In this document: piece by piece, positions 1-64,000 of the stretch
Position numbering within the stretch: position 1 is the first letter of the stretch
Layout of the letters: each line of letters starts with the position of its first letter
Source: Zobellia uliginosa
GTDB lineage: Bacteria; Bacteroidota; Bacteroidia; Flavobacteriales; Flavobacteriaceae
DNA: 64,000 nt
Direction: 5' to 3'
Assembly (NCBI RefSeq): GCF_900156625.1
Contig: NZ_FTOB01000002.1
Coordinates: 738,275-802,274 of the forward strand
Position numbers and translations under genes: made by a program
The notes under the pieces: model-generated
Databases searched by the model: none
What the model was told of the DNA's origin: nothing
Seen by the model: the letters and a program-made list of their open reading frames with translations, nothing else

Positions 1-43
1 AAAGGTGCTTTGTCTCGATACCAATTGAAATGACCTAAATCAT
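1..43 (-). promoter_or_regulatory. Leftward promoter cassette of the island regulon, cut by the window edge
   Basis: The palindrome ATGACCTAAATCAT lies at 30-43. Read leftward, bases 7 to 1 are CACCTTT, the same start as the CACCTTTG -7 box at 3515-3508, at the same 29.5-bp distance from the palindrome centre. The last base of the box would lie just outside the window. It should drive a minus-strand gene to the left of the window that belongs to the same regulon (inference). Confidence 0.6.
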
Positions 44-69
44 GCCAATGGAATAATTGGGATATTTTG

Positions 70-1341
70 TTAGATGCTATGGGAAAGAATATAGATTATG
101 CTGACAAGAATGATGGCACCGAAAGTATAGGCTACGAGTTTTCCGGTAGTTTTTGAGCCTTTGAGGAGGCTGATTCCCAGTTTGACCAGCATGTTGCTCA
201 AAACAGCGGCAATGATTACCAAAGAAGCCAAATTGAGCTTGTCGGAATCGAGTGAAAATTTAGCCATACTAATGGTAATGGCATCGGTATCGGCCAAGCC
301 TGAAATAAGGGCGGAATAATACAATCCGCTTTCGCCAAAGAATTTATTGCTATAGAAAACAGCGAATAGGATGACCACATAAATGGCTCCAAAGCCAATG
401 GCGTTCAGTATATTGAGCGGGTTGCCCAATTTGATGTTGGTATCGGGTTTTTTGGTGTCCCTTTGGATCAGTACCAAGGATACGACCAGGCATATCAAGG
501 TCAGTACGGTAAACGGAAGTGCCAAATAGGTCAAAAGGGCGCTGTTGAAGATATATACCAAAAAAGCCAATCTTGGGAACATAATGGCCGATGCAATAAT
601 GATTCCGGCAGCGTATTTTTTTGAGAGTTCGGGTGATTCCTCACTGCGGGAGGCGTAACTCCATGCAACGGCAGTACTCGATATCAGACCGCCAAGGATC
701 GCCGTTAGCAATATGCCCCTTTTAGAACCTACATATTTCACCAAAAAATAGCCAATAAAATTTAAAAAGGAGACGATTACCACTATAGAGCCGATTTCAA
801 ACGGATTCAATAAGCCATTTGATCCGTAGCTTTTGTTGGGCAGGGAGGGCAATATCAAAAGGGCGATAATGGAAAACTTGATAAAGGCAAAAAGCTCTTC
901 GGAAGTGATGTTGCTGATTACCGTTCGAAACCTTGTCTTTAGGGAAAGTAGCGTTACGAGAATGACCGATGTGGCCACTGCGTCCCTATAGTATTCGGCC
1001 GATACCATGACCCCTAAGATAAAAGTGGCGATCAAGGCTAGATTGGTGGTCAGGCCCTTGCTATATTCTTCTTGTTTTTGATAAATATGGTTGAAGGCCA
1101 AGAAGAGTATAAACGAGGCAAGGCCGATGATCAATAACCAAACCGTAAATTTGTCGGTCAGGTTTTCTAGGGTAAATCCCAATATGGCTACAATGGGAAA
1201 GGTACGGATGCCGGCAAAACCCTGATCCTTCAATTTATTATACTCCCGTTCCAAGCCGATGATAAGGCCTATTCCCATACTGATGAGTACGCCGAGAATA
1301 TAGCTGTCCATAAATTCGTTGATACCTTCAAAAGTGATCAT
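70..1341 (-). CDS. MgtC/DUF4010 family integral membrane protein
   Basis: This 423-residue protein is almost entirely hydrophobic, with about 11-12 predicted membrane spans. The N-terminal third resembles the MgtC/SapB domain, with GLIIGLEREY early and GIRTFPIVAILG around residues 43-54. The rest matches DUF4010, including GGLISSTAV in the middle and a C-terminal SALISGLADTDAIT segment. MgtC-like proteins are linked to Mg2+ limitation and membrane energetics, but the function of the DUF4010 group is not established. It is the last gene of a leftward operon, 29 bp after the UbiB-like gene. Family call is firm; substrate unknown. Confidence 0.85.
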   Translation of the reverse strand: MITFEGINEFMDSYILGVLISMGIGLIIGLEREYNKLKDQGFAGIRTFPIVAILGFTLENLTDKFTVWLLIIGLASFILFLAFNHIYQKQEEYSKGLTTNLALIATFILGVMVSAEYYRDAVATSVILVTLLSLKTRFRTVISNITSEELFAFIKFSIIALLILPSLPNKSYGSNGLLNPFEIGSIVVIVSFLNFIGYFLVKYVGSKRGILLTAILGGLISSTAVAWSYASRSEESPELSKKYAAGIIIASAIMFPRLAFLVYIFNSALLTYLALPFTVLTLICLVVSLVLIQRDTKKPDTNIKLGNPLNILNAIGFGAIYVVILFAVFYSNKFFGESGLYYSALISGLADTDAITISMAKFSLDSDKLNLASLVIIAAVLSNMLVKLGISLLKGSKTTGKLVAYTFGAIILVSIIYILSHSI

Positions 1342-1370
1342 AGGCTTTTAGATTAGTGGTCGTAGAACAT

Positions 1371-3053
1371 TTAGAATTGATCGTTCCTGAATATGGATAT
1401 CACAATATAAAATCCCAATAGGGCCGAAAGAACAAAGCCAATGGCTCCCAACAAGGGAATGCCGTTGACCAAGGGGGGCATTTGTGCCATAACCAGAATA
1501 GACGACCCGATGGAAAGGGCGGCTATGATGACGGCAAAGACCAAACGGTTTACCGATTTGCTGGTGGCGGTCTGGAATTCTTTTAAGCCCTTATGTTCAT
1601 GTACCACCACTAATTTACCATCTTTTATCTTTTTTAAGATGGTATTGAGATCTTCGGGAAGGGTGTCTAAGAGCTCATTAAAGTCTTGAAAGCGGCTTAG
1701 GTTCTTTTTAAAGAGCCTTTTTAGGTTGAACCTTCTGCCGATGATTTTCGCGGTATAGGGTTCTAGATTATCGGAAATGTTGAATGCGGGGTCTAGTTTT
1801 CGGCCTACGCCCTCTATGATGATAAGTCCCCTTATCAACATGTAAAGATAGTGGGGCAAGACTATTTTGTTTTCGTACAGTACGGTTTTGAATTGAGTGA
1901 GGGTGCTTCCGATTTTTACGTTCCCAAGGGCGGTATCGCTGACCCCTGATACCAATTCATATATATCTTGTTCGAGCTTTTTTTGATCGGGAATATCGGT
2001 TTTTACGGCAATTTTCTCAAGGAGGATCCTAATTTTTTTGACGTCCTTCCTCAAGAAATAGAGGAGAAGGTCTCCTAAGACTTCCTTGTCGTTCGGCATT
2101 ATAGTACCCATCATACCAAAATCTAAAAAGGAGATTTGTCCGCTTGTAGGAAGCACAGAAATGTTTCCCGGATGTGGGTCGGCATGAAAGAATCCGTGCT
2201 CAAGAATTTGGGCCAGGTAGAGGTCGACCCCAACTTTGGCCACGGCCGAAGGGTCAATGTTTGCCGCTTTGAGCCTATCGATTTCAGAGACTTTGATTCC
2301 GTCGAGAAATTCCATACAGATAAGGCTGTCGGTACAAAAGTGGTGATAGATTACGGGTGCATGGATCAGCTCATTGTCCTCAAAATTCCTCGCGAACCTT
2401 TCTGTGTTTTCTATTTCCCGTAAAAATTGAAGCTCCTCGTGAATACTTTGTTCAAAGGAAGCGATGATACGTACGGGCTGTAAGGCTTGTGCATGGGTAC
2501 TGTATTTTTCAAGGGCGCGGGCTACCTGTTTCATGATCAGCAGATCACTTTCTATAATTTCTCTTATAAGGGGGCGCTGGATCTTAAACACCACTTCTTC
2601 GCCGGTCAACAGTTGTGCCCGGTGCACCTGGGCCAAAGATGCAGCGGCCAAGGGTTCGGGATCTACCGAGAGAAAATGGTCGGGGAGGGAAATGTTCAGT
2701 TCTTCTTCAAGTACCTTTTCTACATCAAAGTTTTTTAATTGGGGCGCATGGTCTTGTAATTTCTCAAGCTCCTTAATAAGTTCAGGAGGAAGCATGTCTT
2801 CCCGATTGCTAAAGATCTGGCCTAGCTTGACATAGCTGGGCCCCAGATCTTCGAGTACCATACGAATACGTTCGTAAGTAGAAAAAGAAAGGTTTTTTTC
2901 GGTATCGGGGTGTTGGTTTAAGTAGGATTTTGGAATGGCCTTTGTAATACCGCTATTTGCCAAAACGTCCTCAAAACCATATTTGGCGAGGACGTTGAAC
3001 AGTGTGGCGTACCTTTTTATTTCTTGTTGCTTCGGGAGTTTGAATGCTGCCAT
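1371..3053 (-). CDS. ABC1/AarF/UbiB family atypical protein kinase
   Basis: The protein has 560 residues. The kinase-like core shows the Ala-rich loop AAASLAQVHRA, the VFKIQRP lysine strand, the catalytic FHADPHPGN motif and the metal-binding FLDFGMMG motif. Two hydrophobic segments at the C-terminus (roughly 500-555) anchor it in the membrane, as in UbiB/ADCK proteins. Family members support isoprenoid quinone synthesis or lipid homeostasis; flavobacteria use menaquinone, so a role in ubiquinone synthesis is unlikely. It lies 14 bp after the small helical gene and before the DUF4010 gene, under one upstream promoter. Confidence 0.88.
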   Translation of the reverse strand: MAAFKLPKQQEIKRYATLFNVLAKYGFEDVLANSGITKAIPKSYLNQHPDTEKNLSFSTYERIRMVLEDLGPSYVKLGQIFSNREDMLPPELIKELEKLQDHAPQLKNFDVEKVLEEELNISLPDHFLSVDPEPLAAASLAQVHRAQLLTGEEVVFKIQRPLIREIIESDLLIMKQVARALEKYSTHAQALQPVRIIASFEQSIHEELQFLREIENTERFARNFEDNELIHAPVIYHHFCTDSLICMEFLDGIKVSEIDRLKAANIDPSAVAKVGVDLYLAQILEHGFFHADPHPGNISVLPTSGQISFLDFGMMGTIMPNDKEVLGDLLLYFLRKDVKKIRILLEKIAVKTDIPDQKKLEQDIYELVSGVSDTALGNVKIGSTLTQFKTVLYENKIVLPHYLYMLIRGLIIIEGVGRKLDPAFNISDNLEPYTAKIIGRRFNLKRLFKKNLSRFQDFNELLDTLPEDLNTILKKIKDGKLVVVHEHKGLKEFQTATSKSVNRLVFAVIIAALSIGSSILVMAQMPPLVNGIPLLGAIGFVLSALLGFYIVISIFRNDQF

Positions 3054-3067
3054 ATGCTATGGGTGTA

Positions 3068-3451
3068 TTACATATACTTCGTTAGAAACCGAAAGAACTC
3101 TTTTTTAAGGTCGGCGTAAATCTGTCTTTGGGTTTCCATTTTCTCGCGAAACTGTACGTGTTTCTTGACCATGGCAACATCCATCGACTCATGGTTATCG
3201 CTGTGCTTTGAAATATTCATTTCGTGTTCCTCTATGGTTTCCTGTAAATCTTCAATAACGCCTCCGTGCAAGATAAATTCGTTTTGAAAATGTTCTAGTT
3301 GCATAAGTATGTCCTTATCGCTCCATCGGCTTACCAGTTCCTTCAATCGGTTGTTAAAAGATATTAGCTCATCTTTCCAAAAGGCCAGTTCAGATTTCCA
3401 TTGTTGATGTTCAAAATGTAAGTCGGAATTGTAAATTGTTGCTGTTTTCAT
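3068..3451 (-). CDS. Small helical (coiled-coil-like) protein, paralogue of the gene at 7931
   Basis: The 127-residue product is charged and predicted to be almost all alpha-helix. I do not recognise a named family. It shares its layout with the 143-residue protein at 7931-8362: an N-terminal [HW]xxWKS-[DE]L-[AL]F[WY] segment, a middle helix and an R/K-rich C-terminal helix. It is the first gene of a leftward operon with UbiB-like and DUF4010 genes. Its upstream region carries a palindrome plus CACCTTTG -7 box at the spacing used throughout the island. No signal peptide or membrane span is visible, so it is probably cytoplasmic. Confidence 0.75.
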   Translation of the reverse strand: MKTATIYNSDLHFEHQQWKSELAFWKDELISFNNRLKELVSRWSDKDILMQLEHFQNEFILHGGVIEDLQETIEEHEMNISKHSDNHESMDVAMVKKHVQFREKMETQRQIYADLKKEFFRFLTKYM

Positions 3452-3507
3452 AATCTTTCTATAAAATATAGGTTCGTAAAAATTTCATTTAGAATAAATG
3501 CTATGAC

Positions 3508-3551
3508 CAAAGGTGTAATTATTTGGGCACAATAGATATGACGAAAGTCAT
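3508..3551 (-). promoter_or_regulatory. Island regulon promoter for small helical protein-UbiB-DUF4010 operon
   Basis: Operator ATGAC-GAAA-GTCAT at 3538-3551 has perfect 5-bp arms. The -7 box CACCTTTG (3515 to 3508 on the minus strand) matches five of the six defined bases of TAnnTTTG. Centre-to-box distance is 29.5 bp. Confidence 0.75.
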
Positions 3552-3640
3552 GCTTCCGGCCCAAAGCCCGTTTTTATCGAGACCAGTTATATTCGAAGCT
3601 TCGGTTGGTCGGGAATTAAAGTTCGATGGAACCGTTGGCC

Positions 3641-5638
3641 TTAAGATTTATGGGTGTTTAGAAGGGATAATGGGCTGTCGTCATGGGAGCTGTTATCCTT
3701 GGTTTTATTTTCTATTCTTTTTCCTAAAAGTTTTTCCAGATCGTCTTTTTCCACAACCTCTTGCTTAAGTAGAAGTTGGGCTAGGTTTTCCAATTCGTTT
3801 CGGTGCTTCAACAATAGCGTTTTGGTTTTCTCATAGGCCCTATGGATCAGGGCTTGTGCCTCATTGTCTATCAGTTCGGCCATGGCTTCGCTGTAAGGTT
3901 TGCCTAGCAGTTGATTGTTTTGACCGGAGGAGTCATAAAAACTCATTGGTCCTATCTTTTTGTCAAGTCCGTAATAAGAAACCATGGCATAGGCCTGCTT
4001 GGTGACTTTTTCCAGATCGTCTAGGGCGCCTGATGAGATTTCATCAAATACAATTTCCTCTGCGGCCCGCCCGCCTAAGGAGGCGCACATCTGATCGATG
4101 AACTGTGCCTTGGTAACAATTTGTCTTTCTTCGGGGAGGTACCAGGTAGCACCTAACGATTTGCCCCTCGGAATAATCGATACTTTTACCAAAGAATCAA
4201 CATGTTTTAAATACCAGCTTACTACGGCATGACCCGCTTCATGATAGGCTACGGTTTCTTTTTCTTTTGGGGATATGATTTTACTTTTTCGTTCCATTCC
4301 GCCTACGATACGGTCCCGTGCCTCGAGAAAATCGTGGTAGTGTACTGTTTTTTTCTTTTTTCGGGCGGCAATAAGGGCGGCCTCGTTACAGATATTGGCA
4401 ATGTCGGCCCCTGAAAATCCAGGACTTAATTCGGCCAAGCTTACCACATTTACATCCTTGGCCAGTTTGAGTGGGCGAAGGTGGACCTTGAATATTTCCA
4501 TGCGCTCCTCCTTGGTGGGGAGTTCGAGATAAATATGGCGATCGAACCTTCCGGGGCGCAAGAGGGCTTTGTCCAGTACGTCGGGGCGGTTGGTAGCGGC
4601 CAAGACAATGACCCCGGTATTCGGGCCGAAACCGTCCAATTCGGTCAGGAGTTGGTTAAGGGTGTTTTCCCTTTCGTCGTTAGACTGAAATCCGCCGCCT
4701 TTACCACGTGAGCGGCCCACGGCATCTATTTCGTCGATAAAAATAATGCTCGGGGTCTTTTCCTTCGCCCTTTTGAAGAGGTCGCGAACCCGAGAGGCTC
4801 CGACGCCGACGAACATTTCAACGAACTCGGAACCGGACATAGAAAAGAAAGGTACTTGGGCCTCTCCCGCCACGGCTTTGGCTATCAGTGTTTTTCCCGT
4901 TCCCGGTGGGCCTACGAGCATAACTCCCTTGGGAATTTTAGCGCCCAATTCGGTATAGGTTTCAGGGTGTTTGAGAAAGTCTACGACCTCCATAACCTCG
5001 GCCTTAGCTTCCTTGAGACCGGCTACGTCATTAAAGGTGACGGTACTCTTGGTTCCCTTTTCCACCAGTTTTGCCGTTGACTTGCCCATGTTGAGCATTG
5101 AACCACCCATAGGACCTCCGCTTCCCATGCGCTTGAGTATAAAGAACCAGAATAGGATCAATAGGGCAACGGGAAAAATCCATGATAACAGGCTTATCCA
5201 GCTTGTTCTGTTTTGGTATTGAATGTCGATTTTGTCCTCAGGCGAAAAATCGGCTTGTGCCGTCTCTAGCTTACCCTCAAAATTCTCTACCGAGCCGATG
5301 GTTATGCGGTATTTCGGACTTTCAACGGAGCTGAACCAACTAGGGTCTTGACCTGTGGGGCCGGGGTCTTTATCGGCTTGGTTTTTGGTGTAGATCTCTG
5401 CGAACTCCCTGTTGACCACGGTGATTTTAGAAACCTTCTGTTGCGTCAAAAGTGAATCTTGAAGAAAGGTCCAACTGATTTCCTTGGCACCTGAAATAGG
5501 GTTGGAGAAAAAGGTAAATGCCATTAAAAAGGCAAAAAGTGTCAAGTAGATCCAATAATATCCTAGTCCGCCAGAAGGCGGGTTTGGCTTTGGGTCTTTC
5601 GCTCCCTTGGGGGTATTTGTGTTCGATTGCTGTTTCAT
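3641..5638 (-). CDS. ftsH: ATP-dependent zinc metalloprotease FtsH
   Basis: This 665-residue membrane AAA+ protease has an N-terminal span near 28-45, a periplasmic domain, and a second span near 150-168. The AAA module follows, with Walker A GPPGTGKT at 243-250, Walker [10 protein letters not shown] at 298-306 and the second region of homology near 350-370. The zinc-binding HEAGH is at 466-470. FtsH degrades unassembled membrane proteins and some regulators. It starts 1 bp after the AhpD-like gene, so the two are co-transcribed from the promoter at 6047-6090. It may be a second, stress-linked paralogue rather than the housekeeping copy (inference from context). Confidence 0.95.
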
Positions 5639-5639
5639 A

Positions 5640-5987
5640 TTATTCCATTACCACAAATTGGTTCAATGCTTCCAAAGCTTCACAGCCATACATAAGGGCC
5701 GGGCCTCCGCCCATCATTACCGCAACGCCTATGGTTTCTAGAATTTCCTCGGCACTGGCTCCCGATTTTAAGGCGTCGTGAACGTGAAAGGCAATGCAAC
5801 CGTCACAGCGGACCGTAATGGCGATTCCGAGGGCAATGAGTTCTTTGGTCTTTGAAGAAAGCACGCCTTCAGCGGTACTGGCCTTGTGTAGACCGTCGAA
5901 AGCCCCTATGGTTTGGGGTATTTTGCTGCCCAATTCCTTTACCAGTTGTGAGAGGTCGTTATACCTTTTTGAATAGTCTTTAATCAT
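5640..5987 (-). CDS. Carboxymuconolactone decarboxylase/AhpD-like family protein
   Basis: The 115-residue protein carries the AhpD-type CxxC motif in the segment RCDGCIAFH (residues about 60-68), followed by the helix HDALKSGASAEEILE. This is the core of the CMD/AhpD family, whose redox-active members act as peroxidase-coupled disulfide reductases. The length fits single-domain members. It heads a two-gene leftward unit with ftsH. A role in thiol or peroxide defence is plausible but rests only on the motif. Confidence 0.85.
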   Translation of the reverse strand: MIKDYSKRYNDLSQLVKELGSKIPQTIGAFDGLHKASTAEGVLSSKTKELIALGIAITVRCDGCIAFHVHDALKSGASAEEILETIGVAVMMGGGPALMYGCEALEALNQFVVME

Positions 5988-6046
5988 GGCGCTATATTTT
6001 TCAGTTTAAACTGTTGAAGTGATTTATCGTGTACTTAAAACAAGCT

Positions 6047-6090
6047 CAAAACTATTTTAAAGGATTATAGGAAACTATGATTTAAATCAG
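6047..6090 (-). promoter_or_regulatory. Island regulon promoter for AhpD-like gene and ftsH
   Basis: The palindrome TGATTTAAATCA (6078-6089, inside the 14-mer 6077-6090) sits 29.5 bp before an exact -7 box TAGTTTTG (6054 to 6047 on the minus strand). Confidence 0.8.
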
Positions 6091-6219
6091 GGAAGGAAGG
6101 GAATTTATGCGTTTGGAAGGGGGAAACAACGCTAGGCATGGCCATAATAGGGTAGAAGCCTATACCAGATAAGGCCGGGTATAACATTTTCTTCTAGGCT
6201 TTATAAAACTATGAAGCAA

Positions 6220-6263
6220 CTGACCCAGGTCATTTCCGGCCAAACGAGCAGCACATACCTTTG
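6220..6263 (+). promoter_or_regulatory. Island regulon promoter for WG-repeat gene
   Basis: The operator core TGACCCAGGTCA (6221-6232) has perfect 5-bp arms. It lies 29.5 bp before the exact -7 box TACCTTTG (6256-6263). The start codon at 6289 follows with a short leader. Confidence 0.8.
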
Positions 6264-6288
6264 GGTGAACACAAAAAATTAATGAAAG

Positions 6289-6942
6289 ATGAAACACTTA
6301 CTTATTATCACATGTTTATTGTTGATACCTTATTTAGGTATTTCACAGACGGTAGACCAAATCAATAAACCCACAGTGGCCGAACTCGACCAAATCACGC
6401 CTTTTAGTGATGGTTTGGCGGCGGTTAGAAAGGGAGACCAATGGGGATTTATTGATGAAGAAGGACAATTGGTTATTGATTTTAGGAATGACTTGGTTTG
6501 GAATAAAAATCCACAAACCGATAATCTGGGGGTCGAAGGTATGGGGTATCCCCAGTTCAAGAACGGACGCTGCGTGGTTAGGGACGTAAAAGAAGATGGT
6601 ATTGCGCGTTACGGATTTATAGATAAAAAGGGAAACATGGCCATACCCGCTGAATTTTTGAACGTTAGCCCCTTCGTTGATGGTCATGCTGTGGGGATTT
6701 ATGAAAGAAAATCGCTTAGAGGAAAAAACACCTTTCAGTTAAAGATTTACGATTATGACTTTACCGAGGTCGTGGTCAATGAAGCGGGGGAAATGATATG
6801 GCCCGTACAAGAACGGCAGAACATCGTAATGTCTGGTAAACTATATAAGTTACCGGAATTACAGGCCAAGATGATTTCGGACCGTCTCTTGGCCGTAAAG
6901 GACAAGGCGAACAAATGGAAAATTGTAAAGCCTAAATTTTAG
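6289..6942 (+). CDS. Exported WG-repeat protein
   Basis: The 217-residue product begins with a clear signal peptide (about 19 residues, ending near GISQT). It contains WG-type repeats: FSDGLAAVRKGDQWGFIDEEG near 38-58, and YGFIDKKGNMAIP near 108-120 followed by FVDGHAVG. WG repeats form beta-strand-rich modules of unknown binding partner, common in Bacteroidetes. The gene stands alone between divergent ahpD-like/ftsH and the downstream usp gene, with its own island promoter. It is probably periplasmic or surface-exposed; function unknown. Confidence 0.8.
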   Translation: MKHLLIITCLLLIPYLGISQTVDQINKPTVAELDQITPFSDGLAAVRKGDQWGFIDEEGQLVIDFRNDLVWNKNPQTDNLGVEGMGYPQFKNGRCVVRDVKEDGIARYGFIDKKGNMAIPAEFLNVSPFVDGHAVGIYERKSLRGKNTFQLKIYDYDFTEVVVNEAGEMIWPVQERQNIVMSGKLYKLPELQAKMISDRLLAVKDKANKWKIVKPKF

Positions 6943-7004
6943 GACCCCCAAAAACCAGGCACATTGCCCCGAATATTTAGGTCGTATGCCCGAAATAAGG
7001 GCAT

Positions 7005-7048
7005 ATGACACAGGTCATGGGGTTTCTTGAGACCCTAGGGTACTTTTG
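7005..7048 (+). promoter_or_regulatory. Island regulon promoter for universal stress protein gene
   Basis: Operator ATGAC-ACAG-GTCAT at 7005-7018 and exact -7 box TACTTTTG at 7041-7048, spacing 29.5 bp. The expected transcription start is about 7053-7056. This lies downstream of the ATG at 7005, so that ATG cannot be the translation start. Confidence 0.85.
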
Positions 7049-7088
7049 GTTTAATGGGATTATAAAACCTTATTCAAAGACAAATTAT

Positions 7089-7874
7089 ATGGACAGAATA
7101 TCAACAATATTAGTACCGTTCGATTTTACGAAGGCATCAAAAAAGGCATTGGAATATGCCATAGGCTTTGTAGGCCGGCTTGATGATATCAAAATTGTAT
7201 TGGCATATGTTTCAGGAAACTGTAATCTTGAGCTATTACCAGAAAATTTCGAGAAATTGGAAAAAGAATATAGAGCAAAACTGAAGAACAAACTTGAATG
7301 GAAAATTCAAAACGGAAGCCTCGTCCAAACCTTGTTCGACATTAAGAAAACCGAGCGGATAGACCTCATTATAATGGGGACATCGGGTATTGAAGGCCAT
7401 GAGGATAAGCAGCATACCAATACAGAAGAACTTGTGTTGAGCAGTAAATGTCCGGTTTTGGTGGTTCCGGATAGTTATAAGGAGTATAATCTCGCCCATA
7501 TAGCCTTGGTTTTGGGCAAGGAAAAAATCGATGATCCCGAGGTGTTGGGGACCCTCTTAAGGGTAGCTAGAAAGTGCAATGCCAAAGTGCATGTGCTGAC
7601 CGTTGAGAACAAGCCCGGAATCTATGGTTATAGCAAAGAGGAAGAGCAGAACGAAAAGGCTATTGAGTATTATCTCGAAACCTTTTATAAAGAGCGTGTG
7701 TTCATTAAAAATGAAGACGTTTTAGAAGGAATTTCCAATTATGCCATAAAGCACGATATAGACCTTGTCGCCATCCTTCCCCGAAACCATGTGAAACACA
7801 GTGCCCCTTCAGAGGGACAGCTGACACAATCCTTGGTCCAAAACTCCAAGGTGCCCATTCTTGTTTTGGAGTAG
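7089..7874 (+). CDS. Tandem-domain universal stress protein (UspA family)
   Basis: From the ATG at 7089 the protein has 261 residues and starts MDRISTILVPFDFT, a typical Usp N-terminus. The longer frame from 7005 would add 28 residues that overlap the operator and -7 box, so it is rejected. Domain 1 (about 1-140) ends with an ATP-binding-like IIMGTSG segment and the strand CPVLVVP. Domain 2 (about 150-261) is more divergent and ends VPILVLE. Usp proteins help cells survive starvation and anoxia, often by nucleotide binding. It is followed 56 bp later by a small helical protein gene, probably in the same transcript. Confidence 0.9.
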   Translation: MDRISTILVPFDFTKASKKALEYAIGFVGRLDDIKIVLAYVSGNCNLELLPENFEKLEKEYRAKLKNKLEWKIQNGSLVQTLFDIKKTERIDLIIMGTSGIEGHEDKQHTNTEELVLSSKCPVLVVPDSYKEYNLAHIALVLGKEKIDDPEVLGTLLRVARKCNAKVHVLTVENKPGIYGYSKEEEQNEKAIEYYLETFYKERVFIKNEDVLEGISNYAIKHDIDLVAILPRNHVKHSAPSEGQLTQSLVQNSKVPILVLE

Positions 7875-7930
7875 CCTTGATTTATATTGAAGAAAAGGGA
7901 AATCATTGTTTTCTATAAAATAGTTACTAC

Positions 7931-8362
7931 ATGGATAATTTTAGATGTAGGCCTAAGGGCGATTTTATCGAGAAAGGCAATTGGCAAGAACTGTATGTCT
8001 TGACCGAGCATTGGAAGTCTGACCTTTTGTTCTATAGGGACGACCTAAAGTTTTTGCGGCATCTTGAGGATAAATATTTTTTATGGATAAAGGCCGAAGC
8101 CGATTTGGAAAACATCCGTAGAGTAGGAGAGAGTATCTTGAAAGACACAAGGGATTGTGACCAACTCTTAGAGCGGGTAGATACCCATCTATCACATCTT
8201 TCCAACATTATTGGCAATCCCGAAAGCCAAGACGAAAAGGCCTTTAGGGAAGAACATGCCGAACTCGAGGAAGACATGGCGGAATTTGTCAAAAATGTCA
8301 GGGAAAATAGAAGGCGACTTTTTAAAGTGGTCGAATACGATGTTGAAATGGATAAGCTATAG
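7931..8362 (+). CDS. Small helical protein, paralogue of the gene at 3068
   Basis: The 143-residue product is charged, helical and without a signal peptide or membrane span. It shares the WKSDL-F-RDDLK type N-terminal helix with the 127-residue protein at 3068-3451, and both sit beside stress genes under the same promoter cassette. No named family is recognised. It lies 56 bp after usp with no separate cassette, and a strong hairpin terminator follows, so usp and this gene form one unit. A structural or adaptor role is possible; nothing in the sequence suggests catalysis. Confidence 0.75.
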   Translation: MDNFRCRPKGDFIEKGNWQELYVLTEHWKSDLLFYRDDLKFLRHLEDKYFLWIKAEADLENIRRVGESILKDTRDCDQLLERVDTHLSHLSNIIGNPESQDEKAFREEHAELEEDMAEFVKNVRENRRRLFKVVEYDVEMDKL

Positions 8363-8364
8363 CT

Positions 8365-8403
8365 AAAAAAGGCCGTGAACCCCTTAAGTCCACGGCCTTT
8401 TTT
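8365..8403. terminator. Bidirectional intrinsic terminator
   Basis: GGCCGTG (8371-8377) pairs with CACGGCC (8391-8397) around a 13-nt loop. The stem is flanked by an A-run on the left and a T-run on the right. It separates the convergent helical-protein gene and glk. Confidence 0.85.
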
Positions 8404-8419
8404 ATTTACTTGCATTGGG

Positions 8420-9493
8420 TTACTCAAGTGACATGGCCGCATAGTAGCCCGCTCCGAGCAAGGCCGTATTGTCGTTGAGAATAAGGTTTACGGGAACCAT
8501 TTGTAAAAGGGAGTTTAAACGCCCTGATTGCATAAAATTATCGTTGAATACTTCTCGGTTTATTCCCTTTATTATTTTGGGAATAATGCCCCCACCAATA
8601 AAAATCCCTCCGGTAGCCTTGAATTTTAGGGCCAGTTGTGAAGTCTCTATGGCCAGAAATCGGACAAAAAGATCAAGGGTTTCCATACAGACCGGATCTG
8701 TCCCTTCTATAGCGGTCTTGGTAATTACGGCCGCAGGATCTTCCTTGGCCATTTTCGCCTTAAAGGCATCAGATTCTTTTTCACCACTGACATTGCGGAT
8801 GAGCTGATAGGTATCGCGAATGCCTTGACCTGACAATAGGCGTTCCCAGCTTACATGCCCATATTTCTGCTGAAAGTACTTCCAAATCTCATAATCAAAA
8901 TCATTTCTCGGGCTAAAATCGCAATGACCGCCTTCGGAGGCAAAAGGGTGGTAGGCTTCACCGTCCCAATACAGACCGACTTCCCCTAAACCTGTGCCCG
9001 GGGATATGATTACGGCATTACCCTCTATTTGCGAGCCGTATTTTAAGGGGTCTAGGTCTTTTTCGCCTAAGGCCGCTAAACCATAAGCATTGGCCTGCAT
9101 ATCGTTTATTAGAAAAACGGATCTAAGGTGAAGTTCACGGGTCAGTTCTTGGGCATCGATGCCCCAGGGAAAATTAGTGCCGTACACCTTGCCATTGATT
9201 ATAGGTCCCGCTACACCAAAACACATACTGTCGATTCGGGTCATTTCCTTTACTTCAAACTCATGTATGATTTCGACTAAGGAATTGTAGTCTTTCGTTT
9301 TATACGAGTTTTGTTTTAAGGGAGAGAGATGGCCGTCTTTGTATTCAAAAAGGGCAAGATTGGTTTTTGTGCCCCCTATGTCTCCGGCCAATACATTGCC
9401 GTTTTTATGGCCTAGGTTTTTTCGTGACCCTATGGCCAATGGTATTAGGGGATTTCGGAGTATAGGAAAAGAGCGTCCTTCTGTCATTTTCAT
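8420..9493 (-). CDS. glk: Glucokinase (E. coli Glk family)
   Basis: This 357-residue sugar kinase phosphorylates glucose with ATP. The phosphate-binding LAGDIGGTKTN motif is near residues 35-45. The sugar-binding region includes FPWGID and FLINDMQANAYG, the latter with the catalytic Asp, then ISPGTGLGE and SEGGHCDF. This pattern marks the Glk rather than the ROK family. The N-terminus is about 35 residues longer than E. coli Glk, so an internal start is possible. It is the last gene of the leftward pps operon, 17 bp after the aldolase, and would use glucose released by the GH15 enzyme of the same island. Confidence 0.9.
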   Translation of the reverse strand: MKMTEGRSFPILRNPLIPLAIGSRKNLGHKNGNVLAGDIGGTKTNLALFEYKDGHLSPLKQNSYKTKDYNSLVEIIHEFEVKEMTRIDSMCFGVAGPIINGKVYGTNFPWGIDAQELTRELHLRSVFLINDMQANAYGLAALGEKDLDPLKYGSQIEGNAVIISPGTGLGEVGLYWDGEAYHPFASEGGHCDFSPRNDFDYEIWKYFQQKYGHVSWERLLSGQGIRDTYQLIRNVSGEKESDAFKAKMAKEDPAAVITKTAIEGTDPVCMETLDLFVRFLAIETSQLALKFKATGGIFIGGGIIPKIIKGINREVFNDNFMQSGRLNSLLQMVPVNLILNDNTALLGAGYYAAMSLE

Positions 9494-9510
9494 AAGGGTC
9501 TATTTTTATT

Positions 9511-10557
9511 TTAAGCTATCGTAATTGATGGGTCTAAATAAATATCCTGAATAAGGTTTAGTAATTTGATTCCTTCCTTGATCGGTCTTTGAAAGGCCTT
9601 TCTACCGGAAATCAATCCCATACCACCCGCTCTTTTATTGATGACGGCCGTACGTACGGCTGCGGCAAAATCGTCTTTGCCCGAAGCCCCACCAGAGTTA
9701 ATGAGTCCCGCCCGGCCCATATAGCAATTGGCCACTTGGTAACGGGTCAGGTCTATGGGGTGATCGCTGGTGAGTTTACTGTAGACAAGGTCGCTGGTTT
9801 TTCCAAAGTCTTTTAAGGCAAGAAAACCGCCATTGTTACTCGCTTGCTTTTGTTTGATGATATCGGCTTCTATGGTTACCCCGAGGTGGTTGGCCTGTCC
9901 GGTCAAATCGGCACTAAGGGCATAGTCCTTGTCCCTTTTAAAGGCATCATTGCGCAGGTAGCACCAAAGAACCGTGGCCATGCCCAATTCATGGGCGTAC
10001 TTAAAGGCTTTGCCGGTTTCCTGTATTTGCCTGTCAGACTCTGGAGAGCCGAAATAAATGGTGGCACCAATGGCTACGGCGCCCAAATTCCAAGCTTGTT
10101 CTACTTGGGCAAAATAAATTTGATCAAAAGTGTTGGGGTAGGATAGGAGCTCATTATGGTTCAATTTGACCAAAAAAGGAATTTTATGGGCGTATTTCCT
10201 TGAGACGGCACCAAGAACACCGAGGGTCGAGGCAACGGCGTTGCACCCTCCTTCCATAGCGAGTTTTACAATGTTCTCGGGATCAAAATACGCGGGATTT
10301 GGTGCAAAGCTGGCCCCTGCGGAATGTTCTACGCCCTGGTCGACAGGTAGGAGCGAAAGGTAGCCCGTACCGGCCAGCCTACCGTGATCAAATAACTGTT
10401 GTATGCTTCCTAAAACTCGGTTGGACCTATCTGTCGATGCCATAATGCGATCGGTGAAATCAGGTCCGGGCAGGTTGAGTTTATCGTTGGGAATAGTCGT
10501 ACATGAATGATCTAACAAAGACGCCGTTTCTTCTTTCAAATAGTTTTCAAGTTCCAT
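9511..10557 (-). CDS. fbaB: Class I fructose-bisphosphate aldolase (FbaB type)
   Basis: The start at 10557 ([15 protein letters not shown]) gives 348 residues, close to E. coli FbaB. The open frame runs to 10677 but the extra 40 codons overlap pfkB, so they are rejected. Visible features are the N-terminal [22 protein letters not shown], and the region [12 protein letters not shown] near the C-terminus, with [20 protein letters not shown] after it. The Schiff-base lysine is expected in the central barrel (LALKDFGKT region or neighbouring strand). It cleaves fructose-1,6-bisphosphate to two triose phosphates. It follows pfkB by 22 bp. Confidence 0.92.
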
Positions 10558-10579
10558 TTTGGATGCTTTAGTTTGTATT

Positions 10580-11521
10580 TTATGTAGATTTTTGTTCTTT
10601 GATCCAATCGTAAAGCCGGTCTGCATCTTCCTTATGACAGAGTTGGGTGCCGGGGTGCATGGTAGCGGCAGTTCCACATGCTACGCCGTATCTGACCATA
10701 TCGCTCAAGGGCTTGTCCCATATCAAGCTCATGACCATTCCGGCAACCATACTATCTCCGGCACCAATGGTACTTTTTTGATGAACCACGGGGGCAGGTA
10801 TCTGTTCCATTGTATTTTTTGTGGCCAATAAAGCTCCTTTTGGCCCCAAGGAGACGACAAGAATTTCGCAATCATGACGCTCTAAAAACTGTTGGGCCAA
10901 GGGTTTCAAGTCTAAATCGGTTATAGAAGCGACCCCACATAGGGCCCCTAGTTCGGCCAAATTGGGCTTCAACATATAAACTTTTGACTTAGCGGCTTCC
11001 ATAAGCGCTTCGCCCGAAGTGTCAAGAATAAACCGAGCTTCTTTTTTTTCGGCCATACGACCTACTTTTAAATAGAAGTTTTCTGGTACATGGGGAGGAA
11101 GTTTTCCACTGGCCACCAAATAGTCTCCTTTATGGAGTTGTTGTTCGAGTTGGGTTAAGGCAGATTTCCATTCTACTTCCTTTACGGGCGGACCCGGCAT
11201 CCCAAATCGATATTGCTGGTTCGTAGTGGTATCGGTTACCGCAAGGTTTTCACGGGTCCATCCCTCAATGGGAATTACCGATTGTTCTATGTTTTGTTCG
11301 GTTAAGAGTTTTTTTAAAAATTCTCCCGTTGGTCCACCTGCAAAGTAGCTGCAAAGTGATGTTCCCCCTAATTTGCGAATGGCCCGGGATACGTTAATGC
11401 CTCCGCCGCCGGCATCATAACTGGGTTCGGCACAGCGTAATTTTGTATTGGGGCTCATGCCTACCACGGTAGTGCTTTTATCTATTGCAGGGTTTACGGT
11501 AAGTGTGATTATATGTGCCAT
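10580..11521 (-). CDS. pfkB: 6-phosphofructokinase, PfkB (ribokinase) family
   Basis: The start at 11521 ([16 protein letters not shown]) gives 313 residues, matching E. coli Pfk-2 (309). The upstream extension to 11617 overlaps the phosphoglycerate mutase gene and lacks similarity. Signatures are the N-terminal TVNPAID, the first PfkB motif [17 protein letters not shown] near 38-54, and the second motif near the end with [14 protein letters not shown], which holds the catalytic Asp. It phosphorylates fructose-6-phosphate. The sugar-phosphate specificity could also be tagatose-6-phosphate or 1-phosphofructose, but its place next to fbaB, gpmA and glk supports glycolysis. Confidence 0.9.
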
Positions 11522-11552
11522 CTTAGGAATTTTTAATACTGCTTCGTTCGTT

Positions 11553-12242
11553 TTATCGTAATGGGTAATGCTCGGTAATATTGAGTTTGTTGTCGAAAGT
11601 GTACATATGGGGTACACCCGTGGCCACTGTTACTTTGGCGATCTCATCGGATGAAATATGTTCTAAATATTCGATAAGGGCCCGTAATGAATTTCCGTGA
11701 GCGGCAATCAATACGGTTTTGCCCTTGGCCAATTCAGGAGCAATGGCCTCAAAAAAGTAATTGACCACTCGTTTTGAAGTATCCTTGAGCGATTCGCCCA
11801 AGGGTAGGACGGTGGTGTCCAAAGCCTTATAATTAGAATCGTATTCAGGATTCCTTCTATCGGTGTTGGAAAGGCAGGGAGGGGGCGTATCATAACCTCT
11901 ACGAACGCTTAAAAAGAAGGCTTCACCCACCTCTTTTAGCACTTCGTCCTTGTTCTTTCCCTGCCAATCGCCGTAATGTCTTTCGTTCAACTTCCAGCTA
12001 TAGCGGGTGTCTACGTGCATCATCCCCGCCGTTTCCAATATGATCCAGGCCGTACGGATGGCTCTTTTTAGATATGAGGAAAAACAAAGGTCGATCTCAA
12101 TAAGGTTGGATTTGATCAGTTCCCCGGCTTTTCTGGCCTCTTCTATTCCTTCCGGAGCCAAGTCAATATCCGTCCATCCTGTAAAAACATTTTTTACGTT
12201 CCAAAGACTTTTTCCGTGTCTGACCAATATTAATTTTCCCAT
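11553..12242 (-). CDS. gpmA: 2,3-bisphosphoglycerate-dependent phosphoglycerate mutase
   Basis: This 229-residue protein has LVRHGKSLWN near residues 5-14, with the phospho-histidine in RHG. ERHYGDWQGKNK contains the active-site Glu, and the second catalytic His is in AAHGNSLRALIEYL near 183-196. It interconverts 3- and 2-phosphoglycerate. Length and motifs are as in E. coli GpmA. It sits between ldhA (8 bp upstream) and pfkB (31 bp downstream) in the glycolytic operon. Confidence 0.93.
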   Translation of the reverse strand: MGKLILVRHGKSLWNVKNVFTGWTDIDLAPEGIEEARKAGELIKSNLIEIDLCFSSYLKRAIRTAWIILETAGMMHVDTRYSWKLNERHYGDWQGKNKDEVLKEVGEAFFLSVRRGYDTPPPCLSNTDRRNPEYDSNYKALDTTVLPLGESLKDTSKRVVNYFFEAIAPELAKGKTVLIAAHGNSLRALIEYLEHISSDEIAKVTVATGVPHMYTFDNKLNITEHYPLR

Positions 12243-12249
12243 GAATGGC

Positions 12250-13239
12250 TTATTTTATTTCGTTTTTGCAAACATTTCCTTTTTCCATACATTCCAAATT
12301 GTCAAAGGTGATTTGTGAAATGTTTTCAAGGGCGGTATCGGTCAGAAATGCTTGGTGACTGCTGATCAATACATTTCTAAGGGTCATTAAACGGGCCATG
12401 GCATCATCTTGAAGTATATCATCGGAATGATCTTCAAAATAGAGTCCTTTTTCCTCCTCATAAACATCCATCCCGAAATAGCCTATTTGTCCCGATTTGA
12501 TTGCGCTTATGACATCTTGGGTTTTTACTAAGCCTCCACGGCCGGCATTGATCAACATTACCCCTTTTTTCATTTTCGAAATCCTATCCGCATCAATAAG
12601 ATGATGGGTCTTTTCGTTTAGGGGAGCATGTAGGGTAATAATATCTGATTGCCGGCACAAGGCATCCAGATCGGTGTAAGTGGCATCGTATTTTTCTACC
12701 AAGGCTTTATTTTCAACAATGTCATAAAGCAAGAGCTTGCAACCAAATCCGTGTAAAATCTTGGCCACTACACGTCCAATTTTCCCTGTGCCTATGATGC
12801 CTACGGTTTTTCCGTTCATATCAAAACCGACGAGTCCGTTCAATGAAAAATTCATTTCCATTATCCGGTAGTGGGTTCTGACCAATTTACGGTTGAGGGC
12901 CAGCATAACACCTACCGTAAACTCGGCAATGGCGTATGGCGAATATTCGGGCACCCGTGCCATGCGGATACCTAATTTTTTTGCATGGGCCACATCTATA
13001 TTATTAAAACCGGCCGAACGCAGGGCTACATATTGAATACCAAGTTCGTGCAATCGGTCTAAGATGGGGGCGGAAGCATTGTCTTCGGTGAAGATGCATA
13101 TGGCATCACAGCCTTTGGCCAAATCTACCGTATCTAAGCTCAGGTAGGTGTCGAACATTTTTAGGCTATGCTTGCCGTTATTGGCATTTTGCAGATAGTC
13201 CCTTTCCCAATTATGTACATTGAATATTGCTATTTTCAT
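12250..13239 (-). CDS. ldhA: D-lactate dehydrogenase (LdhA-type 2-hydroxyacid dehydrogenase)
   Basis: The 329-residue protein belongs to the D-isomer-specific 2-hydroxyacid dehydrogenases. The NAD-binding GIIGTGKIGRVVAK is near 148-161. The catalytic triad is visible as Arg in NAGRGGL, Glu in the DVYEEEKGL segment, and His in SSHQAFLT. The DVYEEEKGLYFED and HQAFLT sequences resemble fermentative LdhA closely. It reduces pyruvate to D-lactate and regenerates NAD+, which gives the operon a fermentative outlet. Confidence 0.93.
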   Translation of the reverse strand: MKIAIFNVHNWERDYLQNANNGKHSLKMFDTYLSLDTVDLAKGCDAICIFTEDNASAPILDRLHELGIQYVALRSAGFNNIDVAHAKKLGIRMARVPEYSPYAIAEFTVGVMLALNRKLVRTHYRIMEMNFSLNGLVGFDMNGKTVGIIGTGKIGRVVAKILHGFGCKLLLYDIVENKALVEKYDATYTDLDALCRQSDIITLHAPLNEKTHHLIDADRISKMKKGVMLINAGRGGLVKTQDVISAIKSGQIGYFGMDVYEEEKGLYFEDHSDDILQDDAMARLMTLRNVLISSHQAFLTDTALENISQITFDNLECMEKGNVCKNEIK

Positions 13240-13286
13240 TTTTGAGTTCTAGTATAATTCAAAGCCTATGAATATTGACCTTAGGA

Positions 13287-15695
13287 TTAATTACCGCTTT
13301 CGGCCATACCATATTCGATTTTGTTTTTCTCGGCTTTAGTAATGTTCTTGATACCCGAAATCAATGCATCGGGATTAAAGGATATGGAGTTGATGCCTTT
13401 TTCCACAAGAAACTGGGCAAACTCGGGATAGTCACTTGGCGCCTGGCCACAAAGTCCTATTTTAGTATGGGTCTTATGGGCCGATTCGATGACCATGGCA
13501 ATCATCTTTTTCACCCCAATATCGTTGATATCAAAGATGTCGCTCAACAATTCGGAGTCTCTGTCTACTCCCAAGGTCAATTGGGTCAAATCGTTGGAGC
13601 CAATTGAAAATCCGTCAAAGAACTCAGCAAATTGTTCTGCCAAGATGATGTTGTTGGGTATTTCGGTCATCATATACAGTTGGAGTCCGTTTTCCCCTCG
13701 TTTCAAACCGTTTTTTTCTAAAACCGATACGACTTTAGCAGCTTCTTTTAAGGTACGGCAGAAAGGGATCATAACTTTTACGTTGGTAAGGCCCATAGTT
13801 TCCCGTACCCTTTTTAATGCCTTGCACTCTAGGGCAAAAGCTTCTTGGTATTTGGGGTTATAGTACCTCGATGCCCCCCTGAACCCTAGCATGGGATTAG
13901 ATTCTACGGGTTCGAACTCTGTTCCCCCTATTAAGTTGGCATATTCGTTGGTTTTAAAATCACTGGTACGGACGATAACGTCTTTGGGGTAGAAGGCTGC
14001 CGCAATTGTGGCAATGCCTTCCGCTAGTTTGTGAACAAAATAATCGGACTTATCAGGGTAGTGGTGGGTCAACTTCTGAATCTTCTCCTTAATGGCCGGA
14101 TCTTTCAGCCTATCAAAATGTTTCAAGGCCATGGGGTGGATTTGAATGGAGTTGTTGATAACGAACTCTAAGCGCATTAGGCCCACTCCTGCAGAAGGGT
14201 AAAATGAATATTTGAAGGCTTGTTCGGGATCGGCCAAAATAAGCATAGCTTGGGTTTTCGGATTTCCCAGGGCGGCGATATCCACTTCGTTTTCATTCCA
14301 TTCCAAGAGTCCGTCATAAACAATACCGGTATCGCCCTCGGCACAAGAAATAGTGATGTCTTGTCCGTCTTTAATGACCTTGGTCGCATTGTTGCTGCCA
14401 ACTATTGCTGCGGCACCTACTTCCCGTGCCACGATGGCCGCATGACTGGTTCGTCCGCCTTGGTCCGTGATAATACCTGCTGCTTTTTTTAGAATGGGGT
14501 CCCAATCGGGATTGGTACGTTCGGTAACCAGGATTTCTCCTTTTTGTAGTTTGTCGGATTCTTCAGGACTGTGCAATATACGGGCCTTACCGGAAGAAAT
14601 TTTATTGCCGAGGCCCATTCCACGGGTAATTTCCTTCCCTTTTTTTAGTAAGGTATAGGTGTTGATTTTGAGTTTGTTCTTATTGGCACTCTGTACGGTC
14701 TCGGGCCTGGCCTGCACGATAAAAAGTTCATTGGTGAGTCCGTCCTTCGCCCATTCAATATCCATAGGGCGTTGGTAATGCTCCTCAATAATCAATGACC
14801 ACTGTGCCAATTTTACCACTTCGGCATCGGTAAGTACGTATAGCTCTTGTTTTTCCATGGGAGTATCAAGGTTCAAGGTACCGCTTCCCGATTTATCGTA
14901 GACCATGGTTTTTTCCTTACTGCCCAAACGTCTAGAGACAATAGGTTGTTCAACGCCATTTTTTAGACTGGGCTTAAAAACAAAATAATCATCGGGGTTT
15001 ATGCTGCCCTGTACGATATTCTCGCCCAATCCATATATGCTGGAGACCATTACCACTTGGTCAAAACCCGTATCGGGATCTAGGGTGAAGTTTACCCCGG
15101 AAGCGGCCAAATCTGAGCGGACCATCATTTGTACACCAATGGAGAGGGCTACCTTGGTATGGTCAAAACCCTTGTCTTCCCTGTATTTGATGGCCCGGTC
15201 GGTAAATAATGAGGCATAACATCTTTTACAGGCATCTATAAGCTCATCTTTCCCTTTTACGTTTAAATAACTTTCTTGTTGGCCCGCAAAACTGGCGTTG
15301 GGTAAATCTTCCGCCGTAGCGCTGCTGCGTACCGCCAGTGAAATATCCCCTTTATACTTTTTTGCCAAGGAATCGTATCCTTCTTTAATAGCTTCCTTTA
15401 TATCTTCAGGCAGCTCCGTGCCCAGTATAGCCTTTCTTACCGATGCGCCAATTTCCCTTAAGTTCGAAAAATCTTTGGTATTCAATTTCGCCAAAAGGCC
15501 AAAAATCTCATCTTGTATATGTACTTCTTGTAAAAAGTGCCAGTATGCTTCCGCTGTGGTAGCAAAGCCATCAGGTACCTGTACGCCTTTAGAGGTCAGC
15601 TTTTGGAACATTTCACCTAAGGATGCATTTTTTCCACCTACGGTAGGTACATCGTTAATGTCAATTTCGTTAAAGTGACGAATGTAATTTTTCAT
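13287..15695 (-). CDS. ppsA: Phosphoenolpyruvate synthase (pyruvate, water dikinase)
   Basis: The 802-residue protein has the N-terminal pyruvate/ATP-binding domain (VGGKNASLGEMF near 20-31, AVRSSATAEDLPNASFAGQQES near 120-141). The swivelling phospho-His domain has GGRTSHAAIVARE near 413-425. The PEP-binding barrel has GLMRLEFVI and a C-terminal GLCGQAPSD with the catalytic Cys. It makes PEP from pyruvate and ATP, or, under low PEP demand, may run in reverse. It is the first gene of the six-gene leftward operon and is divergent from the N-ATPase genes. Confidence 0.95.
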   Translation of the reverse strand: MKNYIRHFNEIDINDVPTVGGKNASLGEMFQKLTSKGVQVPDGFATTAEAYWHFLQEVHIQDEIFGLLAKLNTKDFSNLREIGASVRKAILGTELPEDIKEAIKEGYDSLAKKYKGDISLAVRSSATAEDLPNASFAGQQESYLNVKGKDELIDACKRCYASLFTDRAIKYREDKGFDHTKVALSIGVQMMVRSDLAASGVNFTLDPDTGFDQVVMVSSIYGLGENIVQGSINPDDYFVFKPSLKNGVEQPIVSRRLGSKEKTMVYDKSGSGTLNLDTPMEKQELYVLTDAEVVKLAQWSLIIEEHYQRPMDIEWAKDGLTNELFIVQARPETVQSANKNKLKINTYTLLKKGKEITRGMGLGNKISSGKARILHSPEESDKLQKGEILVTERTNPDWDPILKKAAGIITDQGGRTSHAAIVAREVGAAAIVGSNNATKVIKDGQDITISCAEGDTGIVYDGLLEWNENEVDIAALGNPKTQAMLILADPEQAFKYSFYPSAGVGLMRLEFVINNSIQIHPMALKHFDRLKDPAIKEKIQKLTHHYPDKSDYFVHKLAEGIATIAAAFYPKDVIVRTSDFKTNEYANLIGGTEFEPVESNPMLGFRGASRYYNPKYQEAFALECKALKRVRETMGLTNVKVMIPFCRTLKEAAKVVSVLEKNGLKRGENGLQLYMMTEIPNNIILAEQFAEFFDGFSIGSNDLTQLTLGVDRDSELLSDIFDINDIGVKKMIAMVIESAHKTHTKIGLCGQAPSDYPEFAQFLVEKGINSISFNPDALISGIKNITKAEKNKIEYGMAESGN

Positions 15696-15739
15696 GGCTA
15701 TGTATTTATACGGTCGTTCCCGACCCAGATTTCAGAATA

Positions 15740-15783
15740 CGAATCTCCGATGATTCCCTGCCAATGGAAATGACCTAGGTCAT
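15740..15783 (-). promoter_or_regulatory. Island regulon operator and weak -7 box for the ppsA operon
   Basis: ATGACCTAGGTCAT (15770-15783) is a perfect 14-bp palindrome. At the standard 29.5-bp distance the minus strand reads GAGATTCG (15747 to 15740), only four of six defined bases of TAnnTTTG. The operator is strong but the -7 call is weak; it could also act on the divergent ATPase promoter. Confidence 0.6.
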
Positions 15784-15800
15784 ACCCCATTTTTTCTTCC

Positions 15801-15844
15801 ATGACTTAGGTCATTTCCTCTGGAACTATGGGGCCATACTTTTA
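15801..15844 (+). promoter_or_regulatory. Island regulon promoter for the N-ATPase operon
   Basis: Operator ATGAC-TTAG-GTCAT at 15801-15814, with -7 box TACTTTTA at 15837-15844 (five of six defined bases), spacing 29.5 bp. The atpD start at 15870 follows. Confidence 0.8.
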
Positions 15845-15863
15845 CCTCCTCATTTACAAGTAG

Positions 15864-17348
<1,485 letters not shown>

Positions 17349-17363
17349 AACGAAATAAAAAGC

Positions 17364-17753
17364 ATGGAGCTACATATTTTACTTCCGTTTAAGATATTCC
17401 TGAAAATTTCAGGGGTGCGGCGTATCGTAGTAGATACCAATGCAGGTTCCTACGGTTTTTTACCCCATAGGCTCGATTGCGTTGCCGCGCTAGTTCCGGG
17501 TATATTAATATATGAGACGGAGGATGGACAAGAACACTATGTAGCGGTAGACGAGGGTATACTCACGAAAAGGGATGCCTATGTAGGGATATCGGTGCGA
17601 AATGCCATTGCGGGGACTCATCTAGGAAAATTACGGGATGCCGTAGAGCGGGAATTTATCGATCTAGACGAAAAGGAAAGGGAGGTAAGAAAGGCCGTAG
17701 CCAAATTAGAAACTGAATTTATTCAAGGGATTAAAAAACTTCGTCAATCATGA
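17364..17753 (+). CDS. atpC: N-type ATPase epsilon subunit
   Basis: The 129-residue product has an N-terminal beta-sandwich typical of F1 epsilon (MELHILLPFKIF, GSYGFLPHRLDCVAALVPGIL). A C-terminal helical part follows (EREFIDLDEKEREVRKAVAK). The GSYGFLPHR segment corresponds to the GEFGVLPGH turn of ordinary epsilon subunits. The stop overlaps the atpQ start by 4 bp, so translation is probably coupled. Confidence 0.9.
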   Translation: MELHILLPFKIFLKISGVRRIVVDTNAGSYGFLPHRLDCVAALVPGILIYETEDGQEHYVAVDEGILTKRDAYVGISVRNAIAGTHLGKLRDAVEREFIDLDEKEREVRKAVAKLETEFIQGIKKLRQS

Positions 17754-18082
17754 GTGGGAATACCGCGAATAAGAAAAGGGAAAAAGGCTTTTTGGATCAA
17801 GTGGATAGGAAGGAAAAACAAATGCTTCACGCCCGAAAAGAAGAGAAAAGGAGTGAGTGGAGGGGCTTTGGCACTTTTGGAATGGTGGGTTGGTCCGTTG
17901 CCGTACCGACCGTATTGGGTGCTGTGTTCGGACTATGGTTGGACAAGAGGTACCCACAGACTTTTTCATGGACGCTAACCCTGTTGATTGCCGGTCTGTT
18001 TATCGGTTGTGGCCTGGCCTGGCAGTGGATAGACAAAGAAAATAAATCAATGCACGAACATAAAAATAAAAAAGATGAATGA
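17750..18082 (+). CDS. atpQ: N-ATPase accessory subunit AtpQ (AtpZ/AtpI-like)
   Basis: The 110-residue protein has a charged N-terminus and two membrane spans (about 45-65 and 75-95), with the AtpZ-like GAVFGLWLDKRYP loop between them. The position right after atpC and before atpR matches AtpQ of N-ATPase operons. AtpZ/AtpI proteins assist c-ring assembly or ion supply. It overlaps atpC by 4 bp and atpR by 8 bp. Confidence 0.85.
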   Translation: MSGNTANKKREKGFLDQVDRKEKQMLHARKEEKRSEWRGFGTFGMVGWSVAVPTVLGAVFGLWLDKRYPQTFSWTLTLLIAGLFIGCGLAWQWIDKENKSMHEHKNKKDE

Positions 18083-18377
18083 TTTAGTAATGACCTTATC
18101 GGTGCTCTTTGGCGGAGCTGGCCTTGGATTCCTATTCTTTGGAGGTCTCTGGTTTACATCAAAAAAGATGCTATCGTCTAAAAAGCCGGTATTATGGTAT
18201 TTGGGAAGTTTGTCCATAAGGGTGGGCCTTACCCTTTTGGGATTCTATTATTTGGGCCAAAACAATTTTAAGTATATGTTGATTTGTCTTTTGGGCTTTG
18301 TTGCCGCCCGTTTTATAGTCATTCGGATGACCAAGACCAAAGCGATGAAACCCGTACCTGTAGAAAAGGATTATTGA
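18075..18377 (+). CDS. atpR: N-ATPase accessory subunit AtpR
   Basis: The 100-residue protein has three predicted membrane spans. The second holds a buried arginine in SLSIRVGLTLLGFYYLG (about 50-66), and the third holds AARFIVIR. Intramembrane positive charges are the known mark of AtpR, which has been proposed to pair with the c-subunit glutamate during ring assembly. It starts 8 bp inside atpQ and ends just before atpB. It is specific to N-ATPases, so it supports the operon call strongly. Confidence 0.88.
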   Translation: MNDLVMTLSVLFGGAGLGFLFFGGLWFTSKKMLSSKKPVLWYLGSLSIRVGLTLLGFYYLGQNNFKYMLICLLGFVAARFIVIRMTKTKAMKPVPVEKDY

Positions 18378-18378
18378 T

Positions 18379-19107
18379 ATGGAACTGAGTCCTGACGAAA
18401 CGATTTTTTGGCAAAATGGCTTTATCACCATTAACCTAACCTTGGTCACCACTTGGGTGTTAATGTTTGTGTTGGTGCTGGCATCTGTTTTGGTAACCCG
18501 AAAACTACGTAGCGATTTAAAGATTTCGCGGTGGCAATGCATTTTGGAAATGCTCGTAACCGGAATGAACCAACAGATAAAGGAAGTGGGACTAAAGAAG
18601 TCTGAAAAGTTTTTGGGCTTTATAGGAACCCTGTTCATTTTCATTGCCTTTGCCAATTTGTGTATTATTTTCCCAGGCTATGAACCGCCCACCAGTTCCC
18701 TGTCTACCACCGTGGCTTTGGCGCTCTGTGTTTTTCTGGCGACACCCCTTTTCGGTATTGCGGAAAACGGTGTCTTGGGCTATTTGAAAACCTTTATAGA
18801 GCCTACGTTCATAATGCTTCCCTTTAACATTATTAGTGAAGTGTCGCGTACCTTGGCATTGGCGGTTCGCCTCTTCGGTAATATAATGAGCGGGGGACTC
18901 ATTGTGACCATCCTCTTGGGCATAGCGCCCTTGTTCTTTCCGGTTTTAATGACGGTTTTAGGACTCATAACAGGGGTTATACAGGCCTATATATTTAGCA
19001 TATTGGCAACGGTTTATATTGCCGCCGCAACAGAGGAATCGGATAAAAAGAAGGCTCGGACCAAGAAAATGAAACACAAATCTATAGGGGTAACGAACTC
19101 AAAATGA
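18379..19107 (+). CDS. atpB: N-ATPase Fo subunit a
   Basis: The 242-residue membrane protein has about five to six spans. The key segment SEVSRTLALAVRLFGNIMSGGL (near 154-175) carries the essential stator arginine next to the conserved RLFGN motif. A late span GVIQAYIFSILATVYI matches the family QAYVF motif. The charged C-terminal tail after residue 215 is longer than usual. It begins 1 bp after the atpR stop codon. Confidence 0.93.
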   Translation: MELSPDETIFWQNGFITINLTLVTTWVLMFVLVLASVLVTRKLRSDLKISRWQCILEMLVTGMNQQIKEVGLKKSEKFLGFIGTLFIFIAFANLCIIFPGYEPPTSSLSTTVALALCVFLATPLFGIAENGVLGYLKTFIEPTFIMLPFNIISEVSRTLALAVRLFGNIMSGGLIVTILLGIAPLFFPVLMTVLGLITGVIQAYIFSILATVYIAAATEESDKKKARTKKMKHKSIGVTNSK

Positions 19108-19169
19108 CAAGGATGGGAATTCCTTTTTTTAATTAATTCAAAACTGGTTTAACAATAAAATTTAACACT

Positions 19170-19439
19170 ATGGATAATACTACAATAATCGCTATGGTCT
19201 CAATCATTACCGCAGGTATAACAACGGGAATCGGTTGCATGATACCGGCACTGGGGCAGGGTAAATCTATTTCAACGGCATTGCGTTCAATGGCCCAACA
19301 ACCCGACGCAAGTCAGACGGTAACGCGAACACTTTTTGTGGGGCTGGCCATGCTTGAATCTTTGGCCATCTATTGTTTTGTGATTTCAATGATCTTGATT
19401 TTCGCCAATCCCTTCTGGAACCATTTCATCGCTAAATAA
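19170..19439 (+). CDS. atpE: N-ATPase Fo subunit c, probably Na+-binding
   Basis: The 89-residue hairpin protein has two spans joined by the polar loop RSMAQQPDA. Compared with the Na+-binding c subunit of Ilyobacter tartaricus, the ligands Gln30 (GQGKS), Glu63, Ser64 and Tyr68 (LESLAIY) are kept, while the Thr position is Leu65 and the Val backbone position is Met61. This pattern fits a Na+-translocating ring, as found for other N-ATPases, but H+ transport cannot be excluded without ion-binding data. Confidence 0.93.
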   Translation: MDNTTIIAMVSIITAGITTGIGCMIPALGQGKSISTALRSMAQQPDASQTVTRTLFVGLAMLESLAIYCFVISMILIFANPFWNHFIAK

Positions 19440-19446
19440 TTAAAAC

Positions 19447-20193
19447 ATGAAAATCGACTGGTTTACCGTAATAGCCCAAATCATCAACTTCTTGGTGTTG
19501 ATGTGGTTATTGAAACATTTTCTCTATAGGCCTATTTTAGCTTCCATAGATGAACGGGAAACGAATATAAAGAAGCAATTGTTGGAGGCTGAATCGCAAA
19601 AAAAGGAAGCGGCCAAGGCAAGGGACGAATTCAACCACAAAAATGAGATTTTTGATATGGAGAAGGATGAGTTGATGCGAAAGGCGGCTATAGAGGCCAA
19701 GAACGAAGGGGATAGGCTAAGGGAAGAGGCGAGAAACGAAGCGAATGAACTCAAGGAACACTTGGAAAAGGCTTTTGCCGAAGACCAAACCATCAAAAAC
19801 AATGGTATGGCGAAAAGGATTAAGGGCGAAGTGCTTGATATTGCCCGAAAAACCCTGAAAGACCTGTCGTCCGCTAGTCTGGAAGGGCAAACCCTTGAGG
19901 TCTTTTTAAATAAAATAAATGGCTTGCGAGCCGATGAAAAAGTAAAACTTTCAAAAGCCCTTGAGGGAGGCGAACCCATATTGGTACACAGTACTTTTCC
20001 CCTATCGAAAAAACAACGGGAAGCCATACGAACCACGGTAAAAAGCTTGCTGAAAACAGAAGCTGTTATTGAGTTTAAAACCCGACCGGAATTGATCAAC
20101 GGAATAGAAATGTTGTCGAATGGTTATAGGCTGTCTTGGAGTATAAAGGACTATTTAAAACCTCTTGAAGAAGCTGTAGGGATAGAAAGCTAG
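19447..20193 (+). CDS. atpF: N-ATPase subunit b with delta-like C-terminal domain
   Basis: The 248-residue protein starts with a single membrane span (MKIDWFTVIAQIINFLVLMWLLKHFLYRPI) and continues as a long charged helix to about residue 130. This is the usual b subunit. The last ~80 residues differ: VHSTFPLSKKQREAIRTTV, then RPELINGIEMLSNGY and WSIKDYLKPLE. They resemble the C-terminal part of the delta/OSCP subunit (TA-PL-QR, DPSLIGG, G-DGS-L). The cluster has no separate atpH, so this fusion may supply the stator link (inference). Confidence 0.88.
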   Translation: MKIDWFTVIAQIINFLVLMWLLKHFLYRPILASIDERETNIKKQLLEAESQKKEAAKARDEFNHKNEIFDMEKDELMRKAAIEAKNEGDRLREEARNEANELKEHLEKAFAEDQTIKNNGMAKRIKGEVLDIARKTLKDLSSASLEGQTLEVFLNKINGLRADEKVKLSKALEGGEPILVHSTFPLSKKQREAIRTTVKSLLKTEAVIEFKTRPELINGIEMLSNGYRLSWSIKDYLKPLEEAVGIES

Positions 20194-20215
20194 ATAAAAC
20201 GGAAATCGAAATGAA

Positions 20216-21745
20216 ATGGGAGCAACGGATTATAATGGTTTAGTAGACGATACGTTTAATGAACTTGCCAAACAAACGGAACGTCACGAGTTCAAGCTAT
20301 CGCCAAAAGAAATAGGGCGTGTTACCAGCGTTTCCGCCGGTGTGGTAAAAGTATCCGGCTTGCCTAATGTGGAATATGAGGAGTTGTTGAAATTCCCGGG
20401 AGACTTATACGGTATTGCCTTTAATATCGATGAAGACGAAATTGGTGCCATTCTCTTGGGAGAGGATTCCGATTTAAATACCGGTGACCTTGTTGAACGT
20501 ACGAATCGCGTAATGGACGTTCCTGTGGGCAAGGCCCTTCTTGGAAGGGTCATTGGGCCATTGGGCCAAGCTATGGATGAAAAAGGGGCGATTTCCTATG
20601 AAAAAAGGCTTCCTATAGAAAGGAATGCGACACCCATTATGGACCGTGCCGGGGTCAGTATGCCCTTACAGACTGGAATTAAGGTAATAGATGCCCTGAT
20701 TCCCATAGGGCGCGGGCAAAGGGAATTGATTTTGGGTGATCGGCAAACCGGGAAGACGGCCATTGCTTTAGATACCATAGTCAATCAAAAAGATAAAGAT
20801 GTCATTTGTATCTATTGCGCCATTGGGCAACGGGCTTCATCGATTGCCAAGGTTATTGCCGATTTAAAGGAAAATGGCGCCATGGTGTATACCATCGTTA
20901 TGGTAACCGAAGGAAATAATTCACCAGGGCTTCAATATATTGCTCCCTATGCGGCTACGAGTATAGCCGAATATTTTATGGAGATGGGGAAGGATGTGCT
21001 TATCGTTTATGATGATCTAACGAACCACGCAAGGGCGTATCGCGAGCTTTCCCTTTTACTAAAAAGACCTCCGGGGCGTGAGGCCTTTCCTGGCGATATA
21101 TTTTATATCCATTCCCGATTGTTGGAGCGTTCTACGCATCTAAGCGAAGAACTCGGAGGTGGTTCACTGACGGCCCTTCCTATAATCGAAACCGAGGCAC
21201 AGAACATTTCGGCCTATATACCTACCAATTTGATTTCAATAACCGATGGACAGATTTACCTATCGCCCAAACAATTTGAATTGGGCATTCTACCCGCGGT
21301 TGAGGTGGGGAAATCGGTTTCTCGAGTGGGCGGTAAGGCCCAATTGCCGGCTTATAGGGCTATTACGGGCGACTTAAAACTTGGGTTTTCACAGTTTGAG
21401 GAATTGGAGACCTTTGCCCGTTTTGGTTCCCACTTAGATGAAGAAACAAAAAAGGTGATCGAACACGGTAAGCGTATTCGGGAAGTTCTCAAACAGAATG
21501 AACTAGAGCCCTTATCCGTAGCGGAACAAATCGGTGTACTTCTGGCGCTCACCCAAGGCCTTTTTGATAGGGTTCCTATTGAAGATATGCGTGAGGCCGA
21601 AAAGACGGTCATAAAAAGTATAGACACCTTGCCTGAGTCCGTTCAAAAAAGCTTTTACTCCAATAATATTGTAGACGAGACTGGGCGGGAAAGCATGTTA
21701 GCGGCCGCCAAAAGGGCACTTGCTGCCTTTCAAACGGAAGGGTAA
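20216..21745 (+). CDS. atpA: N-type ATPase alpha subunit
   Basis: The 509-residue F1 alpha subunit has Walker [10 protein letters not shown] near 170-178, [13 protein letters not shown] near 196-208, and the nucleotide-site loop with [14 protein letters not shown] near 281-294. The ATPase signature [17 protein letters not shown] is near 325-341. Length and motifs fit a functional alpha subunit. It is 22 bp after the b subunit gene, and there is no delta gene between them. Confidence 0.95.
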
Positions 21746-21763
21746 GCACCAAAAATAAGAGCC

Positions 21764-22669
21764 ATGGATTCATTGGAAAGTTTAACGAGACAGATTACCG
21801 GAGCCAAGGAGCTCAACTCCATAGTGCGTACTATGAAGGCTATGGCCGCCGCTAATATCGGACAGTATGAAAGGGCCATGGAGTCTTTAGGGGATTATTG
21901 GACCAATGTTTCTTTGGGACTTGTGGCCTATTTAAGGCACATCGGATTGGAAAGCCCTATTGTAAAACAGGGTGCAAACCCTAAAAAAGGCCCGAAATCT
22001 ATTTGCGCTATTGTTTTTGGATCGGATCAGGGCTTTGTCGGGCAGTTTAACGATGCCCTTTCGGAATACGTGCAAGAGTCCTTGTCCGCTCACCAGGGGA
22101 AAATGGAAATCTGGACCGTGGGGGTGCGCATACCTCTATTGTTAAAGGATAGGGGCATGACCGTAACCAAGGAATTCAATCTACCCAATTCCATTCATGC
22201 CATTACCGCCCTTATTGGGTCTATTTTACTACAGGTAGAAGAAAACCGCGAAAATGGAAACATAGATGAGTACTACCTTTTTCATAACCATTTGGAAAAC
22301 GAAGGTTCTTATCGACAGGAAAAATCACGTCTATTTCCCCTAGATGCAAAGTGGCAACAAGAAAATGGACGCTTAAAATGGCCTTCCCAAAAACAACCCG
22401 AAGTGATAGGGGACAGTGCTAAGCTTATAGGAAGTTTAATTCGTGAATATCTCTTTGTTAGCCTATATAAAACCTGTACGGAATCATTGGCCAGTGAAAA
22501 TTTAAGCAGGTTGAATGCCATGCAACGCGCAGAAAAGAACATTGAAGAATTGCTCGATGATATAGGCCACACCTATCATCGTTTAAGGCAAAGTTCAATA
22601 GACGAGGAACTTTTTGATGTAGTCTCGGGGTTTACGGCCCTTAAGAAAGACAAGAAGTTGGGAGTTTAA
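21764..22669 (+). CDS. atpG: N-type ATPase gamma subunit
   Basis: The 301-residue protein has the coiled-coil N-terminus with IVRTMKAMAAANI (near 21-33), a Rossmann-like middle with IVFGSDQGFVGQFN, and a C-terminal helix with RLNAMQRAEKNIEELL and RLRQSSIDEELFDVVSG. These match the conserved gamma rotor ends. The middle domain is divergent, as in known N-ATPase gamma subunits. It is the last gene of the operon. Confidence 0.92.
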   Translation: MDSLESLTRQITGAKELNSIVRTMKAMAAANIGQYERAMESLGDYWTNVSLGLVAYLRHIGLESPIVKQGANPKKGPKSICAIVFGSDQGFVGQFNDALSEYVQESLSAHQGKMEIWTVGVRIPLLLKDRGMTVTKEFNLPNSIHAITALIGSILLQVEENRENGNIDEYYLFHNHLENEGSYRQEKSRLFPLDAKWQQENGRLKWPSQKQPEVIGDSAKLIGSLIREYLFVSLYKTCTESLASENLSRLNAMQRAEKNIEELLDDIGHTYHRLRQSSIDEELFDVVSGFTALKKDKKLGV

Positions 22670-22714
22670 AACCAAGCGTATCAACTAACGGTACTATGGC
22701 AAGCTAAAGTCCGG

Positions 22715-22738
22715 TTTACATCTGTTTCTAGATGTAAA
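22715..22738. terminator. Candidate hairpin after the N-ATPase operon
   Basis: TTTACATCT (22715-22723) pairs with AGATGTAAA (22730-22738) around a 6-nt loop. There is no strong T-tract directly after it, so it may be a 3-prime end stabiliser rather than an intrinsic terminator. Confidence 0.45.
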
Positions 22739-22777
22739 TAGGTGTTTCCTGTCCACTAGTCCCACCAAAGCTTTTTT

Positions 22778-23230
22778 TTAGGTCTCGCGACGCCTACCGG
22801 TAATCTCAAGGATTTTGATTATGTATATGATAGGATTACCCCTAGAATAGGATTTACTTGAAAACTCATTGATGAATTCAACGTTTTTATGCTCTTGCCT
22901 GTGGATAATCCCCTTTATGCCTTCTATAAAGGTGTGAAGCTTCTCTTTCGCCTTTTCGCCATCAAGCTCTTCAAATTCGCCAAGGACAAGGGCAGATTCC
23001 CAATTTACCATGGAATGGATTTCTTCCACTACCAGGGAAACGGATGAATTTTTTCTCAATGCATTTACTTTATGGCCTTCCGTGGTGTAGCTTATGAGCG
23101 TATTGTCCTCAGGGTCGAAATAGTAGGTGATGGGAACCACATAGGGTTTTCCGTCTGATATATAGGCCAGATGGCCGGTGTAATTTTTTCTAAGGATACC
23201 GGTACTTTCACTAACTGAGATTTCCTTCAT
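22778..23230 (-). CDS. Pyridoxamine 5'-phosphate oxidase-fold flavin-binding protein
   Basis: The 150-residue protein matches the split-barrel flavin-binding group: GHLAYISDGKPYVVPITYYF near 19-38, NTLISYTTEGHKVNALRKN near 43-61, and SVSLVVEEIHSMVNWESALVLGEFEEL near 63-89. Members bind FMN, F420 or heme and are often annotated as pyridoxamine oxidase-like without proven activity. It is convergent with atpG, and its own island-type operator lies far upstream at 23439. Role probably redox or antioxidant. Confidence 0.85.
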   Translation of the reverse strand: MKEISVSESTGILRKNYTGHLAYISDGKPYVVPITYYFDPEDNTLISYTTEGHKVNALRKNSSVSLVVEEIHSMVNWESALVLGEFEELDGEKAKEKLHTFIEGIKGIIHRQEHKNVEFINEFSSKSYSRGNPIIYIIKILEITGRRRET

Positions 23231-23408
23231 AAATGGGGTGTTTTATAAGTATTAGGGTTTGAATGATGGGGCATCTATTTTCTTTGGGGGAGAGAACTTC
23301 TTGTTTAAGTTAAGCTAATTATTTAATTCAGCCATCTGTTTTTCACTTATTTAGGAAGGTCTTAATTGTTTGTAGACCATTAATTACAAGGTTTTTGGTT
23401 CACAGGGA

Positions 23409-23452
23409 TGAAGGTATTACAGTATTAAAAAACGCCCTATGATTTATATCAT
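23409..23452 (-). promoter_or_regulatory. Island regulon operator upstream of the PNPOx-fold gene
   Basis: Operator ATGAT-TTAT-ATCAT at 23439-23452 has perfect arms. At the standard spacing the minus strand reads TACCTTCA (23416 to 23409), four of six defined -7 bases. The start codon at 23230 is about 170 bp away, so the leader would be long. The rest of 23231-23521 shows nothing else clear. Confidence 0.5.
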
Positions 23453-23521
23453 ATCATCATGAAGCGATCATAGGGGCATAGCTTACATGCTTTGTTACTT
23501 GGTGTTTATGAGGGTGCCCTG

Positions 23522-24502
23522 TTATTCTTTTTGATTCTTTTCTTGTCGTTTTTCCTGTTTTTTGAAATAGCCACGGGTCAAAAAATTATGTTTTAAGGCT
23601 TCCATGTTTTCGTTGAATTTGACCAGTCCCTCATCTGCGTTCTTTACGGAGTTTTGAAGCTGGTGTACCAAGGTGGTATCCGTTGTCAAATAGTTTATGG
23701 CGCCTTTCCCTTTGTTTATCCGGTCGACTACCGCGTTGAGGTTTTTTGCGGTCCCCTCAATTTCAACGGATGCGTTTTCAAGGTTATCGATTACATTCCG
23801 GATTTTTGCCCCGGAAAGGGAGTCGCCCAATAGGGTTCCGACAACACTTTCCTTTGAATTGAAATGTTGTACAAGATCATTCAGTTTATGCATGGTCGTA
23901 CGGGCATCGTTACTGGTCTGTTTCAGGTTGGCCAAGGTCTGTTTTAAGTCGTCTCCCATAAGCGTGTCATTGAGTAAACGACCCAAGGTTCCGCCTCCCT
24001 TATTGATAGAACGGGTAATATGAAGGAGCTGCTCGGTCAATAGGGCGGCATTTTCATTGGTTACGCTTAAGGTATTCATCATATCTGCAGTGGCCACTCC
24101 ACTAAACGAATTGATTTCATCCCCGGATTGAACATAGGATGCTTCGCCTATGCCAGGAACGATGTTAATGATCATACTCCCCACTAGGCCATCTGAGCCG
24201 ATATTGGCTATGGCATTTTTTTTGATATGTTTTTGCATTTTGGCATCGATGAGCATATCTACCTCGATCGTGGTGTCGTTGATCATTTCAATATCCTTTA
24301 CCGTACCGATGCCGATACCGGCATAACGAACATTGTTGCCATTCTGCAACCCCCGTATGTTCTTAAAGGTGACCTTAAGGGTAAAGCTATTGCCGAACAT
24401 GTTTTGTCGGTTTCCGATGAAATAGATGACCAGAACCAATAAGGCCGTACCTATGAGGACAAAAATCCCTAACCTAAATTTCTCCGATGCTGATTTTTCC
24501 AT
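23522..24502 (-). CDS. mlaD: MlaD-like MCE domain lipid-transport protein
   Basis: The 326-residue protein has one N-terminal membrane span (about 10-29) and an MCE domain with the typical VTFKNIRGLQNGNNVRYAGIGIGTV (near 44-68) and GLVGSMIINIVPG (near 105-117). A long helical, Asn-rich C-terminus follows. MCE proteins shuttle phospholipids between inner and outer membranes. It is the third gene of a leftward MlaE-MlaF-MlaD set, 3 bp after the ATPase. Confidence 0.9.
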   Translation of the reverse strand: MEKSASEKFRLGIFVLIGTALLVLVIYFIGNRQNMFGNSFTLKVTFKNIRGLQNGNNVRYAGIGIGTVKDIEMINDTTIEVDMLIDAKMQKHIKKNAIANIGSDGLVGSMIINIVPGIGEASYVQSGDEINSFSGVATADMMNTLSVTNENAALLTEQLLHITRSINKGGGTLGRLLNDTLMGDDLKQTLANLKQTSNDARTTMHKLNDLVQHFNSKESVVGTLLGDSLSGAKIRNVIDNLENASVEIEGTAKNLNAVVDRINKGKGAINYLTTDTTLVHQLQNSVKNADEGLVKFNENMEALKHNFLTRGYFKKQEKRQEKNQKE

Positions 24503-24505
24503 AAT

Positions 24506-25294
24506 CTATTTTTTAAAGAAGGCCTCTATTTTGGGGTCCTTAGATTGTGAGAGCTGGGCGTAGGTACCTTCGGCGTAGTTGATACCATCGACCAATAAGA
24601 TCATTCGATCCGAGATGACCCTGGCACAATCGACATCGTGTGTAATGATCAATGAAGAGGTGCCATATTTTGACTGTATGTTGCGCATTAATTCAATGAT
24701 TTCCTTGGAGGTAATCGGGTCTAAGCCGCTTGTAGGCTCATCGTAGAGAATGATTTTTGGGCGTAAGATCAAGGTTCGGGCCAAGGCTATCCGTCTTTTC
24801 ATTCCTCCCGACAGTTCTTCGGGCATCAAGTCGATGGTATGTGCCAGCCCCACATTTTCCAAGGCTTCGACCACCAAGGCCTTGGTATCTGTCTGTTTTC
24901 CGAATTTCTCCTTGTGCCGTCGTAAAGGGAACTCCAAATTCTCTCGTACCGTCATTGAATCGTACAATGCGCTTCCCTGAAATAGGAAACCGATATCGGA
25001 GCGGAGTTCATCGAGTGTTTCTCGATCTAGGTTCTTAATTTCCTTCCCCATAACCGAAATATATCCCGTATCGGGTTGTATAAGACCTACCAAGCACTTT
25101 ATCATCACTGATTTTCCTGAGCCCGATTTCCCCATGACCACTAGGTTCTCGCCCTTATGCAATTTCATATGGAAGCCATTGAGCACCTTATGGCCCGAAA
25201 AACTCTTATAGAGATCTTTGATTTCCATTATTACCTCTTTTGTAGGGGATTTGGAACTATCTTTTACAGCTATGTTTTTCTCTTCTTCCATCAT
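24506..25294 (-). CDS. mlaF: MlaF-like ABC transporter ATPase
   Basis: The 262-residue protein contains Walker A GKSGSGKS near 55-62, the signature LSGGMKRR near 161-168 and Walker B IILYDEPTSGLDP near 180-192, followed by the switch His in IITHD. This is the nucleotide-binding part of an Mla-type lipid ABC transporter. It starts 4 bp inside the permease gene, so the two are translationally coupled. Confidence 0.92.
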   Translation of the reverse strand: MMEEEKNIAVKDSSKSPTKEVIMEIKDLYKSFSGHKVLNGFHMKLHKGENLVVMGKSGSGKSVMIKCLVGLIQPDTGYISVMGKEIKNLDRETLDELRSDIGFLFQGSALYDSMTVRENLEFPLRRHKEKFGKQTDTKALVVEALENVGLAHTIDLMPEELSGGMKRRIALARTLILRPKIILYDEPTSGLDPITSKEIIELMRNIQSKYGTSSLIITHDVDCARVISDRMILLVDGINYAEGTYAQLSQSKDPKIEAFFKK

Positions 25295-26067
25295 ACGTCA
25301 TAAAATATATTCGAGATAAAAACCGCTACAAAATCTATAACGAACAAGAGCAAGGAAGCCATTACTACGGCCGTATTGGCGGCAATACCGACACCTGCCG
25401 TTCCCTTTTTACTGTAAAAGCCCTTGTAGCAACCAACGATTCCAATGGCAAAACCAAAGAAGAAGGTCTTGATGGTAGCCGGTATAATGTCGGTATAGGT
25501 CAATACCTCAAAAACAGTATTGAAATAGAGCTGAAAGGAAACGTTTCCTTCTATATTTTCAACCAAGGCCGATCCGAAAAGGGCAAGGGCATCACTCACG
25601 ACAACAAGAAGGGGGAGCATCATTACAGATGCCATAACACGTGTGACCACCAAAAATTTAAAAGGGTTGGTACCCGATACTTCCATGGCGTCAATCTGTT
25701 CGGTAACGCGCATCGAGCCCAGTTCCGCACCTATGCCCGAAGATATCCTTCCAGCACAGACCAGGGCGGTGATTACGGGGCCGAGTTCTCGTACGATCGA
25801 GATTCCCACCATATTGGGCATCCAAGAAACCGCACCGAACTGTATCATGGTCGGTCGTGATTGTAGGTCCAACACCAGACCTATGATAAAACCGGTGACC
25901 AATACCAAGGAGAGGGATCGATAGCCAATTTGATAACACTGCCTCAAAAACTCATTGAATTCATACGGTGGCCGCAAGGCTTCCTTAAAAAAACGAGCCG
26001 CGAAATAGGAGAGCTCACCGATCTCGATCAGCCATTGCCTTATCTTTTTTGGAGTCTTGAAGTTCAA
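25291..26067 (-). CDS. mlaE: MlaE-like ABC transporter permease
   Basis: The 258-residue integral membrane protein has about five to six spans. It matches MlaE with SIVRELGPVITALVCAGRISSGIGAELGSMRVTEQIDAMEV over about residues 89-131 and GFYSKKGTAGVGIAANTAVV near 218-237. It is the first gene of the mlaEFD unit, with an exact island promoter just upstream. Confidence 0.93.
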   Translation of the reverse strand: MNFKTPKKIRQWLIEIGELSYFAARFFKEALRPPYEFNEFLRQCYQIGYRSLSLVLVTGFIIGLVLDLQSRPTMIQFGAVSWMPNMVGISIVRELGPVITALVCAGRISSGIGAELGSMRVTEQIDAMEVSGTNPFKFLVVTRVMASVMMLPLLVVVSDALALFGSALVENIEGNVSFQLYFNTVFEVLTYTDIIPATIKTFFFGFAIGIVGCYKGFYSKKGTAGVGIAANTAVVMASLLLFVIDFVAVFISNIFYDV

Positions 26068-26101
26068 ATCTATTTTCTGAATCGGTGACGGTGCGTAACC
26101 T

Positions 26102-26145
26102 CAAAAGTAAAGGTCTGGCAAGGGAGTTTGGATGATTTGGGTCAT
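26102..26145 (-). promoter_or_regulatory. Island regulon promoter for mlaEFD
   Basis: Operator ATGAT-TTGG-GTCAT at 26132-26145 and exact -7 box TACTTTTG (26109 to 26102 on the minus strand), spacing 29.5 bp. Confidence 0.8.
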
Positions 26146-26176
26146 GCCAAGGAAAAAAAGCATATGGGGCAAAAAG

Positions 26177-26220
26177 CTGATGTGGGTCATTCTTGCTGGC
26201 ATAGGCAAGGTTTAATTTTG
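26177..26220 (+). promoter_or_regulatory. Island regulon promoter for the ClC gene
   Basis: Operator core TGATGTGGGTCA at 26178-26189 and exact -7 box TAATTTTG at 26213-26220, spacing 29.5 bp. It is divergent from the mlaE promoter with independent operators. Confidence 0.8.
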
Positions 26221-26251
26221 TGCCATCTCGTTTTTCTAAGGGAGAGTTTAT

Positions 26252-27592
26252 ATGAAATCAATGGGCGAAAGAAACGGAACAAGTAGTAAAGATCGGTCGG
26301 TAAACCTTGACGTAAGGAATTATAAGCTTTTGTTGAATGCCCTTTTGATAGGAGTGATCACCGGCCTTTTGAGTTCGCTTTTTAGATTGGTGCTCTCGCG
26401 GTTATCGGCTTTGAGGACAACCTTTCAAATAGGAGGGGCCGATCAGCTTTGGCAAGATTGGTTTTGGTCTATGCTTTTTACTTTTTTTGGTATATGGTTT
26501 TCGATATTCTTGGTAAAAAAATATGCGCCTGAAGCCGCGGGCAGCGGCATTCAGGAAATAGAAGGGGCCCTTGACGGTGTGCGACCTGTGAGGTGGCGTA
26601 GGGTATTACCGATAAAGTTTTTTGCCTCAATATGCTCCTTGAGTAGCGGCTTGCTATTAGGCCGTGAAGGACCGACAGTCCAGATTGGAGCCAACGTAGG
26701 GAAAATGGTGGAGGATGTTTTTAAGCAATCCGTGGAAGAAGATAACCCTTTGATCAGTACAGGGGCCGCATCTGGTTTGGCAAGTGCCTTTAATGCTCCT
26801 TTTTCGGGAATTATTTTTGTCATAGAAGAAATGAACGGGCATTTTAAGTTCAATTTTTATTCGCTTGCGGCACTTATGATCGGTGCCGGTTCTGCCGATA
26901 TGGTGGTTAGGTTCTTGGTTGGAAGCGGGCCGATACTAAAAACCACGATTTTTACTTTTGAAAATTTAACGGGACTATGGCTATTTGTGGTATTCGGATT
27001 GATACTCAGCTGCATGGGAATTGCCTTTAATAAACTATTGATCGAAGCTTTGGATTTCTTTAAAAAAATAAGGATAAACCCTATTGTCATTGCTTTAAGT
27101 ATCGCCTTTGTCATTACTGCCGTAGGGTTGTATTCCGAAGATATGATCGGTTCGGGATATAGCACCATTGCGAATGCTTACAACGATTCCTTTACCTTGA
27201 AATTTCTACTGGCCCTGTTTGTGGTTCGGTTTTTCCTTTCGATTATGAGTTATGGGTCAGGGGTGCCAGGAGGTATTTTTACCCCCCTTATAACGTTAGG
27301 GGTAATTTCCGGAATGCTTTTTGGCGGGATGGCCCAATATTTTTTTCCGGACCTAGTTCAAGACCCGGCTATCTTTGGTGTAGCGGGTATGGCCGGTATC
27401 TTTGCCTCGACCATTAGGGCCCCGCTTACGGGCTTGGCCCTTTCAGTTGAAATGACGGCAAACTATGAGTTGATTTTACCTTTGATTTTTACTGCGGTTA
27501 CGGCTTCGGTCTGTACCACAATGCTGGGTAATGCACCGATTTACTCCATTTTGCTCAAACGAGTTTTACACAAGGGGGAGACGGCCGTTTAG
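26252..27592 (+). CDS. ClC-family chloride channel or H+/Cl- antiporter
   Basis: The 446-residue protein has 10 or more hydrophobic segments and all three ClC signatures: GSGIQEIE near 97-104, GREGPTVQIGA at 137-147, and GVPGGIFTP near 350. Glu139 in GREGP is the gating glutamate, and Glu193 in FVIEEM aligns with the proton-pathway glutamate of E. coli ClC, so exchange activity is possible. A purine-rich GGGAGAG lies before the start codon; an alternative ATG is 9 bases later. It is divergent from mlaE and convergent with the GH15 gene. Confidence 0.92.
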   Translation: MKSMGERNGTSSKDRSVNLDVRNYKLLLNALLIGVITGLLSSLFRLVLSRLSALRTTFQIGGADQLWQDWFWSMLFTFFGIWFSIFLVKKYAPEAAGSGIQEIEGALDGVRPVRWRRVLPIKFFASICSLSSGLLLGREGPTVQIGANVGKMVEDVFKQSVEEDNPLISTGAASGLASAFNAPFSGIIFVIEEMNGHFKFNFYSLAALMIGAGSADMVVRFLVGSGPILKTTIFTFENLTGLWLFVVFGLILSCMGIAFNKLLIEALDFFKKIRINPIVIALSIAFVITAVGLYSEDMIGSGYSTIANAYNDSFTLKFLLALFVVRFFLSIMSYGSGVPGGIFTPLITLGVISGMLFGGMAQYFFPDLVQDPAIFGVAGMAGIFASTIRAPLTGLALSVEMTANYELILPLIFTAVTASVCTTMLGNAPIYSILLKRVLHKGETAV

Positions 27593-27659
27593 GGCAGATG
27601 CTTCAGGGTAAGCGCAATGCTTCCTATGTAGTTAGGTAGAGAAGGCCCTTTCTTAAAAC

Positions 27660-30032
27660 TCATTCGTTTTCAATACGCACCGAAAAATTTTTGCATTCCC
27701 ATTTCTTCGCTTCTTTCCAATAAAATGTGAACTCCAGGGATGTGGCCTCTTTGTGGCAGGGCTGAATGTCGATAATAAATAGTCCGATATTAAGGTGCTT
27801 TGCCTGCGTTTGATAGGTGGTTTTCCAATGGTCGTCCGTCCAATGTAGGGTACAATCGGCCAAGGTCTCGACCCGTAATGTTTTTCCCTTGGGTGAGATG
27901 CGGGTTCCGTTATCAAATCGCCACACTTGGTAATCCGATATGGTTTTTTTGCATAGATACCGTTCACAGGTTTGTTCGGGCATATCAAATACCTTTTTAT
28001 GGTCTATAGAAATACAGAGTTTGATGTATTCGGCATGGGCCCATGTCAGGGGCATTGCCGACCCTGTATGTCTACCCCGATATAGTCCCTTTTCGGGTAT
28101 ATCGTCTTTGTCCCATATCTGTTCGGGCAGTAAGCCGTTATTGGCAAAGGCATCCATAGCATTTAGGAGCTTCCGGGCCGATTCGATATGGCCCGCGGCG
28201 ATTTCATAGTGGGCCCTTTCTCCTGTCAATAGGGGCCATGCCCGACCTTTTCCCGTACCGTCATAAGGATCGCCGTTTTCATGTTCCCCATAGCCGTCAT
28301 TATTGTAGCGGTACCAACAGCTGCCATTGGGGGTATCGACCTTTAGTTCGGCATCGATTACTTTTAGGGTATTTAAGATTCTTTGGTCATCGGGTGCGCG
28401 AAGGCCGAACCTGACCAAGGCCAATGCGTCTACGCTGATTAGTTCGTTAATGGGCGTTTTGCCATGGTCAAAATGGTGATTTTTTAAATTGATCGTTCGG
28501 TCTCCCAATTCAGCAGCGGGAATATCGGTAAAAGGGTTAATGCGGATGTAATAGCCGTCTACCCCATGTTTTTGCGCCAAGGGCGTACCGGTCACATAGG
28601 TTCGGTATTCGATAGTATCGTTCCAGGTATCGGCTGTCTCACGACAATAGGCAGCTAAGGTTTCTTCCCCGTTTATTTCGGCCAGTTCTGCCCCGGCCAA
28701 TAAGGCGGCAATTTCGGTGGCCATGGTAAAGGGCGAAAAACCACTTTCTTCTTCCCATCGGTCTTGGTCGGTATAAGGGCCGTTTATCAATAGGAAGGTA
28801 AGGGCCTTTTTGGCCAAGGGCCAATATCGTTTCATACGATCTTTTCCAATGGTGTTGCGCAAATAACCTTTGAGCATTTCCAAAATAGGCAAGGCAATTT
28901 GGTCCATTTGAATGCCGGTCCAGTTCGGTTCCCCTTGAAGCCACATATTCTGCGGCCAACTCCCATCGGCATTTTGGGTAGACATCAGATAGTTTACAAT
29001 ACGCGATATGTCCGCCTTGGTTTCAAGGGCGTTGAACCCACCGGCACTTTCCACAAGGTCACGGGGCCATACAACGTGGTAACCGCTTTTATCGGAGTCT
29101 CCCTTTGTGTTTCCCCAAGGAATGGAAAGGCTCGCTATAATGCCACCGGGAAAGTTTTTGGCCTCGTGCATACGTAGGGTAGCGGCACTTGTCTTAAAAT
29201 TTTTGGCAGCTATTTTGGGCAAGGTATTTTGCCAGGTTTGCCACTCTTGTATGTATCGTCTTTTTGCCGAGTTAAAACCGTTTAAGATACTTGATCTGGC
29301 ATGATTGGCGGCCTCTAAATGGGTACGGCCAAAACTTATGGCCAAAACAAAGTCTTTTTCGCTTATGTCTATTTCGCCGGTAAGGGCGATATTTCCATGG
29401 GAAGCACGCTCATATTGCCATTTTAATTTACGGTGTTGGTGTAAATCCGTCCATCCGTCCGAAATACCTACAAAGCCGACGGACCGATGCAACCATTTGG
29501 AGGAACAGGCCATGGCTACGGCTATATCGCCATTTTTGGCAAATAGCATTTCATCCCCCTTATACTCGCCAAGCCAACCCGAGTTGTGGCCCCCTTCATT
29601 GTTTAAATGGGGTGCGAGCAAAGCGAATAATTGAAAAGGGGATTCGGGATGGATCGGTTCGAACCTTATATGTTGCAGAATAGTATTGCGAAAAGGATCG
29701 GCAATGATTTCCTTGGTGATCTTAAATTTCCCGGAGGGATCGCTATTGACGATATGATAGGCGGGAATCCCCTCTTCGATTGTTTTTGTAAAGTGTTCCG
29801 TATCTCTTTTTTCCTCAGAAAAAAATCCATGTCCATCCGTAACGATGAGTCCCATATCACGTATACAGGCAATATCTTCACGAGGGTAGTAGGCTTCGTT
29901 CAGAATACCGTGGCTAAGGGTGAAAGTTACGTCGGAAGCCGAATTGAGGGCCTTTCCGATTCCTGATTTCGTACTAGAGCTCCATCTGGCCTCAATTCCT
30001 GGAGCACCTGGTGCTTCTCCGTTTTTAGACAT
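27660..30032 (-). CDS. GH15 glucoamylase/glucodextranase (glucan 1,4-alpha-glucosidase)
   Basis: The 790-residue protein combines an N-terminal beta-sandwich (LSHGILNEAYYPREDI near 38-53) with a GH15 (alpha/alpha)6 barrel. Barrel motifs are YHVVWPRDLVESAGGF, WPQNMWLQGEPNWTGIQMDQ, a likely acid Glu in EEESGFSPFTMATE, and a likely base Glu in RAWPLLTGERAHYE. It has no signal peptide, so it probably acts on cytoplasmic glycogen or maltodextrins and releases glucose for the glk in this island. It is convergent with the ClC gene and has its own island promoter. Confidence 0.92.
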   Translation of the reverse strand: MSKNGEAPGAPGIEARWSSSTKSGIGKALNSASDVTFTLSHGILNEAYYPREDIACIRDMGLIVTDGHGFFSEEKRDTEHFTKTIEEGIPAYHIVNSDPSGKFKITKEIIADPFRNTILQHIRFEPIHPESPFQLFALLAPHLNNEGGHNSGWLGEYKGDEMLFAKNGDIAVAMACSSKWLHRSVGFVGISDGWTDLHQHRKLKWQYERASHGNIALTGEIDISEKDFVLAISFGRTHLEAANHARSSILNGFNSAKRRYIQEWQTWQNTLPKIAAKNFKTSAATLRMHEAKNFPGGIIASLSIPWGNTKGDSDKSGYHVVWPRDLVESAGGFNALETKADISRIVNYLMSTQNADGSWPQNMWLQGEPNWTGIQMDQIALPILEMLKGYLRNTIGKDRMKRYWPLAKKALTFLLINGPYTDQDRWEEESGFSPFTMATEIAALLAGAELAEINGEETLAAYCRETADTWNDTIEYRTYVTGTPLAQKHGVDGYYIRINPFTDIPAAELGDRTINLKNHHFDHGKTPINELISVDALALVRFGLRAPDDQRILNTLKVIDAELKVDTPNGSCWYRYNNDGYGEHENGDPYDGTGKGRAWPLLTGERAHYEIAAGHIESARKLLNAMDAFANNGLLPEQIWDKDDIPEKGLYRGRHTGSAMPLTWAHAEYIKLCISIDHKKVFDMPEQTCERYLCKKTISDYQVWRFDNGTRISPKGKTLRVETLADCTLHWTDDHWKTTYQTQAKHLNIGLFIIDIQPCHKEATSLEFTFYWKEAKKWECKNFSVRIENE

Positions 30033-30122
30033 ATTTTGATAGGATGTATTGAGGTTTTTTATTTGCTTATGGCTTCCTGTCCATCAGCATACATTAGATA
30101 AATAGGAGCCTCAATTTTAGGC

Positions 30123-30166
30123 GAAAGTTACTTCTTGTTAGGGTGGTGGAACATGATTTGGATCAG
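30123..30166 (-). promoter_or_regulatory. Island regulon promoter for the GH15 gene
   Basis: Operator core TGAT-TTGG-ATCA at 30154-30165 with -7 box TAACTTTC (30130 to 30123 on the minus strand, five of six defined bases), spacing 29.5 bp. This is the last copy seen; I found none from here to 64 kb. Confidence 0.7.
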
Positions 30167-30309
30167 TTCCTTTTGAAGCGGGCCGGAAGCAATGGCTACG
30201 TATCGAAGAAGTGGAGGCTTTTGGTAGTTAAGAGCTGAGGAAAAGAGAGCTCGCTCCTTAGTGGTATTGGGCGTTGAGGGGTGAAGTAGGGAAAGGGCCG
30301 AGGGTAGGT

Positions 30310-30801
30310 TTACTGAGGAAGCAAACGTACATAACGGATAAAGCCCCTACCTTTTATCTTCGATTTTAGGTTTTCGCTAGTAAGTTGAAATTCCACATCG
30401 TTTTTATAATACTCTTGGTCTTCAACGGCAGATTCAAAACGGATTTTGTAGCCCGCATCTATCTTGTCTAGGGGAATTCCCAATACGGTCATTTTACGCT
30501 GTCCACCCGTTACGGTTTCACCTACAATAGCATCGATGTCCGGTCTTTTTTTACCGTAAAGTTGTTTCCACCATTCCTCTAGGTCGCGGTACCATTCGTT
30601 ATCGTCGCCTTGTACATACAGGGTTTCTACGTATTCTTCCTTGCTGTTGAGCAAGGATACTACGATATAGGCTCCTTCTCCCGTATAATTCGTCAGTTGG
30701 ATCAGACATTTGTAACCGATTCTTTCCTGGGGAAAGGTAAAGCTGGTCAATCCCACTAGGCATAGGGTAAAAAGGACAAAGGGTAGATATCGTTTTTTCA
30801 T
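30310..30801 (-). CDS. DUF2271-family periplasmic protein
   Basis: The 163-residue protein has a signal peptide (about 22 residues) and then a beta-rich domain matching DUF2271: CLIQLTNYTGEGAYIVVSLL, WYRDLEEWWKQLYGKKRPDIDAIVGETVTGGQRK and the closing RGFIRYVRLLP. DUF2271 proteins usually travel with PepSY proteins and TonB-dependent receptors in iron or heme loci; no PepSY gene is visible here. It lies 321 bp after the DUF6607 gene on the same strand. Confidence 0.8.
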   Translation of the reverse strand: MKKRYLPFVLFTLCLVGLTSFTFPQERIGYKCLIQLTNYTGEGAYIVVSLLNSKEEYVETLYVQGDDNEWYRDLEEWWKQLYGKKRPDIDAIVGETVTGGQRKMTVLGIPLDKIDAGYKIRFESAVEDQEYYKNDVEFQLTSENLKSKIKGRGFIRYVRLLPQ

Positions 30802-31122
30802 GTTTTTTGTGTTGTAGGAGTCAGATACTTATTACAATAATCAGTTGGTGTTGTATGTGTTTTCAGGGCCTAAGTGATAAGCAATGTCCATAATTTGGTT
30901 TTAGCGATTATATGCCCCCGTATGTCAAACGATATGCTAAACGGGAAGGTTTTTGACCCAAGGAGGGGCCGCAACGAAAGGGGGTGTCTTCCTTTGCGGC
31001 CATGTCAGATTCTAGGGCCGAAATTTCCTTATGGGCGCAATCGAAGAACATCGTTTTCGAGATAGCTTACCAATTGGAAAATAATGGGGGCATAAACCGC
31101 ATACAGTCCTTTTGTTTTACCT
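30802..31122. other. Intergenic stretch with an imperfect inverted repeat
   Basis: No coding region is supported in these 321 bp. GGCCGCAA (30967-30974) faces TTGCGGCC (30994-31001), with a small bulge extending the stem by AAGG/CCTT. It could attenuate readthrough from the DUF6607 gene into the DUF2271 gene. Confidence 0.4.
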
Positions 31123-32037
31123 CTATTTTACAAATGATTCGATTACTTTTTCTATATGCTTCTTTTTTACCATGTCCTCATCAAAGAGATACTTGTAGAG
31201 AACTTTGTTGTCTACTTTTTCGGCGAGGTGCAAATCTGTTTTACGAGCAAAAACCTCGTCCCACTTCGTACGAACTATGGCCCATTTTTTTGCATTGGAC
31301 TCCCACCACTCGGCGCTAGGGGCGCAGCGCGAGTCATCTACCTTTACATAGGTGTTATAGCCTTTTTCTTTGGCGATGATGACATCTTCTTGCCCTTTTT
31401 GCCGCAAAATTTTAGCGTTGTCTTGGTCATGTACCCAACCGTAGTCGGTTATTTCGTGCCTATTGCCCCGTAGGGTCAAATTGTAATCGCCTCGGGTGGT
31501 GTATTCCCTACGGGGAAGGGGGGCGGGGGTTGTGTTTTCCCAGTAACTTTTTCCATCTACATGCACCCATGTGGCGGAGCCTTCGTATCTGGGACTATCA
31601 TCTACTTGATACACTTTTTGTGTCCATTGTCCCGTTACCTCTTCTTCTGTTTTTTGTTGGTAGACCCATTCATTATCGGCATTGTACAGATAGAGGTCCC
31701 TGTTTTCAAATAACCAATCTTGACGCCAGTGCTTAATGATCATAGGGTCGGCGGGATTTCCTACCTGTAGGATATGCTGTATGGATATTTTATCGGACTC
31801 ATCGGTTACGAGCTGCGCCCACTCAAGGCCCTTGTCGATCTTGGTTTTTGAAGGCTTGTACAGGGAGTCCTGACTATAGTTGAAGGTTTCGGCAAAATTG
31901 AAGCTTACCTCGTAACAGCCACACATTTTTTTTATGGCTTCGGCATCTTGTTCTTTTTTGTCTTTTTGGGCACTTCCTTGAAAGCTTATAGCGGTACAGG
32001 CAAGGGCTAGAAAAAGGGATGTTTTCATGATGATCAT
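31123..32037 (-). CDS. DUF6607-like exported protein
   Basis: The 304-residue protein has a signal peptide ending near QGSAQK. The mature part starts with a CGCYEVSFNFAETF segment and is rich in Trp, Tyr and charged residues, with WVHVDGKSYWENTTPAPLPRREYT in the middle. This matches the DUF6607 group found beside heme and iron uptake genes in Bacteroidetes. Alternative start codons lie 3 and 9 bases apart. It is divergent from the TonB-dependent receptor and shares its operator region. Function unknown. Confidence 0.7.
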   Translation of the reverse strand: MIIMKTSLFLALACTAISFQGSAQKDKKEQDAEAIKKMCGCYEVSFNFAETFNYSQDSLYKPSKTKIDKGLEWAQLVTDESDKISIQHILQVGNPADPMIIKHWRQDWLFENRDLYLYNADNEWVYQQKTEEEVTGQWTQKVYQVDDSPRYEGSATWVHVDGKSYWENTTPAPLPRREYTTRGDYNLTLRGNRHEITDYGWVHDQDNAKILRQKGQEDVIIAKEKGYNTYVKVDDSRCAPSAEWWESNAKKWAIVRTKWDEVFARKTDLHLAEKVDNKVLYKYLFDEDMVKKKHIEKVIESFVK

Positions 32038-32067
32038 AATTTATTTTTTGGTCAAATGTTTCAGCCG

Positions 32068-32140
32068 CAAAATTATAAAATTTATTTAGACTGATTAAAA
32101 ATAATACATATATTTGCTCACTATTAAGAATCAATCTAAA
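32068..32140. promoter_or_regulatory. Divergent heme-locus promoters with shared inverted-repeat operator
   Basis: A rightward -7 box TATATTTG (32109-32116) and a leftward -7 box TAATTTTG (32075 to 32068) are both exact. TTTAGACTGATT (32085-32096) and AATCAATCTAAA (32129-32140) are inverted copies matching at 11 of 12 positions, and they flank the rightward box. This layout fits a repressor, probably an iron-dependent one such as Fur, but the regulator is inferred. Confidence 0.6.
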
Positions 32141-32148
32141 CAATATTC

Positions 32149-34275
32149 ATGTCCCTTCGCGTATCGTTTACCGTGTTATCTACCCTTTTTTGTGTTACCA
32201 TAAATGCCCAAGAACAGCGCGATTCTACAGGTACGACAGCGTTGGAAGAAGTTGTGGTAACCGGACAGTACCATAGGCAGAGTGTCGATAAATCCGTATT
32301 TCAAGTAAAGGTTATCCCTCGTCGGGTTATCGATAATCTAGCGGCGAACAATTTGGCCGATGTACTGAACCAAACCTTGAACATCAATATTGTTCCGAAT
32401 CCTTCAAGTGGAAAAAGTGGGGTTCAGTTATTTGGATTGGACTCACAGTATTTCAAGATTTTGATAGACAATGTGCCCCTGATCAATGATGAAGGTCTAG
32501 GGAATAATACCGACCTGACACAATTGAACTTAGATGATGTGGAACAGGTGGAAATTGTAGAGGGCTCTATGGGGGTACAATACGGATCGAATGCCGTATC
32601 GGGTATAATCAATATAATTACGAAAAAATCTTCCGCCTATAAATGGCAGATTAACCCCTATGTTCAAGAAGAGACTATTGGTAGTGAATATGGATTTGCC
32701 CATAAGGGACGCCATATCCAATCCTTGAAAGTGGGGCATAACATTTCGGAAAAGTGGTATATGAACGGCACCTATACCCGCAACGATTTCGCCGGTCACT
32801 TCGGAGATCGAAAGGGTCGGGATTACGAACGGAACGACGGTCATAGGGGACATGAGTGGTTGCCCAAATTGCAGAACAATGCCAAAGCCCTTGTGCGTTA
32901 TAATGGTGATGGCCTTAAGGCTTTTTACAGGTTCGAGTATTTTGACGAGGAAGTTTCGCTATATGACTCACTGGTGCGTACCAATCTAAATTCGGCCACT
33001 CAAACCACGAACCCTACCGCATCCGATGAAATCTTCTTATCAAAACGCTTCAACCACCACTTCAACCTCTCGGGAAAGCTTACCGAGACCATAAATTATG
33101 ACGCTTCATTCTCATATCAGCAACAAAAACGCGACGTTGAAACCTATAATTATAGGATCAGGTCAAATGAAAAGTTTGACCAAGAGTCTTTTGAATATGA
33201 GTCCCGTAAAGGGTTTTATTCTCGGGGAACCCTCAATAACCTGTTTCGAAATAGGTGGTCTAATTACCAGTTCGGATACGAGGTGAGTGCGATTGATGGT
33301 TATTCTTCTTCGCTGGCGGGCGATTTTGAGACAGACCATATCAAACGACGATTGGAATCGTACGATGTATTCGCCTCGGCCGAGTACGTAGTAAGCAAAA
33401 AGTTTTCCGTACGGCCTGGGGTACGCTCCCTTTTTTCTTCAAAGTTCGACCCTCAGACCGCCTTCTCTTTAAGTACGCGCTATCTTTTTGAGAACGCTTA
33501 TCAATTGCGCGCGGTACTAGGCACTTCACCTAGGAGTCCTAATTACGATGAATTGTTCTCCTATTTCGTAGATATCAACCATGACCTTAGAGGCAATGAA
33601 GACCTGGATCCCGAGCGGGGTTACTCGGCCTTTTTACATTTAAAAAAGGAGTTTTGGGCGGAAGATAGCGCATGGTCCTTAAAAAGTAAACTATCCGCTT
33701 GGTACCTTTCCGTAGATGATCGAATAGAGTTGACGATCGTCAATACCAATCCCTTGGCTTTTCAGTACAACAATATTGACAGTTATAAGACATGGGGGCT
33801 CTCTTATACGAATACGTTATCTTATAATAAGCTGCAACTGAGCGGTGGCATCTCTTTCTCCGGGCAATCCAAAAACTTGGAAAGTCAGGAAGATTTCAAT
33901 GATGACTACCTCTATTCCGTACAGTTGAATGGAAACCTATCGTACCGTCTTCCGAAGTGGAATACCGTTTTTTCGGCATACTACAAGTTCACGGGGAAGC
34001 AATATCAGTTTTTACAAGATCAGAATGAAGAGGGGGAGGTCATCTTTATCAAGGGGGAACAAGATCAATACGCTTGGCTGGATGCTACCGTAAAAAAATC
34101 TTTCTACGACAACAGACTTCAGCTAACCCTTGGCGCTCGAAACCTCATAGACATAACCCGGGTGAACACCGTTTCGGGTGGGGGAGGGACCCTCCATTCG
34201 AACGCTACAAGTAGCGTTTTACTCGGTTATGGAAGGTCATACTTTTTAAAACTATCGTACAATCTTAATCTCTAA
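32149..34275 (+). CDS. TonB-dependent outer-membrane receptor (heme/iron type)
   Basis: The 708-residue protein has a signal peptide (to about residue 21), a TonB-box-like EEVVVTGQ stretch near 31-38, and a plug domain near 45-160 with DNVPLINDEG and VEIVEGSMGVQYGSNAVSGIINI. A 22-strand-type barrel follows and ends in the outer-membrane signal YFLKLSYNLNL. The HmuY-type gene lies 11 bp downstream, so heme or hemoprotein is the likely ligand. The plug lacks the N-terminal SusC-like domain. Confidence 0.88.
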   Translation: MSLRVSFTVLSTLFCVTINAQEQRDSTGTTALEEVVVTGQYHRQSVDKSVFQVKVIPRRVIDNLAANNLADVLNQTLNINIVPNPSSGKSGVQLFGLDSQYFKILIDNVPLINDEGLGNNTDLTQLNLDDVEQVEIVEGSMGVQYGSNAVSGIINIITKKSSAYKWQINPYVQEETIGSEYGFAHKGRHIQSLKVGHNISEKWYMNGTYTRNDFAGHFGDRKGRDYERNDGHRGHEWLPKLQNNAKALVRYNGDGLKAFYRFEYFDEEVSLYDSLVRTNLNSATQTTNPTASDEIFLSKRFNHHFNLSGKLTETINYDASFSYQQQKRDVETYNYRIRSNEKFDQESFEYESRKGFYSRGTLNNLFRNRWSNYQFGYEVSAIDGYSSSLAGDFETDHIKRRLESYDVFASAEYVVSKKFSVRPGVRSLFSSKFDPQTAFSLSTRYLFENAYQLRAVLGTSPRSPNYDELFSYFVDINHDLRGNEDLDPERGYSAFLHLKKEFWAEDSAWSLKSKLSAWYLSVDDRIELTIVNTNPLAFQYNNIDSYKTWGLSYTNTLSYNKLQLSGGISFSGQSKNLESQEDFNDDYLYSVQLNGNLSYRLPKWNTVFSAYYKFTGKQYQFLQDQNEEGEVIFIKGEQDQYAWLDATVKKSFYDNRLQLTLGARNLIDITRVNTVSGGGGTLHSNATSSVLLGYGRSYFLKLSYNLNL

Positions 34276-34286
34276 TTACTATACTT

Positions 34287-35711
34287 ATGAAAATCACCAT
34301 CAAACCTATTTTAACCCTTTTGCTTCTTGTGTTGGTCTCGGCCTGCAGTTCTGATGATGCTACTGTTGTACAGGAAGATTTTGTTGTCGCTTTTGAAAAT
34401 CCGTCAGTGAGTTTCGGGGCCTCGGAAGACGAAAAAAATATCGACCTGGTGTTTTCAACGGCGGCACCGGAAAACGGTTCTGTAGAAATTTCGTTTACGG
34501 GTACCAATGCCACCTATGGCGATACCGAAGATTTTGTAACGGTACCTGCCGCTGTGAACGGGGTCGTTACCCTAGATATCGCAAGTGGGGCAGAGCGTGC
34601 TTCCTTTGTTTTTAAGAAGTTAAAAGATGCAGTTGAAGGCACCGAGAAATCGATAACCCTAGAGATAAGTGCTGTTCATCTTTCCGATGGTCTGTCGAAT
34701 GGAACCACAAGTATGCAAGTGGCCTTTGAAGAAACTGCGGCCCTTGGAGGTCAAATGGCACCTGAGGTAGGAGGCCCCAATGAGCCGAATCAGGTCTACA
34801 TTGACCTTAGTGCCCAAAACCAAAGCAGTATAAGTCGTGAAGCCTGGGACTTGGCATTTTATAATGGGGATGCGTTTAGGGTAGCCATTAACAGCTCCCT
34901 TTACATGGCTGTGGCCGAGCATGATGAAATCGATATCGATGCCGTTACGGCGGAGCAGGTAGCCGGGCTTCAGGCCAGTGTGGCCGTTGGGACCTTTGAT
35001 GCGGCCAATACGGCATATGTAGATGTGCCCAGTGGTGATATCAAGGGAACGGCCATTAAAGAAGTATCCGAAGTCGATGCGGCGAACAAAGTGTATTTGC
35101 TCAACATGGGATCAAAAATAGGTACGGAAGAACCGGAAACCGGTGGGGTGAATACTTCAGGTGATTCCCGTGGATGGATGAAAATCAGGGTGCTGAGAAA
35201 CGGTAACGACTATACCTTGCAATATGCCCGTCTTGAGGACACCACGCATAAGGAAATAAGTGTTTCCAAGGATGCGGCATTCAATTTTCAATTTGTCAGT
35301 CTTATATCCGATACGCTCGTTAGTGTTGAACCCGAAAAGGATAAATGGGATCTCAATTTTACGGTTTTCACCAATGAGATTGAAGGGTATGGGTCTTATG
35401 GCTATGCCGATTTTGTTGCTACCAATAGCAAAGGCGAGGTTTCGGCCTATAAGGTAGATGCCGAAAGTAAGCCTTACGAGGAATTTACGATATCCGACAT
35501 TGATACGGAAGCCTTGGACACCGACCAAAGAGCTATTGGAAGCAGTTGGCGAAATGGAGGCGGACCAGGAACCCTGCCTTCCTTAAAAGAAGATGTATTC
35601 TTTATCGTAAAGGATGGCGATGGCAATTACTATAAATTGAAATTTACGGCTTTGGTAAATGAAAGTGGTATTAGGGGATACCCCGCTTTTGAGTACACAC
35701 TTCTTCAATAG
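34287..35711 (+). CDS. HmuY-family heme-binding lipoprotein
   Basis: The 474-residue protein has a lipoprotein signal with LVSACSSDD (Cys near residue 20). Residues about 30-150 form a beta-rich domain resembling Calx-beta. The C-terminal two thirds match HmuY: NQVYIDLSAQNQ, SREAWDLAFYNGDAFRVAINSS, and later WDLNFTVFTNEIEGYGSYGYADFV. HmuY lipoproteins capture heme at the surface and pass it to the TonB receptor encoded just upstream. A strong terminator follows. Confidence 0.85.
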   Translation: MKITIKPILTLLLLVLVSACSSDDATVVQEDFVVAFENPSVSFGASEDEKNIDLVFSTAAPENGSVEISFTGTNATYGDTEDFVTVPAAVNGVVTLDIASGAERASFVFKKLKDAVEGTEKSITLEISAVHLSDGLSNGTTSMQVAFEETAALGGQMAPEVGGPNEPNQVYIDLSAQNQSSISREAWDLAFYNGDAFRVAINSSLYMAVAEHDEIDIDAVTAEQVAGLQASVAVGTFDAANTAYVDVPSGDIKGTAIKEVSEVDAANKVYLLNMGSKIGTEEPETGGVNTSGDSRGWMKIRVLRNGNDYTLQYARLEDTTHKEISVSKDAAFNFQFVSLISDTLVSVEPEKDKWDLNFTVFTNEIEGYGSYGYADFVATNSKGEVSAYKVDAESKPYEEFTISDIDTEALDTDQRAIGSSWRNGGGPGTLPSLKEDVFFIVKDGDGNYYKLKFTALVNESGIRGYPAFEYTLLQ

Positions 35712-35743
35712 CCCTTGACCTTAAGTCTGTTTGAAAACATTGA

Positions 35744-35775
35744 AACCGGACATGGACAGGTGTCCGGTTTTTTTA
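35744..35775 (+). terminator. Intrinsic terminator after the HmuY-type gene
   Basis: AAACCGGACA (35744-35753) pairs with TGTCCGGTTT (35762-35771) and is followed by a T-run. Confidence 0.88.
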
Positions 35776-35858
35776 ACCTAAAAAAGTGTAGAACAGCTGC
35801 GAACACAGTGACTCAAACTAAACGAAATAGTTTTTATGAATCAATAAATAGGATAAAA

Positions 35859-36197
35859 ATGGAACTACTATATCAAAATGGTTATGGAGCGATGTATAAA
35901 ATGAAGAATACAACAACGGGGGTGCACGAACTGCAAATGATTGTAGATACCGTAGGCGTGTTTATGTCTAGGGACGACCTAGACCATCTTTTGGGCATTG
36001 TTCGTAAATCTAACGAACCCTGTACCTGTGCCGATTGTGGAGGGAATCATTGCAATAAGATTTGGTGCTCCAGTCCTTTGGTCGATATCTGCTTAAAAGT
36101 CGACGAAGCTATTATTGACCATATGGAAGACCTGATCCAAGGGGCCCAGTTTATGTTGGATATGGATGCTACCTTAGAGAAATACCGATTAAAATAA
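35859..36197 (+). CDS. Small Cys-rich protein of unknown function
   Basis: The start at 35859 (MELLYQNGYG) gives 112 residues. The longer frame from 35715 runs through the terminator of the preceding gene and is rejected. The protein has a CTCADCGGNHC cluster near 53-63 and another Cys in KIWCSS, which could bind Zn2+ or Fe-S. No signal peptide is visible. It has its own leader after the terminator and is followed by a second strong terminator, so it is monocistronic. I do not recognise a characterised family; proximity to the heme locus is suggestive only. Confidence 0.65.
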   Translation: MELLYQNGYGAMYKMKNTTTGVHELQMIVDTVGVFMSRDDLDHLLGIVRKSNEPCTCADCGGNHCNKIWCSSPLVDICLKVDEAIIDHMEDLIQGAQFMLDMDATLEKYRLK

Positions 36198-36210
36198 AGC
36201 TGATACCACA

Positions 36211-36240
36211 AAAAAGCAGTGTCAAACACTGCTTTTTTAT
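36211..36240 (+). terminator. Intrinsic terminator
   Basis: AAAAAGCAGTG (36211-36221) pairs with CACTGCTTTTT (36227-36237) around TCAAA. The stem includes the A/T tracts. Confidence 0.88.
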
Positions 36241-36258
36241 TGGAGATGGGGTAAACCA

Positions 36259-36692
36259 TTAATACTTGATTCCCGGTGTGGGCTGCATGGCCGTTTCTAT
36301 ATGTAGGGTATTTGTTCCCTTTGAAAGACTTTCCAAGGGACCTACTTTGGGGTGGGCTCCTATTCTTCTACTTCGATTGAAATCCCCGTTTACTCGATAA
36401 TCGAGATTAAATGCGCCCAGGCTTGCCTCAAAATCAAGGTGTATTCCTTTTAAGGCCTTGCGCGCTTGCCCTGAGGTAGTTTACTATAATAGAGAAGTGG
36501 GACTTATCGGCTATATTCTGTTCGGCACACCGGATCCTTAATGTAATGGAGCGTACTGTCTATACAAAAATGCCGACGGTCCATACAAATTAACTCCGCA
36601 AGATTCGGGAGTCCGTATATATTTGATTCGTTGATTTCCGTGATACGGTAATTGACAAGACCAACCACCTTCCTTACGATACAAGCCGATTC
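36259..36692 (-). pseudogene. Degraded minus-strand coding remnant
   Basis: No intact gene lies in the 629-bp gap 36198-36826. On the minus strand, a frame without a start is open from 36480 to a stop at 36259 (73 residues), with protein-like text such as IHLDFEASLGAFNLDYRVNG and an end NTLHIETAMQPTPGIKY. A second frame is open from 36692 to 36504 (62 residues) with NESNIYGLPNLAELICMDRR. The third frame reads AEQNIADKSHFSIIVNYL across the join. This looks like the C-terminal part of an old gene broken by frameshifts. Family not recognised, and chance open frames remain possible. Confidence 0.4.
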
Positions 36693-36826
36693 TTAAGCGC
36701 TTGATGCAGCTTTCTCCCGATTATTCCCCCTAGAAAATTTTAAGGTCCAATGCCCTTATCAATTAGGTATTACGGACTTCGAAACATAGGAAAAAGGATA
36801 ATAATCTATATAAAAATGAAAGTGTT

Positions 36827-39325
36827 ATGGTAAAATCATCATCTAAACAGATGCTTTATGGTAAGGTATCTAGTAAAAAGGACGGTAGCTCGTTAGAAGG
36901 CTTGGCCGTAGAATTGGTAGACGGGAATCTTCTTAAAATGAAAGGGATAAAACCGGCAATAACCGATAAGCAAGGGCGGTTCAGTTTGGCCGTTGAAAGC
37001 TCGAAAAAGGAATCGGAAGAACCCAAGGGGTATTTGCAAGTGTTGAACAAAGACGGGGCGCCCATTTTTGTTTCTGACTCCGAAATTTTTTCTAAAGGGG
37101 GCGGCTTAGACCAGATTGAGCTTGTCGTACCCGATGAGGCGATACAAGCGGCATCTTACGACTTCTCAAGGTTTCAGTTCAAATCATTGGTAGGCATCAA
37201 CCCGAATTATTTTGGGGCCTTCGAAAAGCTAAAGCTACCGTTAAAGGTACCGGTCATACAGCCAAAGAAGGGAGATACCAAGTATGAAGAACTGGAGTGC
37301 ATAGGGCTCTATCCTGAAACCGACGAACTCGAGGCGGTTTTCAAAGTGAAACTGCCTTACGGATATGGAGGTGAACTATGCGGCTCTGGGAGTAAGGAAT
37401 TTGTTGCTTTTTATGTGGACTATGGTTCGGGATTTGAACCTGTAGGCCCGGCGGTTTCGGTAAGCGCACATAACCTGGGGGCGGCCCGAAAAGGCCCCTT
37501 GTGCTATGCGGTAAAACAGGTTGTGGATTTCGAGAAAAAGAGCTGCAAAACGCCTTACTTGGTAAAGCTAAGGGCTATTTTAAGTTGGAATACCCCGCCA
37601 ATGGGTCCCAATTATATACCTACTTGGGGTAATGTAAAAGAGGCTTGGGTACAAATTAACCCAAGTAAAAAAGCATGGGAAATCCTTACGGGTGATTTCA
37701 AGGAACTAAGCCTTGTAAAATCGTATAGCGACTTGCAACACCTCAAGGAAGAGCTTATAGAAAAAATGAAAGCTTCGCTTGACTATAACAAAAAAGGACT
37801 TGATGAAGATCGTATCGACTTTAAGGAAAATATCTTAAAGAACCCGAATTATTACGCCGGAATGGCGGATGAAAACGAGATCCAGAATGCCTATGACCAA
37901 ATCCATATGCTACCGCCCGAGATCTTGGAAAAATTTAAGCCAAAGTTGATCGACCCCAAATGGCTGTTTCCGATAAAACCCTTAAAGTACAACACTTCGT
38001 TTGAGGAACTGAGCTGTGTAGGTCTGTTCCCCGAACAAAATACGCTAGAGGCCGTAGTAGCGGTAAAACGCCAAAATGGTTATAAGGGGGATCTGTGTAG
38101 CTTAGGTAGTGAAGAGTATGTTGCCTTTTATGTCGATTGGGGCGATGGGCTGGGCTATCGCCACGAGGGTACCCGATTTTTTAAGGTACATGACATCCCA
38201 AGAAACGTAAACCCCTTAATGTATGCGGTCAATCTTCGGGTAGACGATATGGATAGAAAGTTGAAGTCATGTAAGGTAGAAAATATAATAAAGGTAAGGG
38301 CCATCCTCAGCTGGGAAGTCGCACCTACCGGACCGAACTATAGACCTGCATGGGGGAATGTCAAGGAATGTCGCGTTCAGGTAAGGACATATGATGGGGC
38401 CAATAATCAATGCGAGATCCAACATGTGAACAAGGTCTTGGTAGAAGATATTAATACCGATGGCTATGCTCGTAAATACATCAACAGTACGACCTTATCG
38501 CCCAATCTGTTCGACCGTCCGTTTGGAAATATTATAGCGATCTGGGGCCACATCAATGTGCCGACAAGCAAGTATTTTCGAATGCTTTTCCGGAAAGAGA
38601 GCGAAAGTTCATGGACTGTAGTCGAGGACGGAAGAAGGTATAAGCAAGGACTGTTCACCATAGGCCTGCGCCTACCCGATGAAAACGGATGGTTCCGTAT
38701 AGATGAATACAATTATGATTTGGGGAATTATAGCGATACCCCTCTGGCGAATTGGGCCTCGGGAAGTAGAACGGGAAAATATCGCCTGCGTTTAGAGTGT
38801 GCTGACGCCTCAAAAACACCGATTCAATCTTGTGAGGTCTCGGTTTTCTTAGACAACCAAAACCCGGAACATTATGGCTTTACCGATAGCCCCATACCAC
38901 AATTGGGACTTACCGTAAAGAACAGTTCGGGTGAGGTAAAAGAATGTGGCAAGTACAAAGGAGCTGAAAAAGTACTGGTTTATGGTAATTTTAAAGATGA
39001 CCACTTCAACGAATTTTCGTTAGAGATATTTGGTGGGAACTTGCCCTCTGCAGGTAAAAAGATAACCCCTGCCGTAAATCGCTACGATGAAGGGGGCAAA
39101 CTCGATACCAATGGGATTGTAGGAGCTAGCGATCCGGGAAAAGGCAAGCTGTTGATGACGATCGACAATATGGCTTCCGCTCCTATTAATTCCAATGTTG
39201 ATTGTGCCTATGGAATACGAATGGTAACTTCGGATAGGGCAATTCTGGGAAGTTTTTCTGGCTATGTCTTTAGAAGTACCTCACATTCCAAGGCGTCTTA
39301 TGTAACCTTTAACTGGGCGCCATAA
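36827..39325 (+). CDS. Large protein with duplicated Cys-containing domain, function unknown
   Basis: The 832-residue protein has no signal peptide. Residues about 8-60 look like a carboxypeptidase-regulatory-like beta-sandwich (LYGKVSSKKDGSSLEGLAVEL, ITDKQGRFSLAV). Two copies of a ~130-residue domain follow near 153-280 and 390-525. Both share an EL-C-GL-PE start, GxLC-xGSxE-[FY]VAFYVD, a [KR][AS]-CK segment, [KV]RAILSW, and GPNY-P-WGNVKE. The C-terminal third is beta-rich. It stands alone between terminators. The domain is probably a binding module; no catalytic motif is evident. Confidence 0.7.
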   Translation: MVKSSSKQMLYGKVSSKKDGSSLEGLAVELVDGNLLKMKGIKPAITDKQGRFSLAVESSKKESEEPKGYLQVLNKDGAPIFVSDSEIFSKGGGLDQIELVVPDEAIQAASYDFSRFQFKSLVGINPNYFGAFEKLKLPLKVPVIQPKKGDTKYEELECIGLYPETDELEAVFKVKLPYGYGGELCGSGSKEFVAFYVDYGSGFEPVGPAVSVSAHNLGAARKGPLCYAVKQVVDFEKKSCKTPYLVKLRAILSWNTPPMGPNYIPTWGNVKEAWVQINPSKKAWEILTGDFKELSLVKSYSDLQHLKEELIEKMKASLDYNKKGLDEDRIDFKENILKNPNYYAGMADENEIQNAYDQIHMLPPEILEKFKPKLIDPKWLFPIKPLKYNTSFEELSCVGLFPEQNTLEAVVAVKRQNGYKGDLCSLGSEEYVAFYVDWGDGLGYRHEGTRFFKVHDIPRNVNPLMYAVNLRVDDMDRKLKSCKVENIIKVRAILSWEVAPTGPNYRPAWGNVKECRVQVRTYDGANNQCEIQHVNKVLVEDINTDGYARKYINSTTLSPNLFDRPFGNIIAIWGHINVPTSKYFRMLFRKESESSWTVVEDGRRYKQGLFTIGLRLPDENGWFRIDEYNYDLGNYSDTPLANWASGSRTGKYRLRLECADASKTPIQSCEVSVFLDNQNPEHYGFTDSPIPQLGLTVKNSSGEVKECGKYKGAEKVLVYGNFKDDHFNEFSLEIFGGNLPSAGKKITPAVNRYDEGGKLDTNGIVGASDPGKGKLLMTIDNMASAPINSNVDCAYGIRMVTSDRAILGSFSGYVFRSTSHSKASYVTFNWAP

Positions 39326-39347
39326 GAAACGCGTTATGATTAATGAA

Positions 39348-39383
39348 AGGGCCAACTCCGATATATTGGGGTTGGCCTTTTTT
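39348..39383 (+). terminator. Intrinsic terminator after the 832-aa gene
   Basis: GGCCAACTCC (from 39350) faces GGGGTTGGCC (ending 39377) with a short AT-rich loop and a T-run after it. Confidence 0.8.
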
Positions 39384-39543
39384 GTTTATCGGTGGTGGCA
39401 ATAACGGCCTTATAGAAAAGCAAGACCTCTTCGGTAGGGGCTGCCGTAAGCAGAAAAGGGGAGGGTAGGACAAGACCTAAGGGTTTAGGGTAAGACTAGG
39501 CCATGATGCGGCGGATATATAAAAGAACAAAAGTGAAGGCAGT

Positions 39544-39939
39544 CTAGAAGGAAAGGTCGAAGTGCTCGTTCATTATTCCCCTAATAGCGTCTTCGTTTAA
39601 AGGCTTGTACATCATATCCTTGATTTCCCTGTACTTTGACATTTTTTCGGCATCGCTCGGTATTATGGAAGTAGTCAATAAGATTACCCGTGTATTGATC
39701 TTTAATTTTGGGTCTAGTTCGCTATATAGGTCCATAAATTCCCATGCATCCATTGTGGGCATATTGATGTCGATAAATATGAGCTCGGGAAAGGCCTCCG
39801 CAGTACTGAGATAGTCAATGGCTTTTTGCCCCATAGTAAAAGCCAAGATGTTTTCTGCACAATTAACACGTCTCAGGTAAGTTTCATGAATGAAGTTTGT
39901 AGCGTTGTTATCGTCTACAAGTACGATGGTTTTAATCAT
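39544..39939 (-). CDS. Single-domain response regulator
   Basis: The 131-residue protein is only a receiver domain: acidic pair in VLVDDN near 6-11, phospho-acceptor Asp in FIDINMP near 55-61, Thr/Ser in LLTTS and Lys in MYKPL. There is no output domain, so it signals by protein contact or phosphotransfer. It follows the CheB-CheR-kinase gene by 11 bp on the same strand and is its likely partner. The layout resembles light- or redox-linked PAS kinase systems of Bacteroidetes. Confidence 0.92.
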   Translation of the reverse strand: MIKTIVLVDDNNATNFIHETYLRRVNCAENILAFTMGQKAIDYLSTAEAFPELIFIDINMPTMDAWEFMDLYSELDPKLKINTRVILLTTSIIPSDAEKMSKYREIKDMMYKPLNEDAIRGIMNEHFDLSF

Positions 39940-39950
39940 AGTAACGAAAA

Positions 39951-42900
39951 TTATAGATTTAAGTTAAAGTGAAAGGTACTTCCCTTTCCCATTTCCGATT
40001 CCACCCAAATTTTCCCGTTATGTAGCTCTATAATCTTTTTGCAGTGGGCCAGCCCTATTCCGGTACCTTCGTAATCTTCTTGGTTGTGCAATCTCTTGAA
40101 TACTTGAAAAATATGTTCTTGGTTTTTTTTGTCTATTCCTATTCCATTGTCCTTTATATAAATATGTTGTCCCTTTTCACAAGGCAGGGTACCTATTTCT
40201 ATTACGGGACTATCGTTTTTGTTTACAAATTTGATGGAATTACCTATGAGGTTAAGGAAAAGGGAATGTAGCTCGACCTTATGTCCGGTTATGGTCGGTA
40301 GTTCCTTAAGAACAATTTTTGTATTTGTGGATTCGATACGTTTACGGAGGTCTTTCTGTACATTTTCTATCACTTCCTTTATATCAACGACTCCTTTTTC
40401 GGTGTTGCTTCCTATTTTTGAATAGGCCAAGATTACCCTTACCAATTCTCCCATTCTAGAGGAGGCCTCTTCTATAAACTCGAGATAAGTGTTGGCCCTA
40501 GTGTCGAGAAGGGTATTGTACTCATCTTTGAACAGTGCCACAAAATCGCGTATGGTACGCAAAGGTTCCTGCAGGTCGTGGCTGGCAACATAAGCAAAAC
40601 GTTCTAGCTCCTTATTGCTTCTTGACAGTTGCTTTAACTGGGTTATGTTGATATGGCTACCCACCATTCTCAAGGGTTCGCCGTTGTCGCCCCATTCTAT
40701 GACCAAGCCCTTGCACCATACCCATACAATGCTGCCGTTTTTGTGGAAGTATCTGATTTCATTGTCGTAAGGTATTTCCCCCTTGCTTTTTACATGGGCA
40801 TCGAATTTTTCGAGTACACCGGGCAAGTCATCAGGGTGCATGATTTTCTGCCATGATTCTGGGGAGTCCTCCATTTCGTCTTCCTCATAACCGAACATTT
40901 TTTTAAAGGTAGGACTTAGGTATTCGGTGTTTTCGGCAATGTTCCAGTCCCAAAAACCGGCCATGGTGATTTCCAAAACCTGTTCAAAGACCATGTTTCT
41001 GTCGAACAGGTCCTGTTCCAGTTTGGGCAACTTTTTCAACATGGAAACATCGGTCGTGGTCCCTATCATTCTCTTAGGCTGTCCGTCTTCCGTCCACTCC
41101 ATAAGCTTACCTCTCACTAGCAAGGTAACATAATGGCCCAATTTATGTTTGTATCTTGTTTCCACTGCATAAGGTACCTTGCCTTGAGATTCGATATGTT
41201 TTTGCATGGCCTCCCTTTGAGCTTGTAAATCTTCAGGATGGGCCAAAGTGCTCCAAAACTTGATAGTTTCTTCGATTTCATCCTCCCTATAACCCAAAAC
41301 CTCGGAGATTGAACGACTTACGTAATAAGAGTTGTCGGGTATATTCAAGTCCCAAAAGCTATCGGTGGTTTGCTCAATGGCAAGTTGTTGGTTTTTCAGT
41401 CGTTGCTCTGCAGATTTAAGCTTGTTGATGTCAATATAGCTTAAGGTGGCACCGGCCACATTTCCGGTACCATCGTGAAAAGGCACTATTTTTTGTAAGA
41501 ACCACCGACCCTTCACATCTTTTACTTCATCTTGTTTAGCGATATTGTTGATCATTACAGACTTAATATCGGAAATGAACCTTTTATAGTTGTTCTTGTG
41601 AAAGGAACTGGCAAAATGTTCCAAGGGCCTATTAATGTCATTTTCTAACAGATTAAAGTGTTGGGCTACGCTAGGGGTAAATTTTCGTATCCTTAGTTCC
41701 TTGTCTAAAAATACGGTGCCAATATCCGTACTCTTGAAAAGATTGTCCAAATCTGAATTGAGGAGGGCAAGCTCCTCTATTTTCTCCTGAAGCTCGGTAT
41801 TTACCGTATGTAACTCTTCATTGACACTTTGCAATTCTTCATTGGTGCTTTGTAATTCTTCGTTGGAAGCCAAAAGTTCTTCATTGGTAGCCTGCAGCTC
41901 TTCATTGCTGGTCTCTACCTCTTCGATCATATTTTTCAGGCTTTCCCTGGTCTCCTTTAATTCGGACTCTAGTTCGCGCTCCCTTATATTTTTCGGGGTA
42001 ATATTTGTCTCTTCGAGCACTGCGACGTGTGAAGATTGAAGGTCGACCGGTTTAATGATCACCAAAAAGTTAGGCGGGTTGCTGTTTAAGGGGTTTTGGA
42101 AGGAAGCAACATGCATATTGGCCATAACAGGCTTTTTACCCGTTGAAAAATTAAGATTTTCATGTCTTAGTTTTTGGGTTGTACCCCCAACTTTTCTTAA
42201 AGAATAACTCAATACCGTAGCAACACTCTCGGGCACCATTTTTAAGAGGTTCATACTAAAGCCTTTGTTGGGCAGGCTTATGTAGTTGTTCAATTCGCCA
42301 AAGGCGTCAATAATATTGAAATTACCATCGATTACGATGGCAGCTAACTGCAGATTATCGGTTATCGCTTCTACTATAAGTTGTCTCGTATTTCGTTCGT
42401 AACTTAAAGGTTTGTGGCCGAATGAACTGCGTTGTGCACTACTTGAATTGTAGGGTTGAAGGCCTAAGATTTTGGCCGGGCGTATGTTCCTATATATTTT
42501 TTGTTTTCGATGTAACTCCTCAAAAGCATTTTTCTGCCGCCCCAATGATTCACTGCTGCCCAATACCAGAATACCGTTCATGTTTAAGGAGTAGTGCAAT
42601 ACATCGAGCACCCTGTTTTGGGCCGCCGGTTGTAAATAAATGAGCATATTTCGGCAAAAGGTAATATCCATCTTGTTAAAAGGAGGGTCCTTTAGCACAT
42701 TGTGCTTACTAAAGATGACCATACGCCTGATGTTTTCGTTGATATGGTAGTTATCGCCTTTTTTTGTAAAATTTGTAAGCAAACGCCTTTCCGAGATATT
42801 GGAAACCGCACTTTCATTATAGACCCCTTTGGATCCGTCATCTAGGTGATTTTTCTCTATATCGGTGGCGAAAATTTTGACTAGGTTTTTCTTATTTTGT

Positions 42901-43931
42901 TTGATTAGGGCCTCGTTGATAAGAATGGCCAAAGAATAGGCTTCCTCTCCGCTACTAACCCCAACACACCAACATTTTATGGTTGCATCTTTCTTTTTGT
43001 CGGAAACTAATTTAGGGATGGTTTCATTTACCAAAATATCCCAAACCGTATCATCCCTAAAAAAACTGGTCACCCCGACCAAAAATTCCCTTACCAAAAA
43101 GTGGGCTTCCTCGGGTTTTTCAAAAAGGTAGTCTTTATACTCCTGAAGGGAATCAAGACGTTTGATACCAATTCTACGGGCAATCATTCGAATAAGAGTG
43201 GGTCTCTTGTAATATTCAAAATCTAGTTTGGTCTGACTGTTTACAAAGGTCAAGACTTTGACAAGGGTCTCCTCGTCCTTTAAAATATTTTCTTCGAGCG
43301 ATCCGTATACGGCAGGGTGCTGTACGAAGCGTTGGAGTTCTTCTCCCATTTGCTCCGTAGATAAAACGTAGTCTACTAGATGGGTGTTAATGGCATTTTG
43401 AGGCATGCTATTGAATTCTGCCTGTTCGGGGTCTTGTACCATTACCATTCCACCGTATTCCTTAATGTCCCTAGCACCGGATGTACCATCGCTACCCGTT
43501 CCGCTGAGAATGATCGCTATGGCTTTATTGGTCTTTTCCCTTGCCAAAGATTTGAAAAATAAATCGATGGGCAGGTTCAAGGTTCTATCCGTGGGCTTGT
43601 CCTCCAAGAGGAGGTGTCCATCCTTGACGAAAATGTTCTTCTTTGGAGTTAAAAGATAAATCCGACCAGGTTCGACCTTTGTTTTCTTCTTGACCTCAAT
43701 TATGGGCATGTCCGTGTTTTTGGACAAGAGTTCCCGCATAAGACTTTTGTAGTCTGGACTCAGGTGTTGAACAACAACAAAGCTATGGGCAAATTTGGCG
43801 GGTAGATGCTCAAAAAAGGATTTTAAAGCCTCCAATCCTCCTGCACTTGCTCCTACACCTATTATTGAAAACTCGTTTTTGTAAGTGTTAATTTGCTGTA
43901 TTTCAGCGTCTGAGGAGGTCAATTTGGTCAT
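39951..43931 (-). CDS. CheB-CheR-PAS-histidine kinase fusion protein
   Basis: This 1326-residue soluble protein starts with a CheB methylesterase domain ([12 protein letters not shown] near 20-31, [19 protein letters not shown] near 144-153). A CheR methyltransferase domain follows (about 215-480). A coiled coil of NEEL repeats spans about 660-720, then three PAS domains, then the kinase with the phospho-His in ASHDLQEPL near 1110. The ATPase domain has the N box near [21 protein letters not shown] and GTGIGLAHC. No receiver is fused; the next gene supplies it. Input and target are unknown. Confidence 0.92.
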
Positions 43932-44115
43932 GTAAAGATGGTTTTCTTCCTAATAAAAGTAATGAAAATCTTACGGATTTGAAATGGAATAAATATAATT
44001 TTATCAAATATTATGGGTACTACCATAGAAGTCTAGGTTCGACTATAGTTTTTTTTGGCCCCTATCTTCAGCTTTACTCTTATATTTTCCTTTTTAAGGG
44101 CCTTTCCCCTTGCTT

Positions 44116-44751
44116 TTATATCAATTGTTTCTCTACGGCCACTTTGATCAGGGAGGCAGCGTTGGAAACCTCTAATTTCTGCATCAGGTTTCGTCGGTGT
44201 GTCTCTACCGTAAGGGGACTGATAAACAGCTCTTCAGCTATGGTATTGGTGGTCTTGCCATCGGCGATCAAGGTGAGAATGTGTTTTTCCCTTCGGGTCA
44301 ATCTGGGTAAATCGTTGTGTTCTTGTGCGACCGAATCGGCAAGTATCTTTTGCACCTCGCTCCCAAAGTAAAAATGGCCTTGGTGTACTTGCGAAATGGC
44401 ATTGACCAGCTCGTCGGCCGTGGCGTTCTTGAGTAGGTATCCCTTGACCCCGTTTTTGATCATTTGGTTGATAATGCTCGGCTCGCTGTAGGTGCTCAGC
44501 CCGATAATACCGATATTCGCCCTTATATTTAGGATTTTGCTCACCATTTCCACCCCATTGATATCGGGCAGGTTTACATCGAGTAAAACAACATTGACGG
44601 TGTCTTTCGCTAAAAACGTAAGCGTATCGGTACCGTTCATAAAATGGGTCTTGACGGTAACCCGGTCGTCATCGCTCAATAGGGTTTTAAGACCCTCGAT
44701 TACCATGGGGTGGTCATCTACTATTAAAATTTGTATAGGTTTATGCTGCAT
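44116..44751 (-). CDS. NarL/FixJ-family response regulator
   Basis: The 211-residue protein has a receiver (ILIVDDHPMVIEGL near 8-21, LLDVNLPD with phospho-Asp near 56-63, Lys in KGYLLKNA) and a LuxR-type helix-turn-helix (LTRREKHILTLIADGKTTNTIAEELF near 150-175, then TVETHRRNLMQKL). It starts inside the end of the upstream kinase gene (11-bp overlap), so the two form a coupled pair. It may bind the AAATAC-N10-GTATTT site near 46.85 kb (inference). Confidence 0.93.
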   Translation of the reverse strand: MQHKPIQILIVDDHPMVIEGLKTLLSDDDRVTVKTHFMNGTDTLTFLAKDTVNVVLLDVNLPDINGVEMVSKILNIRANIGIIGLSTYSEPSIINQMIKNGVKGYLLKNATADELVNAISQVHQGHFYFGSEVQKILADSVAQEHNDLPRLTRREKHILTLIADGKTTNTIAEELFISPLTVETHRRNLMQKLEVSNAASLIKVAVEKQLI

Positions 44752-46744
44752 CTACGGTAATTTGTACATTAACGGTGGTACCCTCGTTTTCTTCGGAATG
44801 GAATTCCAAGTCACCCTTTAGGTAGGCGACCCTGGTCCTAAGGTTGGAGATGCCCATACCACCTTCCTTTTCTTCAAAATCGGTTTTATTTAAGCCTATG
44901 CCGTTATCCTCAACGGTAATATCGACCCTATTGCCGTCCCTCATATATTGCACGAGTACTTCCGTAGCCTTGGCGTGTTTGACGGCATTATTGATCAATT
45001 CTTGAATAACCCGGTACATGGTAACCTGTTGGTTGAGGCTGATGCCCTTTTCGGTGCCGTAAAACTGCAGGGTAACCTTGGTACCATTACCGGTCATGCT
45101 ACTGCAATAGTCTTTTAAGGCGGCCTGAAGACCGAACTTCACTAAGGTTTCCGGCATCATGTTACGGGCAATGGAACGCAATTCGGTCAGGGCGTCATTC
45201 AGGTCCTTTGTTACCTTTTGCAGTTGGGCCTTGGGGTATTCCTTGGGCTCGTCTTTGTTCAGCTTTGAGAGGTTGAGGCTAATGCCCGAAAGCCTTCCGC
45301 CCAAGCCGTCGTGAAGGTCTATGGCCAGCCTTTTTCGTTCTTTTTCCTGGCCCTCTATCATCGCCGAGAATATCTTGTTCTGTTGCTCTTGTTTTAGAAG
45401 GGAAACCTCGGCCTCGCGCTGTTCCTCTTGTTTACGGGCCCTTCTAAGTTTTTGGTTATACGCGTAAAAGCCAATGAACAATAACAGGGAAAGAATACTG
45501 GCCACGGCACCGAGCATAAAGGTTTGCGATCTCTTTCTTTCAAGGGCAAGGGCCGCCTCGTTTTTTTCGTTTTTGAGGGCTAGTATTTCCTTTTCCTTGG
45601 TTGCGGTCTTGTACTGTATTTCAAGTTGTTGCATATCATTGCCCAATTGCCTCACCCGAATGCTGTCTACGGCTATTACAAAATCCCTTAGGTAGTGGTA
45701 TGCTTCCTTGTAATTGTCAAGTTCGGCCTCATATTTGGCAAGCATAAAATAAGACCCTACTTTGTCGGAAGGGGAGTGTTCGCTATCGGTAAAGTTGATG
45801 TACTTTAAAGTGTAGGCTTTCGCTTTTTCAAAATCGCCTATTTTGTCATAAGTTTTGGCATACCTTTGGTACAGTAGTTTTAAATGCGGATGCGATTTTT
45901 TGCCTTGATAAAACTCATAGGATGTATTTAGGGCCTCCAAGGCCTTGTCGTACTGGCCGGAGCGTCCATAATAGTTTCCCAACTCTGCATAATAGGAACC
46001 TCGGTAGTAAGAATTCGGAATCTTGTCCAAGTTCTTTTTCGCTATATCGAGCAACGTTTTCATTTGCGCCAGGGAATCCATGGCCGATAAGCAGATGGCA
46101 AAAGACAGACTGTGATATAATAGGTCCTCGGGGGTGCCTATTTCCTGAAACTGTTTTTGGCTGATCTTGAACATTTCGTAAGACTTGTCCAACAACGATA
46201 GACCGTTGTATTTTATGGCCAAATTGGTATTACCGTTGGCCACAAACAATTTGTCGCCCATTTGCTGGGCAATGGGTATTGTTTTTGCGGCATATTCAAT
46301 TTCTTTGGCAACATCACCTTCATAACCGTAGGCCACCCCTAAATTATAATAGCCCCGCAACCATATTTTCATATTGGCGGGAGAAGAATCCTTGGCCACG
46401 AGCTTATCGGCCAAACGGTTTCCGACCTCAAAATACTTTTTGGCATTTTCAACGTCGAAATAATCCAAATAACCACCGGCCAGATTGATATTGGCATCGG
46501 CCATACCTCTTAAATAATTGATTTTTTCACTTAGGGCGATGGCCTTAAACCCGTTTTTAAAGCATTTTAAGGAATCTACACCTCCATAGCTTCGCGCCAG
46601 TTCACTAAGGACAAGTACACGGGTGGTATCGTGCTCCGCCATTTTAAGTGCATTTTCCAGACTATCGATTCGCGTTTCACGTCCCGTTTGCGACCTCCCG
46701 AAAAACGATAGGAGAAGAATGAAAACAAATACAGCTGCACGCAT
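44741..46744 (-). CDS. TPR-containing sensor histidine kinase (HisKA_3 type)
   Basis: The 667-residue protein has a signal peptide (about 1-18), several TPR-like helical repeats across about 30-350, and one membrane span near 405-425. A coiled segment leads to the HisKA_3 motif LAIDLHDGLGGRLSGISLNL near 470-490. The ATPase domain has QELINNAVKHAKA and VEDNGIGLNK. Periplasmic TPR sensors of this kind pair with NarL-type regulators, as here. It is divergent from the lipoprotein gene at 46999, with a conserved promoter cassette between them. Confidence 0.92.
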   Translation of the reverse strand: MRAAVFVFILLLSFFGRSQTGRETRIDSLENALKMAEHDTTRVLVLSELARSYGGVDSLKCFKNGFKAIALSEKINYLRGMADANINLAGGYLDYFDVENAKKYFEVGNRLADKLVAKDSSPANMKIWLRGYYNLGVAYGYEGDVAKEIEYAAKTIPIAQQMGDKLFVANGNTNLAIKYNGLSLLDKSYEMFKISQKQFQEIGTPEDLLYHSLSFAICLSAMDSLAQMKTLLDIAKKNLDKIPNSYYRGSYYAELGNYYGRSGQYDKALEALNTSYEFYQGKKSHPHLKLLYQRYAKTYDKIGDFEKAKAYTLKYINFTDSEHSPSDKVGSYFMLAKYEAELDNYKEAYHYLRDFVIAVDSIRVRQLGNDMQQLEIQYKTATKEKEILALKNEKNEAALALERKRSQTFMLGAVASILSLLLFIGFYAYNQKLRRARKQEEQREAEVSLLKQEQQNKIFSAMIEGQEKERKRLAIDLHDGLGGRLSGISLNLSKLNKDEPKEYPKAQLQKVTKDLNDALTELRSIARNMMPETLVKFGLQAALKDYCSSMTGNGTKVTLQFYGTEKGISLNQQVTMYRVIQELINNAVKHAKATEVLVQYMRDGNRVDITVEDNGIGLNKTDFEEKEGGMGISNLRTRVAYLKGDLEFHSEENEGTTVNVQITVDAA

Positions 46745-46843
46745 TTAGTCCGATGGTTTTTTTAGTTATCAAAAGCCAAGATACCATATCTATACCGCAC
46801 CATAAACACCCTATAATCAATATACCGGAAAACCAGTAGAAAA

Positions 46844-46893
46844 AAATACAACGAAGGTGGTATTTCATGGGCGGGCTTTTCAAAATACCTTGC
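46844..46893 (+). promoter_or_regulatory. AAATAC-N10-GTATTT promoter cassette, copy 1
   Basis: AAATAC (46844-46849) and GTATTT (46860-46865) form an inverted repeat with a 10-bp spacer, 31.5 bp before TACCTTGC (46886-46893). The same cassette with the same spacing lies at 51171-51220. It precedes the lipoprotein gene at 46999 and is next to the NarL-type two-component genes. Confidence 0.65.
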
Positions 46894-46998
46894 CATCAAC
46901 AAACCCGTATGGGCCCAAATTATCGGGCCATAGGCATAGAAGTCAATGACAACGGTGTCTCGCGAAGGTACCTTCAAAGAACGAATATATAATAACTA

Positions 46999-47421
46999 AT
47001 GAAACGGACCCTAGTATTTTCTATTTTACTTTTCTTGGCCCTACTTAGATGTAAATCTCCGCAGTACTCTTTTGACGAGCTTCCCAACAAGCAACTGGTC
47101 TTCGGCAAGCGGGGCGGAATGGCAGGAATGGTAGAGACTTATATCCTCCTTGAAAACGGGCAATTGTTTCATCACAATTCCGTAACCGAATTGACCGAAG
47201 AACTACAACCCCTGCCCAAAAAGGAGGCCAGTGCCTATTTTATGGGAATCGATGAACTCGGCCTTTCGGAAATCGATTTCTACCATCCTGGCAATAGCTA
47301 TTATTTTTTGGAGGAAGTCAAGGAAAACCAAAGGCACAGGATCGTATGGGGATCCAAAGACCACAAACTTTCCAAAGACTGCTTGGAATTTTACCGGGAA
47401 TTGAACAGCCACATTAAATAA
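46999..47421 (+). CDS. Small putative lipoprotein, function unknown
   Basis: The 140-residue protein has a hydrophobic N-terminus ending in LALLRCKS, a possible lipobox with an unusual Arg before the Cys. The mature part is beta-rich with a middle segment GMVETYILLENGQLFHHN. No family is recognised. It is the first gene after the AAATAC-N10-GTATTT cassette, and the FN3-like gene follows by 6 bp, so it opens an operon that probably also includes the first PQQ-propeller gene. Confidence 0.7.
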   Translation: MKRTLVFSILLFLALLRCKSPQYSFDELPNKQLVFGKRGGMAGMVETYILLENGQLFHHNSVTELTEELQPLPKKEASAYFMGIDELGLSEIDFYHPGNSYYFLEEVKENQRHRIVWGSKDHKLSKDCLEFYRELNSHIK

Positions 47422-47427
47422 CCGACC

Positions 47428-48210
47428 ATGAAAAATAGATCTTATCTACCCATCTTTATTCTTGTCCTATTGATGGCCCCTTCATTAAGGGCACAAGATA
47501 CCTTTGACTATTTCAATGAGATCGAAGACGAATACAACATCATCACCGCGAACATCAACCCGGGGAAGTTGGTGGCCCCCTTCGCCACATCGGCCAGGGC
47601 CACGGTTACCTTACCGGCCAAGGGGGAATCGTGTATCGGCAGCCAAAACGGGCGTATCGATATTTCAGCAAACAGTAACCATAACTATACAGCTACACTA
47701 GCCGGAAACGGGGTGAGTGAAACCCAAAGTTTTACAAGCTCCGTTTCTTTTTCAAACTTAAAAAGCGGTTTGTATTCGGAGTGCGCGGAAGGCGCCCTTG
47801 TCGACGACCTGCAGAGTGCCGTTACCTTTCAATGGGAAGCCTCGGAAAGCGCCGATTATTACGAGGTGAACCTAAAAAATCTAATCGATGGAAGTACGCA
47901 GCTAACCGAGTCCGGCCATAACGAATCGACCATTACCCTTGCGAGCAATACCCCCTATGAATGGTTTGTGGTCAGCAAAAGTAAGGCCTCCGATACGGGC
48001 CTTAAAAGCGCCACATGGAAATTTTACAATGCCGGTGGCGGGGTGGTAAACTATGCACCGTTTCCTGCCGAGGCCTTGTATCCCAAAAGGGGAGGAAGCA
48101 TTCCCGCTACTACCAAGTTAAGCCTTCAATGGCAGGCCTCGGACGTTGATGGCGATATAGAAGACTTTGAAGTGTTTTTGGCACGGAAACGCTTCCGTCC
48201 GCGGCCATAG
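47428..48210 (+). CDS. Exported FN3-like protein, frameshifted near its 3-prime end
   Basis: The in-frame ORF encodes 260 residues with a signal peptide ending near LRAQDT. Two FN3-like modules are visible: FQWEASESADYYEVNL with YEWFVVSKSKASDTG, then LQWQASDVDGDIEDFEVFL. At a T5 run (48175-48179) the frame changes and ends after nine unrelated residues. In another frame the module continues for about 50 residues to a stop at 48338 (see the next entry). The intact form would be about 304 residues and abut the next gene. Frameshift mutation, sequencing error and slippage are all possible. Confidence 0.75.
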   Translation: MKNRSYLPIFILVLLMAPSLRAQDTFDYFNEIEDEYNIITANINPGKLVAPFATSARATVTLPAKGESCIGSQNGRIDISANSNHNYTATLAGNGVSETQSFTSSVSFSNLKSGLYSECAEGALVDDLQSAVTFQWEASESADYYEVNLKNLIDGSTQLTESGHNESTITLASNTPYEWFVVSKSKASDTGLKSATWKFYNAGGGVVNYAPFPAEALYPKRGGSIPATTKLSLQWQASDVDGDIEDFEVFLARKRFRPRP

Positions 48211-48338
48211 GCACTACCGAAGCGGACACGATCGAGGTCAAGGTGACTTCGGGAAAAAGCAATTATTGGCAGGTAAAGACCAAGGATGGCGAAGGGAATA
48301 CATCACAATCGGAAGTATTTAATTTTAAAGTGCAGTAA
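48176..48338 (+). pseudogene. Out-of-frame 3-prime tail of the FN3-like gene
   Basis: In a second frame these bases read GTETLPSAAIGTTEADTIEV and then SGKSNYWQVKTKDGEGNTSQ, ending VFNFKVQ at a TAA (48336-48338). This completes the FN3 module that is cut off in the ORF above. The stop codon is directly followed by the ATG of the PQQ-propeller gene. Confidence 0.75.
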
Positions 48339-49625
48339 ATGAAAAAGCAATTTTTGTCAAGAACGATTTTTTGGGGTATCATGCTTGTTTTTGTGGCGGG
48401 CTGTACCACGGATGACGGGGTGGAACTCAATGAAAATGGGGAAGTAATCGATCCGGAAAAAGGCGGGCAGATCGTATCGGGAGACCCGTCACTCAATGAT
48501 TTTGTTATCGCGGCCAAAGACGAAACCATTTATACGGTCGATGCCCAGACCGGCGAAGAAACCGTGATTTATGCCTTTCCGGACCTTACGGATTTTGTAG
48601 GACCAGCGGATTATAACAAGGGTACTATTTACGTAACATCCGATGATAATTCAATAAATGCGCTAAGCGTAGCCGATAGGCGTTTTTTATGGGACCGGTA
48701 CATGCTGGAATTTAATTTTGGCAGTATGGGGACGACCCGGCCCATATGCATTGATGGGGTCTGTTATGCCTCAGGGGGATCAGGGGTGGTAGTTGCCGTA
48801 GATGAGGTCACCGGAACTTTAAAATGGTACTATACCACCGATCCCAATGGGAAATTGGACAATGTTTTGAACGTTAACAGAACTCCTGTCGTTTATGGGG
48901 ATAAGGTCTATGTATTTTCAAATAAGGGCTATTATTCCAATGTGCCCGCCTACCTCCATATTCTGGATAAGGAAACAGGACGCCTTGTACAAAAGCAAAA
49001 ACTACCCTACGAACCATCGGGAGTCCCCGTATTTATGGAAAATACCATGTACTTACCGGCTAAAAATCTCTATGTAATCGATTTGGATACCTTGAACACC
49101 CTTTGGATGTTCGAAGTCAACGGTGTTGGAACCCCGTTTGTTTCGGGCGATAAATTGGTCGTAAGTGCCATACCGTACGGGCAGAGTATCGGTTCGGTGC
49201 TGTATTGTTTGGATAAAAACACCAAAAGTATTCTTTGGGAGGTAGAAACCGGTGCGAACAGTCTTTGGGCGCCCTTGATCGTAGGGAACGTGGTCTTTAG
49301 TAATTACGATAAAGGCACAAGTTTTCCGGGCGCCACCAATGCAAATCCTTTTGCCCTAGACCTGAGAAACGGGGAAGAATTATGGAAAAACGAAGATGTA
49401 AGTGTAGATTTTAGTCCCGTATATGCCAACGGTATGTTGTTCACCCATGGCCATGATATTTTAAGGAACAATAACGATCAAAACAGTGTGGGATTGTTGG
49501 CCATGGATGCCAATACCGGTGAGGTCTTATGGCTCAACTCCTTGTTTCGGTTTGGCTCCCATATCGTGCCTTTGGTCGTAGCCGATAATGGGGTTTTCGG
49601 ACCTTCTTATTATCGCGGAAAATAG
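48339..49625 (+). CDS. PQQ-like beta-propeller lipoprotein, copy 1
   Basis: The 428-residue protein has a lipoprotein signal (FVAGCTTDD, Cys near residue 22). Repeated beta-propeller blades follow, typical of PQQ-binding-like or BamB-like proteins: VIAAKDETIYTVDAQTGE, VVAVDEVTGTLKWYY, YLHILDKETG, LYCLDKNTKSILWEV, LLAMDANTGEVLWLN. No dehydrogenase residues are evident, so it is probably structural or binding. Its start codon follows the stop of the FN3-like frame without a gap. Its leader and first 72 bp of coding identity match copy 2. Confidence 0.8.
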   Translation: MKKQFLSRTIFWGIMLVFVAGCTTDDGVELNENGEVIDPEKGGQIVSGDPSLNDFVIAAKDETIYTVDAQTGEETVIYAFPDLTDFVGPADYNKGTIYVTSDDNSINALSVADRRFLWDRYMLEFNFGSMGTTRPICIDGVCYASGGSGVVVAVDEVTGTLKWYYTTDPNGKLDNVLNVNRTPVVYGDKVYVFSNKGYYSNVPAYLHILDKETGRLVQKQKLPYEPSGVPVFMENTMYLPAKNLYVIDLDTLNTLWMFEVNGVGTPFVSGDKLVVSAIPYGQSIGSVLYCLDKNTKSILWEVETGANSLWAPLIVGNVVFSNYDKGTSFPGATNANPFALDLRNGEELWKNEDVSVDFSPVYANGMLFTHGHDILRNNNDQNSVGLLAMDANTGEVLWLNSLFRFGSHIVPLVVADNGVFGPSYYRGK

Positions 49626-49707
49626 AAGGGGCATAAGTGTTGGTTTGTTGTTTTGGGGCCTGTAGTGAAAAATAGGGCGAAGGCGATGTGGTTTCCGAAC
49701 TAACCTA

Positions 49708-49782
49708 TTTATTGGTAGGTAAAGACCAAGGACGGCAAGGGCAATACATCACAATCGGAAGTGTTTAATTTTAAATGCAGTA
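49708..49782 (+). pseudogene. Remnant duplicate of the FN3-like gene 3-prime end
   Basis: This stretch copies the end of the FN3-like gene (48264-48338): YW-stop-VKTKDGKGNTSQSEVFNFK. TAG replaces the CAG codon, and one base is lost near the end. It shows that the second PQQ gene arose by tandem duplication that included a piece of the upstream gene. Confidence 0.8.
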
Positions 49783-49783
49783 A

Positions 49784-51073
49784 ATGAAAAAGCAATTTTT
49801 GTCAAAAACGGTCTTCTGGGCCATCACGCTTGTTTTTGTGGCGGGCTGTACCACGGATGACGGGGTGGAACTCAATGAAAATGGGGAAGTAATCGATCCC
49901 GGAACAGGCGGACAGATCGTATCGGGAAATCCGGGGCTGAACGATTTTATAATAGCTTCGCAAGAGGAAATTATGTATACGGTCGATGCCCAAACAGGCC
50001 AGGAAACGGCCATCTATACCTTTCCTGACGGAATCGATTTTGTGCAATTGCCCGATTATAGCAATGGAAAGATCTTTGTAACGGCCGATGACAACTCTAT
50101 AAACGCATTGGACGTGGCGGACAAAAGTTTTTTGTGGGACCAGTACATGCTCGAATACAACTACAGCAATGTAGGCGCCACATCGACCGTCTGTAATGAT
50201 GGGGTCTGCTATGCCTCGGGGCACAGCGGCGTGGTCGTGGCGGTCGATGAAAGCTCCGGAAAACTAAAGTGGTATTATTCTACCGACCCGGAAGGGGACT
50301 TGGACAATGTGCTGAACGAAAACCGGACGCCCATCGTTTATGGCGATAAGGTCTATGTGTTTTCCGATGAGGGCTTTTACGGAGACCGTCCACCCTCCCT
50401 TCACATTTTGGACAAGGAAACGGGAGTTCCCGTTAAAAAACTCGAATTACCGTATGAGGTAACCGGAACCCCCTTGTTTGTAGGTAACACGATGTACATG
50501 CCGGCCAAAAACCTTTACTTCGTCGATTTGGAGACCTTTGCCATCAATTGGAAATTGGAGGCGGACGGTATGGGTACACCTGTCATTTCCGGCGATAAAC
50601 TGGTAGTAAATGTCTTGGTGGAGGAAGGTATTCGGTCTGCCCTATATTGTTTAGACCTGGAGACCAAGAATATTATTTGGCAGATCGATACCGGTGTCAA
50701 CACCCTGTGGAGCCCCTTGATCGTAGAGAACGTGGTCTATACCAATTACGATAAGGGAGCCCTACGACCGGAGTACAACAATGGTAAGCCCATTGCCCTA
50801 GATCTGCAAACAGGGGAGCAACTATGGTTTAACGAAGACCTTAGCCTAGATTTCAGCCTCGTATATGCCAACGGAATTTTGTTTGGTTATGGCCACGATA
50901 TTTTACGTACCGAAAATGACGAGGACAGTGTGGGCCTGTTGGCCATTGATGCCAATACCGGTGAGGCCTTATGGCTGAACCCCCTCTTTGAGTATGGTTA
51001 TCATATGCTGCCTTTGGTCGTAGCCGATAACGGGGTCTTCGGCCCATCTTTTTATCGGGGAAAGCAAAATTGA
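49784..51073 (+). CDS. PQQ-like beta-propeller lipoprotein, copy 2
   Basis: The 429-residue paralogue has the same lipoprotein leader (FVAGCTTDD) and blade pattern (YTVDAQTGQE, VVAVDESSGKLKWYY, LHILDKETG, LYCLDLETKNIIWQI, LLAIDANTGEALWLN). It is highly similar to copy 1 along its whole length and identical in DNA over 72 bp (49828-49899), which encode the leader and the linker. No separate promoter is clear; it probably reads through from copy 1. Function unknown; the pair could be surface binding proteins. Confidence 0.8.
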   Translation: MKKQFLSKTVFWAITLVFVAGCTTDDGVELNENGEVIDPGTGGQIVSGNPGLNDFIIASQEEIMYTVDAQTGQETAIYTFPDGIDFVQLPDYSNGKIFVTADDNSINALDVADKSFLWDQYMLEYNYSNVGATSTVCNDGVCYASGHSGVVVAVDESSGKLKWYYSTDPEGDLDNVLNENRTPIVYGDKVYVFSDEGFYGDRPPSLHILDKETGVPVKKLELPYEVTGTPLFVGNTMYMPAKNLYFVDLETFAINWKLEADGMGTPVISGDKLVVNVLVEEGIRSALYCLDLETKNIIWQIDTGVNTLWSPLIVENVVYTNYDKGALRPEYNNGKPIALDLQTGEQLWFNEDLSLDFSLVYANGILFGYGHDILRTENDEDSVGLLAIDANTGEALWLNPLFEYGYHMLPLVVADNGVFGPSFYRGKQN

Positions 51074-51099
51074 TTGTATAAGTCGATGTATTGTTAAGG

Positions 51100-51130
51100 G
51101 TCCGGCTTTATTGAGGTCGGACTTTTTTTG
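51100..51130 (+). terminator. Intrinsic terminator after the PQQ pair
   Basis: GTCCGGCT (from 51100) pairs with GGTCGGAC (ending 51122) with wobble pairs, followed by a T7 run. Confidence 0.8.
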
Positions 51131-51170
51131 TAAAACCCCAAGCGGTTTCTACAGGAAATCAGGTAGAAAA

Positions 51171-51220
51171 AAATACAATAAAGGCGGTATTTCACAAAAT
51201 ACGGCCTTCCTATACCTTGC
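51171..51220 (+). promoter_or_regulatory. AAATAC-N10-GTATTT promoter cassette, copy 2
   Basis: AAATAC (51171-51176) and GTATTT (51187-51192) with a 10-bp spacer, 31.5 bp before TACCTTGC (51213-51220). Spacing and box are identical to copy 1. It precedes the beta-barrel gene at 51283. Confidence 0.65.
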
Positions 51221-51282
51221 CATCATAAATTAATCGGGGTTTTCGAGAACACGGACATCCACAAAAAACAAAAAACAGAATT

Positions 51283-51864
51283 ATGAAAAAATCGGTAAAA
51301 GTACTAATGTTGGCAACAATGGCATTCATCAGTTTTTCTTCAAATGCCCAAATTTTCGGAATCGAGGCCGGGATAGGGCTGAGCAATGCCGTTTCGCCCG
51401 ATGACTATGTGAATGATTTGTATGGTCGGACTTTGGGCGTTAAGTTGGGAGGAACCATTGAATTTGATGTTACCGATGACCTCTATTTGGGCTCCGGGTT
51501 GATGTTTGCCAAAAAGGGGGCATCGACTACGGAAGACAATCTAAATATGTACTACCTTCAATTGCCGTTAAGCGCCCGATACAACATTTTTGAATTGGGT
51601 GGTTCGGGGTCTTTCTATGCCGCCTCTGGCTTTTACCTAGCTACGGCACTATCGGCCAAACAAGGGAACACTACCTACAAGATCGGAACGGATGTAAAGG
51701 GATTTGATTTTGGTTTGAACGTTGGATTGGGGGTTCTTTTCAACGACCAAATTCAATTGGGCCTGTCTTACGAAGGCGGGTTTTTAGATTTTTCGGGTAA
51801 TGAAAACAACGTTTTGAAAAATACAGCCCTATTGGTGACCTTCGGGTACAAATTTGGCATGTAG
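51283..51864 (+). CDS. Outer-membrane beta-barrel (PorT-like) protein
   Basis: The 193-residue protein has a signal peptide ending near SSNAQIFG. Alternating amphipathic strands follow, with GSGLMFAKKGAS, LSARYNIF, NVGLGVLFNDQIQLGLSYEGG and the C-terminal outer-membrane signal ALLVTFGYKFGM. This fits the small OMP_b-brl/PorT group. Ligand unknown. It has its own AAATAC-N10-GTATTT promoter and a terminator, so it is monocistronic. Confidence 0.8.
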   Translation: MKKSVKVLMLATMAFISFSSNAQIFGIEAGIGLSNAVSPDDYVNDLYGRTLGVKLGGTIEFDVTDDLYLGSGLMFAKKGASTTEDNLNMYYLQLPLSARYNIFELGGSGSFYAASGFYLATALSAKQGNTTYKIGTDVKGFDFGLNVGLGVLFNDQIQLGLSYEGGFLDFSGNENNVLKNTALLVTFGYKFGM

Positions 51865-51911
51865 GGTATTCGAAAATAACCTGATCGTTGTAGGATAGGT
51901 TCGTTTGTGTC

Positions 51912-51946
51912 AAAAAGGCGCTGTAGCAATACAGGGCCTTTTTTAA
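51912..51946 (+). terminator. Intrinsic terminator
   Basis: AAAAAGGC-G-CTGTA (51912-51925) faces TACAG-G-GCCTTTTT (from 51930) around GCAA, with one G-G mismatch. The rest of 51947-52186 holds nothing I can support. Confidence 0.8.
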
Positions 51947-52186
51947 TTTTCGTTGGTCACATTGATTTTTAGCGTACACGACACCTCACATTCTGCGGAC
52001 TACGATATTTTTTATATTTTTCCTATGGAATAGGAACTTGTATTTATGAACGGTTTAGTGTTAATTTAAAGAATGTAAAAATAGAGCCTTCCATTTCGGA
52101 TAACCATAATCTTTGGCCTGACATAGAATTAGAAAACACCCACAACATCACTACTTGTAACCCCCACGAAAAAAAGATAGATTTTA

Positions 52187-52615
52187 ATGCCCAGTCGTAA
52201 AACATTACAGAGCATTTCACATAATTTTGCACGTTCATTTACCAGCTTGGTCAATTATGTGGAGACCGACTATTTTCTCGATCTTTTGTTGAAAAAAATG
52301 CGCCAAACCGGGCGAAACCGTCTTGAAGTTGATATTTTAAAAAATGAGATCACACCAAAAGAATTGATTACCACTGAAATTGAAGCTTCCATACGAAGCT
52401 GGAACAAATGGTTTCCCGAATTGGTCAAAAGCAATGGCTCGTCCATGGACTTTGTTATATCTGCGAAAATGACCATAACCTTTGATTTAAGTATGGGTAG
52501 ACCGTATGCGAAGGACTCCCAATATACCGAAAGCCCCTTTTTCTGTGAAATAACGATTATAGACGACAGGGGTAAGGAATACAGGCATGAGCATAAGGAT
52601 GTTGTTCTTTCTTGA
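52187..52615 (+). CDS. Uncharacterised 142-aa protein
   Basis: The protein has a helical N-terminus (FARSFTSLVNYVETDYFLDLLLKKMRQTG) and a beta-rich C-terminus (VISAKMTITFDLSMG, FFCEITIIDDRGKEY). No signal peptide, membrane span or known motif is visible. Codon use looks like its neighbours. The frame is open over the whole stretch and no better frame competes, so it is probably real. Function unknown. Confidence 0.6.
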   Translation: MPSRKTLQSISHNFARSFTSLVNYVETDYFLDLLLKKMRQTGRNRLEVDILKNEITPKELITTEIEASIRSWNKWFPELVKSNGSSMDFVISAKMTITFDLSMGRPYAKDSQYTESPFFCEITIIDDRGKEYRHEHKDVVLS

Positions 52616-52787
52616 ATCCAAAATTTACTACCCAGACCACCACACCCACCCTTATACCTTCTGCCCAGAACAATAAAACACTTACAGGCCTTTCGGTTTA
52701 GTTTTTATTTTCTTTATCATATCGCTAATTATCAGTAATTTAACAATGCCAACTGCATTCTGTTATTTACAACTAAAACAAACCATT

Positions 52788-53276
52788 ATGAAAAACTTGC
52801 AATTACAATGCTTGCTATTGATCCTAGTCTCCTGTTTTATTATGGGATGTAAAAATGATAAGAAAACAGAGCCTCTGACCAAAACTTCCGACGCTGAGCT
52901 AACGGCCCTAATAACCAAACAAGTGGACAGCCTTTACGCGGTCTATGAACGGTTCGGTTACGATTGGATCGAGTTTTATGCCGACAACTACGTAGCTATT
53001 TACCCAGATTCGCCCATTCAAAATTTGACCAAAGATTCTTTAATAGCACAGTGGGAACAGATCTATGCCAAATACGATGTGCAGCTCGTCCATCGGGGAA
53101 GGCCAACAATTATACCATCGGAAGATATGGCCATATCCTATAACACCTTTAATGAGATTTTCATTAATAAGGAAAGCTTGGATACCATTAAAAATACAGG
53201 AACCTACATTGTCAATTGGAAAAGACAACCGGATGATTCTTGGAAGATAGTATTTGAGACCCTGCAAAATCATTAA
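52788..53276 (+). CDS. SnoaL/NTF2-like lipoprotein
   Basis: The start at 52788 (MKNLQLQCLL) gives 162 residues and a proper lipoprotein signal ending in IMGCKND. The frame to 52746 adds 14 non-signal residues and is rejected. The mature part resembles the NTF2-like/DUF4440 fold: a helix VDSLYAVYERFGYDWIEFYADNYVAIYPD and the closing strand WKRQPDDSWKIVFETL. Such proteins bind small ligands. It stands alone; function unknown. Confidence 0.75.
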   Translation: MKNLQLQCLLLILVSCFIMGCKNDKKTEPLTKTSDAELTALITKQVDSLYAVYERFGYDWIEFYADNYVAIYPDSPIQNLTKDSLIAQWEQIYAKYDVQLVHRGRPTIIPSEDMAISYNTFNEIFINKESLDTIKNTGTYIVNWKRQPDDSWKIVFETLQNH

Positions 53277-53438
53277 AAACCACCTTGGCAAAAACAGCGG
53301 GGTATGGGGGTTCTTGGCCTTGCCTTTTTGTACCGTTCAAAAAGCGGAAGGTCGCTTTTTAATGCTTCCTATAAAAATTGGAAGCACTTTCGCAGAATTT
53401 ACTATCTTACCGGAATAAACAAAAACCATTACGCATTT

Positions 53439-53768
53439 ATGCAAGAGAAAATAGCGGTCTTTACATTGGCCGAAAAACTGGCCATGGTACACGTGGTAAA
53501 TTCCGTTATCTTGGCGGACGGACATGTGCATAATGGGGAAATCAACGCCGTTTCCCAACTGATGCGGCAAATTGATTTTGATAGTAATTTTATCATGCAG
53601 GCCCGGAATATTGAAAGTGAACAGGCCCTTTCCATTTTGAGGCAAATGCCCCAGAAAAAAAAGAAAAACCTAGAATCGATTTTAGAGATGACGGCTATTT
53701 CCGACGGTTTTAAGCATACTAAGGAAAGCAGCTTAATGGCCTATATCTTTGAATCTATGAACAAGTGA
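53439..53768 (+). CDS. TerB-like protein, first of a tandem pair
   Basis: The start at 53439 (MQEKIAVFTLAEKLA) gives 109 residues; the frame from 53304 adds 45 residues without similarity to the neighbour, so the shorter form is preferred though not proven. The sequence has the TerB-type first helices and a VILADGHVHNGEI metal-binding-like motif near 24-36. A paralogue with VVMADGTVHPGEL lies 18 bp downstream. TerB proteins are linked to tellurite resistance and membrane stress, but no other ter gene is nearby. Confidence 0.7.
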   Translation: MQEKIAVFTLAEKLAMVHVVNSVILADGHVHNGEINAVSQLMRQIDFDSNFIMQARNIESEQALSILRQMPQKKKKNLESILEMTAISDGFKHTKESSLMAYIFESMNK

Positions 53769-53786
53769 AGCTGATATAAGATCCCT

Positions 53787-54140
53787 ATGAAAACTAAGAA
53801 TTTAGAAAAAGCACAATTTGAAGCCATTGAAAAGAAAGCGATCTATGTTATGGCCCATGAGGTGGTAATGGCCGATGGAACCGTGCATCCGGGCGAGCTT
53901 GAAGCTATGAAACAACTTCAAGAAGATATAGATATGGACCATAATTTAATCAATGAGGCCAAAAATACAACGGTTGACGAAGCATTAGTGTCCCTTCATA
54001 GTATGACCTTTCCTAAAAAGAAGGTATTGGCACAGATTCTTGAAAACATGGCGATTTCCGATAAGCACCTACACGAAAAGGAAATGCAGCTGATCATCCA
54101 GACCTTTAAGAATATCGGTATTGGCGAGGAGACCGAGTAA
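53787..54140 (+). CDS. TerB-like protein, second of a tandem pair
   Basis: The 117-residue protein is helical and contains MADGTVHPGELEAM, matching the TerB motif of the preceding gene; both then have a PKKKV/PQKKKK segment followed by a final helix with AISD. The pair therefore arose by duplication. It is 18 bp after the first copy and likely in the same transcript. Role unknown beyond family. Confidence 0.75.
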   Translation: MKTKNLEKAQFEAIEKKAIYVMAHEVVMADGTVHPGELEAMKQLQEDIDMDHNLINEAKNTTVDEALVSLHSMTFPKKKVLAQILENMAISDKHLHEKEMQLIIQTFKNIGIGEETE

Positions 54141-54606
54141 TCGGTAAACCTTGCTGACCTATAAGGTCACTTGGGCATACGTCCATAGACTTTCTAAAAT
54201 CCCCTTTCGTTTTAAGGGGAAGGATTTTGCTATGCTTTCTATTAGCATACTACCATGGCGTACGAACCCCGCTTAACGATTCTCCATACGTTTTTTAGTC
54301 CGCTTTTGGTTTTACCATAAAGCGGTATAAGTTTCTTTTAGGTAGGGAAATCAATATTTTGACGCTGTTTAAATTATGGTTTTCTTATAAATACCTAAAG
54401 ATATTTAAGAAAATTACAAACCCGCTTGGGGGATTGGGGCTTGATAGGGATATATCTGGTAAGGGAATACCCTCTGGTTCAAAATTTATGGAAATTTTCT
54501 AGGGCGTACAGGCGCATTGTCTTTCTTTTTTTTAGACAAGCTTACCATGTACGCACGCTGTACAGAGGCTATTGTTCTTCTTTACCATTAAGGCTCTTGT
54601 GAACGG
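54141..54606. other. Intergenic region before the polysaccharide locus
   Basis: No coding region is supported in these 466 bp. A short inverted repeat CCCCTT/AAGGGG (54201-54219) sits inside AAAAT...ATTTT and could be a terminator for the TerB pair, but it is weak. The part near 54500-54606 probably holds the promoter of the sigma gene; no clear box was found. Confidence 0.4.
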
Positions 54607-55179
54607 ATGGAATCAATGAAAATAACAGCTAATAGCTCCTTACGGAAACCTGTGGATACCAAAGACGAACATGGTATACGGGTAGAGGTGCAGGTTATTT
54701 TCAAGGAATGCTATAGTGAATTCTGTTTGTTGTCTTATAGTTACGTGGCTTGTATGGACCAGGCAAAGGACATTGTTCAAGATGTGTTCGTAAAAATCTT
54801 GGTCAAAGATCAGGCAGCCGAAATTTTAAACCTAAAGGCCTATATCTGGAGGGCCGTCAAGAATACAAGCCTGAAACATTTGGAACGTTCCAAAAAATTA
54901 GAGCCCTTAAATCAAAATGCCTTGATAATCGCCTCAGAGGAAGAGAAGCCGGATGATGAACTGAGGTTGAAGATGCAAGATGCGCTCGAAAAACTTCCTC
55001 CCCAATGCAAGAACGTTTTTGAACTTTGCGTGGTAAAGGGCCAGAAATACAATTCTACTGCCGATTCCTTAGGGATATCGGTGAATACGGTAAAGACCCA
55101 AATGAAAAAAGCATATCGCATTTTGCGAAATAATTTGGGAAATGTGCACTACACCCTCTTCTTTTTTTTGGTTTTTTAG
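54607..55179 (+). CDS. ECF-type RNA polymerase sigma factor
   Basis: The 190-residue protein has region 2 (YSEFCLLSYSYVACMDQAKDIVQDVFVKIL near 37-68) and region 4 (LEKLPPQCKNVFELCVVKGQKYNSTADSLGISVNTVKTQMKKAYRIL near 126-175). The hydrophobic C-terminus LFFFLVF is typical of Bacteroidetes ECF factors that pair with FecR. An ATG nine bases later is a possible alternative start. It precedes the FecR gene and a SusC/SusD pair, the standard trans-envelope layout. Confidence 0.9.
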   Translation: MESMKITANSSLRKPVDTKDEHGIRVEVQVIFKECYSEFCLLSYSYVACMDQAKDIVQDVFVKILVKDQAAEILNLKAYIWRAVKNTSLKHLERSKKLEPLNQNALIIASEEEKPDDELRLKMQDALEKLPPQCKNVFELCVVKGQKYNSTADSLGISVNTVKTQMKKAYRILRNNLGNVHYTLFFFLVF

Positions 55180-55293
55180 TTTTTATTGAAAAAATTTTAA
55201 ACTTTTTTCAAAATAGCATCACCCTCTTTTACTATTTCTGGGTCATATACCAAAGCGATCAATTTTTAAGTTTGATCGAACGGAATAAAGACT

Positions 55294-56454
55294 ATGGATA
55301 TAGCCCCGATTATAGTAAAAAAACTAAAGGACAAACTTACCGATGAAGAACGGTTCTATTTTGATGCTTGGATAAATGATTCCGAGGAAAATAGATCCTT
55401 GTTTCGCCGCCTTCAAGCTATTGAAAAGAAGGGAGGAAACGTTTCAGAGGTTTTGGAACTCGATATCGAAGCGGATTGGCATCGTATCGTAGCGCGCTCA
55501 CAAACGCAAAAAAGGAAAAAGCAGCTCCGTTCTTTCCAACGGTTTCCATTGAAATATGCCGCACTGCTTATCGTGGGACTGGCCTTGGGTCTGGGCTACT
55601 TGAAATATGGCGCTGATACCGATAGCCCCGTGGTACCGACCGATGCCATTACCTTACAACTGGGCAATGGTGAAGTCAAGGTGATTGCCCCCAACGAGAT
55701 AAAGTCCATTACCAACAAAAAGGGAAGCGTATTGGTAAAACAGGTAGAAGAACAATTGGACTATTCCATACATAGGGAGGCCACGGAACTTTCGTATAAC
55801 ACCTTAAAAGTGCCCTATGGTAAAAGATTTACACTGATCCTGTCCGATAGTACCATAGTACATCTCAATGCAGGGTCTTCCCTAAAGTATCCCGTTAAAT
55901 TTATACCGGGGCAAAACCGACAAGTCTTTCTTTCGGGCGAAGGCTATTTCAATGTATACAAAGATAAAAGGCACCCATTTGTTGTAAGTGCCGGAGGAAT
56001 GGATGTTCAGGTCTTGGGCACCCAGTTCAACATATCGTCTTATAGTTTAGATAGAAAAGTAAGTACCGTTTTGGTGGAGGGGTCGGTAATGCTCTATCCT
56101 GCCCAAAAAGGGAACAAGACCGGGGAGGGGACATTATTGCAGCCCGGATATAAGGCCGACTGGGATAAGTTCCATGAACAGATAGATTTTGAGAAAGTCG
56201 ATACCCATACCTATACCGATTGGGTAAAAGGGGTGTTGGTACTAAAGCGTACTTCCTTTAAACAGATTATAGAAAAGCTACAAAGGCATTATAACGTGAC
56301 CATAGAGAATAGGTATGAAAAATTAAATGGCCAAGTGTTTACCGCCACTTTTGATGTAGAGACCATAGACGATGTGTTAAATTCCTTTACGCTCGAAACC
56401 CCTTTTAAATATCAAATAACAGATAACCATATTACCATTTTCCCACCAAAATAA
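55294..56454 (+). CDS. FecR-family anti-sigma factor
   Basis: The 386-residue protein has a cytoplasmic N-terminal helix bundle, one membrane span near 88-104 (YAALLIVGLALGLGYLKYG), a FecR domain (VPYGKRFTLILSDSTIVHLNAGSSLKYPVKF, GEGYFNVYKDKRHPFVV) and a C-terminal DUF4974-like part. It should hold the ECF sigma encoded just upstream and release it when SusC loads substrate. It lies 114 bp after the sigma gene. Confidence 0.92.
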   Translation: MDIAPIIVKKLKDKLTDEERFYFDAWINDSEENRSLFRRLQAIEKKGGNVSEVLELDIEADWHRIVARSQTQKRKKQLRSFQRFPLKYAALLIVGLALGLGYLKYGADTDSPVVPTDAITLQLGNGEVKVIAPNEIKSITNKKGSVLVKQVEEQLDYSIHREATELSYNTLKVPYGKRFTLILSDSTIVHLNAGSSLKYPVKFIPGQNRQVFLSGEGYFNVYKDKRHPFVVSAGGMDVQVLGTQFNISSYSLDRKVSTVLVEGSVMLYPAQKGNKTGEGTLLQPGYKADWDKFHEQIDFEKVDTHTYTDWVKGVLVLKRTSFKQIIEKLQRHYNVTIENRYEKLNGQVFTATFDVETIDDVLNSFTLETPFKYQITDNHITIFPPK

Positions 56455-56620
56455 TCACAAAACCAACTAATACCAAGTGCCTATGAAATAACCAAAAAAG
56501 AGTGAATTGAACAAAATCGAATAGGTGGATGTCGAACAAAAAAAATCGGAAAATGCGCTAACATTTCCCGACTTACGATAATCAACTATTTAATAGTCAA
56601 CTAAAAAACTTTACAAAAAT

Positions 56621-59600
56621 ATGGAAAAATGTACTGGCATGGGTACCTACAATGCCCATTCGTTAAAATTAAATTTAAGAATGAAACTTTCGGCAATTCT
56701 TATAATGCTCTCTATTTTCTCCGTACAGGCTAACGGATACGCGCAAAAAACAAAGATCAGCCTTGACCTGAACGAGGTAGAAATACGCCAGGTCTTTGAG
56801 GAAATAGAGTCGAAGACGGATTTCAAATTTCTTTACAATAACCAAAAATTGGATATAAAGAAATTGGTCTCGGTCAAGGTTACCAATCAGCCGGTAGCGA
56901 AAATATTGGACATACTCTTTAAGGGAACGCACCTTAATTATGTCATCCTGAAAAAGCAGATCGTAATCAAGGTCGATGCTTCCAAAGCCCAAACAACGCG
57001 TGTCGTGCCAGATAAATCGAAGGTAGCCACAGTGGTCCAAAGGCAAGTACAGGGCGTCGTATTAGATGCGAACCAAGAACCGCTTCCAGGGGCGAATATT
57101 GTGGAAAAGGGCACTACAAATGGGGTTACGGCCGACTTTGACGGTAATTTTGCCATAAACGTGGCCAATGAAAATGCCATACTGGTAATTTCCTACATAG
57201 GCTTCGCGACCAAGGAGGTCAGCCTAATGGGACAGACTTCGGTAAGTGTACAAATGGAGGAAAGTGCCTCGGGTTTGGATGAAGTCGTTGTTGTGGGATA
57301 CGGAACCAAGCTAAAAGGGGAATTGACAGGTTCGGTGTCGAAAGTAGGCGATAAAATATTTGAAGACCGTCCGGTAATCAACACCTTGGATGCCATGCAA
57401 GGGGCCATGCCAGGGGTTACCGTGACCCGAAGTAGCGGGCAACCGGGGCGTGAAGGCTACTCCATTAATATTCGGGGTGCCTCGTCCATAGCGGGTAGTA
57501 GTCCTTTGATCTTGATCGATGGAATTCCCGGAGATCTCAACACCATAAACCCTAATGATATTGCAAATGTTACCGTTCTAAAAGATGCGGCAGCTTCGAT
57601 ATACGGTGCGCGCGCGGCCGATGGGGTGGTGATGGTGACCACGAAAAAGGGAAAGAAAGGGCGCTTGTCGGTTAATTACTCCTATAACTATGGGGTCAAT
57701 ATTCCAACCTACATAAGCGAAATGACCAACACCTTGCAAATGGCGGAAATGTACGATGAGGGAATGCGCAACATCGGGCAGCCCGGGGTGACCGAAGAAG
57801 TGTTCGATAAAATCAGAAACAACGCCGCGCCCGAACCGGGCAATGGGTGGATGAAGTATTTGGAAAACTATCCAGGTTTTTACGGCTCCCACGATTGGTT
57901 GAAGGATATCTACGGAACCGGAACCCAAAGCATGCACAACCTATCGATTTCAGGTGGGGAAGAGAATCATGATTACCTGATTTCGGCAGGCTATAAATCG
58001 AACAATGGCGTCATCACCCATGGCGTATCAAAATCGGACCTGTACAACCTCAGGGTGAATTTCGGCTTCAATCTTTTTAAGAACAAGCTAAAGGTGAACC
58101 TACGTACGGCATTCGACAACAATGTGGTAAAGGAACCATCGGCCTTGGGAAGCGCCATAGAGAGTGCACACCTAATGTGGAGCTATGCCCCTACATATAC
58201 ACCCGATGGCCAGTTTTACTGGTATCAAAACTATCAGAATCCGGTACAATTATTAGAGGAAAACGGAGAGAAAAGCTCAGACCTAAAGAAATTTCAGACC
58301 AACTTAAAGGCCGACCTTAGTATTACCGATGATTTAAAGCTGGTAACCCAAGTAGGGGTGAATTTCGAATTATACGATTCCAATGCTTCTAACCGTACCT
58401 TCGACCTGATCAATTGGGACGACGAAACCTTCGGTACGCGAAACAACCCGAATTCCGCGACCTATTTCAATTCTAAAAATACCTATGGTTCATATACGGT
58501 ATACTTAGATTACAATAAAACCCTGTTCGACAAGCATCGTATTAATTTGATGGGAGGTGTCTCGCACGAGCAGAACGAATATGAAAGCCAAAGTATAACG
58601 GGCTATAACTTTAAGTCGAACGACATATTTACCCTAAACTTGGCCGATAGGACCGATGTCGCCTTTATGGATTATACGGGGTCGTTGACCGATTGGGCGT
58701 TGAACTCCTATTTCGGAAGGTTCAGTTATTCGTACAACCGTAAATTCTTTGTCGATGTAACCACAAGAATAGACGGAAGTTCAAAATTTGCGGCCAGCGA
58801 AAGATGGAGTGCCTTGTTTCCCGCCGTATCTGCCTCATATAATTTGGGAGAGGAGAATTTTATAAGGAATTCGAATACGGTCAACGATTTAAAATTGAGG
58901 GCCTCTTGGGGGCAATCGGGAAACCAAAACCTAAGTTTCGGTAACTACGATTATATTCCCCTTATTACGGTATCGGGGAACTATCCACTGGGCTCGCCCA
59001 ATGTTGGTTTGCCAGGTGCGGTGGCCAGTATAGCCTCCGAATCGCGTACATGGGAGACGATAGAGACTTCCAATATCGGTGTCGATTTTGCCTTGTTTGA
59101 TTCAAGGTTGGCCGGTAGTTTCGATTATTTCGTAAAGAAGAACAGCGATATGTTGGTCAATGTAACCTTGCCGGCAACCCTTGGTGGTACGGCCCCTACA
59201 TTGAACATCGGTGATTTGGAAACCAAGGGATGGGATTTCTCCATAGGTTGGGGCGATACCAAGGGCGACTTTAAGTATTCCATTTCCGCCAACGTGAGTG
59301 ATGCCAAAAACAAACTGACCAAACTGGAAGGAAACGATTCCTATGCCGAAGGATTGGTGTCCACAAGACAAGGCTACCCCATAAATTCGTATTTCGGATT
59401 TGAATCCAATGGCTTTATTCAAAATCAACAGCAGTTGGACGAATACAAAAAATTGGAAAACGTTCCTCAGAATATCGGTATTGGCGATGCCATGTACAAT
59501 GATTTGGACGGTGACGGAAAAATTACGGCATTCGGCAACCCCGAAGCGGGTACCACGGGCGATATGAAGTATTTAGGAAATACCAACCCTAGGTATACGT

Positions 59601-60103
59601 ATTCTTCGAACATCAGTTTATCGTACAAGAACTTTGACTTTAGCATGCTCTTTCAGGGAGTGGGCAAGAGGGTCGGTATTAGGGAAGGCGTACCTAGCAT
59701 GCCCTTGTACTACGTATGGCACCCTTCCATAAGCTACTTTCACGGAAAAACATGGACGCCCGAAAGAACCGATGCCGAATTTCCTAGAATTATCCCCGGT
59801 GGTGTAGGATGGGATGAACTAAGGGACTGGAACTACAAATATTCCGATCGGGTGGTAAACAAGCTTTCCTACCTAAGGGTCAAGTCCTTGGTGCTTGCCT
59901 TTAACCTACCGGAATCGATTTGTGAATCATTGCGATTGGAGAGCTTTAGACTTTATACAAGTGCCGATGACCTTTTTACTTTTAGTAAGGGCACATGGGG
60001 CAATTCTTATGATCCCGAAAGTTTGTTCGCGGGTAGAAACAAGACGTACCAGAATTACCCATTTACCAAAACCATTTCACTGGGCGTTGACCTGAAATTT
60101 TAA
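56621..60103 (+). CDS. SusC/RagA-type TonB-dependent transporter with STN domain
   Basis: The 1160-residue protein has a long N-region and signal segment to about residue 42, an STN domain (about 48-112: ISLDLNEVEIRQVFEEIESKTDFKFLY), a carboxypeptidase-regulatory domain (about 128-210) and a TonB-box region EVVVVGYGTK. The plug includes GAMPGVTVTRSSGQPGREG and LILIDGIPGD, and the barrel ends in SLGVDLKF. The STN domain contacts FecR, which fits the adjacent sigma/anti-sigma pair. It imports an oligosaccharide; the substrate is unknown. Confidence 0.95.
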   Translation: MEKCTGMGTYNAHSLKLNLRMKLSAILIMLSIFSVQANGYAQKTKISLDLNEVEIRQVFEEIESKTDFKFLYNNQKLDIKKLVSVKVTNQPVAKILDILFKGTHLNYVILKKQIVIKVDASKAQTTRVVPDKSKVATVVQRQVQGVVLDANQEPLPGANIVEKGTTNGVTADFDGNFAINVANENAILVISYIGFATKEVSLMGQTSVSVQMEESASGLDEVVVVGYGTKLKGELTGSVSKVGDKIFEDRPVINTLDAMQGAMPGVTVTRSSGQPGREGYSINIRGASSIAGSSPLILIDGIPGDLNTINPNDIANVTVLKDAAASIYGARAADGVVMVTTKKGKKGRLSVNYSYNYGVNIPTYISEMTNTLQMAEMYDEGMRNIGQPGVTEEVFDKIRNNAAPEPGNGWMKYLENYPGFYGSHDWLKDIYGTGTQSMHNLSISGGEENHDYLISAGYKSNNGVITHGVSKSDLYNLRVNFGFNLFKNKLKVNLRTAFDNNVVKEPSALGSAIESAHLMWSYAPTYTPDGQFYWYQNYQNPVQLLEENGEKSSDLKKFQTNLKADLSITDDLKLVTQVGVNFELYDSNASNRTFDLINWDDETFGTRNNPNSATYFNSKNTYGSYTVYLDYNKTLFDKHRINLMGGVSHEQNEYESQSITGYNFKSNDIFTLNLADRTDVAFMDYTGSLTDWALNSYFGRFSYSYNRKFFVDVTTRIDGSSKFAASERWSALFPAVSASYNLGEENFIRNSNTVNDLKLRASWGQSGNQNLSFGNYDYIPLITVSGNYPLGSPNVGLPGAVASIASESRTWETIETSNIGVDFALFDSRLAGSFDYFVKKNSDMLVNVTLPATLGGTAPTLNIGDLETKGWDFSIGWGDTKGDFKYSISANVSDAKNKLTKLEGNDSYAEGLVSTRQGYPINSYFGFESNGFIQNQQQLDEYKKLENVPQNIGIGDAMYNDLDGDGKITAFGNPEAGTTGDMKYLGNTNPRYTYSSNISLSYKNFDFSMLFQGVGKRVGIREGVPSMPLYYVWHPSISYFHGKTWTPERTDAEFPRIIPGGVGWDELRDWNYKYSDRVVNKLSYLRVKSLVLAFNLPESICESLRLESFRLYTSADDLFTFSKGTWGNSYDPESLFAGRNKTYQNYPFTKTISLGVDLKF

Positions 60104-60121
60104 ACCCTAACAAATAGAAAA

Positions 60122-61801
60122 ATGAAAAAGTTATATAATTATATTATTTTGGTTGTTTTGCTAATTTCCGGGTGTACCAAAGACTTGGATCTATATCCTC
60201 TTGACTCTATTTCAGATGCCACCTTCTGGGAGACTGCCGACGATTTTAAATTGGCTTCCAACAACCTTTACTATTCGCTGTCACAGCAAAAGATAGAAGC
60301 CGATGTAGAGTCTGAAATCGCGTATTTTACCGATAATTCCATAAGTAACGGAACCTATGTGGTTTCTGATACCGATAGTAAATGGAATACCCCTTATACC
60401 TACATTCGTCAGTGCAATAAGATTTTTGCCGAAGCGGAAAATTCTGGAAAATTAGAGGATGCCGATGTAAAAAGGTTTGTTGCCGAAGCTAAATTTTTCA
60501 GGGCTTGGAACTATTGGATGCTTTTTAGGTTGTATGGGGGAGTACCCTTGATAAAGGATGTTCCCGATATCGATTCGGAAGGATTGTACGACGCAAGGGC
60601 CACAAGAAAGGAAACTGTCGATTTTATGCTACAAGACCTTACCGATGCTAGCCTAGACCTGCCTTTAAAATCAAGTCTTGCCTCAGCTGACGTGGGTAGG
60701 ATTACCAAGGGTGCCGCCTTGGCATTAAAGGCTAGAATCGCCCTTTTTGAAGGAACCTGGGGGAAATATCATGGCGCTGATGATGGTGGATATTTAGATG
60801 TAGCCATAGCATCGGCCAGTGAGGTCATCGATAGTAATGAGTTCAGCCTGTTTACGGGTAAGGGTGCCGAAAGTTATAGATACCTCTTTATCGAGGAAGG
60901 AGATGACTCTCCAGAGAGTATATTGGACAGTCGCTATGAGGTAAACGTACGCGGTCAGAATTTCAGTGACCGTATTTTAGGTGGAGAGTATATCCCTACC
61001 AAGAAATTGGCCGATGAATACTTATGTACCGATGGACTCCCCATCGATAAATCGGATGACTTCAATGGGTATGATACAAGGACTTCGGAATACGAAAACC
61101 GTGATCCCCGTATGGAAATGACCTTTGTGCGTCCCGGTAGTTCCGTGGTCTGGTCACTTTTTCCGGAACCTATTGAAAGTTGGCCATTTTTCCCATCAAG
61201 AAATGGGAATACGGGCTATATGACCAATAAATACAGATCTGAAAATGAGTTTGGGAATACCACCCAACAGAACCAATTCGGATGGGATACCCATGTAATT
61301 CGCTATGCCGAAGTATTGCTTATCTATGCGGAAGCCTTGTACGAAAAGAACGGTAGTATCAGTGATATCGATTTAGATAAGTCGATCAATGTAATCCGTG
61401 ATAGGGTAGGCATGCTTCCTCTAAAAAACACCTTTGTTAGTTCGAACGGATTGGATATGAAGGAGGAGATACGAAGGGAGCGTACCGTTGAACTTGCCTT
61501 GGAAGGCTATCGCTACGACGACTTGCGAAGATGGAAGATCGCCGAGGAGGTTTTACCACAGACCGTCTTAGGTATCAAAATAGTAGGTTCACAATGGGGT
61601 ACCGACCCTATTATCATCAATGACGATGATAAGAACATCTATCTCAAGGAAGACTACCAGAGCCGAACCGATGCGAATGGCTTCCTTATTGTAGAGCCTT
61701 CTGAAAGACGTTATTTCGACGCAGGAAAACACTATTTGAGGCCCTTGCCTACAAGGGAGATCAATATAAACCCAAAGTTGGAACAAAACCCGGGTTGGTA
61801 A
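60122..61801 (+). CDS. SusD/RagB-family glycan-binding lipoprotein
   Basis: The 559-residue protein has a lipoprotein signal (LLISGCTKD, Cys near residue 18), SusD N-terminal helices (DATFWETADDFKLASNNLYY, RFVAEAKFFRAWNYWMLFRLYGGVPL near 126-151) and a C-terminal RYAEVLLIYAEAL with RRERTVELALEGYRYDDLRRW. It forms the lid on the SusC transporter encoded 18 bp upstream. The ligand cannot be read from sequence. Confidence 0.94.
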   Translation: MKKLYNYIILVVLLISGCTKDLDLYPLDSISDATFWETADDFKLASNNLYYSLSQQKIEADVESEIAYFTDNSISNGTYVVSDTDSKWNTPYTYIRQCNKIFAEAENSGKLEDADVKRFVAEAKFFRAWNYWMLFRLYGGVPLIKDVPDIDSEGLYDARATRKETVDFMLQDLTDASLDLPLKSSLASADVGRITKGAALALKARIALFEGTWGKYHGADDGGYLDVAIASASEVIDSNEFSLFTGKGAESYRYLFIEEGDDSPESILDSRYEVNVRGQNFSDRILGGEYIPTKKLADEYLCTDGLPIDKSDDFNGYDTRTSEYENRDPRMEMTFVRPGSSVVWSLFPEPIESWPFFPSRNGNTGYMTNKYRSENEFGNTTQQNQFGWDTHVIRYAEVLLIYAEALYEKNGSISDIDLDKSINVIRDRVGMLPLKNTFVSSNGLDMKEEIRRERTVELALEGYRYDDLRRWKIAEEVLPQTVLGIKIVGSQWGTDPIIINDDDKNIYLKEDYQSRTDANGFLIVEPSERRYFDAGKHYLRPLPTREININPKLEQNPGW

Positions 61802-61830
61802 ACCTTGTTTTACCGCTATTTATAATTAAA

Positions 61831-61860
61831 ATTGGGGCGATAACTATCGCCCCAATATTT
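61831..61860 (+). terminator. Strong hairpin between SusD and GH95 genes
   Basis: ATTGGGGCGATA (61831-61842) and TATCGCCCCAAT (61845-61856) are perfect inverted copies, followed by an AT-rich stretch. It could attenuate transcription so that susCD are made in excess over the enzyme genes, or stabilise the susCD transcript end. Confidence 0.7.
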
Positions 61861-61928
61861 AAATTTTTATTCAGGCGCATTGGGTTTTTGAACAGGTAAC
61901 TTATTGGAGGAAACCGGAAAAAGAAAAA

Positions 61929-64000
61929 ATGATGAAATACAACATTGTCAAATTATTTATAGTGGCCATAATATTTCTTTCTTGTCACCGTCAAGACGAT
62001 AACAAGAAAGAAATCTATTCCAAAGCTATATATAGTATGCTACCCGCGGATATGTGGCAAGATGCCCTCGTGAGTGGTAATGGGGCAATGGGCATAATGG
62101 TATTTGGTCAACCTGAAAATGAACAGGTCATCTTTAATCACGAATTCCTCTATGAGCCTATCGGAAATGAAAATGTAGAGCCACCGAATATTGCGAAGTA
62201 CTTGCCGCAGACCAGAAAAATGTTGATGAATGGCGACTATGAAGGGGCCATTAATTATTCCATTGATAGGGCAAAAGATGAAGGACTCCCCAAATTGTTA
62301 TGGACGGATCCCTACCATCCGGCCCTTGTCATGAACATCCAACAACCCCAGATCAATGCTATCGAGGATTACAGAAGAAGCCTAAATTTTGAAACGGGGG
62401 AAGTGGTGGTAAGTTGGAAAGATGGCGGACAGCGTTTTGACCGCCGATCTTTTGTGAGCAGAAAAGACCATGTCATTGTTCAAAAAATTGGCGGTGATGG
62501 GGCTATCAATTGCGAAATCTCAATGGATATGCAGGGGGCAAAACCGGAAGATTGGGCCACTAGGGAAGAAGTCCCCTACGGGGTGTCCGATGTTACGCGG
62601 TCGATGAGTCCCGATTGGCTTTTATTCCGCGTGAATTACCGGGTCAACAAACGCGGTTATGACGTGCTTACCAAGGTCGTTGTTAACCAAGGGCATACGG
62701 CTGTAAACGACAGTGTTTTGAGTATTCGCGATGCGGAAGAAGTACTGCTGATCAGTAAAATAATTCCATTGGAAGATTTTGGAAAAAGCCAAATTGAAGA
62801 GGCCAAGGAAGCCATAAACGAAGTTGGGCTAGACTATGGAACCTTATTATCGCGTCACACCAAAGTCCACCAAGAAATCTTTAATCGGGTAGACTTTGAC
62901 ATTTACCCCAACGATTCGGTGCGGCACGCGACAGAAGAACTGATTGCCCAACAGATTGAAAACCCCGATCGTATTTCTCCCGAATTTCTAGAAACCATGT
63001 TCTATATGGGGCGGTACGCCCTATTGTCTTCGAGTGGCGAAAACCCGCCCAATTTAATGGGGATATGGAACGGGCAATGGAGACCGGAATGGTCGGGTGA
63101 CTTTACCACCGATGCCAATGTCAACCTACAGATTTCCTCGGCGAACATTACCGACATGCCCGAGGCGATTGATAGTTATATGAAAATGTTGGAGCGGATT
63201 GCCCCCGATTGGGAAATAAATGCTAAGAACATTTACGGTTGCAGAGGGTATTTATCAGGATTCAGGACCTCGGGGAGAAGGGGCTTGCATACCCATTTTA
63301 ACGCCTCCTTTCCAGGTCAGTTTTGGGTGTCGGGGGCAGGATGGCTGCTCTCCCCATGTTATGAGTATTATCAAACGACAGGGGATGAGAAGTTCTTGAA
63401 GGAACGCTTGTTGCCGATGATGGAAAAGACCGCTCTCTTTTATGAGGACTTCCTCACCGTTAAGGACAGTGCGGGAAATTTTGTTTTCGTTCCTTCCTAT
63501 TCTCCGGAAAATACACCGTCAAACTTAAAGGTGGGCGGGGTAATAAACGCTACCATGGATATTGCCGTAGCCAAGGAGATTTTTACCAATCTGATTACCG
63601 TGTACGATAATTTGGGCATTAAATCAGAAAGGAGAAAGCAATTACAGGAACTAAGGGACAAGCTTCCTCCTTACCTTATCAACGATATTGGAGGATTAAA
63701 GGAATGGGCCGCCCCCAATTTAGAGGACAATTATGACCATCGCCACGCATCGCACTTTTATCCGGTGTGGCCGGGACATGAGATTAACCCGGAAGAAACG
63801 CCCGAGCTTTTTGATGCGGCCATAATAGCGGCAAATAAGAGAAAATCCGGCAACTTTTCCGCGCATGGACTTATGCATCGGGCCCTGATCGGCGCAAGAC
63901 TGAAACAGGCCGATTTACTGTATAAAAACTTGGGCTATATGCTGTCTAAAAAGTTTATTTACAGGGGAATGTTTACCTCCCATAATCCGGATCTCGAAAT
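61929..64000 (+). CDS. GH95-family glycoside hydrolase (alpha-L-fucosidase/galactosidase type), partial
   Basis: The frame from 61929 stays open to the window edge (690 codons), so the C-terminus is missing. A lipoprotein signal ends in IFLSCHRQ. The N-terminal domain has LVSGNGAMGIMVFGQPENEQ near 48-67. The catalytic barrel has NLMGIWNGQWRPEW, the NVN pair in TTDANVNLQ, YSPENTP with a likely acid Glu, and HRHASHFYPVWPG. These fit GH95, which contains 1,2-alpha-L-fucosidases and alpha-L-galactosidases. The marine context suggests a fucose- or galactose-bearing algal glycan, but the substrate is not proven. Confidence 0.88.
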   Translation, partial: MMKYNIVKLFIVAIIFLSCHRQDDNKKEIYSKAIYSMLPADMWQDALVSGNGAMGIMVFGQPENEQVIFNHEFLYEPIGNENVEPPNIAKYLPQTRKMLMNGDYEGAINYSIDRAKDEGLPKLLWTDPYHPALVMNIQQPQINAIEDYRRSLNFETGEVVVSWKDGGQRFDRRSFVSRKDHVIVQKIGGDGAINCEISMDMQGAKPEDWATREEVPYGVSDVTRSMSPDWLLFRVNYRVNKRGYDVLTKVVVNQGHTAVNDSVLSIRDAEEVLLISKIIPLEDFGKSQIEEAKEAINEVGLDYGTLLSRHTKVHQEIFNRVDFDIYPNDSVRHATEELIAQQIENPDRISPEFLETMFYMGRYALLSSSGENPPNLMGIWNGQWRPEWSGDFTTDANVNLQISSANITDMPEAIDSYMKMLERIAPDWEINAKNIYGCRGYLSGFRTSGRRGLHTHFNASFPGQFWVSGAGWLLSPCYEYYQTTGDEKFLKERLLPMMEKTALFYEDFLTVKDSAGNFVFVPSYSPENTPSNLKVGGVINATMDIAVAKEIFTNLITVYDNLGIKSERRKQLQELRDKLPPYLINDIGGLKEWAAPNLEDNYDHRHASHFYPVWPGHEINPEETPELFDAAIIAANKRKSGNFSAHGLMHRALIGARLKQADLLYKNLGYMLSKKFIYRGMFTSHNPDLE

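What the first reader, a model, noticed from the sequence alone, without database searches (positions are those of the whole stretch)
1..30166. A 44-bp promoter cassette repeated eleven times unifies a 30-kb island
The palindrome ATGAY-N4-RTCAT occurs at 30, 3538, 6077, 6220, 7005, 15770, 15801, 23439, 26132, 26177 and 30153. In every case I looked exactly 29.5 bp from the palindrome centre toward the gene and read the 8 bases: five are exact TAnnTTTG (6054-, 6256+, 7041+, 26109-, 26213+), four match at least five of the visible defined bases or all but the first (7-, 3515-, 15837+, 30130-), and two match four of six (15747-, 23416-). The fixed spacing puts the palindrome near -41.5, a class II activator position, and the half-site with 4-nt spacer is like Fnr. 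Genes served are stress, fermentation, N-ATPase, Mla, ClC and GH15. The regulator itself is not in the window. I know of no description of this regulon, but could not search.
Basis: partly seen in the sequence, partly recalled or inferred. Interest (0 to 1): 0.88.

Follow-up and report, generated by a model that had tools for sequence, protein, structure and literature searches.

The report
Crp/Fnr-type promoter cassettes, stress island
A marine bacterium's stress-gene island is wired by one repeated DNA switch that recurs across its family, and the likely controller, just outside the window, is a fused signal-receiver/DNA-binding protein paired with a kinase that carries a predicted blue-light sensor.

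Summary
The cassette is real and larger than reported. All 11 palindromes share TGAY-N4-RTCA; seven match the stated 14-mer, four carry C at the distal outer base. Nine of 11 have a -7 box of at least 5/6 letters exactly 23 bp from the 12-bp core; shuffles of the stretch average 0.01 such cassettes. The genome holds 46 cassettes (one mismatch allowed) against 1 reversed-pattern control, 14 of them in a 47-kb island reaching 16.5 kb left of the window. In 199 Flavobacteriaceae genomes: 1402 exact cassettes against 29 controls.

The missing regulator lies 8 kb left of the window: a 355-aa receiver + cNMP-fold + Crp-type HTH protein, overlapping a PAS/LOV/GAF histidine kinase whose operon carries its own cassette. 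Exact cassettes are about 45-fold denser around its relatives than elsewhere in those genomes. With the box at -12 to -5 (PMC9723704), the palindrome centre falls at -41.5, the class II position. It is not Fnr. A second, Fnr-like regulator probably reads the same operator. In 12 of the 15 closest operons (this one included) the kinase has a LOV domain with the photoactive-type cysteine. Light control is predicted, untested.

The parts
1..43 (-). cassette 1: ATGATTTAGGTCAT + CACCTTTG (last box base just outside the window); points at a TolC/HlyD/ABC-2-like efflux gene set left of the window (names from sequence reading)
   Evidence: genome C13:738274-738316
3508..3551 (-). cassette 2: ATGACTTTCGTCAT + CACCTTTG; 56 bp before the ORF at 3451 (small helical protein, then ABC1/UbiB-like and MgtC-like genes)
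6047..6090 (-). cassette 3: CTGATTTAAATCAT + TAGTTTTG; 59 bp before a carboxymuconolactone-decarboxylase-like gene, then FtsH
6220..6263 (+). cassette 4: CTGACCCAGGTCAT + TACCTTTG; 25 bp before a WG-repeat protein gene
7005..7048 (+). cassette 5: ATGACACAGGTCAT + TACTTTTG before the universal stress protein gene (the mechanical ORF start at 7005 lies inside the cassette; the next Met before the Usp domain is at 7089)
15740..15783 (-). palindrome ATGACCTAGGTCAT before pyruvate phosphate dikinase; box weak, 4/6 (GAGATTCG)
15801..15844 (+). cassette: ATGACTTAGGTCAT + TACTTTTA; 25 bp before the alternate F1F0 (N-type) ATPase operon
23409..23452 (-). palindrome ATGATATAAATCAT before a pyridoxamine-oxidase-like gene; box weak, 4/6 (TACCTTCA)
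26102..26145 (-). cassette: ATGACCCAAATCAT + TACTTTTG; 34 bp before mlaE
26177..26220 (+). cassette: CTGATGTGGGTCAT + TAATTTTG; 31 bp before a ClC chloride channel gene
30123..30166 (-). cassette: CTGATCCAAATCAT + TAACTTTC; 90 bp before the GH15 glucan glucosidase gene; right end of the island
70..6942 (.). genes beside cassettes 2-4: MgtC-like, ABC1/UbiB-like, small helical protein, FtsH, CMD (- strand) and WG-repeat protein (+ strand)
   Evidence: the small helical protein has no Pfam hit
7005..8362 (+). universal stress protein gene and a following small helical protein gene
8420..15695 (-). glucokinase, DeoC/LacD-family aldolase, PfkB kinase, histidine phosphatase (phosphoglycerate-mutase-like), 2-hydroxyacid dehydrogenase and PPDK genes
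15870..22669 (+). alternate F1F0 (N-type) ATPase operon, beta subunit first
   Evidence: TIGR03305 826.4 bits over cut-off 752
23522..26067 (-). Mla-type genes (MlaE permease by Pfam; ATPase and MlaD-like by sequence reading)
26252..27592 (+). ClC chloride channel gene
27660..30032 (-). GH15 glucan 1,4-alpha-glucosidase-like gene (TIGR01535 719.6 bits, just under its cut-off of 741.9)

Best explanation
Each cassette is a promoter switched on by a Crp/Fnr-type dimer bound at -41.5. The dimer reads TGAY-N4-RTCA and sits against the -33 region, in class II contact with the sigma-A polymerase that reads TAnnTTTG. The island's own activator is the fused response regulator encoded at C13:729012-730079, 8 kb left of the window (receiver + cNMP-fold + Crp HTH). 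The PAS/LOV/GAF histidine kinase in the same operon (C13:725756-729034) phosphorylates Asp52 of its receiver; this frees or dimerises the Crp half, which activates the island, its own operon and some scattered genes. The cNMP-fold half is not expected to bind cAMP, so control comes from phosphorylation, much like FixL-FixJ-FixK with FixJ's receiver fused straight onto a FixK-like protein. A second, Fnr-like protein (C6:101546-102235) has the same recognition-helix pattern and probably runs the classical low-oxygen set (nap, nos-type, hemN, ccoI, Usp) through the same operator, so the two regulons overlap. Shown by computation: architecture, spacing, conservation, position of the regulator, conserved key residues. 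Inferred: binding, phosphotransfer, activation and the signal.
For: (1) Own genome: 19 exact sites at spacer 23 against 13 spread over the other 30 spacers; 46 against 1 reversed control with one mismatch, 14 of 46 in 0.9% of the genome. (2) Family: 1402 exact cassettes in 173 of 199 genomes against 29 reversed controls (summed and by hand). (3) Regions chosen only for the regulator: 400 kb from 11 other genomes gave 121 boxes of at least 5/6 at spacer 23 against 0-8 at each other spacer; exact-site density about 45 times that of the rest of those genomes. Around 80 loci of the wider family: 398 at spacer 23 against 3-22 at each other spacer, in 76 of 80 loci, 370 of 398 with an ORF start no more than 300 bp downstream against 19% for random positions. 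(4) The kinase-regulator operon has its own cassette 19-446 bp upstream of the kinase ORF in 11 of 15 cases examined; a gene with a HisKA motif lies directly upstream of 91 of 93 regulators. (5) Genomes with the fused regulator carry more cassettes: mean 10.9 against 5.7 among genomes of at least 2.5 Mb, 83 and 73 genomes, p about 3e-10; 16.1 for the 12 best-matching holders, own genome included. (6) The same-genus genome G001 lacks the close regulator (best E 1e-25), matches only FtsH and ATP-synthase pieces of the first 19.9 kb and has 4 cassettes. (7) In 110 regulator sequences Asp52, Lys104, Arg305, Glu317 and Arg321 are each 110 of 110. In the paralogue, Glu and Arg align with Glu and Arg of Fnr's helix and Ile replaces the Ser between them. 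(8) F. psychrophilum places the box at -12 to -5 (PMC9723704).
Against: No binding, start-site or expression data exist for these genes here. Two regulators in the genome share the helix pattern, and sequence does not separate their targets cleanly: island sites favour C/G at the ends of N4 (10 of 13, against 10 of 27 elsewhere, p 0.04; all close-relative islands against the own genome elsewhere p 0.21). Genomes without the fused regulator still have cassettes (mean 5.7), so another protein must read them. 15770 and 23439 have weak boxes. No cassette was found before the kinase in 4 of 15 cases (G168, G054, G063, G180). Several window genes are not consistently served in relatives (PPDK 3 of 7, PfkB 3 of 6, pyridoxamine-oxidase-like 2 of 4), and N-ATPase, ClC and GH15 do not appear among clusters served in two or more genomes. 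Many of the 80 loci come from a few genera, and genome counts are not corrected for relatedness.
Confidence: 0.72

Rival explanations
1. The Fnr-like protein (C6:101546-102235) alone reads all cassettes, island included; the fused regulator merely sits there or acts elsewhere.
For: Same recognition-helix pattern, own cassette at C6:101478, low-oxygen-type neighbours (ccoI, Usp; read from sequence); cassettes persist in genomes without the fused regulator.
Against: Cassettes pile up around the fused regulator in 11 other genomes and in 76 of 80 further loci; holders carry about twice as many; in the same-genus genome G001 the close regulator and nearly all of the 19.9 kb tested are missing together; the regulator operon carries its own cassette in 11 of 15 cases.
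Confidence: 0.17
2. Refinement of the best explanation rather than its opposite: both proteins bind the same sites and the island integrates two signals (phosphorelay and oxygen/redox), either one sufficient or one repressing.
For: Same helix key residues and overlapping operator code; Fnr-type target genes appear beside the fused regulator in the wider family: ccoN/O 11 of 14 loci, ccoI 4 of 6, hemN 3 of 30 (ccoN/O identity, hemN and ccoI read from sequence).
Confidence: 0.4
3. The palindrome is a repressor operator or a chance AT-rich palindrome, not an activator site.
For: No direct test; the palindrome would lie against the -33 region.
Against: One exactly fixed spacing, one-sided placement before ORFs, shuffles and reversed controls; a repressor site would not need one fixed distance.
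Confidence: 0.05

Closest known systems
FixL-FixJ-FixK cascade of Alphaproteobacteria
   Same: A PAS kinase and receiver feeding a cysteine-free Crp/Fnr-type activator that controls cco, hemN and its own regulators (PMC4999443, passages)
   Different: Here the receiver is fused to the Crp/Fnr protein, so there is no separate FixJ and no second transcription step; the partner kinase is LOV/PAS/GAF; served genes near the close relatives are mostly stress-type; sigma-A box of the Bacteroidota type
Fnr class II promoters
   Same: TGA..TCA palindrome centred at -41.5; Glu and Arg of the recognition helix kept
   Different: Outer base A/C...T instead of T...A (the Fnr TTGAT site is recalled); Ile in place of Ser; no N-terminal cysteine cluster in the fused regulator
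LOV histidine kinases (LovK-LovR, LOV-HK)
   Same: LOV domain with the conserved cysteine in a histidine kinase; LovK-LovR acts on the general stress pathway in Caulobacter (PMC4844311, passages)
   Different: HisKA-type kinase with several PAS-type stretches (four by TIGR00229) and one GAF; partner is a Crp/Fnr-output response regulator
NmpRSTU of Myxococcus xanthus
   Same: Two-component control of an oxygen-utilisation regulon (PMC11841059, abstract and section list)
   Different: NtrC-type response regulator with sigma-54 promoters
Mycobacterial DosR dormancy regulon (recalled)
   Same: Two-component regulon rich in universal stress protein genes (recalled)
   Different: LuxR-type output and GAF-haem kinases (recalled); unrelated operator

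Membership tests
Crp/Fnr superfamily (fused regulator) | cNMP-binding fold followed by Crp-type HTH | tested here: met
   Pfam PF00027 3.7e-22 and PF13545 1.8e-13, over cut-offs
Response regulators | Receiver domain with phosphoacceptor Asp and Lys | tested here: met
   PF00072 1e-28; Asp52 and Lys104 110 of 110 (roles of residues recalled)
Response regulators with OmpR-type or LuxR/FixJ-type output | Winged-helix or LuxR output domain | tested here: not met
   Only HTH_Crp_2/Crp matched in the C-terminal part
Fnr (fused regulator) | Fe-S cysteine set and curated Fnr score | tested here: not met
   No N-terminal cysteine cluster (sequence); NF008365 66.2 bits against cut-off 228
Fnr (C6 paralogue) | Fe-S cysteine set and curated Fnr score | tested here: inconclusive
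   Three of the four cysteines align, one is Asn (which four are ligands is recalled); NF008365 is its best NCBIfam match but at 104.4 bits against 228
CRP (fused regulator) | cAMP-binding residues (recalled CRP Glu72, Arg82) and curated CRP score | tested here: not met
   Mostly Phe/Gln/Tyr and Glu at the positions I matched by eye; NF008732 91.2 bits against 266
FixK (fused regulator) | Curated FixK score | tested here: not met
   NF050806 77.9 bits against 300
FixL (partner kinase) | Haem-binding PAS domain | not tested
   Only the curated FixL model was seen: NF041777 136.6 against 850
Class II activator promoter | Site centred at -41.5 from a mapped start | tested here: inconclusive
   Geometry fits with the box at -12 to -5 in F. 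psychrophilum; no start sites mapped in this organism
LOV photoreceptor (kinase) | LOV domain with cysteine in the NCRFLQ motif and flavin-contact Asn/Gln | tested here: met
   Best solved match to the segment 4e-34, and blue-light receptors and phototropins among the hits; NCRFLQ and both Asn kept, but the last Gln is His in this genome (roles of residues recalled)
LOV photoreceptor (kinase) | Flavin binding and photocycle | not testable with these tools
   Needs purified protein
Curated blue-light kinase families (NCBIfam) | Curated score | tested here: not met
   NF052306 127.1 against 450; NF052652 160.7 against 250

The most novel reading that the evidence does not exclude
A blue-light-gated, Crp/Fnr-type stress regulon: a LOV/PAS/GAF histidine kinase phosphorylates a receiver-Crp fusion (a FixLJ-FixK cascade compressed into two overlapping genes) that switches on a self-regulated accessory island of Hsp20, Usp, patatin, N-type ATPase, Mla, ClC and sugar-metabolism genes through one operator shared with an Fnr-like protein, so that surface-living marine flavobacteria combine light and oxygen on one promoter code.
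Probability: 0.38. Interest if true: 0.87.

Novelty: new variant of a known kind. Interest (0 to 1): 0.73.

Why it matters
Flavobacteria are major polymer degraders in the sea (recalled), yet little of their transcription control is known. This gives one readable promoter code (TGAY-N4-RTCA, 23 bp, TAnnTTTG) present in 173 of 199 family genomes, names the probable regulators, and predicts many target genes, some without annotation. It also offers a case where a two-component receiver is fused directly to a Crp/Fnr protein, and, if the LOV domain works, links light to a stress and energy programme. Reporter fusions and a few gene deletions would test it.

Tried and rejected
Rejected: (a) chance palindromes (shuffles and reversed controls); (b) an island-only code: 32 of 46 sites in the genome lie elsewhere; (c) a cAMP receptor or Fnr identity for the fused regulator. 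Other Crp-family proteins as readers: of the nine HTH matches in the genome, the fused regulator and the Fnr-like protein have the Glu-x-x-Ile-Arg pattern; four others were read (two of 210 aa lack the Glu, two shorter ones have Glu-x-x-Ser-Arg), and three (C8:151591, C12:68103, C19:42739) gave no match there and were not examined, so further readers are not excluded. Led nowhere: literature searches for a Crp/Fnr regulon or a receiver-Crp regulator in Bacteroidota; no paper describing this system appeared in those listings. One search looked for the box only. Four papers were opened: PMC9723704 (abstract, section list, passages), PMC11841059 (abstract, section list), PMC4844311 and PMC4999443 (passages). 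In the main text of PMC9723704 the words Fnr and Crp do not occur; its supplement was not seen. No structure prediction was run.

Rows dropped or uneven: searches used ORFs of at least 80 aa, boxes of at least 5/6, and accepted ORF starts from 120 bp before to 300 bp after the box end (124 of 134 and 370 of 398; random positions 19% in both). One search compared 13 island sites (the edge site 30- fell out) with 27 of the 32 other sites: four have a broken core and one intact site (C20:25590) was left out by oversight. In one search the 85 holders are genomes with best E below 1e-50, one of them (G194) a partial match of 244 residues. The 110 regulators contain duplicates of the same organism (for example G129 and L098). 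The 11 genomes include G180, whose regulator is only about 50% identical. Only 80 of 206 relatives were kept. HisKA was recognised by a short motif, not by a profile.

Full report
WHAT WAS CLAIMED AND WHAT IS THERE. A pattern search finds seven exact palindromes (0.16 expected). The other four coordinates (6077, 6220, 26177, 30153) share the 12-bp core TGAYN4RTCA but have C at the gene-distal outer base. The gene-proximal T is kept in all eleven. In 1-30200 there are 11 cores against a shuffle mean of 1.3, and 8 cassettes of at least 5/6 against 0.01; the rest of the window has 1 core and no cassette.

WHOLE GENOME. The window lies in a 5.3-Mb genome at C13:738275-802274. Its fused regulator is closest to those of Zobellia uliginosa (86%) and Z. 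barbeyronii (85%), then Kriegella aquimaris (83%), so the organism is probably a Zobellia or near it (inference). With the spacer free from 8 to 38 there are 32 exact hits, 19 of them at spacer 23. At spacer 23 with one mismatch there are 46 hits against 1 for the reversed pattern. Fourteen of these lie in C13:721811-768439, 0.9% of the genome. The island therefore starts 16.5 kb left of the window: Hsp20, PLD-type and patatin genes, the kinase-regulator operon, YtxH and unknown genes. Sites outside the island precede genes that I read as napD/napA, moeA-like, hemN, cytochrome c and nosZ-like, an Fnr-like gene with ccoI, universal stress proteins, PEP carboxykinase and a P-type ATPase; others precede unknown genes, and for some no ORF close downstream was found (names from sequence reading).

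THE REGULATOR. C13:729012-730079 encodes 355 aa with a receiver, a cNMP-binding fold and Crp HTH domains, all over Pfam cut-offs. Its gene overlaps C13:725756-729034, a 1092-aa histidine kinase with PAS-type domains, GAF, HisKA and HATPase. An exact cassette lies 164 bp before the kinase ORF. Strong, essentially full-length relatives occur in 85 of 199 family genomes (threshold as), and a gene with a HisKA motif lies directly upstream, on the same strand, of 91 of 93 regulators in the gene-called loci. In 110 aligned relatives Asp52, Lys104, Arg305, Glu317 and Arg321 never vary, and Ile320 holds in 108. The second regulator with this helix, the Fnr-like protein at C6:101546-102235, was aligned with a solved Fnr: Glu and Arg match, and Ile stands where Fnr has Ser. 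Fnr's Ser is thought to contact the outer T of TTGAT (recalled), so Ile there would fit the loss of the outer T in these operators (inference).

FAMILY-WIDE TEST. The exact cassette occurs 1402 times in 173 of 199 family genomes; the reversed pattern 29 times (totals and, for the control, by hand). In a phylum-wide draw of 118 genomes it is present in 51: the two same-order genomes hold 6 and 10, the 16 other same-class genomes 0-9, the 89 remaining ones outside the family 0-3. Genomes of at least 2.5 Mb with the fused regulator carry 10.9 on average, those without 5.7; the 12 best-matching holders carry 16.1. Regions chosen only because they flank the fused regulator are dense in cassettes. 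In 400 kb from 11 genomes, 121 boxes of at least 5/6 sit at spacer 23 and 0-8 at any other spacer. In 80 further loci (1.52 Mb; one of them the same organism as G129), 398 sit at spacer 23 and 3-22 at any other, with a small secondary excess at 24. Of the 398, 370 have an ORF start at most 300 bp downstream on the right strand, as do 124 of 134 in the close set; random positions reach 19%. 76 of 80 loci have at least one site.

SHARED TARGETS. Around the close relatives, this genome included, the cassette precedes Hsp20 in 10 of 10 genomes that hold the gene there, YtxH in 7 of 7, a patatin gene in 7 of 9, an unknown 167-aa protein in 7 of 9, Usp in 4 of 4, CMD in 4 of 4, the WG-repeat protein in 4 of 4; less often the small helical protein (4 of 7), PPDK (3 of 7), PfkB (3 of 6), MlaE (2 of 3) and the pyridoxamine-oxidase-like gene (2 of 4). 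N-ATPase, ClC and GH15 are not among the clusters served in two or more genomes. The kinase operon has a cassette upstream in 11 of 15 cases. In the wider set: Usp 67 of 69, an unknown 134-aa protein 49 of 50, an S30AE ribosome-hibernation-type protein 12 of 15, ccoN/O 11 of 14, thioredoxin 11 of 42, hemN-like 3 of 30 (identities, hemN read from sequence). F. psychrophilum raises cbb3 oxidase under oxygen limitation (PMC9723704), which fits the cco targets. The island is accessory: the Kriegella-type genome G129 carries the first 16.4 kb of the window collinearly at 70-83% DNA identity, G168 and G011 carry parts, and the same-genus genome G001 matches only FtsH and a piece of ATP synthase in the 19.9 kb tested.

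MECHANISM. In F. psychrophilum the sigma-A box TAnnTTTG occupies -12 to -5 (PMC9723704, passages). Half of the 12-bp core (6), 23 and 8 bases then put the palindrome centre at -41.5, the class II position. The proximal T (91-96% in the regulator neighbourhoods, 67% at the 27 other sites of this genome) and the following T-rich bases leave 19-22 bases to the box, where the -33 element of Bacteroidota promoters is expected (recalled); the activator would sit against or replace it. Some single palindromes have boxes on both sides and could serve two divergent promoters (C13:731078, C6:101478). cAMP is unlikely to be the ligand of the fused regulator: the positions matched by eye to the recalled CRP residues Glu72 and Arg82 are mostly Phe/Gln/Tyr and Glu. 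Phosphorylation of Asp52 by the neighbouring kinase is the most likely switch (inference).

THE LIGHT QUESTION. Residues 385-505 of the kinase match solved LOV-type sensors best, blue-light receptors and phototropins among them, and contain GKNCRFLQ with the two Asn that contact flavin (recalled). The last conserved Gln is His here and in G108, but Gln in the two other Zobellia proteins. Among 15 distinct close operons (regulator at least 54% identical, this one included), 12 kinases have a LOV segment with the cysteine, two (G063, G168) gave no LOV match beyond weak PAS similarity, and one contig (L100) is cut inside the segment. In the wider group (77 regulators under 54%) a LOV segment with the cysteine turned up next to a regulator in one locus (L165, Gillisia lutea) and a LOV-like segment with Leu in its place in three (L106, L114, L118). 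Blue light as an input is thus a specific, testable prediction mainly for the close group; Leu in place of the cysteine would mean a sensor without the usual photochemistry (inference). Flavin binding, photocycle and signalling are untested.

COMPARISON. FixL-FixJ-FixK is the nearest functional analogue (PMC4999443, passages): FixK lacks Fe-S cysteines and controls cco, hemN and its own cascade. Here the receiver and the Crp/Fnr protein are one chain. None of the 25 best of 106 NCBIfam matches to the fused regulator reaches its cut-off; PhoB, CRP, FixK and Fnr models fall far below. LOV kinases acting on stress pathways are known (LovK-LovR; PMC4844311, passages), but with other partners. I found no paper on this system in nine searches of an open-licence library, so the statement that it is undescribed is limited to those searches.

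LIMITS. No experiment. The two candidate regulators cannot be separated by operator sequence: island sites prefer C/G at the ends of N4 (10 of 13 against 10 of 27; p 0.04), and the close-relative islands differ from the wider set (69 of 134 against 87 of 367; p about 9e-9) but not clearly from the other sites of this genome (p 0.21); sites within a lineage are not independent. Genome counts are likewise not corrected for relatedness. Three Crp-family matches of the genome were not examined.

Noticed in passing
window 3068-3451, 7931-8362; genome C13:732624-733031; L118:13535-13978: Small helical proteins (127-147 aa) with no Pfam hit where tested (three of four; NCBIfam also none for the two in the window) and a shared W.S...F..D pattern; three copies in this island, served by cassettes or beside served genes. 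A family of unknown function that may mark this regulon.
   Followed up: partly
window 15870-22669: Alternate F1F0 (N-type) ATPase operon behind a stress-type promoter.
   Followed up: partly
genome C13:725756-729034, residue 492 of the kinase: The last conserved Gln of the LOV domain is His in this genome (and in G108) but Gln in the two other Zobellia kinases, so its light response may differ.
   Followed up: no
L106:7998-10004, L114:8082-10004, L118:3798-5720: LOV-like segments with Leu in place of the photoactive-type cysteine in kinases next to more distant receiver-Crp regulators (Flagellimonas/Allomuricauda records): possibly LOV domains turned to another signal.
   Followed up: no
loci L096-L175: A small second peak at spacer 24 (22 sites of at least 5/6, 16 exact) beside the main one at 23.
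   Followed up: no
genome C13:731078, C6:101478, C13:281230: Single palindromes with boxes at the right distance on both sides, apparently able to serve two divergent genes with one dimer.
   Followed up: no
genomes G056, G011, G037: Close and more distant versions of the receiver-Crp regulator lie about 23-25 kb apart on the same contig, two related regulators in one neighbourhood.
   Followed up: no
genome C6:101546-102235: The Fnr-like paralogue keeps three of the four aligned Fnr cysteines; the fourth position is Asn, raising the question of a differently ligated cluster.
   Followed up: no
L099:14197-14601 and relatives: An unknown 134-aa protein follows a cassette in 49 of 50 loci that hold it near the regulator.
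   Followed up: no
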